Shown here: piece by piece, positions 1-64,000 of the stretch
How positions within the stretch are numbered: position 1 is the stretch's first letter
How the letters are laid out: each line of letters opens with the position of its first letter
Origin: Ulota crispa
Lineage: Eukaryota; Streptophyta; Bryopsida; Orthotrichales; Orthotrichaceae
DNA length: 64,000 nt
Reading direction: 5' to 3'
Assembly (NCBI GenBank): GCA_963920765.1
Contig: OY987243.1
Span: 8,060,001-8,124,000, forward strand
Notes under the pieces: model-generated
Told to the model about the DNA's origin: nothing
The model's database searches: none
What the model saw: the letters and a program-made list of their open reading frames with translations, nothing else
Translations under genes and position numbers: made by a program

Positions 1-3
1 AAA

Positions 4-3000
4 ATGAAGAGCTTCACGATGGTGCGAGAGGTTCTGGTGGCGATGGGTGTGATGAAGCCGCGCTTGAAACGTAAGGCGTCCGCCTCCAGCAGCTCGATGC
101 AGCTCAGCCACGCTTACAGCAGCGGCATCTTGCCTGCTCTCGGGAGTCGAGCCAGCATTAGCAGCCGCAACGTGGTCCTCAACAAACGTGTCATTCATCC
201 TCACAACCATCACTACAGGTGCGTCCATTGCTTTAAATCAACTGGTAGCTCACTCAAATCTCACAGACGTTGGTTTGCAAGGTCGTATCTTTGTACTAAA
301 GACCATGGTTTGAGAATTTCTGAAACCACAGAATTTGTAAAAAAATTCTTACTGAAAAGCGAGAACTAAGTCACTAAGTGTAACTTCTTATCAAATCAAG
401 TGGTTTCTGCACAAAAACGGTCATCGAAATACGGGACAGAGGTTGGATGATTGATAACATTATTAACGAACTGATGTGTTAAAAAAAGTCAATCTTGTTT
501 CACTTGCGGAATTCACGACATTGACACATTTACAAAGGGGCATCTGGAAACCTTCAATGTTTATTTCAGTGCTAGTTCTTAGAGCATTGTGCTTTTGAAG
601 GTCACGGTTGTGTAATTAAGAGAAAGGATACAAAATGGAAAGAAACAGATCAAGGTTAGGTTGGCTTTGTTCACTAACTTTTCACAGTTTTGGTGCTAAT
701 CTTGCTTTTGCAATTGGCTTCAGGTTGTGGTGTAATTGGTTGATAATTCTTGTTTTCTACTCGGCATGGGTTTCACCGTTCGAGTTTGGGTTCATCGAGA
801 ATCCACGAGGAACCCTTCTCGCAGCGGACATGGTTGTAAATGGCTTCTTTGGGGTGGATATCATTCTGACCTTCTTCGTAGCTTACCTCGACCAAGCCAC
901 ATTCTTAATGGTGGACAATCTCAAGAAAATCGCCAAACGGTAACCACCGAATTAGCCTTTCATTTGAAATTATCTCACAGATCAATTAGACTGCTTTTTT
1001 TTATTCCTTAGCCTCTTCGTTAAGGGAAAATTTGATGGATACCCCTGAAGTTTGCCATATTTGCATAGATACCCCTGCTTTTTTAGAAATTGCACAATTA
1101 CCCTTGGACCATACTTTTAGGCATTTTTTTGCTGTGCTTGTACTTCCTTCATGACAAATGTTGAAGAAGGGGACGCATTGAAGCAAAAAAGAAGCAACTT
1201 GCGCACAAAGGAAGAAGGGAAGTGGCATGCACAACACAGCAAACGCCTGATAATCTTGGTCCAAGTGTATTTGTGCAATTTCTGAAAAAGCAGGGGTATC
1301 TATGCAAATGGCAAACTTCAGGGGTATCCATCAAGTTTTCTCTTTCTTAAATTAGGGTTCAAAATCATGAGATTTTAAAGGATTGATGTGTGGTCGTATG
1401 TACTTCGCATGTGAACTTCTGTTGAAATTGTTGGGTGTGGGTACTATTGTGGCAGTTACTTCACGAGTATAGGGCTCGTCCTGGACGTGGCGTCTACGGT
1501 ACCCTTTGGAGTATTCTCGCTCATATTCACGGGGAAATATGGAACAGGCTTCGCCTACAGTCTCATCAATATGCTCCGACTCTGGCGTTTGCGCCGCGTC
1601 AGTGCCATGTTTTCCAGGTTAGTATCAATCTAAACGACCTATACCAGACTATTTTATTTGCGACCAGATTCTAGACTTAAGAGTTATCCTAAATATTTCT
1701 CCATTTTCATCTCCACCTAAGTATTTATGATACAATGGAAAACCAACCTACCGGATTTGTAAAAGTTGTGAACGGTAGCGACAAAGTGACAGAGGTCCCA
1801 CGAGTTGTATTCTTGCAAACACTAGGCTAGACTTGAACTGTGTGTTCTGTAAAGTTATAATTTTGAATTCTTTTCAAATGAGGATTCTGAGGTTTCTTTG
1901 TATGAAGCTAGAAGTGTTTTCTACTGCAGGTTTGAGAAGGATGTGCGGTTCAATTATTTCTGGACTCGCTGCATCAAACTCTTCCTGGTGTGTCTCTGTA
2001 CCGTAGGCTATGGCAGATAGGAAATGCACAGAAACAAATACCATGGCTACTTTGGGTGTCATAGCTCACACTTTTAGCTTCCAAATCTTTTGTTTGTTTT
2101 CAACGGTTGTGAGCTACGTGTTTCTTTCGAAAGCACGAGGCTTTTCATACACGCTTGAAAATGAGGCTCCCAGATTGTGGCCTACGGAGCACATGTCTGG
2201 TGTTCTGACACTTCTATCAGGTCTGGGGCTGTGATCCCAACTAAATTTTGACTTTTAGCTCAAGTGGCTAAAAACACTGCTAAAAAGCTAAAATTCTCAA
2301 ATTTAACACTGTAAAGTTCACAACTTTTTTAGCTGCAAATGTTTTTTGGTAGTAATACTGCGAAATATAGCCAGTTTAAAGATTACTGGGCTCTGGGGTC
2401 AAGCGAGTCAGAGCTGCCATGGCTGTGACATGGAGAAGTGCTGAAACGTGGCTGGTGATGGTGGTGGTGGTGATGTAGGTGACGGTGTTTGTGTGCCATT
2501 GTGCGGCGTGCTTTTATTATCTGCTGGCGGCGCGGCACCCCGTGAGCAAAGAGGCGGAGACATGGCTGGGCGCCACACTGCCCAACTTCCGCTCGGAGAC
2601 GCTATGGACCCGTTACGTGACCAGTATTTACTGGTCTATCACCACCTTGACAACCGTTGGCTATGGCGACCTGCACCCTGTCAATCAGGGCGAGATGGTG
2701 TACGACATTTTCTTCATGTTGATGAACTTGGCGCTCACCGCGTACATCATTGGCAACATGACCAACCTCATCACCCAGCTCACAGCGCGCACCCGAACCT
2801 ACGTAAGTGGGTGGCTCCATTGCTTGCATTAATGCATGCTCTTGTCAAGGGATTTGCATATGAATTCCCTGTGTCTTAACAGGGCTTAACAGGGAAATGT
2901 GAGACAGGGAAAAATCATAGACGAAATAGAAAGAAATGTTTAACAATTCACAGGGAAAAAGTGAAGTAGTCCTGAAATGACACAGGGAAAATTAAAAAAG

Positions 3001-6000
3001 TTTGCTGTTGCAGCTCATCCATCAATTTTTCCTGAAGTTGTTGATTTTGTTTGAAATGGGGGTGCTTGTTTTGTTGGCAGCGAGATTCGGTGCAATCAGT
3101 GACGGACTTCTCCACGCGGAACCAGTTGCCGCCAAAGTTGCATGAGCAGATGCTGGCTCACATGCAGCTCAAGTTCAAGACGGACAGCTTTCAACAGCAG
3201 GGCACCATGGCATCGCTGCCCAAAGCCATTCGCTCGTCTATTGCGCAGCACTTGTTTCTGGAGACGGTGGAGAAAGTGTACCTCTTTCAGGGCACCTCCT
3301 ACAATTTCCTCACTCAGCTGGTATGTAAATCTCATCATACCTAACAAAGGTTTATTGTTTGAAGCAATTGTGCAATGCCAAGTGTAGCGTGTTGCAACTG
3401 ATCACCAACAAGCGAAGGCGTTGATATTATATTTTATGATTAGGTCGCCGAGATGAAGGCCGAGTATTTTCCTCCGAGGGAAGAAATCATTCTTTATAAC
3501 CAGGCGCCTTCCGAGTTCTACATCGTCGTGAACGGCCAAGCTGTGAGTGCAGTTCATGCATTCCTCACATTCTTGTCGATGACTGATGTCTACAGCTCTA
3601 TAAACATTGGAAAGGGTACAAGGGAAGAAACTATGTAAACTATATCATCCTATGAAAATTAGACTTGTGTTACAAGTAATTACAAATACAGCATGTTAGT
3701 AAGGCCCATCATTCCAAAGAATGAATATGATATGTCTTGTAAAAGTTTGTGACATGTGAATCTTAGAATTGTGACTTTCTAAACTTATTTCTCAAACTTT
3801 TGATAACTGGGGATTATATTGAGGATGATATTAAGAATTGCACCCATTGGTTTTGTACAGAAGATTACATGAAATAAAACGTTGTAAAGGTGACATTTTT
3901 CTGTTTGGAGTAAATACAATTGCAGTTATGTGGGGTTGACATTCTTTTTGCGCTCGTGAGTGTTTTTGCAGGATGTTTTGACTATGAAGGATACATCCGA
4001 GCAGGTACATAAATCTTGGTAAAATTGTGTGTTTTTGAGAATCGTGTTCGGTTTACAAGGTTTGATTTACCACCTCGGGTATTTGGGACACATTTTTATT
4101 TTTTCTGTGCATGCAAACCCTGAATGGAGTATGCCTGCCTATTGTCAGATTTTGGTGACAGCCACAACAGGAGATGTGGTAGGCGAGATAGGAGTGCTGT
4201 GTTACATGCCACAGCCATTCACCGTACGCAGCAGGAAACTGTCGCAGCTCTTGCGCCTGGACCGCGCCGTGTTCATGAATGTGGTACAATCATTTCAGGA
4301 AGATGGGCAAAGAATTGTGGACAACCTCTTGCAGGTAGCATCCTCATTCATCTCGCACCAGCTTCTCTCACCAGGATTTTTATTAACATTCGATCTGTCC
4401 TTTCCTCTCAACTTCTAAACCTCACTCCTAGAGAATATTTGTCATGATTCGTGTGGAGGTCTCATCCTTATGCTTGCAACATGGTTGCCATGAAACGTGT
4501 TTCATATAAAAATTAGATTTTTCCTTTCAATCGGATAAATAGACGGGAAATTTTTTATGGATACCTCTGAAGTTTGCCATATTTGTATAGATACCCCTGG
4601 TTTTTCAGAAATTGCACAAATAACCTTGGGGAATAATTTTCAGACATTCATTTAGTTATGCATGTCACTTTTTCCTCCCTAGTGTGCACGCTACTTCTTT
4701 TCACTTGCTTTAAGATTGGTCATTAAGGAAGTAGCTTGCATAACAAAACAAATGCTTGAAAATTATGGTCCAAGGATATCTGTGCAATTTCTGAAAAACC
4801 AAGGGTATCTATACAAATATAGCAAACTTCAGGGGTATCCATGAAACTTTCCCTAAATATATAAGTTAAGAGAACAATTTAGTGATTTGACTGCAGTTCT
4901 TGTATCTTGCAAGGCTGATCTAATGAATGGTTATTTTGAAGTGCTAATCCCCTTCGATTTGACTTCATCTTTGCAAAATGAATGTCAATGTAACTGTGGG
5001 GCCATGTTTTTATAGTTGGAGCCTCTCTACATATGACGCCCAAAGAGGGAGAGGTCTGTGTGGTAAAATGGGTAGGGAAGAGCTTTGCTATGATGTTGTT
5101 CAAAAGGTTCTAAAACATCAATGCTGAAGTTGAGGTTTTTGATCTACTGAGTTTGTGAAGATGTGAGCTAAACGGGGAAAATCTCGAAATTTGGGGGGTG
5201 CGGCAGCGGCTCAGGGAGTCGGTGGATCCACGATTCGAGGAGCTTTCGCCCGAGATCGAGGCCCTGCTTGCTGATGGCGGCGACATGTCCATCAGTTTGT
5301 GTTCTTTGGCAGCGGGCGGAAACGCCGAGGTTATGGAGCAATTGTTGAACGATGGTGCCGACCCCGACAAGGCTGATTACAGTGGTCGAACGCCTTTGAT
5401 TATAGCGTCCACCAAAGGGTATCTCGAATGCGTGAAGGTGCTCTTACAGCACAATGCCGATGCCAACAAAGCAGGTAAGGTAGGAGGTTCTAAAAGCGTG
5501 CAGGCTCTAAAATGGTGCATCTCCTCAAATATACTTTCTTTTGTACATGTTGTTTTTCATAGCCCTTCAACAATGTACAAAGTACTGTACATTTTAGAAT
5601 GTGAACCATTTTAGAGCCCTATAGCCTTCCCTATGGCCTTTCCACTTCAAAATTTCATAACTAATTTCACAAAGTTCCAAAAAATATGAAACTACTTGGG
5701 TTAGATGCCAATTCCTCTTGTCTTTCAAGGAAAATTTACTGAAAACACCATATTCATTAAATTGGGAAAACCAGATTCCCGAGTTGTACTTCACCTTAAC
5801 CATTTAACTCGGTTTAAGGTGCTTACCTTAAACCTAGTTCATTCCCAAAATCAGGGTTTCTTCCCAAATTGACGAATATGAACTTGAGAAGTTTCACCTC
5901 CCCAGATTCCGCCCTTAGATGATCCATTCATGAGCCTCCTACCTTATTGTACAGGATTCTAGTACTGTTGTAGCGAACTGATGTCATCTCTTACAGTGAG

Positions 6001-9000
6001 CCTTGTCACCAACAGCATTTCGTCTCCTCCCAGACACCTCCAGTTTACAAGTTCTGCGGAAACATGTCTATGGCCACTTATTTTGAATAGAAAATAGGGG
6101 GATTGTCTGCTATCTATTTCTTCAACAGTAGCCTGTGAAAATTTGACATAATTGGACGCACTAGCACTCTGTGTGGTGATCTGAGCTTGCGCTTGGTGCA
6201 GATGTGGACGGGAAAGTCCCGTTGGTGGAAGCGCTCATCGCCCGCGACCCTGCCACGGTAAAGCTTTTGTGGGAGAACGGCGCTACTTTGCAAAATGCTG
6301 ACAAGGGGCAGCTCATGGGCCAAGCGGTGCAAGATTGCAACATCGACCTCATCCAGGACTTCCTGAAGTACGGTGCCAGCATCGACGAGAGTGACGGTGA
6401 CGGCCTCACCCCTCTCCACGTCGCGGTGATACACGGCCTAGTGCCCATGGCGAAGTTTTTGTTGTCTAAAGGTGCAAATCCTACCAAAGCGAGCGATGGC
6501 CTCCCTACTCCTCTCCAACTCGCGGAACAGAACGTTGAAAACCCGGACTTGGCTAAGGTACTCATGTCGTATGTGAGTGGAGCGGAAATGGGGCCAGTAG
6601 TAGTACGTGATGAACTCAAAGATATCATAAACCCTGCCACTCCTCAGAAAACGTCGCCCTATGGCAGTGGAAATGACATCTCCAGAGACGCGGCTCCCTC
6701 CAAACGATTAAAGAAAACGCTCAGCGTTGAGTTTCTAATGCCCCAGGTAAGCATCACTCCAACATGGTACTTCATTTGCCCCTATTTGCATGCAAGAGTC
6801 GTTCACAAACAGCGTTCACTAGCTTGTTTCGTGAGTGTGGACATGAAACTTGAAATTTTTCCTAGGTAAGGGAGGAGGCTCATGCATGGAGCATCTAAGG
6901 GCTGAAACTGAATTTTGGGGAGGTGAAAGTTCCTGAAATATTTTTCAGTCTTGAAAGACAAGGAATTGGCATCTAACCCAAGTTGTTTCATATTTTTTGG
7001 AACTTTTGGAGCTTTGTGAAATTAGTTATGAAATTTTGAAGTTCAAATGGTTTAGGGCTCTAAACCGCCGACCTCCTCAAATGTACATTTCTTGTAAATT
7101 GTTAAAGACTATGAAAAACTACATTTGAGGAGGTGGACGGTTTTAAAGCCTTGGCGCTTTTAGAACCTCCTACCTTAGAGGGTATCAATCTGTCTAAAAC
7201 TGTTAGGTACCTGATTACGTCTCCTACCGACTGACCTTACTTGCCAACGGCAACTAGTCTCTTCCAACATGATTAATTGACCTTCGATTATTGGCTAAAT
7301 GATCAAGACCCCTCAGCCTTGAATCAGTTGAATGGGACTCGGATTGTGAGCTATCACTAATCGTGCTTAAAACCTCCACCTTTGAAAGATTGCATATGAA
7401 ATCATTGTAGTTACCCTGAATGAAAAAACGAGTTGATCTTGAGAGATGTTGTCAGGATCTTGTACACACGTGATCACTGCTCAGCTCCAGGTGATTTTCT
7501 CCCAAAGATTATACTCGTACACTTGTCAAAGTGCTGAAAGGATTAAAGACTTGAGCAGAGATGGAACTTGAATGCTGTGAGTTGCACGATGTGCAGCCTG
7601 AGTCGCCAGTGCGGGCGAAAAGGACTGCTTTGAGTCGAAACTCCCAGAAACATCCGGCGATCAACACGTTGATGCAGAAGCAGTCGGCGCGGGGTCGACG
7701 AACCGGCTCCTTGGGACACAAGGCGTTGCAGCAGCTGAACATCAACCCGTGGGGTCGGAGGAGGAGCGTCGACGCCGATTCCAATGCCGGGGTTCAACGC
7801 GGTCGCGACGCATCCGCAGCGCCCAAGCGTGTGACCATTCATCCGTTCCATCCCAAGCGGAGAGAAGCGTTTTCAGCGTCGGTAGTGGGCAAGTTGGTCA
7901 CCATGCCCCCGTCCATCTCTGAGCTCCTTCAAATTGCAAGTACGTGGCTCCTCACCAATACTCTCAAATCTAATCTTTCGTCATACACTACTCGTGTTGC
8001 TTATCACTCTGCTAAATAGCCTAAGATTTCTCCATCTAACCTCATTTTCGGAAAATTTGATGGATTCCCCTGAAGTTTGAGGTATTTGTACAGATACCCC
8101 TGATTTTTTAGAAATTGCACAAACGCCCTTGGACCATAAAGTTTAGGCAAACGCCACATTACGTAAATTGGGCAGAATTGTACAAAGCGGGACTTCTGGC
8201 TGTTTTTTCTAGAGAACACCATATTCATTCAATTGGGAATCCGTTAACTGTTTTCCAATTAAATGAGATATAAATCTTCCAAAAATATGCTCTTTTTGGA
8301 CAGAACGTTCATTACCTTCTGAAATTTGGGACAAAAAGTTCATTAACTTCTGAAATTTTGGACAGAGTTCATTAGCTAGGTTTGAGGTGACCTCCCCAAT
8401 TCAAATTGAGGTGACTATTTTGGATTGAGGTGAGGTACAAAATGGTACCTTTGTTTTCCCCAATTTACCTAATATGATGTTGGCTTTTTTTGTTTTGTTG
8501 TGCACACCATTTTCTTCTCCCTTTGTGCGCATGCAAAACAAGAAAGAAAGAGCGTGCTCACAAAGGGAGAAGGAAGTGGCATACACAACAAAAAAAATTG
8601 CCTAAAATTTATGATCCAAGGGTATTTGTGCAATTTCTGAAAAATCAGGGGTATCAGTACAAATACCGCAAACTTCAGGGGTATCCATCAAATTTTCTCT
8701 TGTTAATAAATGACATGACATAAATCTAATTTACAAGAATGAGCAAAAAGAGTTGCCGCTTACTTGAGCTCTATGTGGAATGCTATACACACCTGAAATA
8801 ATGTGATTTCAAACTACACCATTCATTCTAATTGGTATCGTCTATGCTCTATGAAGCACCAAAACGGTGTGCCAAGAGAATAAACTGAACTTTTGTTTGA
8901 TAAATATTATACCTTGGAACCGTTGCTAAGAAGGTTTTGAACAGTGACCACTGACCAGTCCAAGATCTGACAAACACAAATGGTGTCCTGTTTGTAGCAA

Positions 9001-10419
9001 TATTAGCATATAATTTCTAAATTAGTATTCGAAGTCCTACAAGTTAGTGTATCATACGTTAAATAGAATAAACTGCTGAACTTTCTTGAAGCAGATTAGA
9101 AACTCGTTGCCTTAATTGCATCACAAAGTGTCATAAATGCAATGGATTGTTTTAGGCTATTCTCTCATCCCTTGGTGCACATGATATTGCTTGAAAACAT
9201 AAACCTCAGACACGCAGCTGATTAACTTTGGTCAATTCTATCGAAGGTTTGTTGTGGTTCTAGCTCACCTGTGTCTTGATGTGGTACATTCAAAGATTGA
9301 CGGAATCTCCACAACCGCCATACAGTCAAGGGAAAATGGACTTTAAGTTATAAGGTAAAGCTTGTTGCTCCGACTTGCAACACTAATAGACTGTTGGAAT
9401 TGTTTGGATTGTAGATACGCGGTACCAGAATCAGGCAACGAGAGTGCTCAATGAGGAAGCAGCTGAGGTTGACGATGTCGCAGTGGTCAGGGACAACGAC
9501 CACTTGTATGTGATTTCCGAGACCCAAGCACAGCCTGAACCACAAAGTGAGTCACTGTTACTACTGCCCCAGCCTTCACATGGCTTACCCTCTTACTCTC
9601 TGTATTTTTGAGTGCCACCATAATTTGCAGAGGCTATTTTTGTAACCCGCATGTATAAGCCTACAACTGGGGCAAGGCCAGTGATTAGCCAGTTGTAGGC
9701 TTGTACTGCAAAAAAAAACGACCAATAGGTGTCACCTGCTTGGTAAGCGGTTACAACTGACAAATCGGTGACGCTTGTTTGCTTAAAAAAGAACTGGTGA
9801 GAAAGGAGTTCACAAGTCATAAACCTGGCTGCAGCTGGGACCATGGTTGTCACATTGGACTGCCCGTCCGTCTCCTTGCCTGTACGTCCAAAGTGCCCGA
9901 TTGGGCTCATGATCCCTCTCATGTACTCAACTCATAGTTGACTGCAAAAAATGATAAAAAATGATGAAAAAACTTACTTCGAGCGTGCTAGTGACACTCA
10001 TTGTTGCCAACATGAAACCAGACTGAACTTAAATCCATATCATGTATTAAAAATAAAAAATAGTAATCTGATTCTTCTTTTTTTAGGTCAAAAATCCTTA
10101 AAATGTCCTAAAAAACAAGAGAGGATAGACACGTTTGTACGTGCCGTCCATTTTGTGCATCCGCTTGTGTTGTCTGGTAGCCAAATCTCACCCACAGTAA
10201 CAACCATGGCTGCGACGGAGACTTTTCATTCTGGCTGTGAGGATTGTATGCGTGGAATCATCTTGCAACAAGCTCACGTTGAGGTTGATTGCGAGGAGAC
10301 TGGCTATTTAAGAAGTTTTTTTTCTGTTTTCTTTGGATGCAGGTTTTGATGCTGGTGAATTGATTGCAAACCTGCAATCGATTATCACAGCTTTGTCCAC
10401 GACAAAGTCGTCACAGTAG
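4..10419 (+). CDS. AKT: AKT-type Shaker K+ channel, 14 exons, 977 aa
   Basis: Voltage-gated inward-rectifier-type K+ channel of the plasma membrane. Exons: 4-218, 724-939, 1456-1617, 1930-1987, 2479-2802, 3081-3320, 3444-3542, 3972-4004, 4149-4334, 5207-5474, 6202-6746, 7561-7939, 9415-9546, 10343-10419. All introns are GT-AG and all phases match. S1 lies near residues 77-96, S2 near 105-127, S3 near 146-168, S4 near 180-198 (RLWRLRR), the pore filter TVGYGD at 276-281 and S6 near 291-314. A cNMP-binding domain (about 395-511, GEIGVL and PQPFTVR) is followed by ankyrin repeats (about 535-700), a basic linker and a KHA domain (about 872-955, [11 protein letters not shown]). [10 protein letters not shown] and [13 protein letters not shown] recall AKT2, other parts AKT1, so the subclade is open. 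The ATG at 4 opens the visible frame, but an upstream start outside the window is possible. Exon 8 is only 33 bp. Exon 12 uses an unusual GAG acceptor. Confidence 0.93.
1024..1343. mobile_element. MITE-A copy 1 in AKT intron 2
   Basis: A 320-bp element with inverted ends: GGGAAAATTTGATGGATACC on the left, its complement on the right. The arms share GAAGTTTGCCATATTTG and AAATTGCACAA blocks with the three other MITE-A copies. No coding capacity. It lies wholly inside intron 2 (940-1455). Confidence 0.85.
4545..4853. mobile_element. MITE-A copy 2 in AKT intron 9
   Basis: A 309-bp inverted-repeat element with the MITE-A ends (left GGGAAATTTTTTATGG, right CCATGAAACTTTCCC) and the same internal ATACCCCTG and AGAAATTGCACAA blocks as copy 1. 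It fills part of the intron between exons 9 and 10. Confidence 0.85.
5475..5946 (+). mobile_element. MITE-F' copy 1 at the AKT intron 10 donor, with nested MITE-B
   Basis: The left end TAAGGTAGGAGGTTCTAAAA begins one base after the exon 10 boundary; the right end is GAGCCTCCTACCTTA. TA occurs at both edges, as for a TA target duplication. The 5' splice site GTAAGG is thus partly made of transposon sequence. A MITE-B is nested at 5744-5883. A second copy in inverted orientation sits in intron 11. Confidence 0.8.
5744..5883. mobile_element. Short MITE-B nested in MITE-F'
   Basis: Starts AACACCATATTCATTAAATT and ends CCCAAATTGACGAATATG. About 140 bp, close in layout to the 120-bp copy at 29349. 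Aligning with the intron 11 MITE-F' copy shows the interruption. Confidence 0.75.
6866..7176 (-). mobile_element. MITE-F' copy 2 in AKT intron 11, inverted
   Basis: Left end GTAAGGGAGGAGGCTCATG matches the complement of the right end of the intron 10 copy. Right end AGAACCTCCTACCTTA matches the complement of that copy's left end. Internal blocks, such as the CTTGGGTTAGATGCCAATTC complement, also align, so the two copies are inverted with respect to each other and flank exon 11. Confidence 0.8.
8050..8700. mobile_element. MITE-A copy 3 in AKT intron 12, split by MITE-B
   Basis: The left arm at 8050-8148 (GGAAAATTTGATGG, GAAATTGCACAAACGCCC) and the right arm at about 8482-8700 (CAATTTCTGAAAAATCAGGG, ending CCATCAAATTTTC) are MITE-A. 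Without the inserted MITE-B, the element is about 320 bp, the same as the other copies. Confidence 0.82.
8149..8481. mobile_element. MITE-B, long subtype, nested in MITE-A
   Basis: Starts AACGCCACATTACGTAAATT and ends CAATTTACCTAATATGATGTT. Internally nearly the same as the long-subtype copy at 14393-14693 (shared CCAAAAATATGCTCTTTTTG and TCAATTCAAATTGAGGTG). The flanks (AGGC/GGCT) do not give a clean target duplication. Confidence 0.8.
9842..10208. mobile_element. MITE-E copy 1 in AKT intron 13
   Basis: Ends CATGGTTGTCACATTGGAC and AGTAACAACCATG. Flanking 8-mers GCTGGGAC (9834-9841) and GCTGCGAC (10209-10216) match at 7 of 8, consistent with a hAT-type target duplication. 367 bp, no coding capacity. 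Confidence 0.85.
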
Positions 10420-11941
10420 CTGCTACATACCCTCTTAGTGTATTAGAAAGGGTTTAGTAGGATAACCCTCATTTTCCTCGTGATCTCGGTGAGTCACAGA
10501 GGTACATAGCCTTGATTTAGCTTCGAAGAAAGGAACATGTCTGAAAGTCGTCTTTGACCTTTCAGCCCATTATTAGTTTTTTGAGTACATAGTCCATTTG
10601 GAGATCTGAATATGAGTATTTAGCAATGAAAGTTGCAAGGCATAAGTGATTCAGAAGATTAGTGATGTCGTCGTGTTTAGTGAACTAGACAACCGAGTAA
10701 GCTTTGGAGTAGTTTCCCCGTAGTTGTGGTTGTTCCAAACGTGAGGGCAGGTTAAAAAAATATCTGAAGTTGAGAAATTATGCAAAATAATAACAGAGTA
10801 ATATCTGAAGACTAACAACCTATTCATCTTCTGGGGAAAACTGTAAGTAAAATATTAGAATATTCACAATTTTATTCTTCACAATTATACAACATCCCGA
10901 TAACACATTCTAGTGCGTTGTAATCCACATAATCTTGCATATAAAATCAGCGTTTAGTTTCTGTTTCTATAATAACAATAGATTTACTCAAATGCTAATA
11001 CATTATAGGGATGGACAACTCCCTCCACTGGGGCTGCTTTTAACTTGTAGTACATCGGATAATGCTGGTGCCAGTAATCGTTGTATTCACACAAACGGTA
11101 CATGGCGCATAAAAATTTATCCAACGCGATGTTTTGCCAAACTCATTCAAGACTCAGAAAGGGTTTCTTCCGATTGAAAAAATTGTGCGTACAAAAGTAG
11201 ACCAAAACAAACAATAACGAGAGAAGTTGATTGATTCCCGTTATATGTAAGAAGCACACCCCTAGCACCACAAGCACACATATCATAAATACCATGCTGA
11301 GTATTTCGAAAATTAGACTAGACTCCGTAATGTTGCATGATTTGTGGGACAATAAACATCTCTATAAACTCATATTTACTGTGGGATCACGCTCGTTTGG
11401 GTTCAAAAGTTGTAGTAATCAAAGTCAACAATTGTTCTCGAGTTGTTGTTAACAATGGCTATGTCTCGAACTGCTGTGCATGAAAACCTCCCGAGTCATG
11501 GAGAATAACGCCAGCACACATACACACACCACCGCGACAATCTACTGCGAAACTGAGCAAGACGACCATACATCAATCCTCTAAGCACCACGATTGTACA
11601 AACACAGAAGCAAATTCAAAGAATGCCGGGATTTCCCCGGTAAAATGATCTCGTCAATACAATCATAACAAAGAATTCTACTGTCTAAGCTGCCCACTCA
11701 CGTACTCTGAGGTTGTTCTAATCCCAGGTCTCGCGTTATTTAACAGAATGAACAGACAATAATTCTTAGGTTCCCTCTCGAAATCTTCGAAATCTTCCAA
11801 TAGGCACCTTTTCAACATCTAGATAGAATAGAACTAGCAAATGTAGCTAGTCAAAAACATCATCAATGCATCGATGTTAATACTAGCTAAGTATCCCTGA
11901 AGGACTGGAACGCAATTCAGTCTTATAAGAAACAGTACAGA
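10420..11941. other. Intergenic, no gene seen
   Basis: This is the 3' flank of the channel gene. Only short open frames without recognisable domains occur, and no MITE family described here is present. It probably includes the channel 3' UTR, whose end I cannot place. Confidence 0.6.
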
Positions 11942-12035
11942 TTAAGCTGCTGCAAATGCGCAGCTCACTTTCTGCACAATATAACCTGCAACTTTGGCTA
12001 TGCATGTTTCGGCATCGTCAGTACTACATGGCATT

Positions 12036-12446
12036 TCAGCCATGAGTCGGATAAAAACAATCTTCGAAGTGATACATGTCCTCGGTCTCTGGACTTTTAC
12101 CATGACCTTCCCCAGTGCTTGCGTCGTGAAGAGGCTCAGGCTCGGTAGAATCTGAGTCCAATAGTGCAGGAGAGTTCTCGTCACCAAAATGATATGCCTC
12201 GTCATCAAAATGATATGCCGAGGCCACACGGGACGTCGGCCTTCGATCTGAGTTGCATTTGGGGCAGTTCGGTCCCTGGCAGTAATGATTCGGGGTTCGT
12301 ATGGAATCAGGATAAAAGACCACAGACTTTCTGTTACAGTATGGGTGAGGACAGGATCTCCCGAGGCAATGGTGTGCACCGGGTGTGGCATCAGGGTGTG
12401 ACACCGGAAACCAATTCTGCTGAGCAGTTCGGGACTCCATGATCAT
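12036..12446 (-). CDS. Cys-motif protein 1 (unknown family), 136 aa
   Basis: I do not recognise this protein. The start chosen is the ATG of MIMESRTAQQ. Two Cys/His units lie in the N-terminal half: HPD...HHC-LGRS-C-PHPY-CN and YPD...HYC-QGPN-CPK-CN. They match units in the predicted genes at 53 kb and 57.5 kb. The C-terminal half is acidic and low-complexity, with three YHF-(D/G/E)-D/E repeats (AYHFDDEA, AYHFGDE, MYHFEDC). No signal peptide or membrane helix is visible. A TATA-like stretch lies about 175 bp upstream. Spaced Cys and His suggest metal binding, which is inference. A frame just downstream (to 11942) holds KVSC-like sequence faintly resembling part of the 57.5 kb protein, so an unseen intron or frameshift at the 3' end is possible. 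Confidence 0.5.
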   Translation of the reverse strand: MIMESRTAQQNWFPVSHPDATPGAHHCLGRSCPHPYCNRKSVVFYPDSIRTPNHYCQGPNCPKCNSDRRPTSRVASAYHFDDEAYHFGDENSPALLDSDSTEPEPLHDASTGEGHGKSPETEDMYHFEDCFYPTHG

Positions 12447-12620
12447 CAATGCTCGGAGAACTCAGGAACTCAGGATCGAGGTCACAAGGCACTGGATTAT
12501 TGCAAAAAATTCAAGCGAAGCTATGCCGAATAAGAAGCCAAAACTCACAGCAGCCAAGGGATTGAGCACTGATGAAAGCTGCAGGGATGGCTGATGAGGC
12601 TCAAGTGCACATTGTAGCCT

Positions 12621-12627
12621 GTATATA
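12621..12627 (-). promoter_or_regulatory. Possible TATA box for Cys-motif gene 1
   Basis: Read on the minus strand this is TATATAC, about 175 bp upstream of the chosen ATG. Such stretches are common by chance in AT-rich DNA. Confidence 0.3.
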
Positions 12628-12639
12628 TGTGTTTTGAAT

Positions 12640-13500
12640 CTGTTTGCCCCGACATCACAAGCTGGTGATGACTAGACTATGGGTTGAATGAAATTGCACC
12701 AGTCAATCATTTTCAATGCAAATTACTCTGTAGCGGACCAGTCCTCCTTTCACACCGCACGGTTGTGAACACACTTGGGACGCTTTCCGTTGCTCGAAGG
12801 AATTGGTATGGATGTCGTTTCTGGTGTTGACTATTGGTTCGATCAATTGTCTGGCAGCACGTCAACCTATCATTATCGCTCAAACTAAGATTTTGTGCGT
12901 CTCGAAAGGTAGTGTGAAAAGTCTGTAGGTGAATTGTTCTTGGACATGGTAGGTAAGAAGCTCCTGCAAAGCCTTACCGAAGGATATGGTAGGTAGAAAA
13001 GAGAGCAAATTTGGATTGTTCAGCACATGAGTTCTGGTGGAAATCATGGAAGTCAACGGGGTGAATTGTGTTTTTGGTTAGAAGCGTTCTTCCAGAATGA
13101 ACATGATCACAGTGAAGGATCAATTGCTTCGATATACGTGGTCGCTGACCTTGAATCTTCGGCCCTACAAAATTGTTCACACTTTCCCTTTTGGAAATGG
13201 CGCCCATGTCAGGCGTCCGTCGCTTTGACTGAGCTAGCTCCTCGCCTCCTTCCGACTTGGAAGGGAAGTGGTTAATCTTGCGAGGCGCTAGAGGCATCGA
13301 TGGTCACGGCTAGTCGGCATCCGTCGGTAGGACTTTTCGGTTGCATGGTTCAATGAGAAAATTCTTGAAAAATTCTTCGCAGCATTGATTCACGTGAATG
13401 CGAAAACACGTGAGAGATTATTGTACGAGGTCTGAATGGACATGCTGTACAATTGGCTCGCTGCCTGGTTCACACTGACAGAAAAAGCTTCCGATTCACG
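12640..13500. other. Intergenic with overlapping uninformative ORFs
   Basis: Moderately GC-rich for this window. Opposed frames at 12974-13297 (-) and 13027-13275 (+) overlap and neither shows a domain. No repeat family found here covers it. It could be an eroded gene. Confidence 0.4.
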
Positions 13501-13620
13501 CTAGATCATTCAACTCTTGGTCGTCGCGCACTAGATGTAATCCAGGGTTGACAGAGGTTTTTTTCTTTACTAAACGCGGGGCCCGTCTCCACCTTTCCCA
13601 GAATCTCCTCTTGCCCTCTA
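13501..13620 (-). repeat. Inverted-repeat partner of 15061-15175
   Basis: The complement shares GGGAAAG, GCGTTTA-TAAAG, CTCTGTCAAC-CTGGAT and TCTAGTGC in order with 15061-15175. Similarity is roughly 80% by eye over about 80 bp. Family unknown. Confidence 0.6.
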
Positions 13621-13660
13621 CGTGTACCCCAAGCTGGAAAACTTCCTTTTTACTAACAAA

Positions 13661-13925
13661 AACACCATATTCGATAATTTGGGAGCTATGTTCAAATTTG
13701 GGACTTCTGAAAGTTTAAGTGATCACCTTAAACCCAACTTTAGGTTTAAGCAACTTTTTGTTTGGTACACTTGCCCTCACCTGAGAGGAGGAATTTGCAA
13801 GGGAAAAAATCTTAGTGGCTCAAATTGAATATGATATCTTTGAATTTAGTTTAAGGTAACTTTTTAAGTTTAAGGTGAAGTTCAATTTGGGAACCGCCTT
13901 TTCCCAATTTAATGAATATGGCGTT
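13661..13925. mobile_element. MITE-B, TSD CAAA
   Basis: Starts AACACCATATTCGATAATTT and ends CAATTTAATGAATATGGCGTT. The 4-bp duplication CAAA is exact (13657-13660 and 13926-13929). It contains the conserved AGAGGAGGAATTTGC and AAAAAATCTTAGTGGCTC core. Confidence 0.9.
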
Positions 13926-13962
13926 CAAAGCCCAAAAATCTTCTATTTTGTAGTTTTCTTTT

Positions 13963-14357
13963 GAAAAATTGATATATACACACCCGGGGTTTGATATATG
14001 CGCACGGGGGGAAATTTTACATATTCATCATCATCAAGTTGAATTTGAAAAATTAGGTTTCACGTTTGGATTTAGAGACCTTGATTTTGTCTAGAATCAC
14101 AAAGGAAGATACAATTGAACAACGCCCATTGAAAAAAGCTTAGCTAAGGGCAAATTGTTACTTTTACCTTTATTTGTAAAAAAAGCAAAACTCTTCCAAT
14201 GGGTATTATTGAATTGTAACCTCCTTTGTAGTTGCAATCTAAAGCCATGTCTCTAAATTCAAACTTTCCAAATTTAGCTTGCCAATGGTAAATATATAAT
14301 TCCCCCATGTATGGGGTATGAATGTGTCAAATCTTGGGTGTGCATATATCAATTCCC
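13963..14357. mobile_element. MITE-D copy 1, foldback
   Basis: Outer ends AATTGATATATACACACC and its diverged complement TGTGCATATATCAATTCCC. The arms mirror each other around about 14160 (AACGCCCATTGAAAAAAGC against CTTCCAATGGGTATTATTG). It aligns with the copies at 20540 and 62780. Confidence 0.75.
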
Positions 14358-14392
14358 TTTCTCTTTTTACCAATTTTACCAATTTTGATTGA

Positions 14393-14693
14393 AATGTCAT
14401 ATTTGTTAATTTGGGCAAAAGTGTACAAAGTGGGACTTTTGGTTCTTTTTTCCAAAAAATGCCATATTCATTCAATTGGGAGTCCGTTGATTGTTTTCCA
14501 ATGAAATGAGATTTATATCTTCCAAAAATATGCTCTTTTTGGACAAAAAGTTTATTAAGTTCTGAAATTTTGGACAAAGTTCATTACCTAGGTTTGAGGT
14601 AACCTCCTCAATTCAAATTGAGGTGGCTATTTTGGATTAAGGTGAGGTACAAATTGGTACCTCTATTTTTCCCAGTTTACCTAATATGGCGTT
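14393..14693. mobile_element. MITE-B, long subtype, TSD TTGA
   Basis: Starts AATGTCATATTTGTTAATTT and ends CAGTTTACCTAATATGGCGTT in 301 bp. TTGA is duplicated exactly at 14389-14392 and 14694-14697. It is the sister of the copy at 8149-8481. Confidence 0.85.
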
Positions 14694-14702
14694 TTGAGGT
14701 AT

Positions 14703-14958
14703 AACACCATATTCATTATAATGGGAAATTGGGCACCTCTCAAAATAACCATGTTGATCTTGACCTAAATCGACAATTTTGTTAAAAGTAGAGTTTTCAG
14801 TTGATTGACATAAAACCTTCTAATTTTAAATCAATTTTGAAAATTTTTATTGCAATTTAGCTTGACTTGATATAAATTGCAATAAAACCTTTCATCAAAT
14901 TTCCTTTCAACTACCTCTCAATTCAGTGAAAATCTCCCATTTTAATGAATTTGGTGTT
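14703..14958. mobile_element. MITE-B, ACCTAAA subtype, TSD GTAT
   Basis: Starts AACACCATATTCATTATAAT and ends TTTAATGAATTTGGTGTT. GTAT is duplicated exactly (14699-14702 and 14959-14962). The interior differs from the main type and resembles the copies at 34399 and 40104 (GACCTAAA and AACCTTTCA blocks). It lies only 9 bp from the preceding copy. Confidence 0.85.
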
Positions 14959-15060
14959 GTATGCTATCTGGGGTCTTTGAATCCGAATATGAACTCGAAA
15001 TCTCCAATTTCAATTTACCATGATATATGTCTTATTTCCAGCGTTGACTAAAAATTCTGA

Positions 15061-15175
15061 ACTTTTTCACCCCGGGTCCAAGGAATTCGGGAAAGACGGC
15101 CCTGCGTTTACTAAAGAGAAACTCTGTCAACGCTGGATCGCTTCTAGTGCAAGACCAATCCTGCGACTCCGACGG
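15061..15175 (+). repeat. Inverted-repeat partner of 13501-13620
   Basis: The more GC-rich member of an inverted pair about 1.4 kb apart. A minus-strand open frame (15032-15328) covers it but shows no recognisable domain. The pair may be the ends of an older element now filled with MITEs, or two independent copies. Confidence 0.55.
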
Positions 15176-15712
15176 GACCCTAGCTCGTCTCTCTGATCTT
15201 CTTGAGGCAAAACATGAATGATGTTCATCAGTTCCAAACTTCCAACTGACATGAGCTCCATCGAGGAAACTGCTGGCTGGAATGCCTGCAAGAAAGCTAA
15301 TTGTAGCTACTCCGACTAGCTCGTCCACTTTCAGTTTAGCAACTTGTATCGCTTGACTAATGACTACTGTAGCTGAGCAGAGCTAGCTGAGGGAGGAGAC
15401 TCATGGAGAAGCTAGCTGGGACTGAGTGACTGACATCTGTCTAAAAGGCTTTCTTTCCAAATTGGTGGTAAGACTACGAACTCGTTTCAATTACGCGTTC
15501 ACACGTGAGAATATGCGAGACTTGGGAGACGCAAGTACGTAGTACGTACACAGGTCGATCGACGAGTAAGTGAATTCTGCATGTGCAAGTCGTTGAGCAA
15601 AATGTTCATCATGTACGTGTGATGAAGTCAGGAAGTTGCATTCAACGTTTCCTTCCCGACGATTTTGGAAAGATTGTTGGCACTAGATCCTAGAGATAGC
15701 TTCTACTAAAGC

Positions 15713-15962
15713 GTGGAAAACCCTACACTAAATACTGCTTTTAGGTTGCCCCACACTAATTCCCATATCTTACACTTTTACTAAAAAAACAAGTTTTAAA
15801 GGGCCTTGCAACCACTACAAAGCTGCTACAGAGAAAATTAACAAGGTTCCAGTTGTAAACCATGTGAAATCCAAGCATGGTCAACCATTAGTGTGGGGCA
15901 ACCTAAATGTAATATTCAATGTAGTTACTAAATAACACAGTTTCCAGTCTCGGTTTTCCAGT
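15713..15962. repeat. Imperfect inverted-repeat element
   Basis: TTTAGGTTGCCCCACACTAAT (split across 15741-15762) is mirrored by ATTAGTGTGGGGCAACCTAAA near 15889-15910. Outer TGGAAAACC and GGTTTTCCA also pair. This looks like a foldback MITE of which only one copy is in the window. Confidence 0.6.
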
Positions 15963-16965
15963 TGCAACTCTGCTTGATTTTTCTCCAATTTTGCTACTTC
16001 TAATGGTAAGAATTAGTACTTAAGATTTCAATACAAAGACAAAGATGGAAAAACATTTCTTCCACTTTTCCGTAACTCTGAACCCCCAGATGACGACCCG
16101 TAATCTCTATCAGAACTCACACAGTGTAATTGTGGAAAGGAATTTATTTGTGATCAGTCTTGAACAACCGCTAGATCGGTGGTGGACGTCGTGCTCTGGT
16201 TCTAAATCTAATCATGTTGTTAATTAAAACGGGTTCATTCATAGTTTTCAGTCATCTTAGATTAACTTTCGATTGATTTCTCGTTAGTTTGAAAATAATT
16301 GGTGCGCTAGGTGAAATTATTTCACTCCAGACATGGCTCCTTCGCCGTCCATACCCACTACAGCGCCATGTCCTCTTACTACTCTTGGCCATAGTTCGTC
16401 GGTAAGGTGTTTTCACGGGCTCCTTTGGGCAAGTAATTGGAGAGTGACACGTGTCACATTGTCAGAGTATGGGAGTGTCAGTTCTCTACTCATACAGAAT
16501 ATTTTCGAAGCTATTATTTTGACGTCAATGAACCCTAAGGGCATCATCAACCCAGCAGTCCAGCACCCAAAACGATTCACCAAATATATTGCTATCTTTT
16601 GCCTGGTCTAAAAGTAGAACTTATGATTACTGTTGTTGGATGCATATATAAAAATACTTCAAATAACTAACAATAAATGGAAATTGGAAATTGTACAATA
16701 AAAATGAAGTCCATTGAAAAAAGCTAAAAGTAAAAAGGGATGGGCAAATCAAGTTCTAGAGGGAGAATTCATGGTAATAACACATTAAATTTAGAAAGTT
16801 TAGAGTGTCATTATCTTAGATTTTCTTTCTTTGGCATGGTTTGCTCTATTGATTTTATTTTGGATTTTTTTCAAGGGGAAATTACAAAATGAGTAACAAA
16901 AACAAAGGAAATTACAGTTTGGGTAACGATTTGAAAGTAATTACAGTTTGGGTAACAAAATCCAA
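15963..16965. other. Intergenic, no gene seen
   Basis: Short open frames at 16045-16227 and 16333-16611 have no domain and no homologue elsewhere in the window. 16880-16960 holds a short direct repeat of a TTACAGTTTGGGTAAC phrase. Confidence 0.5.
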
Positions 16966-17212
16966 AACACCATATTAGGTAAAGTGAGAAAAAAGGTATA
17001 ATTTAGGACTTTCAGACTCGCTTTCAAAAGTTTGAGGTGATCACCTCAAACCAAGCTTAGAGCACACATGTCCTCACTTGAGAGGAGGGATTTGCGAGGG
17101 AAAAAATCTTAGTGGCTCAAATTGAATCTAATACCTTCAAATCTAACTTTTGAGTTTGGGGGGGAAAACAAAGTGGGACACCCTTTTTTCCCAATTTACC
17201 TAATATGGTGTT
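16966..17212. mobile_element. MITE-B, TSD CCAA
   Basis: Starts AACACCATATTAGGTAAAGT and ends CAATTTACCTAATATGGTGTT. CCAA is duplicated exactly at 16962-16965 and 17213-17216. 247 bp with the standard core. Confidence 0.9.
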
Positions 17213-19422
17213 CCAATAACCTCAATGGATTTTGCAATTGTCAAGGGTGCAAGCCATTGAAGCCGGCATAGACGCCAATGCCAACTCATCATTGGTCATA
17301 ATCCTTGTACTCTCAGTTGCGACCCATTTAGTAGCCAATGTTTGCTAAACAAATGCAGATTGCACAATATCAAGAAGTGATCACTTACCTTTTGCTCACA
17401 AGTACTACTTCAAAACTTCAACCTCACACGTTCATTGGTTGCATCTCACTCATGGACGTGCATCGCTCACTGTGTAATTGATAAATTCTTCAAAAAAAAA
17501 ATGCCGCCACCTATGCTTTTCTAAGTGAATTGGGAATAGGGACTATGAACTTAGCAAATATAGTAGAATGAAGCTATAAATTCCCGTTTATCAGCCTCTC
17601 TACCAATTTGATTGTGGGAAATCACTGATCCTTCAGACTTAGTGCATACATGCATATTTTAGACCATGGCTTTCACTGCATTTCCAAAAACATTGAAAGT
17701 AAAATCTCTGGTTTGGGGCTGTAATTGCTACCACATCTTTGAGCTGGAACCCGGCCACCAACCAATCACGATGACCCTGTGACACTTTTGTTTCTTGCAA
17801 CCTAATTCTTTTGGTCAATTTTATGCCAAAATTCTACCTCACTGTGGCACTGGTTACACTAACAAATATGCAATGAAAAAATGAATCAAATCACCAAACC
17901 TTGAAATTCCGTTCAAACAAACATTAAGTTTGCCAATACTTGGATGAAAACTATCGACAATAGCTGACTTTACGGATGGAAGTGCGCACAAGGGCAATTC
18001 CGTCCTTTAATTTAGAATGCGTGTAGCTCCACCTATGAAACAAACACTTTTGCTAAGAACTACTTTATGTGTGTAGCACTAGCTTGCTTTTCAAGTAAAG
18101 TACTTGCTCAAATTTCCTTAGGGTAGCTTTTCTTCAAGTAAAGCCTCCCTACTTCATAGTCAACCAAAATAAATTGGTTTATTTTTATTGTGAATTTAGG
18201 GGTGGTTCACACTACTTCCTAGGTACCCATCTTTTCAAGACCCATCTCAATGCCAAATCTCAACATATTAGTGGGTGTCAAATCTTTTGTTTTTTAAGGT
18301 TTTGGAATAATTCTATCCAAAAACTTTCTGAAAGTTATGGGGTGGTGGTTGAAGCACAAGCTGCAAAGCTACCACCCTTGCAAAGCTTCACAAACCACTC
18401 TACTTGATGACTCTAGTGGGTTCCCCTCCGTAACTCCTTCACATTGGTTGGTGTGAGTCTCAACAACGAGGACGACGACGTTGCAGAGTCATATAACTCT
18501 CTTTCAAAATAGTCCATAACTCCCTTAAATTATCAAGCACCACTAGAGGTGGGTCATAAAGTTACACAAACTCAGAACTCCAAAAAGTGGTTGAGTTACG
18601 GGGTAAACCTACCCAAAGTTGTGGGGAAGAAAACAAGAAGTTTGGCACCCACTATTTGGGTTACTAAAAGCAAAGAGGAGTATTGAAGAGATTCATGAAT
18701 CTTTTATGCAAAAATATTGGTGGGACTTGGGTTGAAAGTTGGATTTAGGAAAATGGTTAACCCAAACTTAAAATGAAATTCCACCATTTCTAACGTCAAA
18801 TTTTTCAAAAATTGTTGCCATGCAGACAACCAAATTGTAAGACTTGAAATGCAGTGTAAAATGCCAAATCCTAACTTTTGGCTTTACACCAATCAGATTC
18901 ATAAATTTCAATGGGACTTGGGATGTGGGACATAGTGTAAGTGTGAACAACCCCTGAATCCCATTTCTGGTCTCCTTGAATGTCAAAGCAGTTCTCTGCG
19001 TTTTGAATCCGTGTTCATGGTGTTCCCTCACATCTCTGGTGGTAAGTCTAGTTGAATTCAACGTTCAGGGTTTTGATTCCTCAATTCCTTACAGACCAAG
19101 CAGTCAACTTTTGAATGCTGGCTGAATGTTAGCAAGTCTCATGCATACAGAAATTTGGTTCTTTACTCATCTATATTAAGAATAGCATTCAGTCAGGGTC
19201 GGGCATGATTAGGAGAGGGTTGGGCATGATTGAGATCATAAAATTACAAATGGATTAAAGTAAAGTCACATACGGTTTCACTAAACGTTAACAACAGGGC
19301 ATTGGCAATTGTACCATCATTAGAAAATTGCTTATGGCTTAACTAAATGTTAACATCAGGTCATTGGCAGTTGCAATGTCATTGGCAATTGCATCACAAC
19401 TTTCTCTCAGCCAAAAGAGGGC
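17213..19422. other. Long gene-less stretch
   Basis: AT-rich, with many in-frame stops on both strands. Open frames at 18174-18407 (+) and 18768-19061 (-) lack domains. Near 19297-19395 there is a degenerate direct repeat of a TAACATCAGGTCATTGGCA phrase. Confidence 0.5.
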
Positions 19423-19800
19423 ACAGGGATAGGGAACACAAGGATAGGAGGCACAACGATGGGGGCATGGGGATAGGGGGCACGGGGATAGGGGAGCATG
19501 GGGATAGGGGGCATGGGGATAGGGGAGCATGGGGATAGGGGGCATGGGGATAGGGGAGCATGGGGATAGGGGGCATGGGGATAGGGGAGCATGGGGATAG
19601 GGGGCATGGGGATAGGGGAGCATGGGGATAGGGGGCATGGGGATAGGGGGCATGGGGATAGGGGGCATGGGGATAGGGGGCACGGGGATAGGGGAGCATG
19701 GGGATAGGGGGCACGGGGATAGGAGCACAAGAATAGGGCATGGGGATAGAGGGGCACAGGGATAGGGGACATAGGGATAGGGGGCACAGGGATAAGGGGT
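19423..19800. repeat. G-rich minisatellite, 15/16-bp unit
   Basis: About two dozen tandem units alternating GGGGGCATGGGGATA (15 bp) and GGGGAGCATGGGGATA (16 bp), with CAC and ACAGGG variants towards both edges. All three minus frames stay open through the array and give Pro/Ile/Met-rich repeats, an artefact of the repeat. The plus strand carries very regular G4-G5 runs. Confidence 0.95.
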
Positions 19801-20011
19801 GGGGGGCACAATCTTGTCGATACAACGGGTAATATACTAGTTTATGATAAATGATTAATTTCAAGTGTTGGTATTCTAGCATTTGTTTCATATAGATCTC
19901 CAAAGCTTTTTGCTACAAATATTTACTTGTTTAAAACATGTAAACATGTTTTACATAAAAAAATTTAAAAATCCGTTCAAAAGATAACCTTTAAAAAATC
20001 ATCATTAGTAA

Positions 20012-20275
20012 TATACTATATTCATTAATTTGGGAAAATTTGTACATTTTGGAACTTTCAAATTTTGAGGTGAAAGTTTGAGGTCTCCTCAAACCTAGCT
20101 CGCACATTTTTTTTACACGTGTCCTCACCTAAGAGGAGGCATTTGTGAGGGAAAAAATCTTAGTGGTTGAGACTGAATCTGATACCTTCAAATTTAGTTT
20201 AAGGTAACTTTTTGGTTTAAGGTGGAGAACAAAGTGGGACACCTGTTTTTCCCAAACTCTAACAAATATGGTGTT
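20012..20275. mobile_element. MITE-B, degenerate left end
   Basis: Left end TATACTATATTCATTAATTT and right end CTAACAAATATGGTGTT. The standard core is present (AAGAGGAGGCATTTGTGAGG, AAAATCTTAGTGG). No clean target duplication could be read. Confidence 0.82.
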
Positions 20276-20539
20276 TATAGTATAATCTTGAAATAAATCA
20301 CTACAACTAAGAGTTAATATCATAAACTTAAAGGAAGAAACCGTTGTGAAAATTGTTGAATTTCAATCCTCGAACGCTTTATGAAGGTATTTGAATTAAT
20401 TGATTCAAGTCTTATTGAAAAATGTTGATATGTGCAATGGTAAATCCAATTGTATGGTTGTGTTCTATGATTCCTAGTCTAAAGCTTTTCTACATAGGTA
20501 GTTGCATAGCAGTTCTTTTGGATTACACATTGACACATG

Positions 20540-20936
20540 GGGGATTGATATGTATACCACACCCTTTCAAGTATTGTACCACATCCCGGAGTAAATTTTA
20601 GAGTTGAATTTGAGAATTTGGAATTCAAATTTGGACTTAGAGACCATGATTTTGTTTAGAATCATAAAAAAAGGTTGTAATTGAACAACACCCAATGAAA
20701 AAGCTTAGCTTGGGGTAAAAGTGTTACTTTTACTTTTGTTTATAAAAAAGATAAGCTTTTTCATTGGGTGTTGTTCAATTAGAACCCTTTTATGATTTTA
20801 GACTAAATCACGGTCTCTAAGTCCAAATCTAAATTCCAAATTCTCAAATTCAACTACTTGATGGTAGAAATCTAAAATTTACCCCAGGGGTGTGGTACAA
20901 TACTTGATAAGGTGTGGTAGACATATCAATCCCCTT
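20540..20936. mobile_element. MITE-D copy 2, foldback
   Basis: Ends GGGATTGATATGTATACCAC and GTGGTAGACATATCAATCCC, with ACACATG on both sides. The arms are long mirrored copies around about 20740 (ACACCCAATGAAAAAGC against CTTTTTCATTGGGTGTTG). Confidence 0.85.
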
Positions 20937-23374
20937 ACACATGTCTCCACATTTTTAAACTTTAAAGTATTTATCTTGGTCCTTAAGGGATAGAAGACCA
21001 TTTGGAAGATAAAAGGTTTTAGTTAAATATAACATGCATGCAAGAACCTTTTTTCATCTATACAAAAAATTTAGGTCCTTATCATATATTTCTAACATTC
21101 ATGTCTTACAAATTTTAAACTTTTGTACATACATAAGGTACATATTGGATAATCACGGGAACCACCCAAGGAGTAGCGTTTTCTTTTCTAAAGGTTTTTC
21201 CATGGAGTCTTCATCATAACAATCTAAATGTTTTGAAGCTATAAGAAAAATGATGTGTCTTAAGTTTGCTCTTCTATGCTTACAAGCTTCCTCATTGATA
21301 ATAATTAATTGACCATTAACCTTAAATCAAACACAAATTGAATATTATTGAACTTGTAATCAATCATGTTACTCTTAAAAAAGTGCTAAAATCTAAGAAT
21401 TAGATTTTTTTGATAGAAAGTGATAATGTTTTGAATAAAACATGCCATTAATCACAACAATCAACAAATTCAAGGTTGTTTCAGTAAATTTAAGACACTA
21501 TTGAACATTGGATAGAATTTTTCATAAAATTGCCTTTAAGGGTTGTATTAAGGATTTTAACACTTGAATGTCCCAGAGGACCAAAAGTATCATTGCATGA
21601 TTTCAGAGGCTTGTTTGAGGTATTGGATCTTTTTTTGATCTAGTTATAAATTGTAATTATGAAGGCGTTCAAGTGGTCCATGCAAATGGAGTGATGGCAA
21701 TGCAAGCCAAACATTGTACAAGTGTCTCAAGACTTGACTAGGTGAAACACCATACATGGCACGTTGACAAGCAATGTCTTATAAGCAACAACTGCTCAAT
21801 ATACCTTGTGTGTGGTTTGTGGTAGTGAAAAATTTGTTGGCAAGGGTTCATGCGTGTTAGAAATCCTTGTAGTAGCAACCCTATTTGAATGTGCTAGTCA
21901 TCAATTTCAGTGCAATAGCAATTTGAAGCTCCAAAACTTAGCATACAAAGAAGTAAGACCTTCAATGATTTGCAAGAGTGTGTATTCACATCTGATTTTG
22001 CTACTCACAAAAATTGAGATGAATCATGAGCTTATACAATTTTGTAAAATTAATTAGTAAATGGCAACTACCTACCAAAAAAGGAGATTTTGCCATCCAT
22101 TGTTGTTTGATCAAATGTTGTAATCTCCCATTTCCCATAGTCAATTATTCCCAAAAATTTCAAGCTTTTTTCTAAGTAAGTGTTCCACTATTTCAATGAT
22201 CACTTTCTGTGAATCATACGAGATACGATGCATCAAAGTTGTAGGTTTTCAGAAACCAATTTTTTTTTTGGATGAAAATGGCTTGGGAGCTTAGGGGTTA
22301 ATTACATAAGAGTCTGCAGTCTGCACAGCAGGCCATTCGGAGATGCTGAGCATCCGAGCTTTGGAACCTGCAACTAAATTTACAGTGTGGGAGCTGAGCC
22401 GTTACTTGGGACATGACCAATTCTGTTCATGCTCAAATTGCACCATGGATTCTGTTCATGCTTCTCCATCAGCAGAAGGACCAGTGACTTCAGTTTACAA
22501 CGACGGTAAGCTTACACCAAGTGTGACGACCTTCAAAGACAACCCCTGTTCCTGGCTTGAATGCAGGCCCAAATGCTCAGAAGTCCCTCTTTGAGTTTTT
22601 TTGGTTCTCCTGTCAGAGAGGGGTATTTGATTAAATCCAGTGCATTTTGGTTTGCGCTGGCATCTAAATCCACCTGAAAGTACTTATTTTCCTGTGTGGT
22701 GAACAAATGACACTCCATTATACTTATGCGACACTCCATAATATTTATTTCGCTTCAAAAAAAAATTGAATTACCTTACTCTATATATATCTCACGTAGT
22801 TTCGACTTTTTACTCTAGGAACCCTCAAGCCCAAATGTAACAAGTGAACCATTTCAAACCAAAGTTATATACATTCTGTTTGAATGATTTTTCTTGGGAG
22901 CTTGATAATCTGGATATCTTAATTATGCTGTATACTAAACACTTTGAATGTAGAAGTCAATATATTGTTGTATGAGGTACTAGAAAATGTCTGATTGGAA
23001 TTCAAAGGGTTCGGTTTATGAAGCGTTAGGTTGAGTAGATTTTTTTTCCTTTTTGAATTGGTATAGACCATTTCTATAATATTGAGTTCACTTACAATAG
23101 TTTGACTAGATGTTTACGCCTACGAGGCTAATATCCATATATGGGTGCTACGTTTCTGTTGCTCAGAGTCTGTTTGTATGTTTTCCAGATTGTGAGGAAT
23201 AAAAGCTCCAGAATTTTGAACTGAATTCATAGTAGTTATGCTTTCATCAGTCTAGATTTGCCAAATTCTGACTTCACATTGCACTCTTTAGATTTAGCTT
23301 TCACTCATTATGGAGCTGACCTGGATTGTTGGGGTGTAATGCTTCTGATATGAAGATGCTCCATAGAATAAATC
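20937..23374. other. Gene-poor stretch with one Cys-containing ORF
   Basis: Mostly AT-rich without clear features. An 83-residue frame at 22343-22594 (+) contains CSCSNC and CSWLECRPKC. It loosely recalls the Cys-motif units but does not align well, and a good donor (GTAAGC) lies at 22505, so it may be an exon of something else or nothing. Confidence 0.35.
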
Positions 23375-23799
23375 CAGGGGTGGCAACTCCTGTATAATTT
23401 GCAAGAGGGCCGTTTTAAGAAGGGTTAAAAGAGCTGTATACTTCAAATTTAAGAAATTATTAGGTAATAATGAAGTTTTATCATTGGGATTATTATAAAT
23501 TTTTAATAGAAAAGTGTTTAAGAAAGAATACATTTTAATAATTCTAAAAAAGAATCAGGACCTAATTGGTGCTACTTGTATGAGAAATTTTTTGTATTAT
23601 AAGGTCTTAAAATTACTTTTGAATACCTCAAATTATTATGATTCATATAAAAAATACACCATTCAAATCCTCTCAATCTTCTTTCTTACTATGTTCATAT
23701 AACTTACTGAATAAAACAACTTGTTCCCTTCTTATACTGTATATCATATTAGATTAGAAGGAAACCCCTGTGTTTGCAATGTGAGTTGCCACCCCGGGG
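23375..23799. mobile_element. K element copy 1, hAT-like
   Basis: Ends CAGGGGTGGCAACTC and GAGTTGCCACCCCGG, typical of hAT termini. Flanks GAATAAAT and GAATAAAG agree at 7 of 8. The interior aligns with the copy at 47.95-48.68 kb (AGAGCTGTATACTTCAAATT, GAGAAATT-TTTGTA). No transposase frame. Confidence 0.8.
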
Positions 23800-24339
23800 A
23801 ATAAAGAGAGGATCCAACTGTGAAGGGCGTGTGTCGGATGGGTCAGTCACTGAACCAAGGAAACACCAGTAGTTTTGTACACCACTGCACGTGAGTGTTT
23901 GTACAAATGACCTAACTTATATACACTTGATTCCATTTTACACTTGTAACAAAACGCGGTCTTCATGTGCAGGCAATTTTAATTAGTTTGGCAAGTTTTC
24001 CAGTTGCCAGAAATGATGTGAAAATGAGGGTTTTCTTTTGATAACTAGGACTGGACTGAAGTTTTGATCACAAGGGATTTTCGGGAATTTCTAAAACTTG
24101 ACATTGCGGTTCAACATCTGTGATTGCTTTTGCTGAAATATAGCCTGGGGATTCCACGGTTGTTTCCACTTCATCATCGATAATAATGTCGTAAAACTTA
24201 TTATCAACACAAAATGGTACCCTAACTGAATTTCAATATCTTAGCAAATACAGTTTAAGGTACTGTCACTCTGTGCAGAATTGCGCTTTCGAAGACTGGT
24301 AAGTGGTGATCTGAGTGGGTGCTTTTTGGAACTAGCTGC

Positions 24340-24469
24340 ACTAGTAGAAAATTGTGTTGAAGTCAATATAAACTACATGATGTTTTTGTGCTTTTAACGC
24401 AGAAATTTGCATTAGAAGCATGAAAACATCATGTAGTTTATGTTGACTTCAACACAATTTTCTACTAGT
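24340..24469. repeat. Near-perfect 130-bp palindrome
   Basis: Left arm ACTAGTAGAAAATTGTGTTG onward is mirrored by an arm ending ACACAATTTTCTACTAGT. The arms are about 50 bp with few mismatches and a loop of about 28 bp. Confidence 0.85.
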
Positions 24470-26460
24470 CGAGAAAACTCAGACATTACATGCCTAAAAC
24501 GAGCCATGGCAAGGCTTCATCCATAGCTCGATGCCCAATCATTCTTACAAATCGTAATAGACTCGGTAAATTACAAGTAAGTAAAAAATTTGCCGGACCC
24601 TCTCATCGCATGCAGATGTGTGTATACGGCCATTCCTCAGATCATTCTGACTAAAAAAGGAAATTGATTTGCATTTTTTCTTCAAGTTCTTGGCCGTTGC
24701 GGACATAGCCGAGGATTAACCTCTAGGGCGCGCGTACTCAAATTTTGAGGTCACTGGTGAACGTTATCTAGAACGGAACATTCTTAAGATTGATGGAACC
24801 CATTTGCAAATCCTGGCACTACTCACAGTAAGCACTCCCATAAGAAAACACTCTACCCAGGAATTCACATACATTCAAGCCAGTTAATTGATTAATTTGG
24901 ATGATGAAAACTATTTCACAGAACCAGTAATCCAGAGAACTGGTATAATCCCACTTTCCCGTGGCATAGATAGATACAACCCTGTTTGTGAAAACAGAGA
25001 ATTTCATGTAAAATCTCCTGCGACCTTCGCTTTCCCCTGAGGGATACGGAAATGCTGAGAAAATCTGAAAGACCACGAGGGAGATACTGATTTTAAAACA
25101 GAGATCTCACTGGAAGTAAGTAAAACTTCCTGAGATCATTACATTGTTCGGTGAAATTGTATTTGAATCGAAATGCTGCCCTTTGATCTGGAATCTAAGA
25201 AAGAGGCCCCTGGTCACTAGAATTCCCAAATTACAGAATGATAGTTCTTTTGAAAAAACTCATACAAACCCCCGACGTCAAGGTTTGTGTCGTCACGTTG
25301 CCATGCCGGCATCTATCCACGCGGAGAAGGTGTTAATGGCGACGACGTTTAAGCACCGGTTGGAGTATAATTCCAAATTCTACAAAGCAAAGTCATTTTG
25401 GCCTTCATCTTCTGCTACTTTAGCAACTTTCCCAACGAGTGTTTGTCTATGCAGATTGTCTAGATCAAACGGTTGCAGCGTCAAGTCAGGGCCCTAATCA
25501 AAATGTTCACCAATATTGAAATCTCGTGAGAAATCCGCGCCTGAGGATGAGGCTGCCTGGCGGAGTGTCTGCAACTGTCCCCGACCGCCCTGGGTGTACC
25601 TTTCATAGCCATCCTAATTATTATTTTTAGATAAGCTTGTATCTAAATGGCGGATTTCTACTTGTGCAGCTGCTCATTAGGTTAGGCTGGGCTTAATTAG
25701 GGAAGAAACTCAATGGAAGTGAACAGAGGAGACGGGTGTGGAGACGATTCGTTAACTTATTCCATGTGGCAGGACAAGTGAATGCCGGCTAGCAGGAATC
25801 TTGGGAATCCTGGTAGAGGAGCTTGAATTCACTGACTGTGCGCCGACAATGAATTCGTCAGGCTGGGGCTGGAGTCGAACCACATTCTTTGCTCAGAAAA
25901 GTCTCGTATTTTGTTGATAAAACGAGATTTTAAGGCAACGCCGTATACGGAACTAGTCACTGACCAAGCGAACGAAATGGAGAAGTTTGAGACCTTTTCA
26001 TGTGATTGGAAATTTTCTCAAGTGGTTTAATATATCTTCGAAAGGCCTTGACTCAAACGACACTTGTACAAGTAGTCGAAATGAGTAGTGCATTGCAGTT
26101 TTCCATTCAATAGATAAGAACATTGAACTTTTTGTTTCGATTAGTTATTTAAGCAAAAAAAATTGAAAAAATGATTGGCCTTCTGAAGGTTCCACTGTAA
26201 AACAGCAGCTTAAAACTGAGCATTAACGGTCTTTACACTAGGAGAGTGATAAAGAAGAGGAAGAGGTGGGGGGAGAGAGAGGGGACTATAAAAAACTACA
26301 AAATATCATTCAGGGTTTTCGCCTTCTTCATTTCAACAATGTAGTCATGGTGAGCCGTGCTGGTTCACGAGCAATAAAATTGTTGTTAAGGTGATGAAGC
26401 CTCACTACTGCCATAATAGCACTGAGGTGCCTACTTCTAGAAATGAAAATGTTGAAAAGA
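24470..26460. other. Gene-less stretch, possible decayed coding fragment
   Basis: Frames at 24819-25076 (-) and 25144-25497 (+) have no recognised domain. The minus strand over about 25270-25490 reads as protein-like sequence broken by in-frame stops, so an eroded gene is possible. No family could be assigned. Confidence 0.3.
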
Positions 26461-26462
26461 TT

Positions 26463-26545
26463 TAACCCTACACCGCCGAGGGTTTCTGAAAACAGTTGCA
26501 AATGGGGACGTATTCCATCCCCTTGTGCGATGTAGGGTTAAGGGT
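26463..26545. repeat. Short TTAA-flanked inverted repeat
   Basis: TTAACCCTACACCGC and the mirrored GCGATGTAGGGTTAA enclose about 80 bp. TTAA flanks and CCC ends follow the same pattern as the FB-C elements. It may be a miniature relative. Confidence 0.5.
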
Positions 26546-26842
26546 TGGCCAATACTCATGGTTGAGTTCTAATGAACATTAATTTGTGAATACCATTAGG
26601 GGGTTTCAAATATGCCGTTCACCATCAATTTTGTTCACGTGAATGAAATTGGTGAATAATCTGACCAAATCACTTTGTGAACAAGCCACAATAACCTCTT
26701 GAGGTTGTGACATCATATTCATCGGTGAACAAAAACTTGTTCACAACCATTTGTTCATTATTTATTTGAGATATTTGAACCCCCCTTTTGTATGAATCTT
26801 GAAGGGAATGTGGAATGAACACAATTTGAAATTGGACACCAC

Positions 26843-27244
26843 ATAAGGTAGTAACACTCATAAGCGCCGTGTCCCCATGGGCATCACCTGGCACAACCAG
26901 AGACTATTGAATACAAAATCAAATGGTTATTGGTGAGAAAGTGATGGTTATGGGTGATGAAGTGATGGTTGTGGGTGATAGCATGACGGTTTTGAGTACC
27001 CATGTCACTATTTACAAACCAACAAGCCTTGTGATTAGCATCTCTTACATATAGTTCCTACAATTTCAGTGATTTTGGACTTTGAAAAATCTTTGTGGAC
27101 AAATGCTTGCAGTTGAAACCTTGAAATTGATGCCAATTTTTTTGGTTTCCACTTCCTAACTTACGCTATTTTTTTCAAAGTTAGTTAATTGTTTTATCTA
27201 CTCCAAAACCCTTGTTTCCACGCTTATGGGTGCACCTATCTTAC
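26843..27244. mobile_element. MITE-F copy 1
   Basis: Ends TAAGGTAGTAACACTCATAAGC and CGCTTATGGGTGCACCTATCTTA (core TAAGGTAG and CTATCTTA). It shares GATGGTTATGGGTGATGAAG and AACAAGCCTTGTGATTAGC blocks with the copy at 61032. 402 bp. Confidence 0.8.
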
Positions 27245-27707
27245 AAGCATTTCAGAAATTTCAACTATTATTAGTGCCACCACTAAAGACTTGGACAATA
27301 ATGGAAATTCTACCTCTTGGCATTAAATGGGGCATATAGGGTTGTTTTGGGGTATCACATAAAAAACAAAAAAAAGAGCTAGTTCCAAAACTAGAATGGG
27401 AGGTAACATTCTATGCACGTAAACTAGTGCATTATCGATAAGTTGTAGGCTTGTAGCTGCGGTGAAGTACAAATAAGAGCTAAGTTAGACATATTGGTTA
27501 GTCTTACAAAAAAGTTGCTTGAGACGCAACACTTATGAATACAGTTCTCATTGTAAACTATATTATTTTAAAACCATGTAATGGTATCATCTACCGCAAA
27601 GTACAAAGATCCACGCATGTTTGTCTAGATTTTGAAGGGGCATGTAGAAACTATTTAAACCAATCGCAGAATAGATGGTAGCAAATTTGGTAAGTTGTTC
27701 TCATTAT

Positions 27708-27968
27708 AACACCATATTAATTAAATTAGGAAAAACAGTACATTTTGGAACTTCTGAAAGATTAAGGTGATCGATCACCTTAATATGAGCTCCAGCTTTT
27801 TTTTTGGTACACGTGCCCTCACCTAAGAGGAGGAATTTGGGAGGGAAAAAATCTTAGTGTCTCATATTGAATATGATACCTTCAAATCTGGTTTAAAGTA
27901 ACTTTTTGGGTTTAAGATGGAGTACAAAATGGGACCCATGTTTTTTCCAATTTAACTAATATGGTGTT
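27708..27968. mobile_element. MITE-B, TSD TTAT
   Basis: Starts AACACCATATTAATTAAATT and ends TTTAACTAATATGGTGTT. TTAT is duplicated exactly (27704-27707 and 27969-27972). Confidence 0.9.
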
Positions 27969-29021
27969 TTATACAAAAAGATGTGAAGTAGTTGGTTCTT
28001 TGCAAAACAATTGAGACTTACTACGAGCAAAGTCTATAACCAAATTTAGCCAAGTTCTAAATCAACAATTTTTTGTAAGATAAGGTTCTTTCAAAAATCA
28101 TACCAGTGAAATTTGTTGACATTTTTTTTCAGTAAAGTGCTTTGCCTTTTAGTCAGATTTGATATTTCATGCTAGTGACACAACACGTATATTAAACTTC
28201 TCGACAATCTAGCCGACAAGAACCCAAGACATGGTTTCATATAGACAAGAGTGTTAAAATGGACAAGCTTACCTAGTGCATTCATGCAATAATGCACCCA
28301 ATGTACCCACAATAAATGGTGATTTTAATGGAAGTAACAATTAACATACAACACTTCTAACCAGCTTAAGACATCACATCCACCAATCTAAAAAGTAGAA
28401 TGTCAATCATAAACAACCATGCTAAAACACATATTTATCTAAATAAAGACAAGCGCAGTTAATCAATGCAAAATCAAATCTTTATATTATCTTGCAACAA
28501 ATTCTGCTTAGTCCAAAGTTGTCACCATGGAACAACACTAGATTCTAACAGATAGAAACAACATTGAAAGTGTCCAATTAGCCATACACCATTCTAGATA
28601 GGCAACTAGAACAAACCTTCCCGACATGTAACAAACGTTTGCATGTCATTATTGGGGAAACAACTATTATAATGCTCAGTAATCTAAGCATTGTATAAAT
28701 CCAACCTCCAAGCACGCAGGTCAAAATTAGAGGACATAACCATACACTAGCAAGCACAACTTGCAGCAAATGAAAATCAAAATTCATCGCCACTTGCTGC
28801 TGCCAGATCGACAGACATGGCGATACTAGAACCATGACTTAAGATCTGTCATGCTAAGTCATGTCACCGTTGGACTGGTTTTTGCAATCAGGATCATCAC
28901 AAGGAAAGGTAATGCACTTGTGTACAGGCTCTGCATCTCCATCAATGGGATTGTCCTGCATCTTGCAGATTTTCTAGGTTGGGAACTGTGGCGCTTCCGT
29001 AGCATCCGGTCTGTAGCATCC
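27969..29021. other. Gene-less stretch
   Basis: No supported coding region and no repeat family found. An 85-residue minus frame at 28578-28835 is hydrophobic but shares nothing with known families that I can see. Confidence 0.45.
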
Positions 29022-29249
29022 GACACCATATTAGGTAAATTGGGAAAAAGGGTACATTTTGGGACAACTGAGCTCAACGATTTTTTTGTACACGTGTTCT
29101 CACTTTAGAGGAGGAAATTGCGAGGGAAAAAATCTTAGTGGCTCAGATTGAATTTGATACCTTCAAATCTGGTTTTGGGTGACGTTCTCCGATGTAGGTG
29201 AAGTATAAACTGGGATACCCTTTTTTCCCAATTTACCTAATATGGTGTT
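29022..29249. mobile_element. MITE-B copy, variant right half
   Basis: Starts GACACCATATTAGGTAAATT and ends CAATTTACCTAATATGGTGTT. The right half has GGTGACGTTCTCCGATGTAG, shared with the copy at 60191 (GATGACGTTTTCAGATGTAG). These two form a subtype. Confidence 0.85.
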
Positions 29250-29348
29250 AATCTTGCCATTCATTGCTCATTGACAGTGCCGATGGGTTGCTGAGTGCGG
29301 TCCACTTGAAGTGCCATTGGAATCACGATGAGTGAGTGGAACAAAACA

Positions 29349-29468
29349 AACACCATATTCATTAAATTGGAAAAACCGGATTCCCAAGTTGTACCCTAAT
29401 GGTCGGTTTAAGTTGGTCAACTTAATCCCAAAATGTTACAAAATTCCAAATTTAATGAATATGGTGTT
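29349..29468. mobile_element. MITE-B, 120-bp deletion form
   Basis: Starts AACACCATATTCATTAAATT and ends AATTTAATGAATATGGTGTT. Flanks AACA/AGCA match at 3 of 4. The central half of the element is missing. Confidence 0.85.
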
Positions 29469-30088
29469 AGCAGCTATGGAACCAAGTACTCTCTTTGTGC
29501 AGTTGGATGCTTTGATTAGGTGACACAGAATTGTACACTTTGATTGAGGCACCTTACCTTGCAAATTCTATAGGTGCTTGTGAATGCTTGCAAGCGCTTG
29601 CATGGGACCGGTTGAAATTGCGTATTTTAGAGAATGATGTCTCCCCAGCCTGTAAATCAGTCAAGAATGTTCACCATGTCTAGCTCGAATGGTTCAAAAT
29701 CTAGCTCATCACTTGAATTATGTGCCGCTTAGAGAGTTCCACTTGATGTAGTCTAGCAAGAATGGCCTATCAGCAAACTTGAAGGCAAGTTGTCGAGAAC
29801 TCGTTCAATATGATCTGGAGTCTGGTGTCACTAGTAATAGTTAGTAGTGAGATTTGTCTAGATGGGTATGTTTGAGGGGATTTCTATTACCTTTGTCAAT
29901 TTCAGTTATAATGGCAAAATTTATAACAATTATAGTTTGGAGTTGGGACTCCAAGATGTAAGGCATGGTAAATCTTGTAAACCGCACCTAACTCTCCTCC
30001 ACATTCCAAACTTCGATTACTGTAGGTTGCAGAGGAACTAAAACCAAATTGTAAAATGCTCTAACTTTTTATGTAAGAGATTGTTAGA

Positions 30089-30366
30089 AACGCCATGTTC
30101 ATTAAATTGAGAAAACCAGATTCCCAAGTTGTACTTCACTTTAAATCCATCATTTCTCTTCAAACTATTTAAACGCCAGATTCAAAGGTATCAGATTTGG
30201 TCTGAGCCACTAAGATTTTGTCCCTTGCAAATTCCTTCTCTTAGGTGAAGGCACGTGTACTCAAAAAAAATGCTGCTGAAACCTAAAGCTCTATTTAAGG
30301 TGATCACCTTAAACCTAATTTATCCCCAAAATAAACGTTTCTTCCCAAATTAACAAAGATGGCGTT
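30089..30366. mobile_element. MITE-B, minus-like orientation
   Basis: Starts AACGCCATGTTCATTAAATT and ends CCAAATTAACAAAGATGGCGTT. The core is in reverse orientation to most copies (TGAGCCACTAAGATTTTG). Flanks TAGA/TGGA match at 3 of 4. Confidence 0.85.
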
Positions 30367-31235
30367 TGGAGCTTCAATAATATCCTTGTTTGTTGAACTC
30401 AACTATTGAAGCAAAGTTCCACATTCTTGGAGTATTCTCCAAAACATCATCATGTAGATGTTTCTATGTGATGCGAGACTCTAGACATAGAATGCCAATT
30501 TTGTTAATATGACAATGTGCCATTACTGTGGTGTAGATCGGCTGTGCAGCTTAAACCCGAAATGGATTCTTGTCCTGATTTCTGGACTAAAGATTGTGTT
30601 ATTGTTTTTGGCGCTGCCAATTCAACAAAATAGCCGTTTAAGTGTGAAGCATGAACCTCCCTTTTACCCACATCTGTACTTGTTATACAGAATAATAAAA
30701 AACCTGCTTTTGCATCTCATATTTGGCGACCGGAAACAGGCCAATGTAATTGAAACACTAGTGCTTGCAACACATAAAAATATTACAAGTTGTTGCTAGA
30801 TTGTTCTCATTTGTTGACGAGCCAAGCCAGCTCATTGTCTCATCTAACTTAGCTATTGTTTCATCCGACTTAACTAAAAAATTTGCCGTGGCTGAGAATT
30901 CAAAGGTCCAACACTGATAATAACAACTCTGTATTGATTAGATTTATTTGATGATTTCAATTTCGACAATATTTTTGCAATTTCAACCGGTTGACAACAC
31001 ACTAAATGCCAGTTCTCCACAAACCCTGGTCTGGCGCTTCATTTGCAGTTAGGTTACACCAAGAGGTGCCCAAGTGAAATTCAAAGACCACACACATGAC
31101 TACTGCCTGAGTGGCACCTGGCCAGTTCTCAACTCTGACACTGTTGGCACCAAACCCCAAACGTGCATGACCTTGCGGTGACCACGTTTCAGAATTTGAT
31201 TGCTTTCACTCCCTCAACCGGAGAAGAATATTTAA

Positions 31236-32635
31236 CCCCTAAATGCCTGAGGCACTAAATTCTGGTGGTTTTTGCATTAGAATTTGGTGCCTAAGGCATT
31301 TAGGGGTAACCCCTAAAGGTCCAACCAAGGTTATTTTTTGGATTTCCTACTAATGGTTGTGTAGCATTTTTTGAAAACAGTTGTAGCTTGCAGGCTCCAT
31401 CCCTATTTTTGGTTGGAGTTGAAAGTGGCCCCTATGCATGGATTTTTGCAGCATCATGGGACATTTTTTGTAGGCAAAAAATGTTCATTGGCCTCTTTTT
31501 GAAAATATCCAAATAACCATTGGCATTGTTTAATTATTGCATGAAATTGGATTAGACAATACCTCAAATAATTTTAAAATGATGGCATCAATTTTCAATT
31601 TGATAAGAATTTTATGAAAACCTAGGTTACAATGCAATTCTCATTATTGCAATCTAGCATTTTTTGAAAATATTCCCCCTTTTTTTCTATAGGCTTGAAG
31701 GTCACCTTTTTTTATGAGGCAGTTGGATCTTAAATTGCCCAAAAAAAAAAACTTTGGACCAAACTATTCCTTTGGGGGACAAATGGGATTTTGGGCATGC
31801 ACTTACAACTAAACTTCTTTGTGTGATTTTTAGAAACTTTTATGGAAGATGGGGAATTCAAGGATTTGTGTGGGCGTCTAATTTTTTCCTCATTCCGACA
31901 TTTATTGAAGAAGTTAAAAATGAATTTATGAGAATTTTTGTTTAGTGGGCAATCCAAAAAATTCTTTAAAATTTTCATTTTTTAAAATAAAATTTGAGGT
32001 GAGTTCTTTAGACTTATGTGTATGTGGGAAGCTTTGAATCATTCAATTTTAGTTGATGAGATAAAATTTATGAGAAGTTTTAGTTTGCAAGTAGGTGTGG
32101 AAAATCTCAAAACTATGCCTACACTCAAACTAAAACCTTTCATAACTTTTATCTCATCAATTAGAACTGAATGATTCAAAGCTTCCCACATATACATAAG
32201 TCTAAAGAATTCACCTCAAATTTTTATTTTAAAAAAATGCAATTTTTAAAGAAATTTTTGGGCTGCCCGCCAAACAAAAATTCTCATAAATTCATTTTTA
32301 ACTTCTTCAATAAATATTAGAATGAGGAAAAAATTAGATGACCACACATATCTTTGAATTCCCCATCTTCCATAAAAGTTCAAAAAATTACACAAAGTAA
32401 TTTAGCCATAAATACATGTCCAAAATCCCATTTATCCTTCATAGGGACAACCTTACACCAAAATTAATTGGAATAAGATATGAAGGAAAATTAAATTTGA
32501 ATGGTGAAGTTGACTTCAATGCACAGCTATTCCAAAAAAAAACCTGAGAATAATAAAACTTGTGCCTTCGACAGGGTTTCAAAATAACCTGAAATTTTTT
32601 GAACATCGAAATTTGGTGTTTTGGGCATTTAGGGG
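31236..32635. mobile_element. FB-C copy 1, TTAA-flanked foldback
   Basis: Flanked by TTAA at 31232-31235 and 32636-32639, with ends CCCCTAAATGCC and GGCATTTAGGGG. A nested small hairpin ends near 31305, followed by a second CCCCTAAAGGTCC terminus. The main body, about 31762-32450, folds back around about 32110 with arms of about 345 bp (CTTTAGACTTATGTGTATG against CATATACATAAGTCTAAAG). No transposase. Confidence 0.82.
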
Positions 32636-33706
32636 TTAACATAAACCTGAAATTTTTCCATATTATACTCGAGGAGGCCTTTAAAGTGGCAGCCAGTCGT
32701 GAGTTGAGAGCAGGTATGGGGCCATAGCCCATAAGGTACTGATATCTCTGTTTTGAGTGCATAATGAGGGCATTTGCAAAAGAAAAAATCAATTGGAATC
32801 ATGCACACAACAAAATGATCAGTTAAAATTATGTACAGTTGGAAATATCAATTAAAATCATTTCAAAATTGGGTATGCGTGTATGAAGTGTTAAAAAGCT
32901 TTGTTTATACAAAATTTGTCACAAATGTTTCAAAATATGGTACAGTTATTTTTGATTTGTTAGAAAGGCTCTAAACCAAAGTAAAAAATGATTTTTCAAG
33001 TCACTATCACCATACACAACACAAATGTACATTGGACGGTGCTACTTTTTGCCAAGTGTGCAATATGTTCCTTTGCATTCTAAGTATCATTAATAACTAC
33101 CAATTTTGTAATGTATCTTTCCACATTTTGTGCCTCATCAATAACAATGACATATTGACATTGTTTTGATTTGGCTTTGGGACTCCTAACACATTCCTTG
33201 TAAAAACATACTCACAATCTGCACCTTCTTGTGTTGAGTTCAAACTAGACTGAAGGCGCTAATGACCTAAAGCTGCATAGCAAGAATATTGATTTGTATG
33301 CCTGAAATAGATTTGAGTTACATTATCCATGTGAACAGCATCCGGGTTCATCATACCTCTTCAAAGCACTATTACTCTAATGTAATTTATTCTTCCTTGG
33401 CTCCTGGGCAAAACCCAATAAACAAAAGGGAGGTATTGTCTAGACTTCAACTTTGGTAAAAGAGCTTCAAAAAGAGTGTTTTCAAACTATTTCTTCATTC
33501 TGTATTTGCAAAATGTTGTAGCCCTTTCAATCAAATTTTGGTGGTTCAAAATAATAACATTTTTTGCAAACGGAATATAGCGCTTTACATACTATTTGTG
33601 TCTCTCTACAATTTGCTTTGTGATTACATTCCTATGTATACACAAGAAATGATCTTTGCATTGATCTTCAAAAAATACACCAGAGTGCCAACATATGTGT
33701 GCAAAC

Positions 33707-34066
33707 CATGGTTGTTGCATTGGACCACCCATCCATCTGCTCACATGTTTGCCCAAAGTGCCCAAGTGAGCTCATGTTTATTTGATATAGTCAACTCATG
33801 ATTAATTTCAAAAAATGATAAAAATAGCTTACTTTGTACTTGTTAAAGACACTCTCTATTGCCAATATAAAGTCAACATGTGGATTTAAAGCCATATCAC
33901 ATAGTAAAAATGAAAAATAGTAATTTAATTATTTCATATTTATATTAAAAACCCCTAAAAAAATCCTAAAATGCAACATTGGACGGATGCATCCATCCGT
34001 GCTATCCAAAGTGCCCGTTTGCTTGTCTTGTCCAATAGCCAAATCTTGTCCAAAGTAATAGTTATG
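33707..34066. mobile_element. MITE-E copy 2, perfect 8-bp TSD
   Basis: Starts CATGGTTGTTGCATTGGACC and ends AAAGTAATAGTTATG. GTGCAAAC is duplicated exactly at 33699-33706 and 34067-34074. Confidence 0.92.
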
Positions 34067-34398
34067 GTGCAAACCAATGTTGCAAAGGGCTTTTGTCAAA
34101 ATAGGATGTCTAGGTGGAAAGTTTTGATTTTTGTCTCATCCAACATAAGTTTGAATGAGCTAGTTTGCATACGATTCTTGCAATTGATGTTAAAATATGG
34201 CACACCCTTTGCATATGTAACCTTGAAAGAGCTCCACCTTTTTCAATAAAACAAAGGCCAAAGATACATTATTTTCAAGTAATGCTTTCATTTTCTAAAG
34301 AAACTAAATTGTAATGTCAAAACTCCCCACATCAATGGTCACACCAACATCTATTTTTTTGCATTGAAAACTTGCATGATTTAAGAGATTGCGCTTCT

Positions 34399-34722
34399 AT
34401 CCCCATATTCATTAAAATGAGAGAATTGCAAGAAAATAAGAGGTCCTAGTACTTCTTTTTTATTTTTATAAGAGATTCACAAACTAAAATTGAAAGGTTT
34501 AAGGTCAATTTGACAAAAGGTTTTAGGTCAATTCAGCTCAATTTGAGCTGGATTGACCTAAAAAACCTTTTAGTTTTAGGTCGTGAAAGGTTTTAGGTCA
34601 ATTTGGAAAGAATTTTGACCTAAAATTGAAAGATTTTAGGCCAATCCAGCTTGATTCAACCTATATAATCAAATTCATCCTCTCATTTTAATGAAAAATC
34701 TCATTTAATGAAAATTGGTGCT
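34399..34722. mobile_element. MITE-B, ACCTAAA subtype, eroded ends
   Basis: Left ATCCCCATATTCATTAAAAT and right AATGAAAATTGGTGCT. The interior has repeated GGTTTTAGGTCAATT blocks, like the copies at 14703 and 40104. No clean duplication. Confidence 0.65.
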
Positions 34723-35570
34723 TTTAGTTGAACTTTGACCTAAATCAACATGGTTATTTTGAAACGTCGCCATTCTCTCATTTTAACCCTTAAATTTGCA
34801 TTGACTTAAATTGGGTCAATTGGTTTTTAGCAATGCCATTTATGACCTTAGGAATGTGAAGAGTTACTTGAACTTTGTCTCATTTGAAAGATAAACAAGT
34901 TGGCTATGTAGGGGTGTTTTCAAATTTAGAAGAAGAGTCACCATTGAATTTACAGGAATTTTCAAATCATGGGTGGTCTTGGAGTTGTAGTGTTAAATTT
35001 TGGCCCTAGATTTGTGAAAGTCTTCAATTTTACTCACAGTTTTTGAAATTTAAGGGTAAAGTGGTCATTATTGCAAGACCACTTTCTCACTCATTTTTTA
35101 CCCTAAAATACAAGACTTGTTTCTATGCGTGTGGAACTTGATTACCTTGAAATTGAGCATAAGATGCCAACTTTTTAAAATGTTATCCAAAACATTGGTT
35201 TCCTTGTAGTACCATTTACATTTTTGTTATAATCTTCCAATCAAACCCTTGGATTGAAACCAAATTTTGCAGAGATGATAAGGACTTGGCTTTTTATAAG
35301 ATCTTACGGTTACATTGGCCTAAAAATGACTCATCATTCTTTAAGCTTCTCCCTTTCATAACTTACAAAATTGAGGTCCAAAACACCTTCAAATTGGCCG
35401 AAAATTTTAAGGGTTAATGAACATGAGGTTTTCTACTTTTTTGCCTATGTAAACTCCAACTTTTAAATTTTGAAACATATTTGGTGCCATTTCTCAAATT
35501 TTCATGAACTAGAAGAGCACAATTAAGATGTGATAAGAATGTACCATCAATAAGCAATGTTTTGTAAGGT
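34723..35570. other. Gene-less stretch
   Basis: AT-rich, no supported coding region. A 61-residue minus frame at 35414-35599 overlaps the MITE-E end and is not credible. Confidence 0.5.
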
Positions 35571-35578
35571 GTATTTAT

Positions 35579-36261
35579 TGTGGTTGTTACTTTGGGCAAG
35601 ATTTAGCTATTGAACAACATAGGTAGACGCACAAAACAAATAGCATTGACAAACATGTTTGTCCCCTTGTGTTTTTAAGGGCATTTTTAGGATTTTTGAC
35701 CTAATCTAGGAAGAGTCAAATCAACAATTTTCATTTTTAGTCCTTGATATGGTTTTAAATCCACATTTTGACTTCATATTAGCAACAATGAGTGTCACCA
35801 ACATGTAAGGTAGGAGCACCCATAAGCATCAATCTAAGGGTTTTGAACATGATGACTATTAATAAACAACAAGCAAATGATAGGATCCTATTAGGAATAG
35901 AAAAGAAATGAGTTTGCACTTTCAAATGTATAATTTGGATACTTGGAGAATAAGTAGTGAATTTTTAAAGAGCAAACTACCATTGCACCCATAACCACTT
36001 TTAAGATTTCATGTTCACATGTTGTACATCCTTGTCATTACATCTATTCACTTCCATAGATTTTCCAAGATTTCAGAGGTGACGGTTATGGGGACACTAA
36101 TGCTTATGGGTGCTCCTACCTTACAAAGTAAGTTTTTTTTGTCATTTCTTTTTATTGAAGCCAATTATGAGTTGACTACACTAGATGGGACCATGTGCTC
36201 AATTGGAAATTTTGAGAATACAAGCAAGGAGATATACGGGCAATCCAATGTGACAACCATG
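35579..36261. mobile_element. MITE-E copy 3, split by MITE-F
   Basis: Outer ends TGTGGTTGTTACTTTGGGC and GTGACAACCATG. Flanks GTATTTAT and GTATTTAC match at 7 of 8. Removing the inner element leaves 363 bp, the standard MITE-E length. Confidence 0.9.
35805..36124. mobile_element. MITE-F copy 2 nested in MITE-E
   Basis: Ends GTAAGGTAGGAGCACCCATA and TATGGGTGCTCCTACCTTAC. Comparing the interrupted MITE-E with copies 5 and 6 places the insertion at a TA. 320 bp. Confidence 0.88.
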
Positions 36262-38298
36262 GTATTTACTATAATTTCATACCAAGGAATTTAATTCCTT
36301 TCAACCACAAACAATGTGGTTTATGCTACCTTTCAACATAGATGATTTTCACAAAATGAAACAAAAAATTGAAGCATTGGAATATCTATTGCTAATTGTA
36401 ATATTGAAATTTATGATTAGCTTTGCAAAACACAGTAGCTAGCTAAGATTTAATTTGTTGATGGAAAGTTAAAAATAGTTAAAGTTTGTGATTCAAGGTT
36501 AAATGTAGTTTAAATAATATTTCATTTAAGAAAGATAATGACAAAGTAAAGATAAACATTTATAATCAAGACCTTCAAATTAAGGGATTTTGTGCATAAC
36601 CCCCATGGACAAGGTTCATAATTAAAACCCATTTGTGAATCATCCATAAATGCAATCCCATGCAAATATCATAATTCTATCAAAGAACATAAAAAGGATA
36701 ATAGTGTAAAGGTCACTTAATGCATAACACTCATTGGTTATAGTTTTTAATATTAGTCTTTGTGCACAATAACCAATGACATTTCTATGGTAATAATCCA
36801 TAGCAATTATCATTTCTAATTATTCTTTAATGTTGTATCAATACAACAAGGCAATAATTTGGCAGTAAATTGGCAATCATGTAACAATGCATTAGTTTCA
36901 TAGTTCATTTTATTTAGTTAATCACATATAGCCAATTTGATTGAATTCCACACAATACCACAATCTATCTTAGCACTTCTAAGGTCTATCCAAAAAGGAT
37001 TTAGATTAGAGTTAATTAATCTAGCATTCTTTTATAGATCATAGTCATACTTATTTTATATCATGTAAATTAGTTAATCACTCTGACTTTTAGAAATAAT
37101 CTTATTTTGTCATTCTAGCACTCTATACTAATAAATTGATTAGTCAATACTTATAAATCAATTAGTCCATATTTTCATCAATTCTTGTAACATTCCATTG
37201 TATTTATTTTTTCTTGCTTTAGTTTTTCAACAATAGACTATCTTGTAATCACTACAAGGATAAATGTTCAATTTTGTATTATTGCCTTATGTTCATCTTA
37301 AAGTAATTTGCAATTCCCTTAAAATTTTATTTGGCTATCAACTCTTGCACTACATTTTTGACTATATCTTTTTTTATCTTCCAATTATCAAATAATCATG
37401 CTCATGCAAATATATCCTCTCAAATCATAACTAAAGTTTTTCATTTAGACTAACATCACATTAGTTTTACATCCGCATAAATTCAAACTCAAATTATAGT
37501 TACTTTTATGAGTTCATTGACTCTATTTAGATTTTCATATGCATTCAATGGCTATAATCCGTAGCCACTCCAATATTATTCACACTATTTCTTTTCAAAA
37601 CATTTTACCTCATCAAATTAAATCATAAATTTGCATTTATTTTAATTTCCTTATAAAAATTAACATTAAATTTTTTCTTCAATTTAAAATCACTTGTTCA
37701 AATTTACACACAATCATTCATAGAATCTCTACAATTAACTCTTTATCAATTGCCTCAAGCATTCACCTACTCTAAATACTCACACACATCATTTGTTAAG
37801 TGATCTAACAATAAGTTGAAAAAACAATTTCTTTAAGTTCACTCACATTATCTATTATCTTTTATTTACAATTAACTTGATATTATAATCTAACTATCTG
37901 CAAGTTATTTTTGTACATCTATCAATTAATATCTTGGCAATAATTTTAAGCTCTTAGCCACTATGAGACATATCAACTACCCATAGCCATTAACTTACAT
38001 TTAATTAACTACTTAAGCCTTTAGGCTGTGCTGCCCACAAGCTGGCATTCAAACACTCTAACTATAGCTACAACTCTCAAGCATTGAGATAACAACTAGC
38101 TATAGCCTCTATCACATAATTAAAGCACTCAATCAAATTTATTCCCTAGAAAACATTAGCCTTGTTTCTAACAAGTATAACTCAAAAATCACAAAAAATA
38201 TCAAACTTCAATCTATTTGATTAGATGCACACATATTAATATTTTTTTGTAATCAAAATTTTAGTGTTCATCAAATATTATCTATGTAAAATTTTAAA

Positions 38299-38420
38299 AT
38301 ACTCACATTTGGTAATTTTCTTCCATGCTCCATCTTTTAAATACTCACATTCAATAATTTTCTTCCATGCTCTATCTTTTAAATATTCACATTCTATAAT
38401 ATTTTTCCATGCTCCATCAT
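38299..38420. repeat. Tandem repeat, 41-42 bp x 3
   Basis: Three units beginning AATACTCACATT (or AATATTCACATT) and containing TTCTTCCATGCTCCATC. The open frame across it (38264-38455) merely repeats because the unit is close to 42 bp. Confidence 0.85.
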
Positions 38421-38609
38421 TGCCAATCCTTCATTTATCCATTTTATCAACTTGATATCTCCAATATTAAAATTTTACCAACTTCATCTTCATGGACATT
38501 TTTTGTTTTATTTGGAATTCTAAAAGTTATTACATATATGTGTATTACTTATATGAATAAATTTTAGGCTTTGATTTTTTTGCAACAAACACAATAGATT
38601 TTTATTATC

Positions 38610-38713
38610 CACCTTAGATAGAATATTGCAATATAAATTTTAGATACCCATGTGCAATACACACCTTAAATAGAACATTGCAATATAAATTTTAGATACC
38701 CACGTGCAATAAC
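38610..38713. repeat. Tandem duplication, 52 bp x 2
   Basis: Two units carrying CAATATAAATTTTAGATACC and differing at a few bases. Confidence 0.85.
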
Positions 38714-40103
38714 ACGCATCAAATACATGAAGCAATTGCCTTGTCTATATAACCTGAAGCAAATGGTGTAACTTGACTTTCTAATTGATTATTTTTAGCT
38801 TTTTATATTAATACAAGTATTTTTTACCCATTGTATCCACATGGTGACTTTTATTAGAAATAATAGAAAAAAATAAATAAATAATAAATGTATGGTCACT
38901 TATACAAAATTTTATAATAATTGCATTAGGTACTTGTCATAAATTCATTTACCAACTAAATAAAGACCAATTATAGATTAAATTATTTTAAACACTATAA
39001 CTGCAATGTCATTTGCAAACAAAAGATTATTAGTATAAGTGAGTTGCAAAAATTTATTTTTTAATTTATTGTTTAATTGTAAGAAAATTTACAATATGAG
39101 AAAAACTACTATGTCTTCAGCTCAATGCAAATGATTTCTTAATTTGAACACGTTATAATCTACAATGCATAAGTGGTAGGGAGTTAGATCAACATATATT
39201 TTTAAATAATAACATGTTTCATAAAAATAAAATTTCAGTAGATTTTTTTTAAATGTCCCATTATTTTTCCTCTTTTGTATTGTTTATACAGTAATCTTAT
39301 TTTATTATTTGTAATCTATAGAGACTACTATCTAAAAATAAATAAATGCTAAATTTAACATGCAAGTATTAATTTATAAATTTGTTCTAATATCCATGGC
39401 ATTATTTAAGCATATGGGTGCTTTCATGTCAAAGACTTTAGATAATGTGAATCCACTTCTTCAAATGTGTACAATGTGATTATTCTTGGAATCCCCAAAA
39501 TCCTCTCCACCTCCACTATAATTTTCTGCTTAAATGTTTTGTGCAATTGAATGTATTTTAATAATATTTTGGTTTTACACTCTCTTTCTTTGTTACATTT
39601 TTGGCAAAAAAAGGTTTTTTTGCCACTCATTAGACCAATGCCAAGTTTATTCAATTTAGGAAGGAGATTAACAATGGTTTGACTATTAATGTGAAGACTT
39701 GATAAAGAATGTTCTTTTAACGTTTAAAATGTTTTTAGGGACATGTTTTTTACAATACAAACAATAATCATATTCAGCTAAATTTTTTTAAGAGGTGTGT
39801 CATTATTATTTGTGAGGATTAAGCAATTATTGTGAGATCTATTTCCATTTGCTAGTTCAATCTTCATCCTACCATAATACAAGGACAAAAATGACTTTTG
39901 TTAATACACACACTTTTATCAATAAAATATGATCACATAATTCATATTGATAAAATTTGAACATAAATTTTCTTACAATTACTTTTTTTATCAAAGTAAT
40001 GTTTTCATATTTTTGGTCTTTTCTTTGGAGACTTACACTGTTATGTATTTCTTGATTTTCTTCAGTAATAGTCAAGTGATTTAGAATTTTAACATTTGCA
40101 AGA

Positions 40104-40413
40104 AACACCATATTTTTTACAATGAGAGAATGGGAACCTCTCAAAATAAACATGTTAGAATTTGACCAAAATCACTACTTTCCATCCAAAATCACCAATT
40201 TCTATTAAATTGAGAGCTTTCAGCTTGAATTGAGCTGAATTGACACAAAACCTTTCAATTTTAGGTCAAATTTGAAAGGTTTTATGCCAATTCAGCTTAA
40301 TTCAAGCTAAATTGACCTAAAACCTTTTGTCAAGTTGACCTTTTTTATAAATTTTTTTGGGTATTTTAGCTCTCATTTCATTGGAAAACTCTCATTATAA
40401 CAAATATGATGTT
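40104..40413. mobile_element. MITE-B, ACCTAAA subtype
   Basis: Starts AACACCATATTTTTTACAAT and ends ACAAATATGATGTT. Flanks AAGA/AATA match at 3 of 4. Interior has TTGACCTAAAACCTTTTG and AATTGACACAAAACC blocks. Confidence 0.78.
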
Positions 40414-42326
40414 AATATAGAAACCATTTGAATTTAATTTAACTTAAATTTATAGATGACATCATATTTCACTTACATAAAATTTTAGCATGAACTAATT
40501 TTTTTATAATAAAACTTCTCCACAAAGATAACTACATAATTGTCTATGGATGTAGACAAGAATTTACAATCTAAGAAATTGGTAAAATCTATGGTTAAGT
40601 TCAAACACATGGAGGTAAGAAATTAAGGGTTCCTATAGTAATTCTAGGTTATTCTAAATAGCCCCAATGGAATGCACGATAGAACATAAAAGAGAATCTA
40701 AATTTCCAACCCACATCAATTGATAATTTAATCTCTATTATAATTAAGAGTAAGGTAAGAAACTTATCAAGCAATTGTCTTTTATCTTTTTTTAGTTTAG
40801 CTTTTCCAATTGTCTACAATTGGGCTTCTTCACTCCATTGCTTTATTTTATTCACCAACTTTAATTCTATAGTCCTCACATTTAACTAGTTCTTCCTTCT
40901 CTATTAACACTTAATTGATTATTCATAAATCCTCTCTAGAATTCTATAGATATTCAACTCTTGGCATCTGGCCACCCATAACAATTTTATCACTCTCTAA
41001 TTGCTTCAAATTTATTCAATGGACTTAATTAAATTTCTTTCATTCACTTGATCTACTCTATAGCATCACAACATCATCTATAGATATAAAATCTATATGT
41101 GTTAACACTTTTTTGATTTTCCCTATCAATAAATCACAACCATATTCTACTCAAATATTCTAACTCAATTATCTATTGTACCCAACCAAATTCCATGGCC
41201 TTCATTCAAATCCCTACAGATTATCCACATTTGCTCTCTTGATTGAACTATAGACTCTACACTCAAGATTATAAACCATATCAACTCTTCTTTCAGTACT
41301 ATTGAAATCCCTCTTAATAAATTCTATTGTGGTACTCACATGGTCTCATGTACTATAGATTAAACACTAAATTAATTATAGTAAATACATTGGCCTTCAT
41401 GGTCATTCCTATTAATCCCAATAGATTACTTGTACACATTTTGTTTATTCAAACTATTGATTTTCTCTCTTCCCTCTAATCTAGACTCTATCAATTTAAT
41501 TTCAACTTGTAGATACTCACAAAATCTCAATAACCATAGATTGAACATTCACATCAAATCTCCAATAGATTCACACATACACATTAACAATAGAAAACTT
41601 TAACACGCACTACAATTACAAAAAGATATCTTATATTCATTTGCTTCTCATGTACAAAAATCTATAGCTCTCTACCACCAATCCTCACCTTGCACAAGCT
41701 CTCCTCCATTGCCCACTATGCCTCTCACTCACAATTGTTTTCTCTTGTCTCTCTCCTCCAATTGGTTAGATATTTACCCACTACTTCCCGCTAAAGATAC
41801 CAGTACTCTATAGATATACTAATTAGCCTTCACATAAACAAAACCTAGCCTTTGCCTTATAAAACCCAATAATGCTAAAGAAATTTTAAAAGTTAACAAG
41901 TTTTTAGCATTTATCATTTCCTCACTATAGATTATATGACTACAATAGCATGATATCCATATAGTAAGATGATTGCCTTCACATTTGCATTCTATTTCTA
42001 TACAAACTTGTAATTTTAAGAGTTTTTCACACTAAAACGTAAATATGGACCTTCATTCTAAAAATTAGAGCTTACACTAATGCTACAAAATTGAACAAGT
42101 GAAGACTGCTCAACTTGCTGAATGCTACGTCTCTAACCTTAAAGAGCTCAATTTAAAACTTTTGCTTGATCATTGTCAAGTTCTTATTTCATGAATTCTA
42201 TATAACATTTTCATGCTATGTACAAACTCTTGTGATTCTTGTGGCCAAGAGGAAGTAAGAACTGCCTTGAGAATGAAGAAAAGTAGCGCCTAAAGAGCAA
42301 TGTTGAGAAAAAAGAGAGGAAGTAAG

Positions 42327-42712
42327 CATGGTTGTTACATTGGACCGCCCGTTCGTATGCTTGCCCATATGCCCAAAGTGTTAAATGCCCAATTGAGCTC
42401 ACGATATGTCCAATGTAGTCAATACATAGTTGGTTTCAAAAAATGACAAAAAAGGACAATTTTTTTATACTTTGGACATGCTGGACTAAGTATTGGTGAT
42501 ACTCATTGTTGCCAACATGAAGTCAAAATGTAGATTTAAGTCATATCACATAGTAAAATAAAAAATAACAATTTGATTCTTCCCTTTTCTAGGTTAAATT
42601 TCCTAAAAATGCCCTAAAACCCAAAAAAACAAACACATACATTTGTGTCGTTTGTTTTGTGCATCTATTTGTGCTATCCAACAGCCAAATCTTGTTCAAA
42701 GCAACAATCATG
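42327..42712. mobile_element. MITE-E copy 4, perfect 8-bp TSD
   Basis: Starts CATGGTTGTTACATTGGACC and ends AAAGCAACAATCATG. GAAGTAAG is duplicated exactly at 42319-42326 and 42713-42720. Confidence 0.93.
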
Positions 42713-43005
42713 GAAGTAAGGGCAACGTTAAGAAAGAGAGAAAGCACTATTGAGAGGAAGAAAGAGCAGCATTGAGAGGGAGGGAGGAAGGGATAGAAAG
42801 TCACAAGAAATGACATCAATTCCAAGGCAGCACATACTAAGTAATGATGATTCATCAAAGGTGACAACTCATCCAATGACAATGTATTCAAGTGGTGTTA
42901 CTTAGCCCTAACTCTGTGGCAATGCTTCAATCTACTAGTATGTTTAGAAGGCTCAATGACAATCCATCTAATAGCTTCCTATTTTTTGTGTATTTTTTTT
43001 CTTAA

Positions 43006-44876
43006 CCCCTAAAGGACCAAGGGTGTTTTTTGAGAAAAAATCTTAGAAATTGCCAACTTTTAGTGCATTGTTCAAAATCAAAATTATGAACCTTTTTTCT
43101 CAATTTCAACCCTAAAAAAGTGTGCAAAATAGATAAAATAATATGTACAAAAAAATTTAGCCCATTTGACCACGTGGGTTGTAAGATTATATTGTTTGAA
43201 GTGAGAAGAACTACTTTTTATTATTCCTACAAAACAAGGTCAGCAGACTTTGACCCTTCCTAGAGTAAAATTTTTGCTCTACACAAATTTGAGCTTTTTG
43301 ACCATTCACAAGTATATGATGTTAGGTTCACTCAAAAAAAAAAAGATGCAAAAGTACAATTTAACTTGTTCTAAATCATCCTCCAATGCAAAGAGGTTAA
43401 GCAAATTGGCAATACATTAGTCATTCTTTCATGATTTCTTGTGCAATGAGGAAGTCTTTTCTTTGAAATCTAAACAGTGAAAAATTGGAGATAAACATTT
43501 GAAACATATGAAAAAAAGTTTCAAGAGTTTTGGATTTATAGATTGAAAGACGATAGGGCCTAAAGTTAGAGAACTATTTTCTTCTTGAAACTGCCTGAAC
43601 ATAGTTAACCCTGTAAAGACCACACACATTTTCCCAAAATCCACTAGAAACCAAGGCAATAAAATTAGATGTGCATTTGGATCAAATATGGACCCAATTT
43701 GAATAATCCAACTGTACAAATGTGAAGGACACCTTGTTTGTTGCAATATATCAAAATTTCAGCTAGATCTACCATTGGAGGTGAAATATTATAATGATTG
43801 AGTGAGCCGTATATGGAAAATCTTTAGTTTTTCATGCTTGTGTGGTTTTGAATGTTAACGCTTCATGCAAGCTTTGGTTGAGAAGAGCCTTACATTTCTA
43901 GAAAGCAAGGTTTCCCACCTTTCCAACAAGACTAGTTTCACACAAAATAGACAAAAATAGCAATCACAAGGTGTAGCTAAGTGGACAAAAAAGGTCAAAA
44001 ATCCCATTTTTTTGCTACCCTAAAACAAATCTACAAGAAATTTAATAATTGTTATGGAAAATCCGATTGGTGAAAGCAATCAAGAATTGGCCTTAAATGT
44101 AGAATGATTTTAAAATAAATATAAATTGATAGCATCATTTCAATGGATTCTCAAATAGTACAATTGTACTATTACCATATAGAGAAACAATACAAGCGCA
44201 TTCCTTGAGCAATTTGAAGTTTTTTAAGATTGTACAATTGAAATGTGGAATTCTACTTGGGTGTTTGATGTATTGTGTTATTGCTTTGATCCATCTTTGA
44301 CCAAATATGGATACGTATTTTGAGGCCATGATGTATAAACACCATTATTTATCAACTCACATATCCAACTCCGTTGTTGTTTCTTGGGTTGGATGCAAAA
44401 TTCTTGTGATCACAAGCGTTCTTCAAGATCATTTTCCATATTGTTGAGTGATTTTATTGTATAGGCCAAAAACTACTCTCCTGAACCAAAACATGGTTTG
44501 GTCACAATGGTCTCTAAAGGGTTAACAAAGTTTGACTCCCTTCAAAATTTGATGTGAGAGCTCAAATTTTTTTTTTTTTTTTGACAATTGTACATCATGT
44601 TTTTTTAGTAACATACTTACCAAATTTCAAAAGTTGATGAGAGTTTTAGCATAAGATTCTCCAAAAATGCCCAAACTGCCCAAATTGCCCAATTTTCTTT
44701 TGGGCAACATAACTTTTGAACCAGGCACCCAATTGGGGAAAAAATTACATTTCCACTTAGGGATACTTATTTGCACCTTGTGTAACAATTTTGAGAAAAT
44801 CAAACAAAAATTGACTCCATATGACCCTACCCGTGTTCTCAAGTGGCTGTTGAACAACCACTTGGTCCTTTAAGGG
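43006..44876. mobile_element. FB-C copy 2, TTAA-flanked, with nested relative
   Basis: TTAA at 43002-43005 and 44877-44880; ends CCCCTAAAGGACCAAG and CTTGGTCCTTTAAGGG. 1,871 bp, of which about 913 bp is an inner TTAA element. No coding frame of note. Confidence 0.85.
43609..44521. mobile_element. TTAA element nested in FB-C copy 2
   Basis: Ends CCCTGTAAAGACC and GGTCTCTAAAGGG, with TTAA at 43605-43608 and 44522-44525. The ends resemble but differ from those of the host element, so it is a related family landing in its own kind. Confidence 0.75.
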
Positions 44877-44880
44877 TTAA

Positions 44881-45914
44881 GTTAAATGGTTGTACTATAA
44901 GGAAATATGATCAAATCTACAAGACATTTGACAAAATTTGTGACTTAACCTACAATATACTGTAGGTTAGGTTACAATTTTTGTCAACCATTTTGTAGAT
45001 TTGACCATGGTTTCCTTGTAGTGAATTGGCATTTTTTAATTTTATTCTTCTTTGAATCAAGCTTGATTCTTTCTTAAGTTAGTTTAACTTCTTCCTTGAG
45101 TCAAATGATTAGCCTTTTTGAAGGTTTTTTTATATATAATTCTTCCCTAATTTGGTGGTTGGCTTCATTTTTTGAATTCTTCCTTGAATCAGGTGGTTGG
45201 CCTTTTTCAAGGGATAGTAGGGCCATAGCTCATAAACCATACCCACTTCCAATTTCTTTGGCTTGTATTCTCACTTTGTCTTAGATCTATGCTTTTCACC
45301 ATCAATTGATCAGTGATCACCCAAAGTTGTAACGTTTGTAATTTAAAAAGATTATTCAAGTAATTCAAATGAAAATTATATTGTGAGAAAATTACACCTT
45401 GTAGAACTTTTTCAGCTCTACTGCCAAACCATGTCTATACATTTGTATTGCCTAGTAAGTAAACATTTGTTTGTTAAAATCCGCCATTGAGCGTTTACAT
45501 AGGAGCCTTTGGCAACACCTATTGTGGTGGTTGGTTTATAAAAGGTAAGCTTTTCAAAAGCCAATATTATAATTTATCAAAATAGACGAACAAGAATCTA
45601 CTTGATTTCTTAAACAGCATTTTTGACATTGTGTTGTGTTTGTTGAGTATGACATCTATTATTATATTATATATAATTAATTCAAATTTGAAACATGTGC
45701 TGTAGATTTTCTAAAAACTGTAGCTTTTGTGATATTTGGCATTTTGGTGTTTTTTCTATTTTGGAATTTTAACATCTATTGATTCTTTAACCCCTAAAAG
45801 CCCATGCCCTACAAGGAATAAATTAGATTTTGGGCAAGCTTATTTTATTGGGATTTTTGATCAAATCTTTTGAATATTTATTTTAGAATAGAGTTTTGCA
45901 AAGGCTATGTGGAG
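44881..45914. other. Gene-less stretch with a lone FB-C end
   Basis: A palindrome near 44890-45025 pairs ATTTGACAAAATTGTGACTTAACC-like sequence with its complement around TATACTGTAGG. At 45789 a TTAACCCCTAAAAGCCC end points right without a visible partner. Nothing else supported. Confidence 0.45.
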
Positions 45915-46284
45915 CACGGTTGTTACTTTGGGCAAGTTTTGGCTGTTTGATAGCACAAGTGGATGGACAAAAAAGACAGCACAAATGGACGCATCTACCT
46001 TCTTGTGTTTTTTAGGCTATTTTTAGGGTTTTTGACCTAACAATGGTAGAATCAAATTATCACTTTTCATTTTTAAGATGTGATATGGTTTTGAATCCAC
46101 ATTTTGACTTCATGTTGGCAACAATGAGTGTCACTAGCATTCACAAAGTAAGTTTTTTTTTATCAATTTGTACAATTTTTAAAGTCAACTATGAGTTGAC
46201 TTCATCAGATAGATCATGACCTCAATTGGGCACTTCAGGCATACAAGCGGGTAGGTGGACGGGTGGCCCAATGTGACAACCATG
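45915..46284 (-). mobile_element. MITE-E copy 5
   Basis: Ends CACGGTTGTTACTTTGGGC and GTGACAACCATG. Flanks ATGTGGAG and ATGTGGGG match at 7 of 8. The interior runs opposite to copies 1, 2, 4 and 6. Confidence 0.9.
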
Positions 46285-46775
46285 ATGTGGGGGTATAACT
46301 CTTATTGAAATTGGACTTACAAATAAAAATTATTGGTTTTTATGGGGTTATTTTGTTCAAGGGTAGTTTGGGATTTCCATTGACTTCTCCCAAGAGCAAA
46401 CAATGAAGGCATGGCCCTTCATTGGAGTACATCTAAAAAGCAATATTGTACTAGAAAAATACATGATTATTTGTGATATATTTAGTAACATTTAAAATGC
46501 AATAGCTACTAGAGATTTGGTTTTTTTTTTCAAGTTTTTCTTGTGGTTTTCAATAAAAGTAAGGTCTCTCAACCTACAATTTAAATTTCTACAATTTAAA
46601 ATTAGCCCTTAGAATTTTGGTTTGTAAAAGCCAAAAATTGTTAAAACAATACAAGGTATTTTTTGTATTTGGAACAAATCCACACCTTTCTTCAATTTCT
46701 TCACTTTCTTATATTTGGGAATTGGGATCAACAAAGAAGTTGGAATATATATCAATGCAATTCTACACAAATAAG

Positions 46776-47141
46776 TATGGTTGTTACATTGGGCCGCTTG
46801 TCTACATGCATGCATGTATGCCCAAAGTGCTTGATTGAGGTCATGATCCGCTTGATAAAGTCTAACTCATAGTTGGCTTTAAAAAATGGTACAAAATGAT
46901 AAAAGAAATCCTTCATACATTTTAGTGACACTCATTGTTGCCAACATAAAGTCAAAACGTGAATTCAAAGCCATATCATGTAATAAAAATGAAAAATGAA
47001 AAATCAATCTATCCATTTTTTGGTCAAAACCCCTAAAAATGCCCTAAAAACACAAGAGGGCAGACACATCCGTTTGTGCTCTTTTTTGTGCTTTTGCATG
47101 TGCTATCTAATAGCCAAAACTTGCCAGAAGTAACAATCATG
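46776..47141 (+). mobile_element. MITE-E copy 6
   Basis: Starts TATGGTTGTTACATTGGGC and ends AGAAGTAACAATCATG. Flanks CAAATAAG and CAAGGAAG match at 6 of 8. Confidence 0.88.
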
Positions 47142-47178
47142 CAAGGAAGTTAGGAAGGTAGAAGATTTTACCACTTCA

Positions 47179-47400
47179 AAAAGTGGGAAACCTAGTGGAC
47201 TTTCCCTCTTGGTAATTATTTCTATGTGGGAAAATGGTGGTAAAGTAGGTCAAAGTGGAAACCTAGAAGACTTTCCCTTGAGGAAATAATTACCATGTGG
47301 GAAATTATGGTGGTAAAGTGGATCAAGGTGGAAAACCTAGGGGACTTGCCCTCATGATAATTATTTCTATGTGGGAAAATAGTGGTAAAGAAGAGTGGGA
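47179..47400. repeat. Tandem repeat, about 70-77 bp x 3
   Basis: Three degenerate units, each with a GTGGAAAACCTAG-GGACTT segment followed by TAATTATTTCTATGTGGG. Open frames on both strands here follow the repeat. Confidence 0.75.
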
Positions 47401-47610
47401 GGTTTGTTGGTTGTCCCATATTGATTGGCGCTCGGGTCGGGGTGAATTACTTTGGGTACAAAAAGGACCAAATGAGAGCTCAAAGAAATACATGACCTCA
47501 TTTCTTTCTAAGTGACAAATCTACACTAGGAGCAATAATTACACATGTTCATTAGATTGGGAAAAACACTTTCCCAAAATGTATTTTGGAGATACCAAAT
47601 TTAAACCAAA

Positions 47611-47858
47611 AACACCATATTCATTGAATTGGGAAGAAAAGTACATTTTGAGACTTTGAGGTGATTACCTCAAACCGAGCTTGTAGTGTTTTTTTGGTAC
47701 ATGTGCCCTCACTTGAGAGGAGGAATTTGCAAGGGAAAAAATCTTAGTGGCTTAAATTGAATCTAATACCTTCGAATCTAGTTTAAAGTAACTTTTTGGG
47801 TTTAAGGTGGAGTACAAAATAGTACCTTTGTTTTTCCCAATTTAACAAATATGGTGTT
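47611..47858. mobile_element. MITE-B next to a MITE-B fragment
   Basis: Starts AACACCATATTCATTGAATT and ends AATTTAACAAATATGGTGTT. A fragment at about 47547-47595 (TTCATTAGATTGGGAAAAAC) is part of another copy. Flanks do not match, as expected for an insertion beside or into an older copy. Confidence 0.85.
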
Positions 47859-47952
47859 TAGAATACGTTACAGTTGTACCTACTATTGTAATATAGTGCC
47901 TGTTTCTTGGACTAGTGCAAGTTGGTGTCGTTAGTGCTGGGTGTAGATCCCA

Positions 47953-48684
47953 GGGTGGCAACTGGCAACTCTTGTATAATGTGAAGGGGGGACAGTTCTA
48001 AGAAGGGTAAAAAGAGCTGTATACTTCAAATTTAAGAAATTACTATAACCTCAAAAGAGCTTATAATAAATCTTTTATAGGTAATAATGAAGTTTTAACA
48101 CTAGGATTCTTAGAATTATTTTTAAAAGACTATTTAAGAAATAATAAATTTTAATCCTTTCAAAAATGAGCTGAGGGGTCTATGTGGTGCTACTTGTTTG
48201 AGAAATTCTTTGTACTGTAAGTTTTTGAAATGACTTTTGAGAACTCAAATTTTTTATGATTAGTATAAAAATGATACCATTTGAATCCACTCAATGTCTT
48301 CTTTCTTACTAACATGTTCCTGTAACCTACTTAATAAAAAAATTTATTCCCTTCTTGTACATTAGAAGGGTTAAGAAAACCCCTGAATATCATATTTGTT
48401 AAATTGGGAAATTTGTTTAAATTTGGGACCTTTGCAAGTTTAAGGTGATTACCTTAAACCAAGCTTTAGGTTTAAGCAACGTTTTTTTTGGTACACGTGT
48501 CCTCACCTGAGAGGAGGAATTTGCGAGGGAAAAAATCATAGTGGCTTGAACTAAATCTAGTACCTTCAAATCTGATTTATGGTAACTTTTTGGGTTTAAG
48601 GTGAAGTTCAATTTGGAACCGCGTTTTCCCAATTTAACGAATATGGCGTTCCTGTCTTTGGATTGTGAGTTGCCACCCCGGGAG
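47953..48684. mobile_element. K element copy 2, split by MITE-B
   Basis: Ends CCAGGGTGGCAACTGG and GAGTTGCCACCCCGGG. The interior matches copy 1 (AGAGCTGTATACTTCAAATT, AGGTAATAATGAAGTTTTA). It is interrupted at 48386-48650. Confidence 0.8.
48386..48650. mobile_element. MITE-B, TSD CCTG, nested in K
   Basis: Starts AATATCATATTTGTTAAATT and ends AATTTAACGAATATGGCGTT. CCTG is duplicated exactly (48382-48385 and 48651-48654). K copy 1 shows the uninterrupted AAACCCCTGTGTTTG, confirming the insertion point. Confidence 0.93.
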
Positions 48685-49337
48685 TGCAGACGCGCAGTAA
48701 TTGAAATGACTTCTACAGAAATCCCGGAATGCGGGTGTTGTACCAATTTATTGAATATGGAGTTCATGAGATACAAGTAGTATTGTAGGGAATGCCATGC
48801 TTTGGCAATAAGCAAATTATGCATATAAAGTTTGCCGGTAAAAAGAATGACTGTTCCCAGCAAAGGGTGGTGCCGCTATGCCTCTTCATTGCAGCGTCCT
48901 GGAGGTAGGCGCGAGCTGATCTGGACTACTAGTCACTGTTACCCACGCCGGTGGAGTGACTGGATGGATCTGTCTGCATGTACTCTAGTGAATCACCGAA
49001 ATACAAAAACCACTTTAGATTGGAAAAATTGATTCCCTAGAGCCGCAAAGTAGGTTCAAGCAATGTTCTTCTCGGACTCGTCTACCATTGCAGTAAAGGA
49101 GGTTACAACTAAAAATCTGCCTTGCTTATTTGATGTATCACCAATTCACCGTGCATGTTGAATCACAACCACTTGATGACGAAAAGAAAAAAAATTCAGT
49201 TTTTCATGATTCTGTAACGAGTACGAGAGGACTACTCCAGGATATGCCTCTACTTATGTTAGAAAGCAACAACGGAGCCACAGACTTCTAATCAAATATG
49301 CAATGTCCTTACCAATTCTGAACTTCAGCACCGTCAA

Positions 49338-49772
49338 TTGACAGGCTGGCTTGGAGCCTGCCTGCCTGCCATACAAGCTTGCGCTGAATCTACTCGAGCG
49401 GTCCTGAAGGTCTGGCAGGTTTGCGGGCTTTCAAGATATATGGTAGAGCCTAATTTAAACACGTTCCCCTCACATGTCTCTTTTCATCTTACCACCTGGG
49501 GTCCCAACATCATCACAATGACACAGATTGAATGTGACCGTGACAAGTGTGCTCCATTCTATGATAGTGTACCAAGTGAACCGGATTTTGTCGAACTTCG
49601 TCTCAGAGACATTTGTGCAGGATTTAGAGGGTCGCTGAAGTTTTCATACATTCACACTGTGAATGTTTTGTACAGTCAATCATCTGAAATAACTTTCAGT
49701 CTTACACCACGCACGTTGAATGCAGTCTGTAAAACCAACCGAAAGCTACGCCCCCGGAGCGGCCGGTTCTGA
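49338..49772 (+). CDS. Unrecognised ORF, 144 codons, doubtful
   Basis: The longest plain frame between the MITE arrays around 49 kb. No domain is recognised. It has seven Cys including IECDRDKC and no low-complexity bias. Base composition is more balanced than its surroundings, which is the main reason to keep it. The first third, before residue about 48, looks less protein-like. It could be an exon, an eroded gene or chance. Confidence 0.22.
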   Translation: MTGWLGACLPAIQACAESTRAVLKVWQVCGLSRYMVEPNLNTFPSHVSFHLTTWGPNIITMTQIECDRDKCAPFYDSVPSEPDFVELRLRDICAGFRGSLKFSYIHTVNVLYSQSSEITFSLTPRTLNAVCKTNRKLRPRSGRF

Positions 49773-49957
49773 TGCATATGCTACTTGTACTAGCTGTGGT
49801 GCTGAAAGTCTTTTAGCCCCGCTTTCAACGTGGGAGTTTGCAGAATATGGTATTACAGGTGGCCATAAAGTGAGCGCCTCATTGACGCACTGACGTCATG
49901 GCGTGACATGGCTGATCTGTACTTTTTAACTCATTGCAATGGGGTAATATAACTGCT

Positions 49958-50219
49958 AACACCATATTAGGTAAATTGCAAAAAACTGAGAGACCATTTT
50001 GTACTCCAGCTTAATCTTACATACAATAAATGTAGACATAGACATAGCTATAGCTCAAAGTTGTAATTTTTTGAATTTTTGAAGGTACCAACTCAGGCTT
50101 CATTATTGTACAAGAAAGTGCACACTTGTTTTTTCGTAAAGTGCTAAATTATACAAAATGACAAAAATAGTGAAATTCTTAGAATGTATTGTTTTTCCCA
50201 ATTTACCTAATATGGTGTT
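49958..50219. mobile_element. MITE-B, TSD TGCT
   Basis: Starts AACACCATATTAGGTAAATT and ends CAATTTACCTAATATGGTGTT. TGCT is duplicated exactly (49954-49957 and 50220-50223). The interior has diverged from the common core. Confidence 0.88.
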
Positions 50220-50249
50220 TGCTGCTACCAAATCATATAGTAAAACAAA

Positions 50250-50574
50250 GAAAAATTTCATGGATATCCCTAAAGTTTGCCATATTTTCATAGATGCCTT
50301 GCTTTTTCAGAAATATCACAAATACCCTTGGACCCAAAAACTTAGGCGTTTGTTTTGTTATGCATGCCACTTGCCCACTTCCCTTCTTTTGTTGTGCACA
50401 CTCATAACAAGAAAGAAGTAGTGTGCGAACAGAGAAAGAAGGAATGACATGCATAACTAAACAAAAGCCCAAATTTTTTGGTTCAAGGGTATTTCAATTT
50501 TTGTGATATTTCTGTAGAAGCGAAGGTATCTATGAAAATATTACAAACTTCAGGGGTATCCATGAAATTTTCCC
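50250..50574. mobile_element. MITE-A copy 4
   Basis: Left GAAAAATTTCATGGATATCC, right GGGGTATCCATGAAATTTTCCC in part. TAAAACAAA lies on both sides (9 bp), pointing to a Mutator-like target duplication. Starts 30 bp after a MITE-B. Confidence 0.85.
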
Positions 50575-52260
50575 TTAAAACAAATGAACTATGATGGAGC
50601 CAAATCGGGCCGTCATGTTTATCTGACTCGTAGAATGCAATCAGCTCACTTTACGATGCAACTGGAGCTCAAAGGATATAGGTCTGCCGCGCAATTAGAG
50701 CAGGTCGTGACGTTTATTTCAACCTTCCCACCGACGATCAGAATCTAGAAAAGTGGGCAATGACATGTGGCGCAATATGCTTGGTGGTATTAACTATTAA
50801 GTGCATACGAGAGTAGCGCTACCATATTCTAAAAATTGGTCATAGAAATTGACACCCAAACTGATAATCAGAAGCATAGAATTCGAAGTTAGGTTTTGGC
50901 CTTCGCTTTGGAAATTTGAGAACTGGAGGTGTGGACCTGAGAACTGGACCAGATCTAGACCCATCAAGCCCTGACTTTTAGTCCGTAATTTTCTGGAAAA
51001 GTTGTTGAATGATACTTGCTAGTGATCTATCTGTTAACCGGATGTTAACGAAGTCATTAAAGTGGCCACAATCCAAGAGATTATCACTTTTCCAGCGTCT
51101 CTCCTACACCTCACGTCTACCTCATTCCTAGGAAGTAGAGCTTTAAGCATATTATTGAATTTCACAATTTTAGCTCTCCAATATTCCTAATATGACCATA
51201 TCGGTGAATGTAGTGCATGGTACAAAATGCCGAATCACTCCCTCGATGTGAACTTCAAGTAATTTGTGCAACTTCATCTAACTTGTACCACTGATCATGT
51301 TCAAACGGAGTCAAACTGTTAATAAAAGGCCTCATTAAAAGAAAAATGAGCTCAAGAGAAGGCCCTCAAGAGAAGGCCCTCAAGCCCGCCCTCAAGGGAG
51401 GTGGCTACAAGGGTCAGAAGCATTTAAACATTATGTCCTTTTTCAAATAAAAAGAGATTAATGCCCTATACGTGCTTGCAAGTTGCAACTCATGAGTCAT
51501 GATGTAGTATTTCATGAGGATAATTTATTTTTACAATATTATATTGTCTTTGTTTGATGAGTGTCCTTGTTTGATTGGGAATTCTAATTGTAGTTCATTC
51601 TTGTATCCTATTAGAGATCCTTGCATTAGTGATTGTCATGTTATAATATTGCTTTGCATCATCAAATGATTTTATCATGTAGCATGGTACATTTGAGTAC
51701 TTCACACAAGATAGACTAAGACCCTTATGTAAGTACCTTATCTATGCTTCTCCTACCTCAATAAATATGGTAATGTGTCAAGATTGGAAGGTCTTCTCTT
51801 GAGCTCATGTTTCCTCTAATGCTGAGTCCGATATTCTAATTTCGACTGGGGTTAACCGGACGGCCAGCTTTGCACCCGGTGCTCACAACTTTAGCACCGG
51901 CAGATTCTTACTAAGGTTCGGTTGAAGGCCATTGTCCAATTTCAAAGTAGAGTCAACAAAGCTACACAAAAAAACAACTGCAAAGCATATTAGAAATCGT
52001 GAGGCACTGGTTAAACAATGAGTTAATTATGGCGATACGAGCCAAGCTAGCTATGATCTTCTCTAGCAGTAAGTTAGTAAACTGAGGAATAATCTCCAGA
52101 ACGTCCTCTGTAACGTGTCTCGCCCGCCTTCTTGGCCTTCCTCGTTTCCGCTCCTGGATAACAGTGGTCAATCATGTCATATCTGGTTAGTGCGGTAGAT
52201 AGTATCCAGCTGCAGAGAACCGCCTTCTCTGCGCCGTACCGTATCGTAGCAATCAAGAGT
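50575..52260. other. Gene-less stretch
   Basis: No supported gene. A short tandem run of CTCAAGAGAAGGCC is at 51351-51405. Frames at 51962-52171 and 52074-52265 (-) overlap in different phases and lack domains. Confidence 0.45.
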
Positions 52261-52489
52261 AACACTATATTTGTTAATTTGGGAAAAACAGGTGTCTCAC
52301 TTTGTATTTCACCTTAAATCCAAAAAGTTACCTTGAAGGTACTAAATTCAGTCTGAGTCACTAAGATTTTTCCCTAGCAAATTTCTCCTCTCAGGTGAGG
52401 ACAAGTGTACAAAAAATGCTGAGCTCGGTAAACCTTCACCTCAAAGTCCCAAAATGTACCGTTTTCCCCAAATTAACAAATATTGTGTT
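52261..52489. mobile_element. MITE-B, TSD GAGT
   Basis: Starts AACACTATATTTGTTAATTT and ends AAATTAACAAATATTGTGTT. GAGT is duplicated exactly (52257-52260 and 52490-52493). It lies just upstream of Cys-motif gene 2 and may sit in its promoter region. Confidence 0.9.
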
Positions 52490-52573
52490 GAGTATTTTCA
52501 TATCCGGCCTGTCGAATCGAAGATCTTTCCCCTATGAGCAATGACGGCCTCTTTTTAATTAGTTTGTTGCTTT

Positions 52574-52581
52574 TATAAAAG
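52574..52581 (+). promoter_or_regulatory. Possible TATA box for Cys-motif gene 2
   Basis: TATAAAAG, a good plant TATA match, about 400 bp before the chosen ATG and 85 bp after the MITE-B. It would imply a long 5' UTR or an unseen upstream intron. Confidence 0.35.
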
Positions 52582-52981
52582 AGAGTTAACATAAGGAAAT
52601 CATTGCCTTCTGAGATGTAACATCACGTACAATTGTATTATAGAAGTCAGGGGTTGTTCTGCAATGCCTATACTTGCCGACGTTGCCGTCGATACGTATC
52701 CTGCATGCTAGCTCCTGATATTTCGGCTACCAAGGAATCTTTAAACATATATTTAGAGATTGAAGCTTGCTATGCAGTTTATTCTTGCTGTGTTGTGCCG
52801 TCTTAGTTCCAAACCCTCTGTTTCTCGTATGGAATCGGCAGACCGCACTGGAGCTTCCTTTCCAGTTCATGCTTGATTATGTTTGAATCATCGATTTGTA
52901 GTCCGCTGTTCGTTTGGTTTTTATCGGCTTAGAGTAAGAGCCTGGTGTAGCAACTCACTTGGAACGTTTCATCTGTGCCTA

Positions 52982-53428
52982 ATGATCATGTTGCGGAAAG
53001 ATTGTGTATCCAACCAAGGGTTAGACGGGCAGAATAATGAAGCAGGAGGATCTGAAACGTCTGTCCAGCATGCTCCAGAACCGTCAGCAGCTCCAGTTGG
53101 TGGAGAAAGCACCGTCGAAAGCTCCCCTCCGAGCAGTTCCAGTGCTTCTCACGGCGAGAATCCACCAGGAGCTCCGAGCCGTGACCCCCACGTCTGCAAA
53201 GAATTTCCGTGCCCGATATGCAACCCGAACCGCGACCAACAGCAGGAGGAGACCTTTCGAGTAGTCGAGCAACATTCACTCAGACCAGCCGCAAGCACTC
53301 AGAGTACTATCTTTCGTTCTGATCCCGAGCGCCAGCAAAACATGGAAGTATCTGAGTCCGAGGATAATTTGCAGCTGGAAGTTGCAACCGGTGCACAAGG
53401 TCAGAAACTCAAGGATCACTTAGTCTAA
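52982..53428 (+). CDS. Cys-motif protein 2 (unknown family), 148 aa
   Basis: No family recognised. The chosen start gives MIMLRKDCVSN; the same ATGATCATG opens Cys-motif gene 1, which supports both starts. Upstream in-frame sequence back to 52883 has no ATG. One Cys/His unit lies near residues 68-85 (RDPHVC-KEFP-CPI-CN). It is preceded by a Ser/Pro/Ala-rich stretch (SSPPSSSSAS) and followed by a Gln/Glu-rich acidic tail. The protein looks largely disordered, without membrane helices or signal peptide. The unit FPCP-x-C is closest to those of the 57.5 kb gene. Codon use and GC stand out from the AT-rich surroundings, as for a real gene. Metal binding through Cys and His is inferred only. Confidence 0.55.
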   Translation: MIMLRKDCVSNQGLDGQNNEAGGSETSVQHAPEPSAAPVGGESTVESSPPSSSSASHGENPPGAPSRDPHVCKEFPCPICNPNRDQQQEETFRVVEQHSLRPAASTQSTIFRSDPERQQNMEVSESEDNLQLEVATGAQGQKLKDHLV

Positions 53429-55310
53429 GTGGTAACAGTTTGTAGAAATATAGAACTTCATTTTCCTGGAGTTTTATGCATACTGGAGCAGTTTTTATGT
53501 GTAGAATCTGTACAATTATAGCTTTTATGTAGAGCCGGCCAGCCGGGTACGGTGGGGATCTTTGTAACTGGTAGGGGTTTGTTAAGTGGCTTTCCAGTTT
53601 CCAGTCGTATGTCAATATCTATCGTGTTACCACGAGTGAATTTTGATAATATGAGTGTCAGAATTGTACGTGCAACCTGTAGTCAGTGATTGTGTAGTGC
53701 ACTCGAGGTCTCTCTTGAACAAATGGGTTTGTGTAAAGGAGCTGAATTATTTCGGAATTATATACTATACTTCGACTCCCAAGTATTTTACACTACGTAC
53801 TTACTGAGAATCAGTGATCCTGGATACTTAATATTCCAGCATCCAACCAATTGTTGAAATCTCCACAGTCACCGAGTTATTGAGATATTGCCGCAGTGGT
53901 GTCCATGTATTTAGTCTGCCCAGAAGAAAATGAACCGTCCTCCCATACTGGCAGAATGACACCGTCTTTTAGAACTGATATGATGCACTTCCAGTAAGTT
54001 ATGTCACAATTGGGAGCAGGTGCTTAGAACAACTCGGTTCTTATGACTTTACTGCAGAACCCATAATTAAAATAACAGAACTATATCATTTGGTTCTGTT
54101 CTAACAAGTTACAATTACACTAGTAATGTCATTAATGTAGTTTCGACTTTCAACACGTTGCTAAGATATGATCCTTCATCCCTGGAATGTTGTTACAAGT
54201 GTAGTCTTCAGTTGCAGCTCGTCCGGTCGTCCCACTTGTGCATAGAGAGTACGTGTAAGTATGCTTCTCTACCCTAGAGGTGTATGTATTCTGACAGTGT
54301 CAACTAATGTATCCTTTGGAAGGACCATTACTAGCTCTAGTATAAAGGAAAGAATGATTGTCAGATAGCAAGAAAAAGCATATACATGAGGATTTCCATA
54401 TCTTGAGTAAATGTGCTAAGCGTTATTCTGTTTATGCTGTATGTATTGCAACAGAGAATGAGTAAGTCATCAATCACTACCAGGATTTCAAGTGGGTGTG
54501 CAAAGTTTTGGTAGAGAACGAACTTTGTGCGGTGTACGTGCTTAAGCATGTACCAAAATGTCATTCAGTATAGTAGGTAGAACTTCAATTTCAGTTTAGT
54601 TTAAATGGCTGTATTGCCTGTATTCCGGGGTCACTTTCACAAGGGAGAAAACAGAATGAGAAGAAAAAGTTGTGAGAAGAGAAGAGGGGTACAACCGTGG
54701 CTTGAATTGCAAGATATGTAGGCAGTTCTAGTAAGCATGCACAGTCCTTAAAATTTCCACTTCAACACTTCTTCTGACCAGTTACCTCCAAATTATTTAT
54801 CGATTTTTACCATCTCTTCTAGGTCCCTAGGCCATTTTTGAGGAATACGCTACTTCAACGAAATTGATATTACAGTGTTGCTGAAAAGCATCGCAAACCT
54901 TCCTACGGAGTAAATAATACTATTAAACTCACTGGTTTTAAGTGCCAGACGAAACATTCTTGAATGGAATAGAGACTTGAGCAAGCAACGAGTGATGTTG
55001 TCTTGGCTGATAGTTTCCAATGAATGTTCTTGTGCAGTAACTATAGTCTGTATCTACAGCATCATTGCTTCTACTAGAAACAGCCCCTCACGATTAAGCA
55101 GCACATTTATGTAGCACTACGTAGTGCTCAAACCTGGTCACATTGGAACTGGACTTTCCGGTCTACTTGACCTACGACTTGACAGTCAATAATTCGGTGT
55201 GTGTTGAAATTCCTGTGCACTCCGACGTTTGCGTTGGTGCTCTCAAAGGTCTTCTTACTGCGACCGGCTGTCTGCAAATCCGCTAATAATTGTACTTCCA
55301 AAGCAACTTG
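53429..55310. other. Gene-less stretch
   Basis: It presumably starts with the 3' UTR of Cys-motif gene 2. Remaining frames (for example 54361-54564 minus) have no recognised domain and no repeat family was found before 55.3 kb. Confidence 0.45.
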
Positions 55311-56052
55311 TCCTAAAGGCCCAAGCACTGTTTTTTGGCAACACAGCGATTTTGGGCAGCTCACTACAAGTGGACCTTTCAATCTTTTTTTTGGAATTTT
55401 CACACATGATTTGTCCAAAAAATAGCTTTAAGGTCCACCAATTTTCATAACTTTTGACTACATGATTTAGAAGTTATTGCATGATATGTTGTTTTTTTAA
55501 AACTCTGGGCAACTTGAGCAGCTCAAAAAACTTTATTGAAAATTGCATTTTTTTAGTTTTTTTTTTGGAATAGGTTCTTTAGACTTATATGAATATGGGA
55601 AGCTTCCAATTGTTCCATTTTGATTGATGAAATGAAAGTTATGAGAATTTTTAGTTTGCCAATAGGTATGGAGTCTCTCAAAAGTCAAACCACGCCTACC
55701 CGCAAACTAAAAATTCTCTTATCTTTCATCTCATAAATTAGAACTAAATGATTCAAAGCTTCCCACGTTCATATAAGTCTAAAGAACCTATTCCAAAAAA
55801 AGAAACTAAAAAATTACAATTTTAAAAGAAGTTTTTTGTGTTGCCAGATTGCCTAGAGTTCAAAAAAAACAACATATCATGCAATAACTTTTAAACCATG
55901 TAATCAAAAGTTTTGAAGATTGTTGAACCTTAAAGCTACTCCTTGGACACATCATGTATGAAAATTTCAAAGAAAGAAGATGAAACATCCACTTGTAGTG
56001 AGTTGCCCAAAATACATTTTATCTCCCGAAGGGACAAGTGGGCTTTTAGGGG
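55311..56052. mobile_element. FB-C copy 3, complete foldback
   Basis: Left CCTAAAGGCCCAAGC, right GGGCTTTTAGGGG followed by TTAA; the left TTAA has decayed (CTTG). Almost the whole 742 bp is one hairpin centred near 55682, with the same CTTTAGACTTATATGAATATG and ATGATTCAAAGCTTCCCAC blocks as copy 1. Confidence 0.85.
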
Positions 56053-56816
56053 TTAAAGAAATATATAACTGTCTCAAGAATTGAATGCAGGCGCTTATAA
56101 GTTTATAACCAAATCACTAAGTTGTATTTAATTTTATAAAGATTTAGCCCATCAATGTAAAGTTACTGCTTTTTTCATTTATTGATAAAGAGAGAGCCAA
56201 AATGATTCTAGTGTATCAAACTTAGTGTCTTAAATACGCAAGTTTGTAATACAACAGTTTCGCTTCTAGCAAGTTAACAAGGTTTTTATGTACTATAAGG
56301 ATTCTTCTCTCAAGTCTAGTATACTCTATACCTTAGTCTTTATTTTTGATAATAACACTAAAATAATACAAAAGATGTGTTGTAAATTTGTAAAATAATA
56401 TTATAGCATCCACGTACACAGGTACACTACCTTAAATGTGTTAATTGTTGGACATATGAATTTTTGAAGTGAAGAAGTGAGTACATGAAATTATCTCTTG
56501 AAAATATGTGCAAACTTATTTAGAATTCAATGATCCAATATTTGTTTGATAGTATCGTCAGTCATGACTGGTCGATCAAGAAGCACTCGCGTATATAACA
56601 CTAACAAAAGCGTCATTTCAAATGACCCAGAGTCCCAGGCCAGCATTACGTACAATCATACATACACGGGATACGATGCCACTCTTCCCCCGAGGAAAAA
56701 TGCAAGCTTCTACATTCAAATCACTGGCTGTAAAAACATTGACTAAGTCTTATTTCTTACGTACAATCAGCGATGCAAGTATGTAACTTGATACCAACGA
56801 ATGACCAATTCTAGCT
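56053..56816. other. Gene-less stretch
   Basis: AT-rich to about 56.5 kb. A 66-codon plus frame at 56546-56746 is followed by a stop and has no recognised domain. Confidence 0.45.
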
Positions 56817-57102
56817 AACACCATATTAGGTAAATTGAGAAAAACGGATGTATCATTTTGTAGTCCACCTTAAACTCAAAAAGTTATCTTAAATCAGATT
56901 TAAATCAGATTTGAAGGTATCAGATTTAATCTAAGTAACTAAAAAAATTTCACTCTCAAATTCCTCCTTTTGTGAGAGCACGTGTACCAAAGAGCACGTG
57001 TACCAAAAAACACTGAAGCTCGGCTCGGTTTAAGATGATCACCTCAAACCTTCAAAAGTCCCAAAATGTACTCTTTCTTCCCAATTTACCTAATATGACG
57101 TT
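56817..57102. mobile_element. MITE-B, TSD AGCT
   Basis: Starts AACACCATATTAGGTAAATT and ends CAATTTACCTAATATGACGTT. AGCT is duplicated exactly (56813-56816 and 57103-57106). Two internal short tandem duplications (AAATCAGATT and CACGTGTACCAA) lengthen it. It lies about 290 bp downstream of Cys-motif gene 3. Confidence 0.9.
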
Positions 57103-57394
57103 AGCTGTAACTATTGTCACGAATTCTTATCAGTGTTTGATAAAAACGGTTCGACACCGGAAACGACCAGCAAGCGAGTCAGCTACCAAGCTAAACATAA
57201 GCTAGATTAATACTAGAAGCGACTCCTTGCCGTAGTCAACATACTTTCCTTCATGTGTCAAGATTGTCAAACTGGCGAATCTAATTTTGCAGGGTCGATC
57301 GAGGCTGTTTCAAGCTTGAAGGTCTTCACCAGATGTCACGTGAAAATAATTTCACAGCAGGCTCTTTCACCGCCGATGATTCATGTTTATGAAT

Positions 57395-57975
57395 TCACCC
57401 GCTACGATCATTTTTATGACAGAGGGGGCAGGGGAACTCCGGGCACTTGTGTCCTCCATCAGGATACGTAATCATCAGAGCAGAAAACACTGGGTTTGAG
57501 GAAATACGGTCTTCAGATTCGTATGTAATGAGATCAGACTTACAGTCGAAATTTTGGGGCGGCTACCTTCGGAGTCGGTGGAGATGTCCCTGGTGCTATG
57601 ACAGGTGGGGCAGGGGAAATAAGGGCATCTGTGTTCTCCATCAGGACATTCCACCTCTGGGACCATATGCTCGCTTTGACTCTTTCGGGGACTCTTTCTA
57701 CCAGAGACAACGAAGAAAACCTCAGGAGTAGCAGTGCAACTCGCTTTAGGACTAATTTTGTGAAGGATGGTCGTCAAAATGCGATCAATCTCCCTCTGAA
57801 AGTCTTCACCATTGCCGCTTTGGATCAATTCTGATTCCACTAATGGTGTTTGGTAATGAATACCGTCGACGTACTTAAGCAACGTGGCAAGCTCCGGCTC
57901 TCCATCTCCTTTCTCGTGGATTGGAGTTGATGACTCTGAGGTGAATGCCAATAGTTCCACAGCCATCATCCCCAT
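57395..57975 (-). CDS. Cys-motif protein 3 (unknown family), two near-identical units
   Basis: No family recognised. ATG at 57975 (MGMMAVELL). The uninterrupted frame runs to 57475 (166 aa) and holds one unit: CPDGEHRC-PYFP-CPT-CH. Just downstream, in another frame, a second unit nearly identical in DNA (YPDGGHKC-PEFP-CPL-CHKN) ends in a stop at 57395. A putative 77-bp intron, 57566-57490 (donor GTAGCC, acceptor CCTCAAACCCAG), joins both in frame to give 167 aa; a stronger-looking GTAAGT donor nearby would not. The N-terminal part (ATLLKYV, DFQREIDRILTTILHKI) looks helical. A TATAAATA lies about 160 bp upstream. The two-unit layout parallels the 12 kb gene, including the YPD before unit 2, which supports the spliced model. 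Metal binding is inference. Confidence 0.5.
57411..57660 (-). repeat. Tandem duplication of the Cys/His unit
   Basis: The about 55-bp blocks at 57421-57475 and 57599-57653 share CCTGATGGAG-ACACA, TTCCCCTGCCCC and TGTCATA in the same order on the minus strand. High DNA identity suggests a recent duplication. Confidence 0.75.
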
Positions 57976-58134
57976 GTGATAGGAAAGTGTTCAGCTATCT
58001 GAAAGAAATTGAGTATTCTTCCAATGGGCTGTCAGAAACGCCTCCTCGTAGCTGGGCACTCGGCTAGATAGGAAGTTAGAGCAGTACTCTAGAAAGCGAA
58101 AGAGCTCTATATCTAGCAGTTTGTCCTGAAGAGG

Positions 58135-58142
58135 TATTTATA
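58135..58142 (-). promoter_or_regulatory. TATA box for Cys-motif gene 3
   Basis: TATAAATA on the minus strand in a CCAGTATAAATACC context, a strong plant TATA match. It would give a start of transcription about 130 bp before the ATG at 57975. Confidence 0.55.
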
Positions 58143-58972
58143 CTGGAAAAATGTCGGTTGTGAAATAACCTCGTATGAAACTTATGTTTGTACTTACTGG
58201 GACTCATCAATGTAAGTAAGAGTTAACATGCTTCTTAAAGAATCCTTGTCTTTTTTGGCCAGCCAAACAGTCCGGAACACTGCAGGCTCTTCATCATCGA
58301 GGCAATCCGAAGTCAGCCTGGAATTAGAAGTCAAGCAGGTTTTACTCAAAGGCTAAGTATGGGTTGAACACTGTTTCCAATGAAGACAAGCGCGGTCTTC
58401 AAGGTCTTGCCGACAGAGGATTTGAGTCAGTCGAATTGTTGTGATGAACACTCAGTGCATTCCGGAGTTGCATCGAATAGTAACTCCGGGAAACCTTGAG
58501 TCCCCTCCAAAAACCGGCGGAGAATGATTTCATGGCTGGAGCCTGAAGTAGGCGGGTGTAGGCTCAGGTGGTGGCCGCCGGCAATTCTCGGTGCATAGAA
58601 TGCGGCTACCGTTGCGGAAATGATATCGCTCAGTAGATTTGTATACCGAGTAAATCCACAGGAGTGTCGTTGCTTTGGAGTAACTTTCTCGTTTAGATCA
58701 GGTTTATGGAGTTCTCAAAATTTCAAATTATTTCCATGCTATATAAAAATTAAGTTAACCCTGTCAGTCTTGGAACAGTTTCTTCAAAAGGTCATAATTC
58801 ATAAACCCACGTATGTATGGAATCTCTGGTAGGACCAGATTTAGACCTGAATCACCTCATAGTATACGAATTTAGAATTCAGGAGGAAAAGGGAGCATGA
58901 ATGGAACATGAAATAACAACCTCGGAATGACATGGCTTGTCAAAAACAAGGCATCAACGACACAACAGTGCA
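58143..58972. other. Upstream region of Cys-motif gene 3
   Basis: GC content is higher than in neighbouring repeats up to about 58.6 kb, but no open frame with a recognisable domain is present. A 70-codon plus frame at 58620-58832 is unconvincing. Confidence 0.4.
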
Positions 58973-59231
58973 AACACCATATTCAGTAAATTGGGAAAAA
59001 AAAGAGGTGTCCCACTTTGTTTTCCCCTCAAACCCAAAAAGTTACTTTAAACCAGATTATATGGTATCAGATTATGTCAGAGCCACTAACACCACTAAGA
59101 TATTTTCCCTCATAAATTCCTTTTTTTAGGTGAGGACACGTCTACTAAAAAAATGTTGCAAGCTTAGTTTGAGGTAATCACCTCAAAGTCCCAAAATATA
59201 CTCTTTTTCCCAATTTATTGAATATGGTGTT
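58973..59231. mobile_element. MITE-B, imperfect TSD
   Basis: Starts AACACCATATTCAGTAAATT and ends CAATTTATTGAATATGGTGTT. Flanks TGCA/TGTA match at 3 of 4. Core in reverse orientation. Confidence 0.88.
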
Positions 59232-59495
59232 TGTAGAGGATTTATAATTTAAAATCTTAACTTAATAGCACAAATCATATCATATTAGGTGTCATTGAAC
59301 AATTGACACTCTAAACGCATTATTTGTTAAATTGAGAAAATTATTACATTTTGGGGCTTTTGAAGGTTTCAAGTGACCACCTGAAACCGCATGTGCCCTC
59401 ACTTGAGAGGAGGAATTTGCACGGGAAAAACTCTTAATGGCTTAGACTAAATTTGATACCTTTGAATCTAATTTAAGGTGACTTTTTGGGTTTAA

Positions 59496-59692
59496 CCCCT
59501 AAAGGACCAAGTCCTTTCTTCTTTGAAAATCTCTGAAAATTGCCACTTTTGGGGGAATGAGTAGAAAGGTAGGAAAATAAGTTCTTTAGAAAATTCAACC
59601 ATAAGATATTGTCCTAGACTATGGGAGGTAATTATGGAAAAAAATTTAGCTCATTCTAGATTTAGAGGAGTGAGATATTGACATCTAAAGTG

Positions 59693-59734
<42 letters not shown>

Positions 59735-60733
59735 CTGCTGCCCAAAAATTTGAGAAGCCTTTAATTGCCCCTAAATCAAAAAAATTGCTCTACTCAAAGT
59801 TGAGGTTTATTTTTCCCATGTAGAAGATCAAGTTAGGTAAATATGGGAGAATTTTCAAATGAATTGGAGATGTGGATCATACTTTGTAAAATCTTGCAAT
59901 GCCATAAGGCCATAAAATTTGCATATACACTAGGCAAGATTAGAGGATTTATGTAAAATTGAGATACATGACTTACTTTGATCCAAATGGTGAAATCCAA
60001 GGAATTTTAGTCTACTACAACTTGGAAAAAAAAAAAAGTCAAAAAAAAAAATCCACAAAGAGCTCAAAAAAGTAAAGTAAAAAAGTTTACAAGGGGCAAA
60101 AAGAATGGAGGTTTGGGAGTCCCATATCTACCTGCAAACTAAAAGTTCTCATAACTTTCATCTCATCAATCAAAATTGAATGATTCAAAGAACACCATAT
60201 CTGGTAAATTGGGAAAAAGGGTACATTTTGGGACTTCTGCAAGTTGTACATGATCATGTATAACTAAGCTTAGCGTTTTTTTTTTGTACACGTGCCCTCA
60301 CTTGAGAGGGGGATTTTGCAAGGGAAAAAATCTTAGTAGCTCAGACTGAATCTGAAACCTTCAAATCTGGTTATGGATGACGTTTTCAGATGTAGGTGAA
60401 GTACAAATTGGGACACCATTTTTTCCCAATTTACCTAATATGGTGTTAAAGATTTCCCTTTTGTATAAATCAAAAGAATCCATTTCAAATTTTCATTTTT
60501 AAAAAATGCAATTTTGATTTTTTTGTTGAGTTGCCCGCCCTCCCCCTTTTTCAAAAATTCATGCATAACTTCTTCAATAAATGTTGGAATGAAGAAAAAA
60601 TTAAATGCCCACGTAGATTTTTGAATTCCACACCTTCAATAAAAGTTTCAAAAAAGCACAAAAAATAGATTAGCTATAGGTATATGCCCGAAATCCATTT
60701 GTCCCCTGAGGGGACAATTGGTCCTTTAAGGAT
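59496..60733. mobile_element. FB-C copy 4, TTAA-flanked, nested in MITE-B
   Basis: Ends CCCCTAAAGGACCAAG and TTGGTCCTTTAAGGA, with TTAA at 59492-59495 and 60734-60737. The unbroken MITE-B copies show a single TTAA there, so the duplication is certain. It carries a poly-A run at about 59697-59731 and the ATCAAAATTGAATGATTCAAAG arm of the foldback, in which a further MITE-B landed. Confidence 0.92.
60191..60447. mobile_element. MITE-B, TSD AAAG, nested in FB-C
   Basis: Starts AACACCATATCTGGTAAATT and ends CAATTTACCTAATATGGTGTT. AAAG is duplicated exactly (60187-60190 and 60448-60451). Third level of nesting: B in C in B. Confidence 0.92.
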
Positions 60734-61031
60734 TAAAGTGGAGTACAAAATAGTACCTCTATTTTTCCCAATTTAACAAATAACGCATTTCTAAGAATGA
60801 TGTTATAAATGATATTGTAGCTGGTGTTGTTGTATTGCCTATTTTTTTATTTAGTGATAGAAATCAATATGTACTTGCGCATGCAACTTATTGTAAAGCC
60901 ACAAAACTAGCTCTTGTATACTGTGTAAGATAAAGTTTGTATAAGATTGCTTGCTTGTAAATGGGCAACTTACATATTATAAAACAATGGTTCAAATATG
61001 ACATATGGGCATAATTCTAGTTTGGGGATCT

Positions 61032-61424
61032 CTAAGGTAGCCACACCTATCAGCATGACCGTCCCCATGGGGGTCACTGACATCATAATTAAAAAAGTAA
61101 ATGCCTATGAGTGAACTTAGTGATGGTTATGGGTGACAAAGTGATGGTTGTGGGTGATTGGTATGACTATTTTGAGTACCCCTCTCATTATTTAAGAAAC
61201 AACAAGCCTTGTTTTTAGCATCTCTTACTCATGGTTCCTACAATTTTAGTGATTTAGCACTTTGGAAAATACCCACACACACATGACTATGTGGATAACT
61301 TCCCAAACTAAACTAATATTTTTTGTTCTTTGTTTCCAATCTAAGGATATAATTTTTGCCCTTGTCCAACTACCCTAACCATGCTAAAGTGCTTAAACTC
61401 ACGCTTGTGAGGGCGGCTACCTTA
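61032..61424. mobile_element. MITE-F copy 3
   Basis: Ends CTAAGGTAGCCACACCTATC and GTGAGGGCGGCTACCTTA. Shares GTCCCCATGGG, GTGATGGTTATGGGTGA and AACAAGCCTTG blocks with copy 1. TA at both edges. Confidence 0.82.
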
Positions 61425-61545
61425 ATTGACAAGTCAAGTGTCCAAAAAATTTGGAACCCCAATGTACTTCAGATATCATATTTCAGGACTTTTAGTTTGC
61501 CATGACTCCACTTTGAATTATTAACATATTGTCAATTGGACCTTT

Positions 61546-61697
61546 AACACGTTATTCATTAAATTGGGAAAAAGTGACATTTTGGGACTTTTGGATATTA
61601 TGTTTTTTTTAAAGGTTATTCAATGAATACTCTTTAAAAAAAACATAAAATTCAAAAGTCCCAAAATGTCACTTTTTCCCAATTTAATGAATAATAC
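61546..61697. mobile_element. MITE-B derived palindrome
   Basis: AACACGTTATTCATTAAATT leads into GGGAAAAAGTGACATTTTGG, and the whole is mirrored to AAATGTCACTTTTTCCC and AATTTAATGAATAA. About 150 bp, a hairpin made of two inverted left ends. Confidence 0.8.
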
Positions 61698-62061
61698 AAA
61701 GTTTGTGCAGTTAGAAACAAATGTAGAGTCTTGTGTATAGTACATGCTTTTGCCACTTGAAAAGTAAAATCACACTTCTTTGATGTTCTATATAGTGGGT
61801 GTGTAAAAACTCACATCATATCCTATTTAAATCCAATTCAATAAAACAAATTATTTTGTAATCTAGATGAGTCCTTTGCTTCATTTCAAATATGTGATGT
61901 CATATTATCATAGAGTAGTACTAACAAGCAGTAATGGCACTTCCTACTCGATGCATTCACCATTAGAATTTTATTAGGATTTTCATATGTTAGAATGCAA
62001 GGTTAGATTTCAATAAAACTTCAAATTGTATCTTTGTGGTAATATTGCAAACACTGTTTTG

Positions 62062-62316
62062 AACACAATATTCATTAAATTGGGAAAAAAGGCAGAGTTT
62101 GGGACTTTTGAAGGTCTAAGGTGATCACCTTAAACCAAGTTCAGCGTTTTTTTTGGTACACGTGCCCTCACCTTAATGGAGGAATCTGCGAGGGAAAAAA
62201 TCTTAGTGGCTCATACTAAACTTGATACCTTCAAATTTGGTTTAAGGTGACATTTTTGAATTTAGGTGAAGTACAACTTGGGAATTGCATTTTCCTAATT
62301 TAATGAATATTGTGCT
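62062..62316. mobile_element. MITE-B, TSD TTTG, inside a LINE remnant
   Basis: Starts AACACAATATTCATTAAATT and ends AATTTAATGAATATTGTGCT. TTTG is duplicated exactly (62058-62061 and 62317-62320). Ignoring the insert, LINE-like coding on both sides shares one frame. Confidence 0.9.
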
Positions 62317-62714
62317 TTTGGCAGTGTACATACGCGGTAGAAGCTTGGAGACGCTACCATCATGCAGCCGATCGCCACCGAGTCCCAAAGCTGAGGAGCT
62401 GGGAGCACGCATTGATGGGGAGATTCAAAATCCCAATTGCAAAAGATAAGGCTCAAAAATTATATGTTTACAAGAACTATCCATGGGACCTGCTACGATG
62501 CTTCATCATCTGGTACCTGTGGCTGGAGCGATGCGAGCAACGATTTCAACTTCAACAACCAGCAGCACACAGAGTACTGCAATGAGCTTGGCAGGCCACG
62601 ATTCACACAGGCTTGGCCACATGGCGAGAAATCCACAAGTACCCCCATGGAAGACGAACAACGACTGAAGCCAGAAGCTGCATTTCGAGCAGAGTGGGCC
62701 AAGCCACCAGACAT
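62314..62714 (+). pseudogene. LINE reverse-transcriptase zinc-binding region, remnant
   Basis: The frame from 62310 reads FWQCTYAVEAW, then about 50 residues on WDLLRCFIIWYLWLERCEQRF. This is the usual pattern of the zinc-binding and C-terminal part of plant non-LTR retrotransposon polyproteins (Phe/Trp-x-Cys near the start, then W-x2-LR-x3-IW-x-LW-x-ER). An in-frame TGA at 62584 interrupts it, after which the same frame continues with AWQATIHTGLATWREIHKY and ends near 62714. The upstream polymerase core is absent. A MITE-B sits at its 5' edge and a MITE-D 65 bp past its end, so it is a dead fragment. Confidence 0.7.
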
Positions 62715-62779
62715 GTTTTGTAAGCAAGAATCACGTGGTATTAGCTGGTACCACCAACCCCCCTGGCTTGTATTTTACC

Positions 62780-63173
62780 AAGGGAATTGATATGTGTACC
62801 ACACCCTAGAGTAAATTTTAGACTCCTATCATCAAAAAGCTAAATTTGAGAATTTGGAATTCAGATTTGGACTCAAAGACCACGATTTAGTCTGGAACCA
62901 TAAAAAAAAATTGCAATTCAACCATACCCAATGAAAAAGTTTAGTTAGGGAGAAAAATGTTATTTTTACTTTTGTTTGTAAAAAAGATAAACTTTTTCAT
63001 TAGGTGTTGTTGAATTGCAACTTTTTTTGTGATTTTAGACTAAATCATGGTCTCTAAATCTAAATATGAACTCCAAATTCTCAAATTTAACTTTTTGATG
63101 ATAGGAGTCTAAAACTTACTCTAGGGTGTGGTACAGTAATTGAATGGGTGTGGTACACATATCAATTCCCCTT
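62780..63173. mobile_element. MITE-D copy 3, foldback
   Basis: Ends AAGGGAATTGATATGTGTACC and GTACACATATCAATTCCCCTT (inner parts). Flanks GTATTTTACC (62770-62779) and GTATATTACC (63174-63183) match at 9 of 10, a Mutator-like size. Arms mirror around about 62980. Confidence 0.9.
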
Positions 63174-63467
63174 GTATATTACCAAGCATGATTAATTAAA
63201 GAAATCGCGTGGCAGTCTCGGGAGGCACCCGTTTTTTCCCCACGGGGGTTTTTCAATATCGCAGACACTACAAATGTGATATTCCAGAGAGGGTTGAGAA
63301 TTTAGTAGTATGATTTTGAGACACTTAAGCTAATTCTGAAGATTGCTTTTCGGATCATTGCTCCATGGCTGTTTAGAATTTCTGAATTTAAACTTCTACT
63401 AATGATTGCTTCATATAAAATTTGTTTGTAGATCTTATGTAGACAGATTACTTGCATATTTACAGTA

Positions 63468-63724
63468 AACACCATATTCGTTAATTTGGGAAAAACAGAG
63501 GTACCATTTTGTACTCCACCTCAAACCCAAAAAGTTATTTTAAACCATATTTGAAAGTATCAAATTCAGTTTGAGCCATTAAGATTTTATCCCTTGCAAA
63601 TTTCTCCTCTCAGGTGAGGGCACGTGTACAAAAGAAAATGCTAGGCTTAGTTTCAGGTGATCACCTCAAACTTCTTGAAAGTCCCAAAATGTACCATTTT
63701 CCCCAAATTAACGAATATGGTGTT
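63468..63724. mobile_element. MITE-B, TSD AGTA
   Basis: Starts AACACCATATTCGTTAATTT and ends AAATTAACGAATATGGTGTT. AGTA is duplicated exactly (63464-63467 and 63725-63728). Core in reverse orientation. Confidence 0.93.
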
Positions 63725-63845
63725 AGTACCTTAGTACTCCGTGCTTTGGTAACCAAAAATTTAGCACTAGTCAGGACCTCTTGGGCCTGAGTCTCTAACT
63801 GGTCCACGACTCCAATACAACAGTATTTGACATTGTCATCTAGTT

Positions 63846-64000
63846 AACACTATATTTGGTAAATTGGGAAAAACAGAGGTTTCATTTTGTACTCCACCTT
63901 AAACATTGCCATATTCATTAAATTGGGAAAACATTGGGTACCATTTTGTACCTCACCTTAATCCAAAATAGCCACCTTAAACCAAATTCAAAGGTATTAG
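63846..64000. mobile_element. MITE-B cut by the window end, with a nested long-subtype MITE-B
   Basis: Starts AACACTATATTTGGTAAATT. At about 63904 a second start (TTGCCATATTCATTAAATT) interrupts the TACTCCACCTTAAAC stretch and continues with the TACCTCACCTTAATCCAAAA block of the long subtype. Both run off the window. Confidence 0.8.

Follow-up and report, generated by a model that had tools for sequence, protein, structure and literature searches.

Do the short Cys/His units scattered over one stretch of the Ulota crispa genome (the window, 64,000 nt in length) mark a genuine protein family and, if so, what kind of protein does it encode? Five units of the form H-x-C-x4-C-P-x(1,3)-C lie in three ORFs (12.0-12.4, 53.0-53.4 and 57.4-58.0 kb; Table 1), where the first-pass annotation had placed them, and they were the sole matches to this pattern in all six frames of the window. 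In simulated window sequences (150 for each of Markov orders 1, 2 and 3) the mean number of matches was 0.013, 0.027 and 0.027, with a maximum of 1. A chance origin was rejected on this comparison of five observed units with 0.01-0.03 expected, the pattern itself having been set after the data were inspected. Looser HxC matches at 10.1, 34.0, 42.6 and 46.0 kb sat in stop-broken frames with similar flanks and were judged to be parts of a repeat; neither Rfam nor tRNA scans gave any match in the window. The core of the spacing proposed earlier, P-D-x(n)-H-x-C-x4-C-P-x(1-3)-C, held, but its last gap had to be corrected to x2 (CPxC) in four of the five units and to x4 (CPHPYC) in the other. The P-D prefix precedes four of the five window units, as reported, but was abandoned as a mark of the family because it is found in 4 of 17 units overall.

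Table 1. Coordinates of genes, units and inferred features within the window
Feature	Position	Strand	Sequence	Remarks
Gene L1	12036..12446	-		ORF; 136 aa with first ATG as start, 134 aa with second (12440)
Unit L1a	12336..12395	-	PDATPGAHHCLGRSCPHPYC	H-x-C-x4-C-x4-C
Unit L1b	12255..12311	-	PDSIRTPNHYCQGPNCPKC	most similar to the first units of the 3.55- and 0.50-Mb members on C2
Possible sixth, degenerate unit	28857..28973	-	HKCITFPCDDPDC	39-aa open frame
Gene L2	52982..53428	+		ORF of 148 aa, Ser/Pro/Gln-rich, single unit
Unit L2	53189..53221	+	HVCKEFPCPIC	pattern scan
Gene L3, exon 1	57567..57975	-		end inferred; holds first unit; frame open as far as 57478 if unspliced
Unit L3a	57601..57645	-	PDGEHRCPYFPCPTC	pattern scan
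Candidate L3 intron	57490..57566	-		77 nt, GT..AG, phase 1; would put both L3 units in one frame
Gene L3, exon 2 (inferred)	57395..57489	-		second unit; stop seven residues past last Cys
Unit L3b	57419..57463	-	PDGGHKCPEFPCPLC	pattern scan
His codons of the five units	12374, 12287, 53189, 57633, 57451	-, -, +, -, -		six-frame pattern scan

After the two units of L1 comes an acidic tail that contains AYHFDDE-AYHFGDE and MYHFED. The two units of the third gene lie in different frames, and L3a and L3b would belong to one protein only if an intron is removed, the 77-nt candidate being the best of three GT..AG candidates. The DNA of unit L3b is 84% identical to that of L3a over 50 nt. The possible sixth unit, at 28.9 kb, scored weakly and variably (E 0.002-0.78 across the profiles that list it) and, as a protein query against the genome, matched only itself.

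Protein searches of the 274.8-Mb source genome revealed six more loci, all on contig C2, the same contig as the window. The family sites thus fall at four places on C2: 0.50-0.52 Mb (three loci), 3.55 Mb (one), 8.07-8.12 Mb (the window) and 30.10-30.14 Mb (two). The three window loci are indeed clustered within 46 kb, but the local expansion suggested earlier is not confined there. Of 30 match rows in these searches, 28 were on C2, and the remaining two, on C7 (E 9.3) and C10 (E 0.85), were dropped. L1 as query found the 3.55-Mb member (E 0.013), which in turn found those at 0.51 Mb (7e-6) and 0.50 Mb (1e-5) and, in return, L1 (0.0014); the 0.51-Mb member found that at 0.52 Mb (1e-17), and L3a found L3b (2e-4). 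L2 protein queries found nothing in the genome beyond L2 itself. The 30-Mb members were weak in single searches (E 0.055-0.085), but with a profile of L2 and L3 three of the four units there reached E values between 1e-5 and 2e-5; L1 was absent from the matches listed for the L2 and L3 profiles. Pairwise, the L2-L3 alignment score was reached by 1 of 3000 shuffles, the L1-L2 and L1-L3 scores by 414 and 43 of 3000.

A profile search for further members had been proposed at the outset; carried out within the plant's own genome with a profile of 8 of the 11 outside units, it recovered L1 (5e-7), L2 (3e-4) and L3b (0.0019), together with the 28.9-kb unit (0.0037). L3a, at 0.16, sinks among chance matches, the best unconfirmed match standing at 0.011. 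Since the outside members were first found by window queries, this profile is not wholly independent. Weak profile matches at C2 0.544-0.547 Mb, L011 (C7), L033 (C10) and L055 (E 0.033) were omitted as unconfirmed.

The expectation that Cys and His would be conserved while the rest varies was borne out by the outside members, which keep these residues and differ in most else. One His and three Cys are retained in 15 of 17 units, a count that excludes the out-of-frame second unit of the 3.55-Mb member. The exact spacing H-x-C-x4-C-x2-C is found in 12 of the 17; two others have x4 as the last gap, one reads H-x2-C-x5-C-x2-C and two have lost a ligand; the His comes first in every unit, and is followed by H-x-C spacing in 16 and by H-x2-C in one. 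In 11 of the 17 units the second Cys has Pro after it, and 10 of these read CPxC.

Evidence for selection on the family proteins is mixed. Between the L2 and L3 units, third codon positions differ at 10 of 13 sites, first positions at 5 and second positions at 3-4, and across four units (L1a excluded) the unit frame was the best conserved of six (0.58 versus 0.26-0.35). Little third-position bias was seen between L1b and L2, L1b and L3, or L3a and L3b, which we counted against the family reading. The suggested comparison of synonymous and non-synonymous change gave a divided answer: dN was below dS in all six pairs for the N-terminus common to four outside members (42-44 codons; ratios 0.25-0.74), but the 30-Mb pair had dN above dS (0.048 versus 0.035; ratio 1.4-1.7), with 13 of 16 changed codons nonsynonymous. 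For the 0.51/0.52-Mb pair, whole-ORF dN/dS was 0.65 (NG86) or 0.82 (YN00), and dN exceeded dS (0.33 versus 0.28) in the C-terminal part that includes unit 2.

Some copies are decaying: the third Cys is replaced by Tyr at 0.52 Mb and the second by Ser at 30.14 Mb, and the second unit of the 3.55-Mb member has left its frame. These losses, the possible degenerate copy at 28.9 kb and the high dN/dS of the two pairs would all be expected if the units were remnants of a once-functional gene, passively copied and shedding ligands and frames. We consider this somewhat unlikely for the family as a whole, given that nearly all units retain the four ligands, that N-terminal dN is consistently below dS and that the open frames of the three window genes exceed most local 1.5-kb shuffles (P 0.05, 0.0025 and 0.0055).

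The first-pass annotation knew of no named family with this spacing, and no credible match came from searches of Pfam, NCBIfam and PDB sequences. The Pfam search covered the window ORFs and nine sequences from eight loci at a maximum E of 10, HMMER filters removing most matches above about 0.1; the NCBIfam search covered the three window ORFs against a library built for prokaryotes; and PDB sequences were searched with the L3 ORF, the L1 ORF and two unit profiles. DUF1431 on L3 (E 0.021; 15.5 bits, where the cut-off is 22), a 10-residue fragment of zf-C2HC_2 (E 0.032, under the cut-off), PilI (0.16), Thioredoxin_3 (0.19), the IS91 zinc domain (E 3) and the PDB entries 6nps (0.25) and septin-2 (0.44) were taken as chance matches, as was the RING protein RNF126, the top PDB match of a 12-unit profile (E 0.06). 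No relatives were found in IMG/VR (queried with L3 and a three-unit alignment), in GTDB genomes (three-unit alignment) or in a plasmid collection (L3); 25 pattern matches in IMG/VR and 26 in GTDB did not survive tblastn. All three collections hold viral or prokaryotic sequences and so have little bearing on plants. Six unit strings were absent from the open-access full-text literature searched.

Could the unit instead be a shrunken or highly divergent version of a known zinc domain (a TAZ loop, half a RING or IBR, C2HC) that profiles miss? TAZ HCCC loops have H-x3-C as first gap, x4 between the first two Cys and x2-4 between the last two, and the units described here, with His followed by three Cys and gaps of x4 and then x2 or x4, resemble the loops of CBP/p300 and plant BTB-TAZ proteins; the first gap, x1, differs. 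TAZ2 is described as binding three zinc ions via HCCC motifs (PMC12022988). One or two units lie here in probably disordered chains, in contrast to the three-zinc helical bundle of TAZ domains. Neither zf-TAZ nor any RING, IBR or CCHC family was listed for the nine sequences from eight loci within the limits of the Pfam search given above. The C-P-x-C half resembles a zinc ribbon or RING knuckle, CPxC being a common zinc knuckle, but a second CxxC is lacking and the partner half is the upstream H-x-C; RNF126 likewise aligns with the His and CPxC but not with the first Cys. RING proteins have eight ligands in two sites, in contrast to four ligands per unit here. The retroviral Gag-type CCHC knuckle (C-x2-C-x4-H-x4-C), in which three Cys and one His surround a single zinc ion, is similarly very short, but differs in ligand order and spacing. 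The zf-C2HC_2 fragment lay below its cut-off, and we regard a shrunken or divergent known domain as decidedly unlikely.

Secreted, disulfide-bonded Cys-rich peptides are suggested by the small, Cys-containing, fast-diverging and clustered genes, features shared with plant defence peptides. This seems highly improbable: three Cys and a conserved His per unit fit metal ligation better than disulfides, the best 15-residue hydropathy mean is below zero in L1 and L2, and the best of L3 (1.05) is at residue 78, away from the N-terminus. We hold it just as doubtful that the units are part of a transposable element, as might be supposed from the dispersal of copies along one chromosome and from a short dispersed repeat that lies near both L2 (at about 490 bp) and L3 (at about 290 bp). 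That repeat has more than 20 blastn matches elsewhere in the window, and two duplicated pairs lie in blocks of 1.4 kb (74%) and 2.0 kb (89%). The match to a transposon protein that the first-pass annotation named as refuting did not appear above cut-off among the three genes, ten other window ORFs and the outside members scanned, the sole trace being the IS91 fragment.

Most likely, then, the family is real, fast-diverging and unnamed in the libraries searched. Its presumably expressed proteins, hydrophilic, of about 80-170 aa and by composition probably disordered, bear one or two compact His-Cys3 units, mostly H-x-C-x4-C-x2-C, the second of which forms the protein end in several members. Each unit, judging by its ligand set, probably binds one zinc ion, round which it would fold, H-x-C and C-P-x-C forming the two arms of a minimal knuckle. 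Inside the cell the protein may act as a docking peptide, mono- or bivalent, whose partner would be another protein or a nucleic acid. Copies would have spread along the chromosome partly via local segmental duplication, diverging quickly outside the ligands and in some cases losing a ligand or frame. Taken together, a real small-protein family with a His-Cys3 zinc unit, a docking role and a one-chromosome spread is the account we think fairly probable. We think it unlikely that the unit goes further and represents an undescribed zinc fold of about 11-20 residues (H-x-C-x4-C-x2-C) used for bivalent docking by a rapidly diversifying one-chromosome plant family; were this true, the rapid diversification would be as expected under conflict or self-recognition.

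Like plant lineage-specific (orphan) gene families, this one is small in its proteins, fast-diverging and chromosomally clustered, but it differs in retaining a metal-type ligand set as most else changes. A fixed ligand set in a changing protein would offer a natural system for the minimum size of a zinc fold and for its docking target, and a one-chromosome family with duplicated and decaying copies would be a case for studying the spread and death of young gene families. Relatives under another name in other plants would make the finding ordinary.

The starts of the genes were compared as well. L1 and L2 both open with ATGATCATG, as had been noticed, and the window holds only two further copies of this 9-mer, strand-overlapping and near 60.25 kb. 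Genome-wide, however, ATGATCATG followed by ATG within 10 nt occurs 949 times versus 637 for a reversed control, and the common start was dropped as evidence for, or definition of, the family. The start context ATCATGG was found in five of eight members examined (L1 and four outside) and is absent from L2, L3 and the 30.10-Mb member. The members at 0.5-3.5 Mb have a mildly hydrophobic stretch at the protein start. TATA(A/T)A lies 155-234 nt upstream of the ATG in six of the eight members, a raw count without a chance baseline.

The five H-x-C-x4-C-P-x(1,3)-C units that the first-pass annotation had reported, as an unnamed small-protein family at three loci within 46 kb, were present as claimed, and no other match to this pattern occurred in the window's six frames. 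Simulation predicted 0.013–0.027 matches (150 simulations for each of three Markov orders). The units lie in three ORFs, L1, L2 and L3 (a and b denote first and second units), and profiles of the window units also found a possible sixth, with an E-value varying between profiles from 0.002 to 0.78. Searches of Pfam, NCBIfam and PDB sequences gave no credible match. The closest ligand layout, one His and three Cys, is that of the HCCC loops of the TAZ domain. HCCC zinc motifs are described for TAZ2 in PMC12022988. However, the first gap of the units is unlike that of TAZ and a profile match is not listed, and the family was therefore not assigned to TAZ.

Protein searches of the window's own assembly (274,817,297 bases, 157 contigs) identified six outside members on the window's contig, C2, of which the window spans positions 8060001–8124000. 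There were at least 30 match rows, 28 on C2 and two elsewhere (E 0.85 and 9.3), which were discarded; these searches score the best candidates only, so that member counts are lower bounds and restriction to C2 is unproved. The 0.5222-Mb member shares 69% identity with the 0.5106-Mb member across 51 residues. At 3.5475 Mb an apparent second unit is out of frame, adjoining a run of six Gs, and was excluded from the unit count. The second unit of the 30-Mb pair is HTCRQFSCPVC in one copy; the other copy has HTCRQLPSPVC and so lacks the middle Cys. This pair lies in a 2.0-kb inverted duplicate, 89% identical, with ~850 bp nearly identical, as after gene conversion. Just past the window, HICQSRPCLC is a possible degenerate unit (E 0.033).

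Locations of ORFs, family members and other features
Feature	Location	Strand	Content
L1 ORF	window 12.0–12.4 kb	minus	two units
L2 ORF	window 53.0–53.4 kb	plus	one unit
L3 ORF	window 57.4–58.0 kb	minus	two units, different frames
Possible sixth unit	window 28.9 kb		HKCITFPCDDPDC
Member	C2 0.5005 Mb		80 aa; NHICIGPGCPKC, C-terminal HSSCLPGANCPYCNKK
Member	C2 0.5106 Mb		110 aa; NHYCTGKGCLVC, C-terminal HRCRVLPCRICGRTW
Member	C2 0.5222 Mb		111 aa; unit 1 third Cys to Tyr, unit 2 intact
Member	C2 3.5475 Mb		NHYCQGAGCPIC
Members	C2 30.104 and 30.135 Mb	inverted pair	first unit HRCKKFPCPVC in both
Inverted duplicate (L014/L015)	C2 30.10 and 30.14 Mb		
Possible degenerate unit	C2 8.124–8.134 Mb (L055), near 5774		
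L1 tandem copies	window 12177–12218		two of 21 nt
Candidate L3 intron	window 57566–57490		77 nt, phase 1
Potassium-channel gene	window 620–8019		several exons
Dispersed repeat	window 52301–52495, 56813–57106		~200–290 bp
Minisatellite	window 19339–19912	minus	
Long inverted repeat	window 55530–55860		around 55.55 and 55.78 kb

Among 17 units from the window (28.9-kb unit included) and the outside members, one His and three Cys are retained in 15, exact H-x-C-x4-C-x2-C in 12 and P after the second Cys in 11; P-D, noted earlier before four of the five window units, precedes 4 of the 17. A profile built from 8 of the 11 outside units, searched against 358,751 residues of six-frame ORFs, matched L1 (5e-7), L2 (3e-4), L3b (0.0019) and the 28.9-kb unit (0.0037), with L3a (0.16) ranking under the best unconfirmed match (0.011); the test is not fully independent, the outside members having originally been found by window queries. 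An L2 and L3 profile recovered three of the four 30-Mb units (E 1e-5 to 2e-5). Pairwise, the L2–L3 alignment is solid (score reached by 1 of 3000 shuffles), and those of L1–L3 (43 of 3000) and L1–L2 (414 of 3000) are not. Two sub-types were apparent: NHYCxGxxCPxC in L1b and the first units at 0.5–3.5 Mb, and HxCxxFPCPxC in L2, L3 and the 30-Mb units. In the 0.51- and 0.52-Mb genes the first unit is of one sub-type and the second closer to the other; it is mainly these genes and the common ligand pattern that would link L1 to L2 and L3.

L2 differs from both L3 units at 10 of 13 third codon positions, 5 first and 3–4 second, their conserved Phe, Pro and Cys being encoded by different codons. 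Little third-position bias was seen in L1b against L2, L3a or L3b, nor in L3a against L3b. Over four units (L1a, with its longer gap, excluded), protein identity was highest in the units' own frame of six, 0.58 versus 0.26–0.35. Equally long stop-free runs arose in the shuffled local 1.5 kb in 5% (L1), 0.25% (L2) and 0.55% (L3) of cases. G+C is 48–53% in the ORFs, 40–43% in their flanks and 46–60% in the potassium-channel exons. The tandem copies in L1 encode AYHFDDE-AYHFGDE, with MYHFED close to the C-terminus.

Three GT..AG introns would put the second L3 unit in frame with the first; the tabulated candidate has, judged by eye, the best-looking acceptor. Both relatives near 30 Mb (30.10 and 30.14 Mb) show the same two-base shift of the second unit. 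This is consistent with a shared intron, but has a chance likelihood of one in three.

TATA(A/T)A lies 155–234 nt upstream of the ATG in six of eight members, a frequency without a chance control, and five of eight share the start context ATCATGG. Over the N-terminal 42–44 codons of four outside members, dN was below dS in all six comparisons (ratios 0.25–0.74). The 0.51/0.52-Mb pair gave dN/dS of 0.65 (NG86) and 0.82 (YN00) over 110 codons, with dN above dS in its C-terminal part; the 30-Mb pair gave 1.4 (NG86) to 1.7 (YN00) over 136 codons, confounded by the nearly identical block. Birth, divergence and decay of copies seem to be concurrent.

Three Cys and one His, closely and constantly spaced in hydrophilic chains (GRAVY −0.43 to −1.01), would fit a single zinc ion per unit, and two units in one protein could form a bivalent adaptor. 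We infer zinc binding, docking and disorder.

The potassium-channel gene carries Ion_trans, ankyrin and KHA domains, which makes the window plant-like. The dispersed repeat recurs in over twenty further places and, with inverted ends in one copy, is probably a MITE-like element. The minisatellite reads as PIPMPPIPM-type repeats in three frames, and the long inverted repeat was seen by eye.
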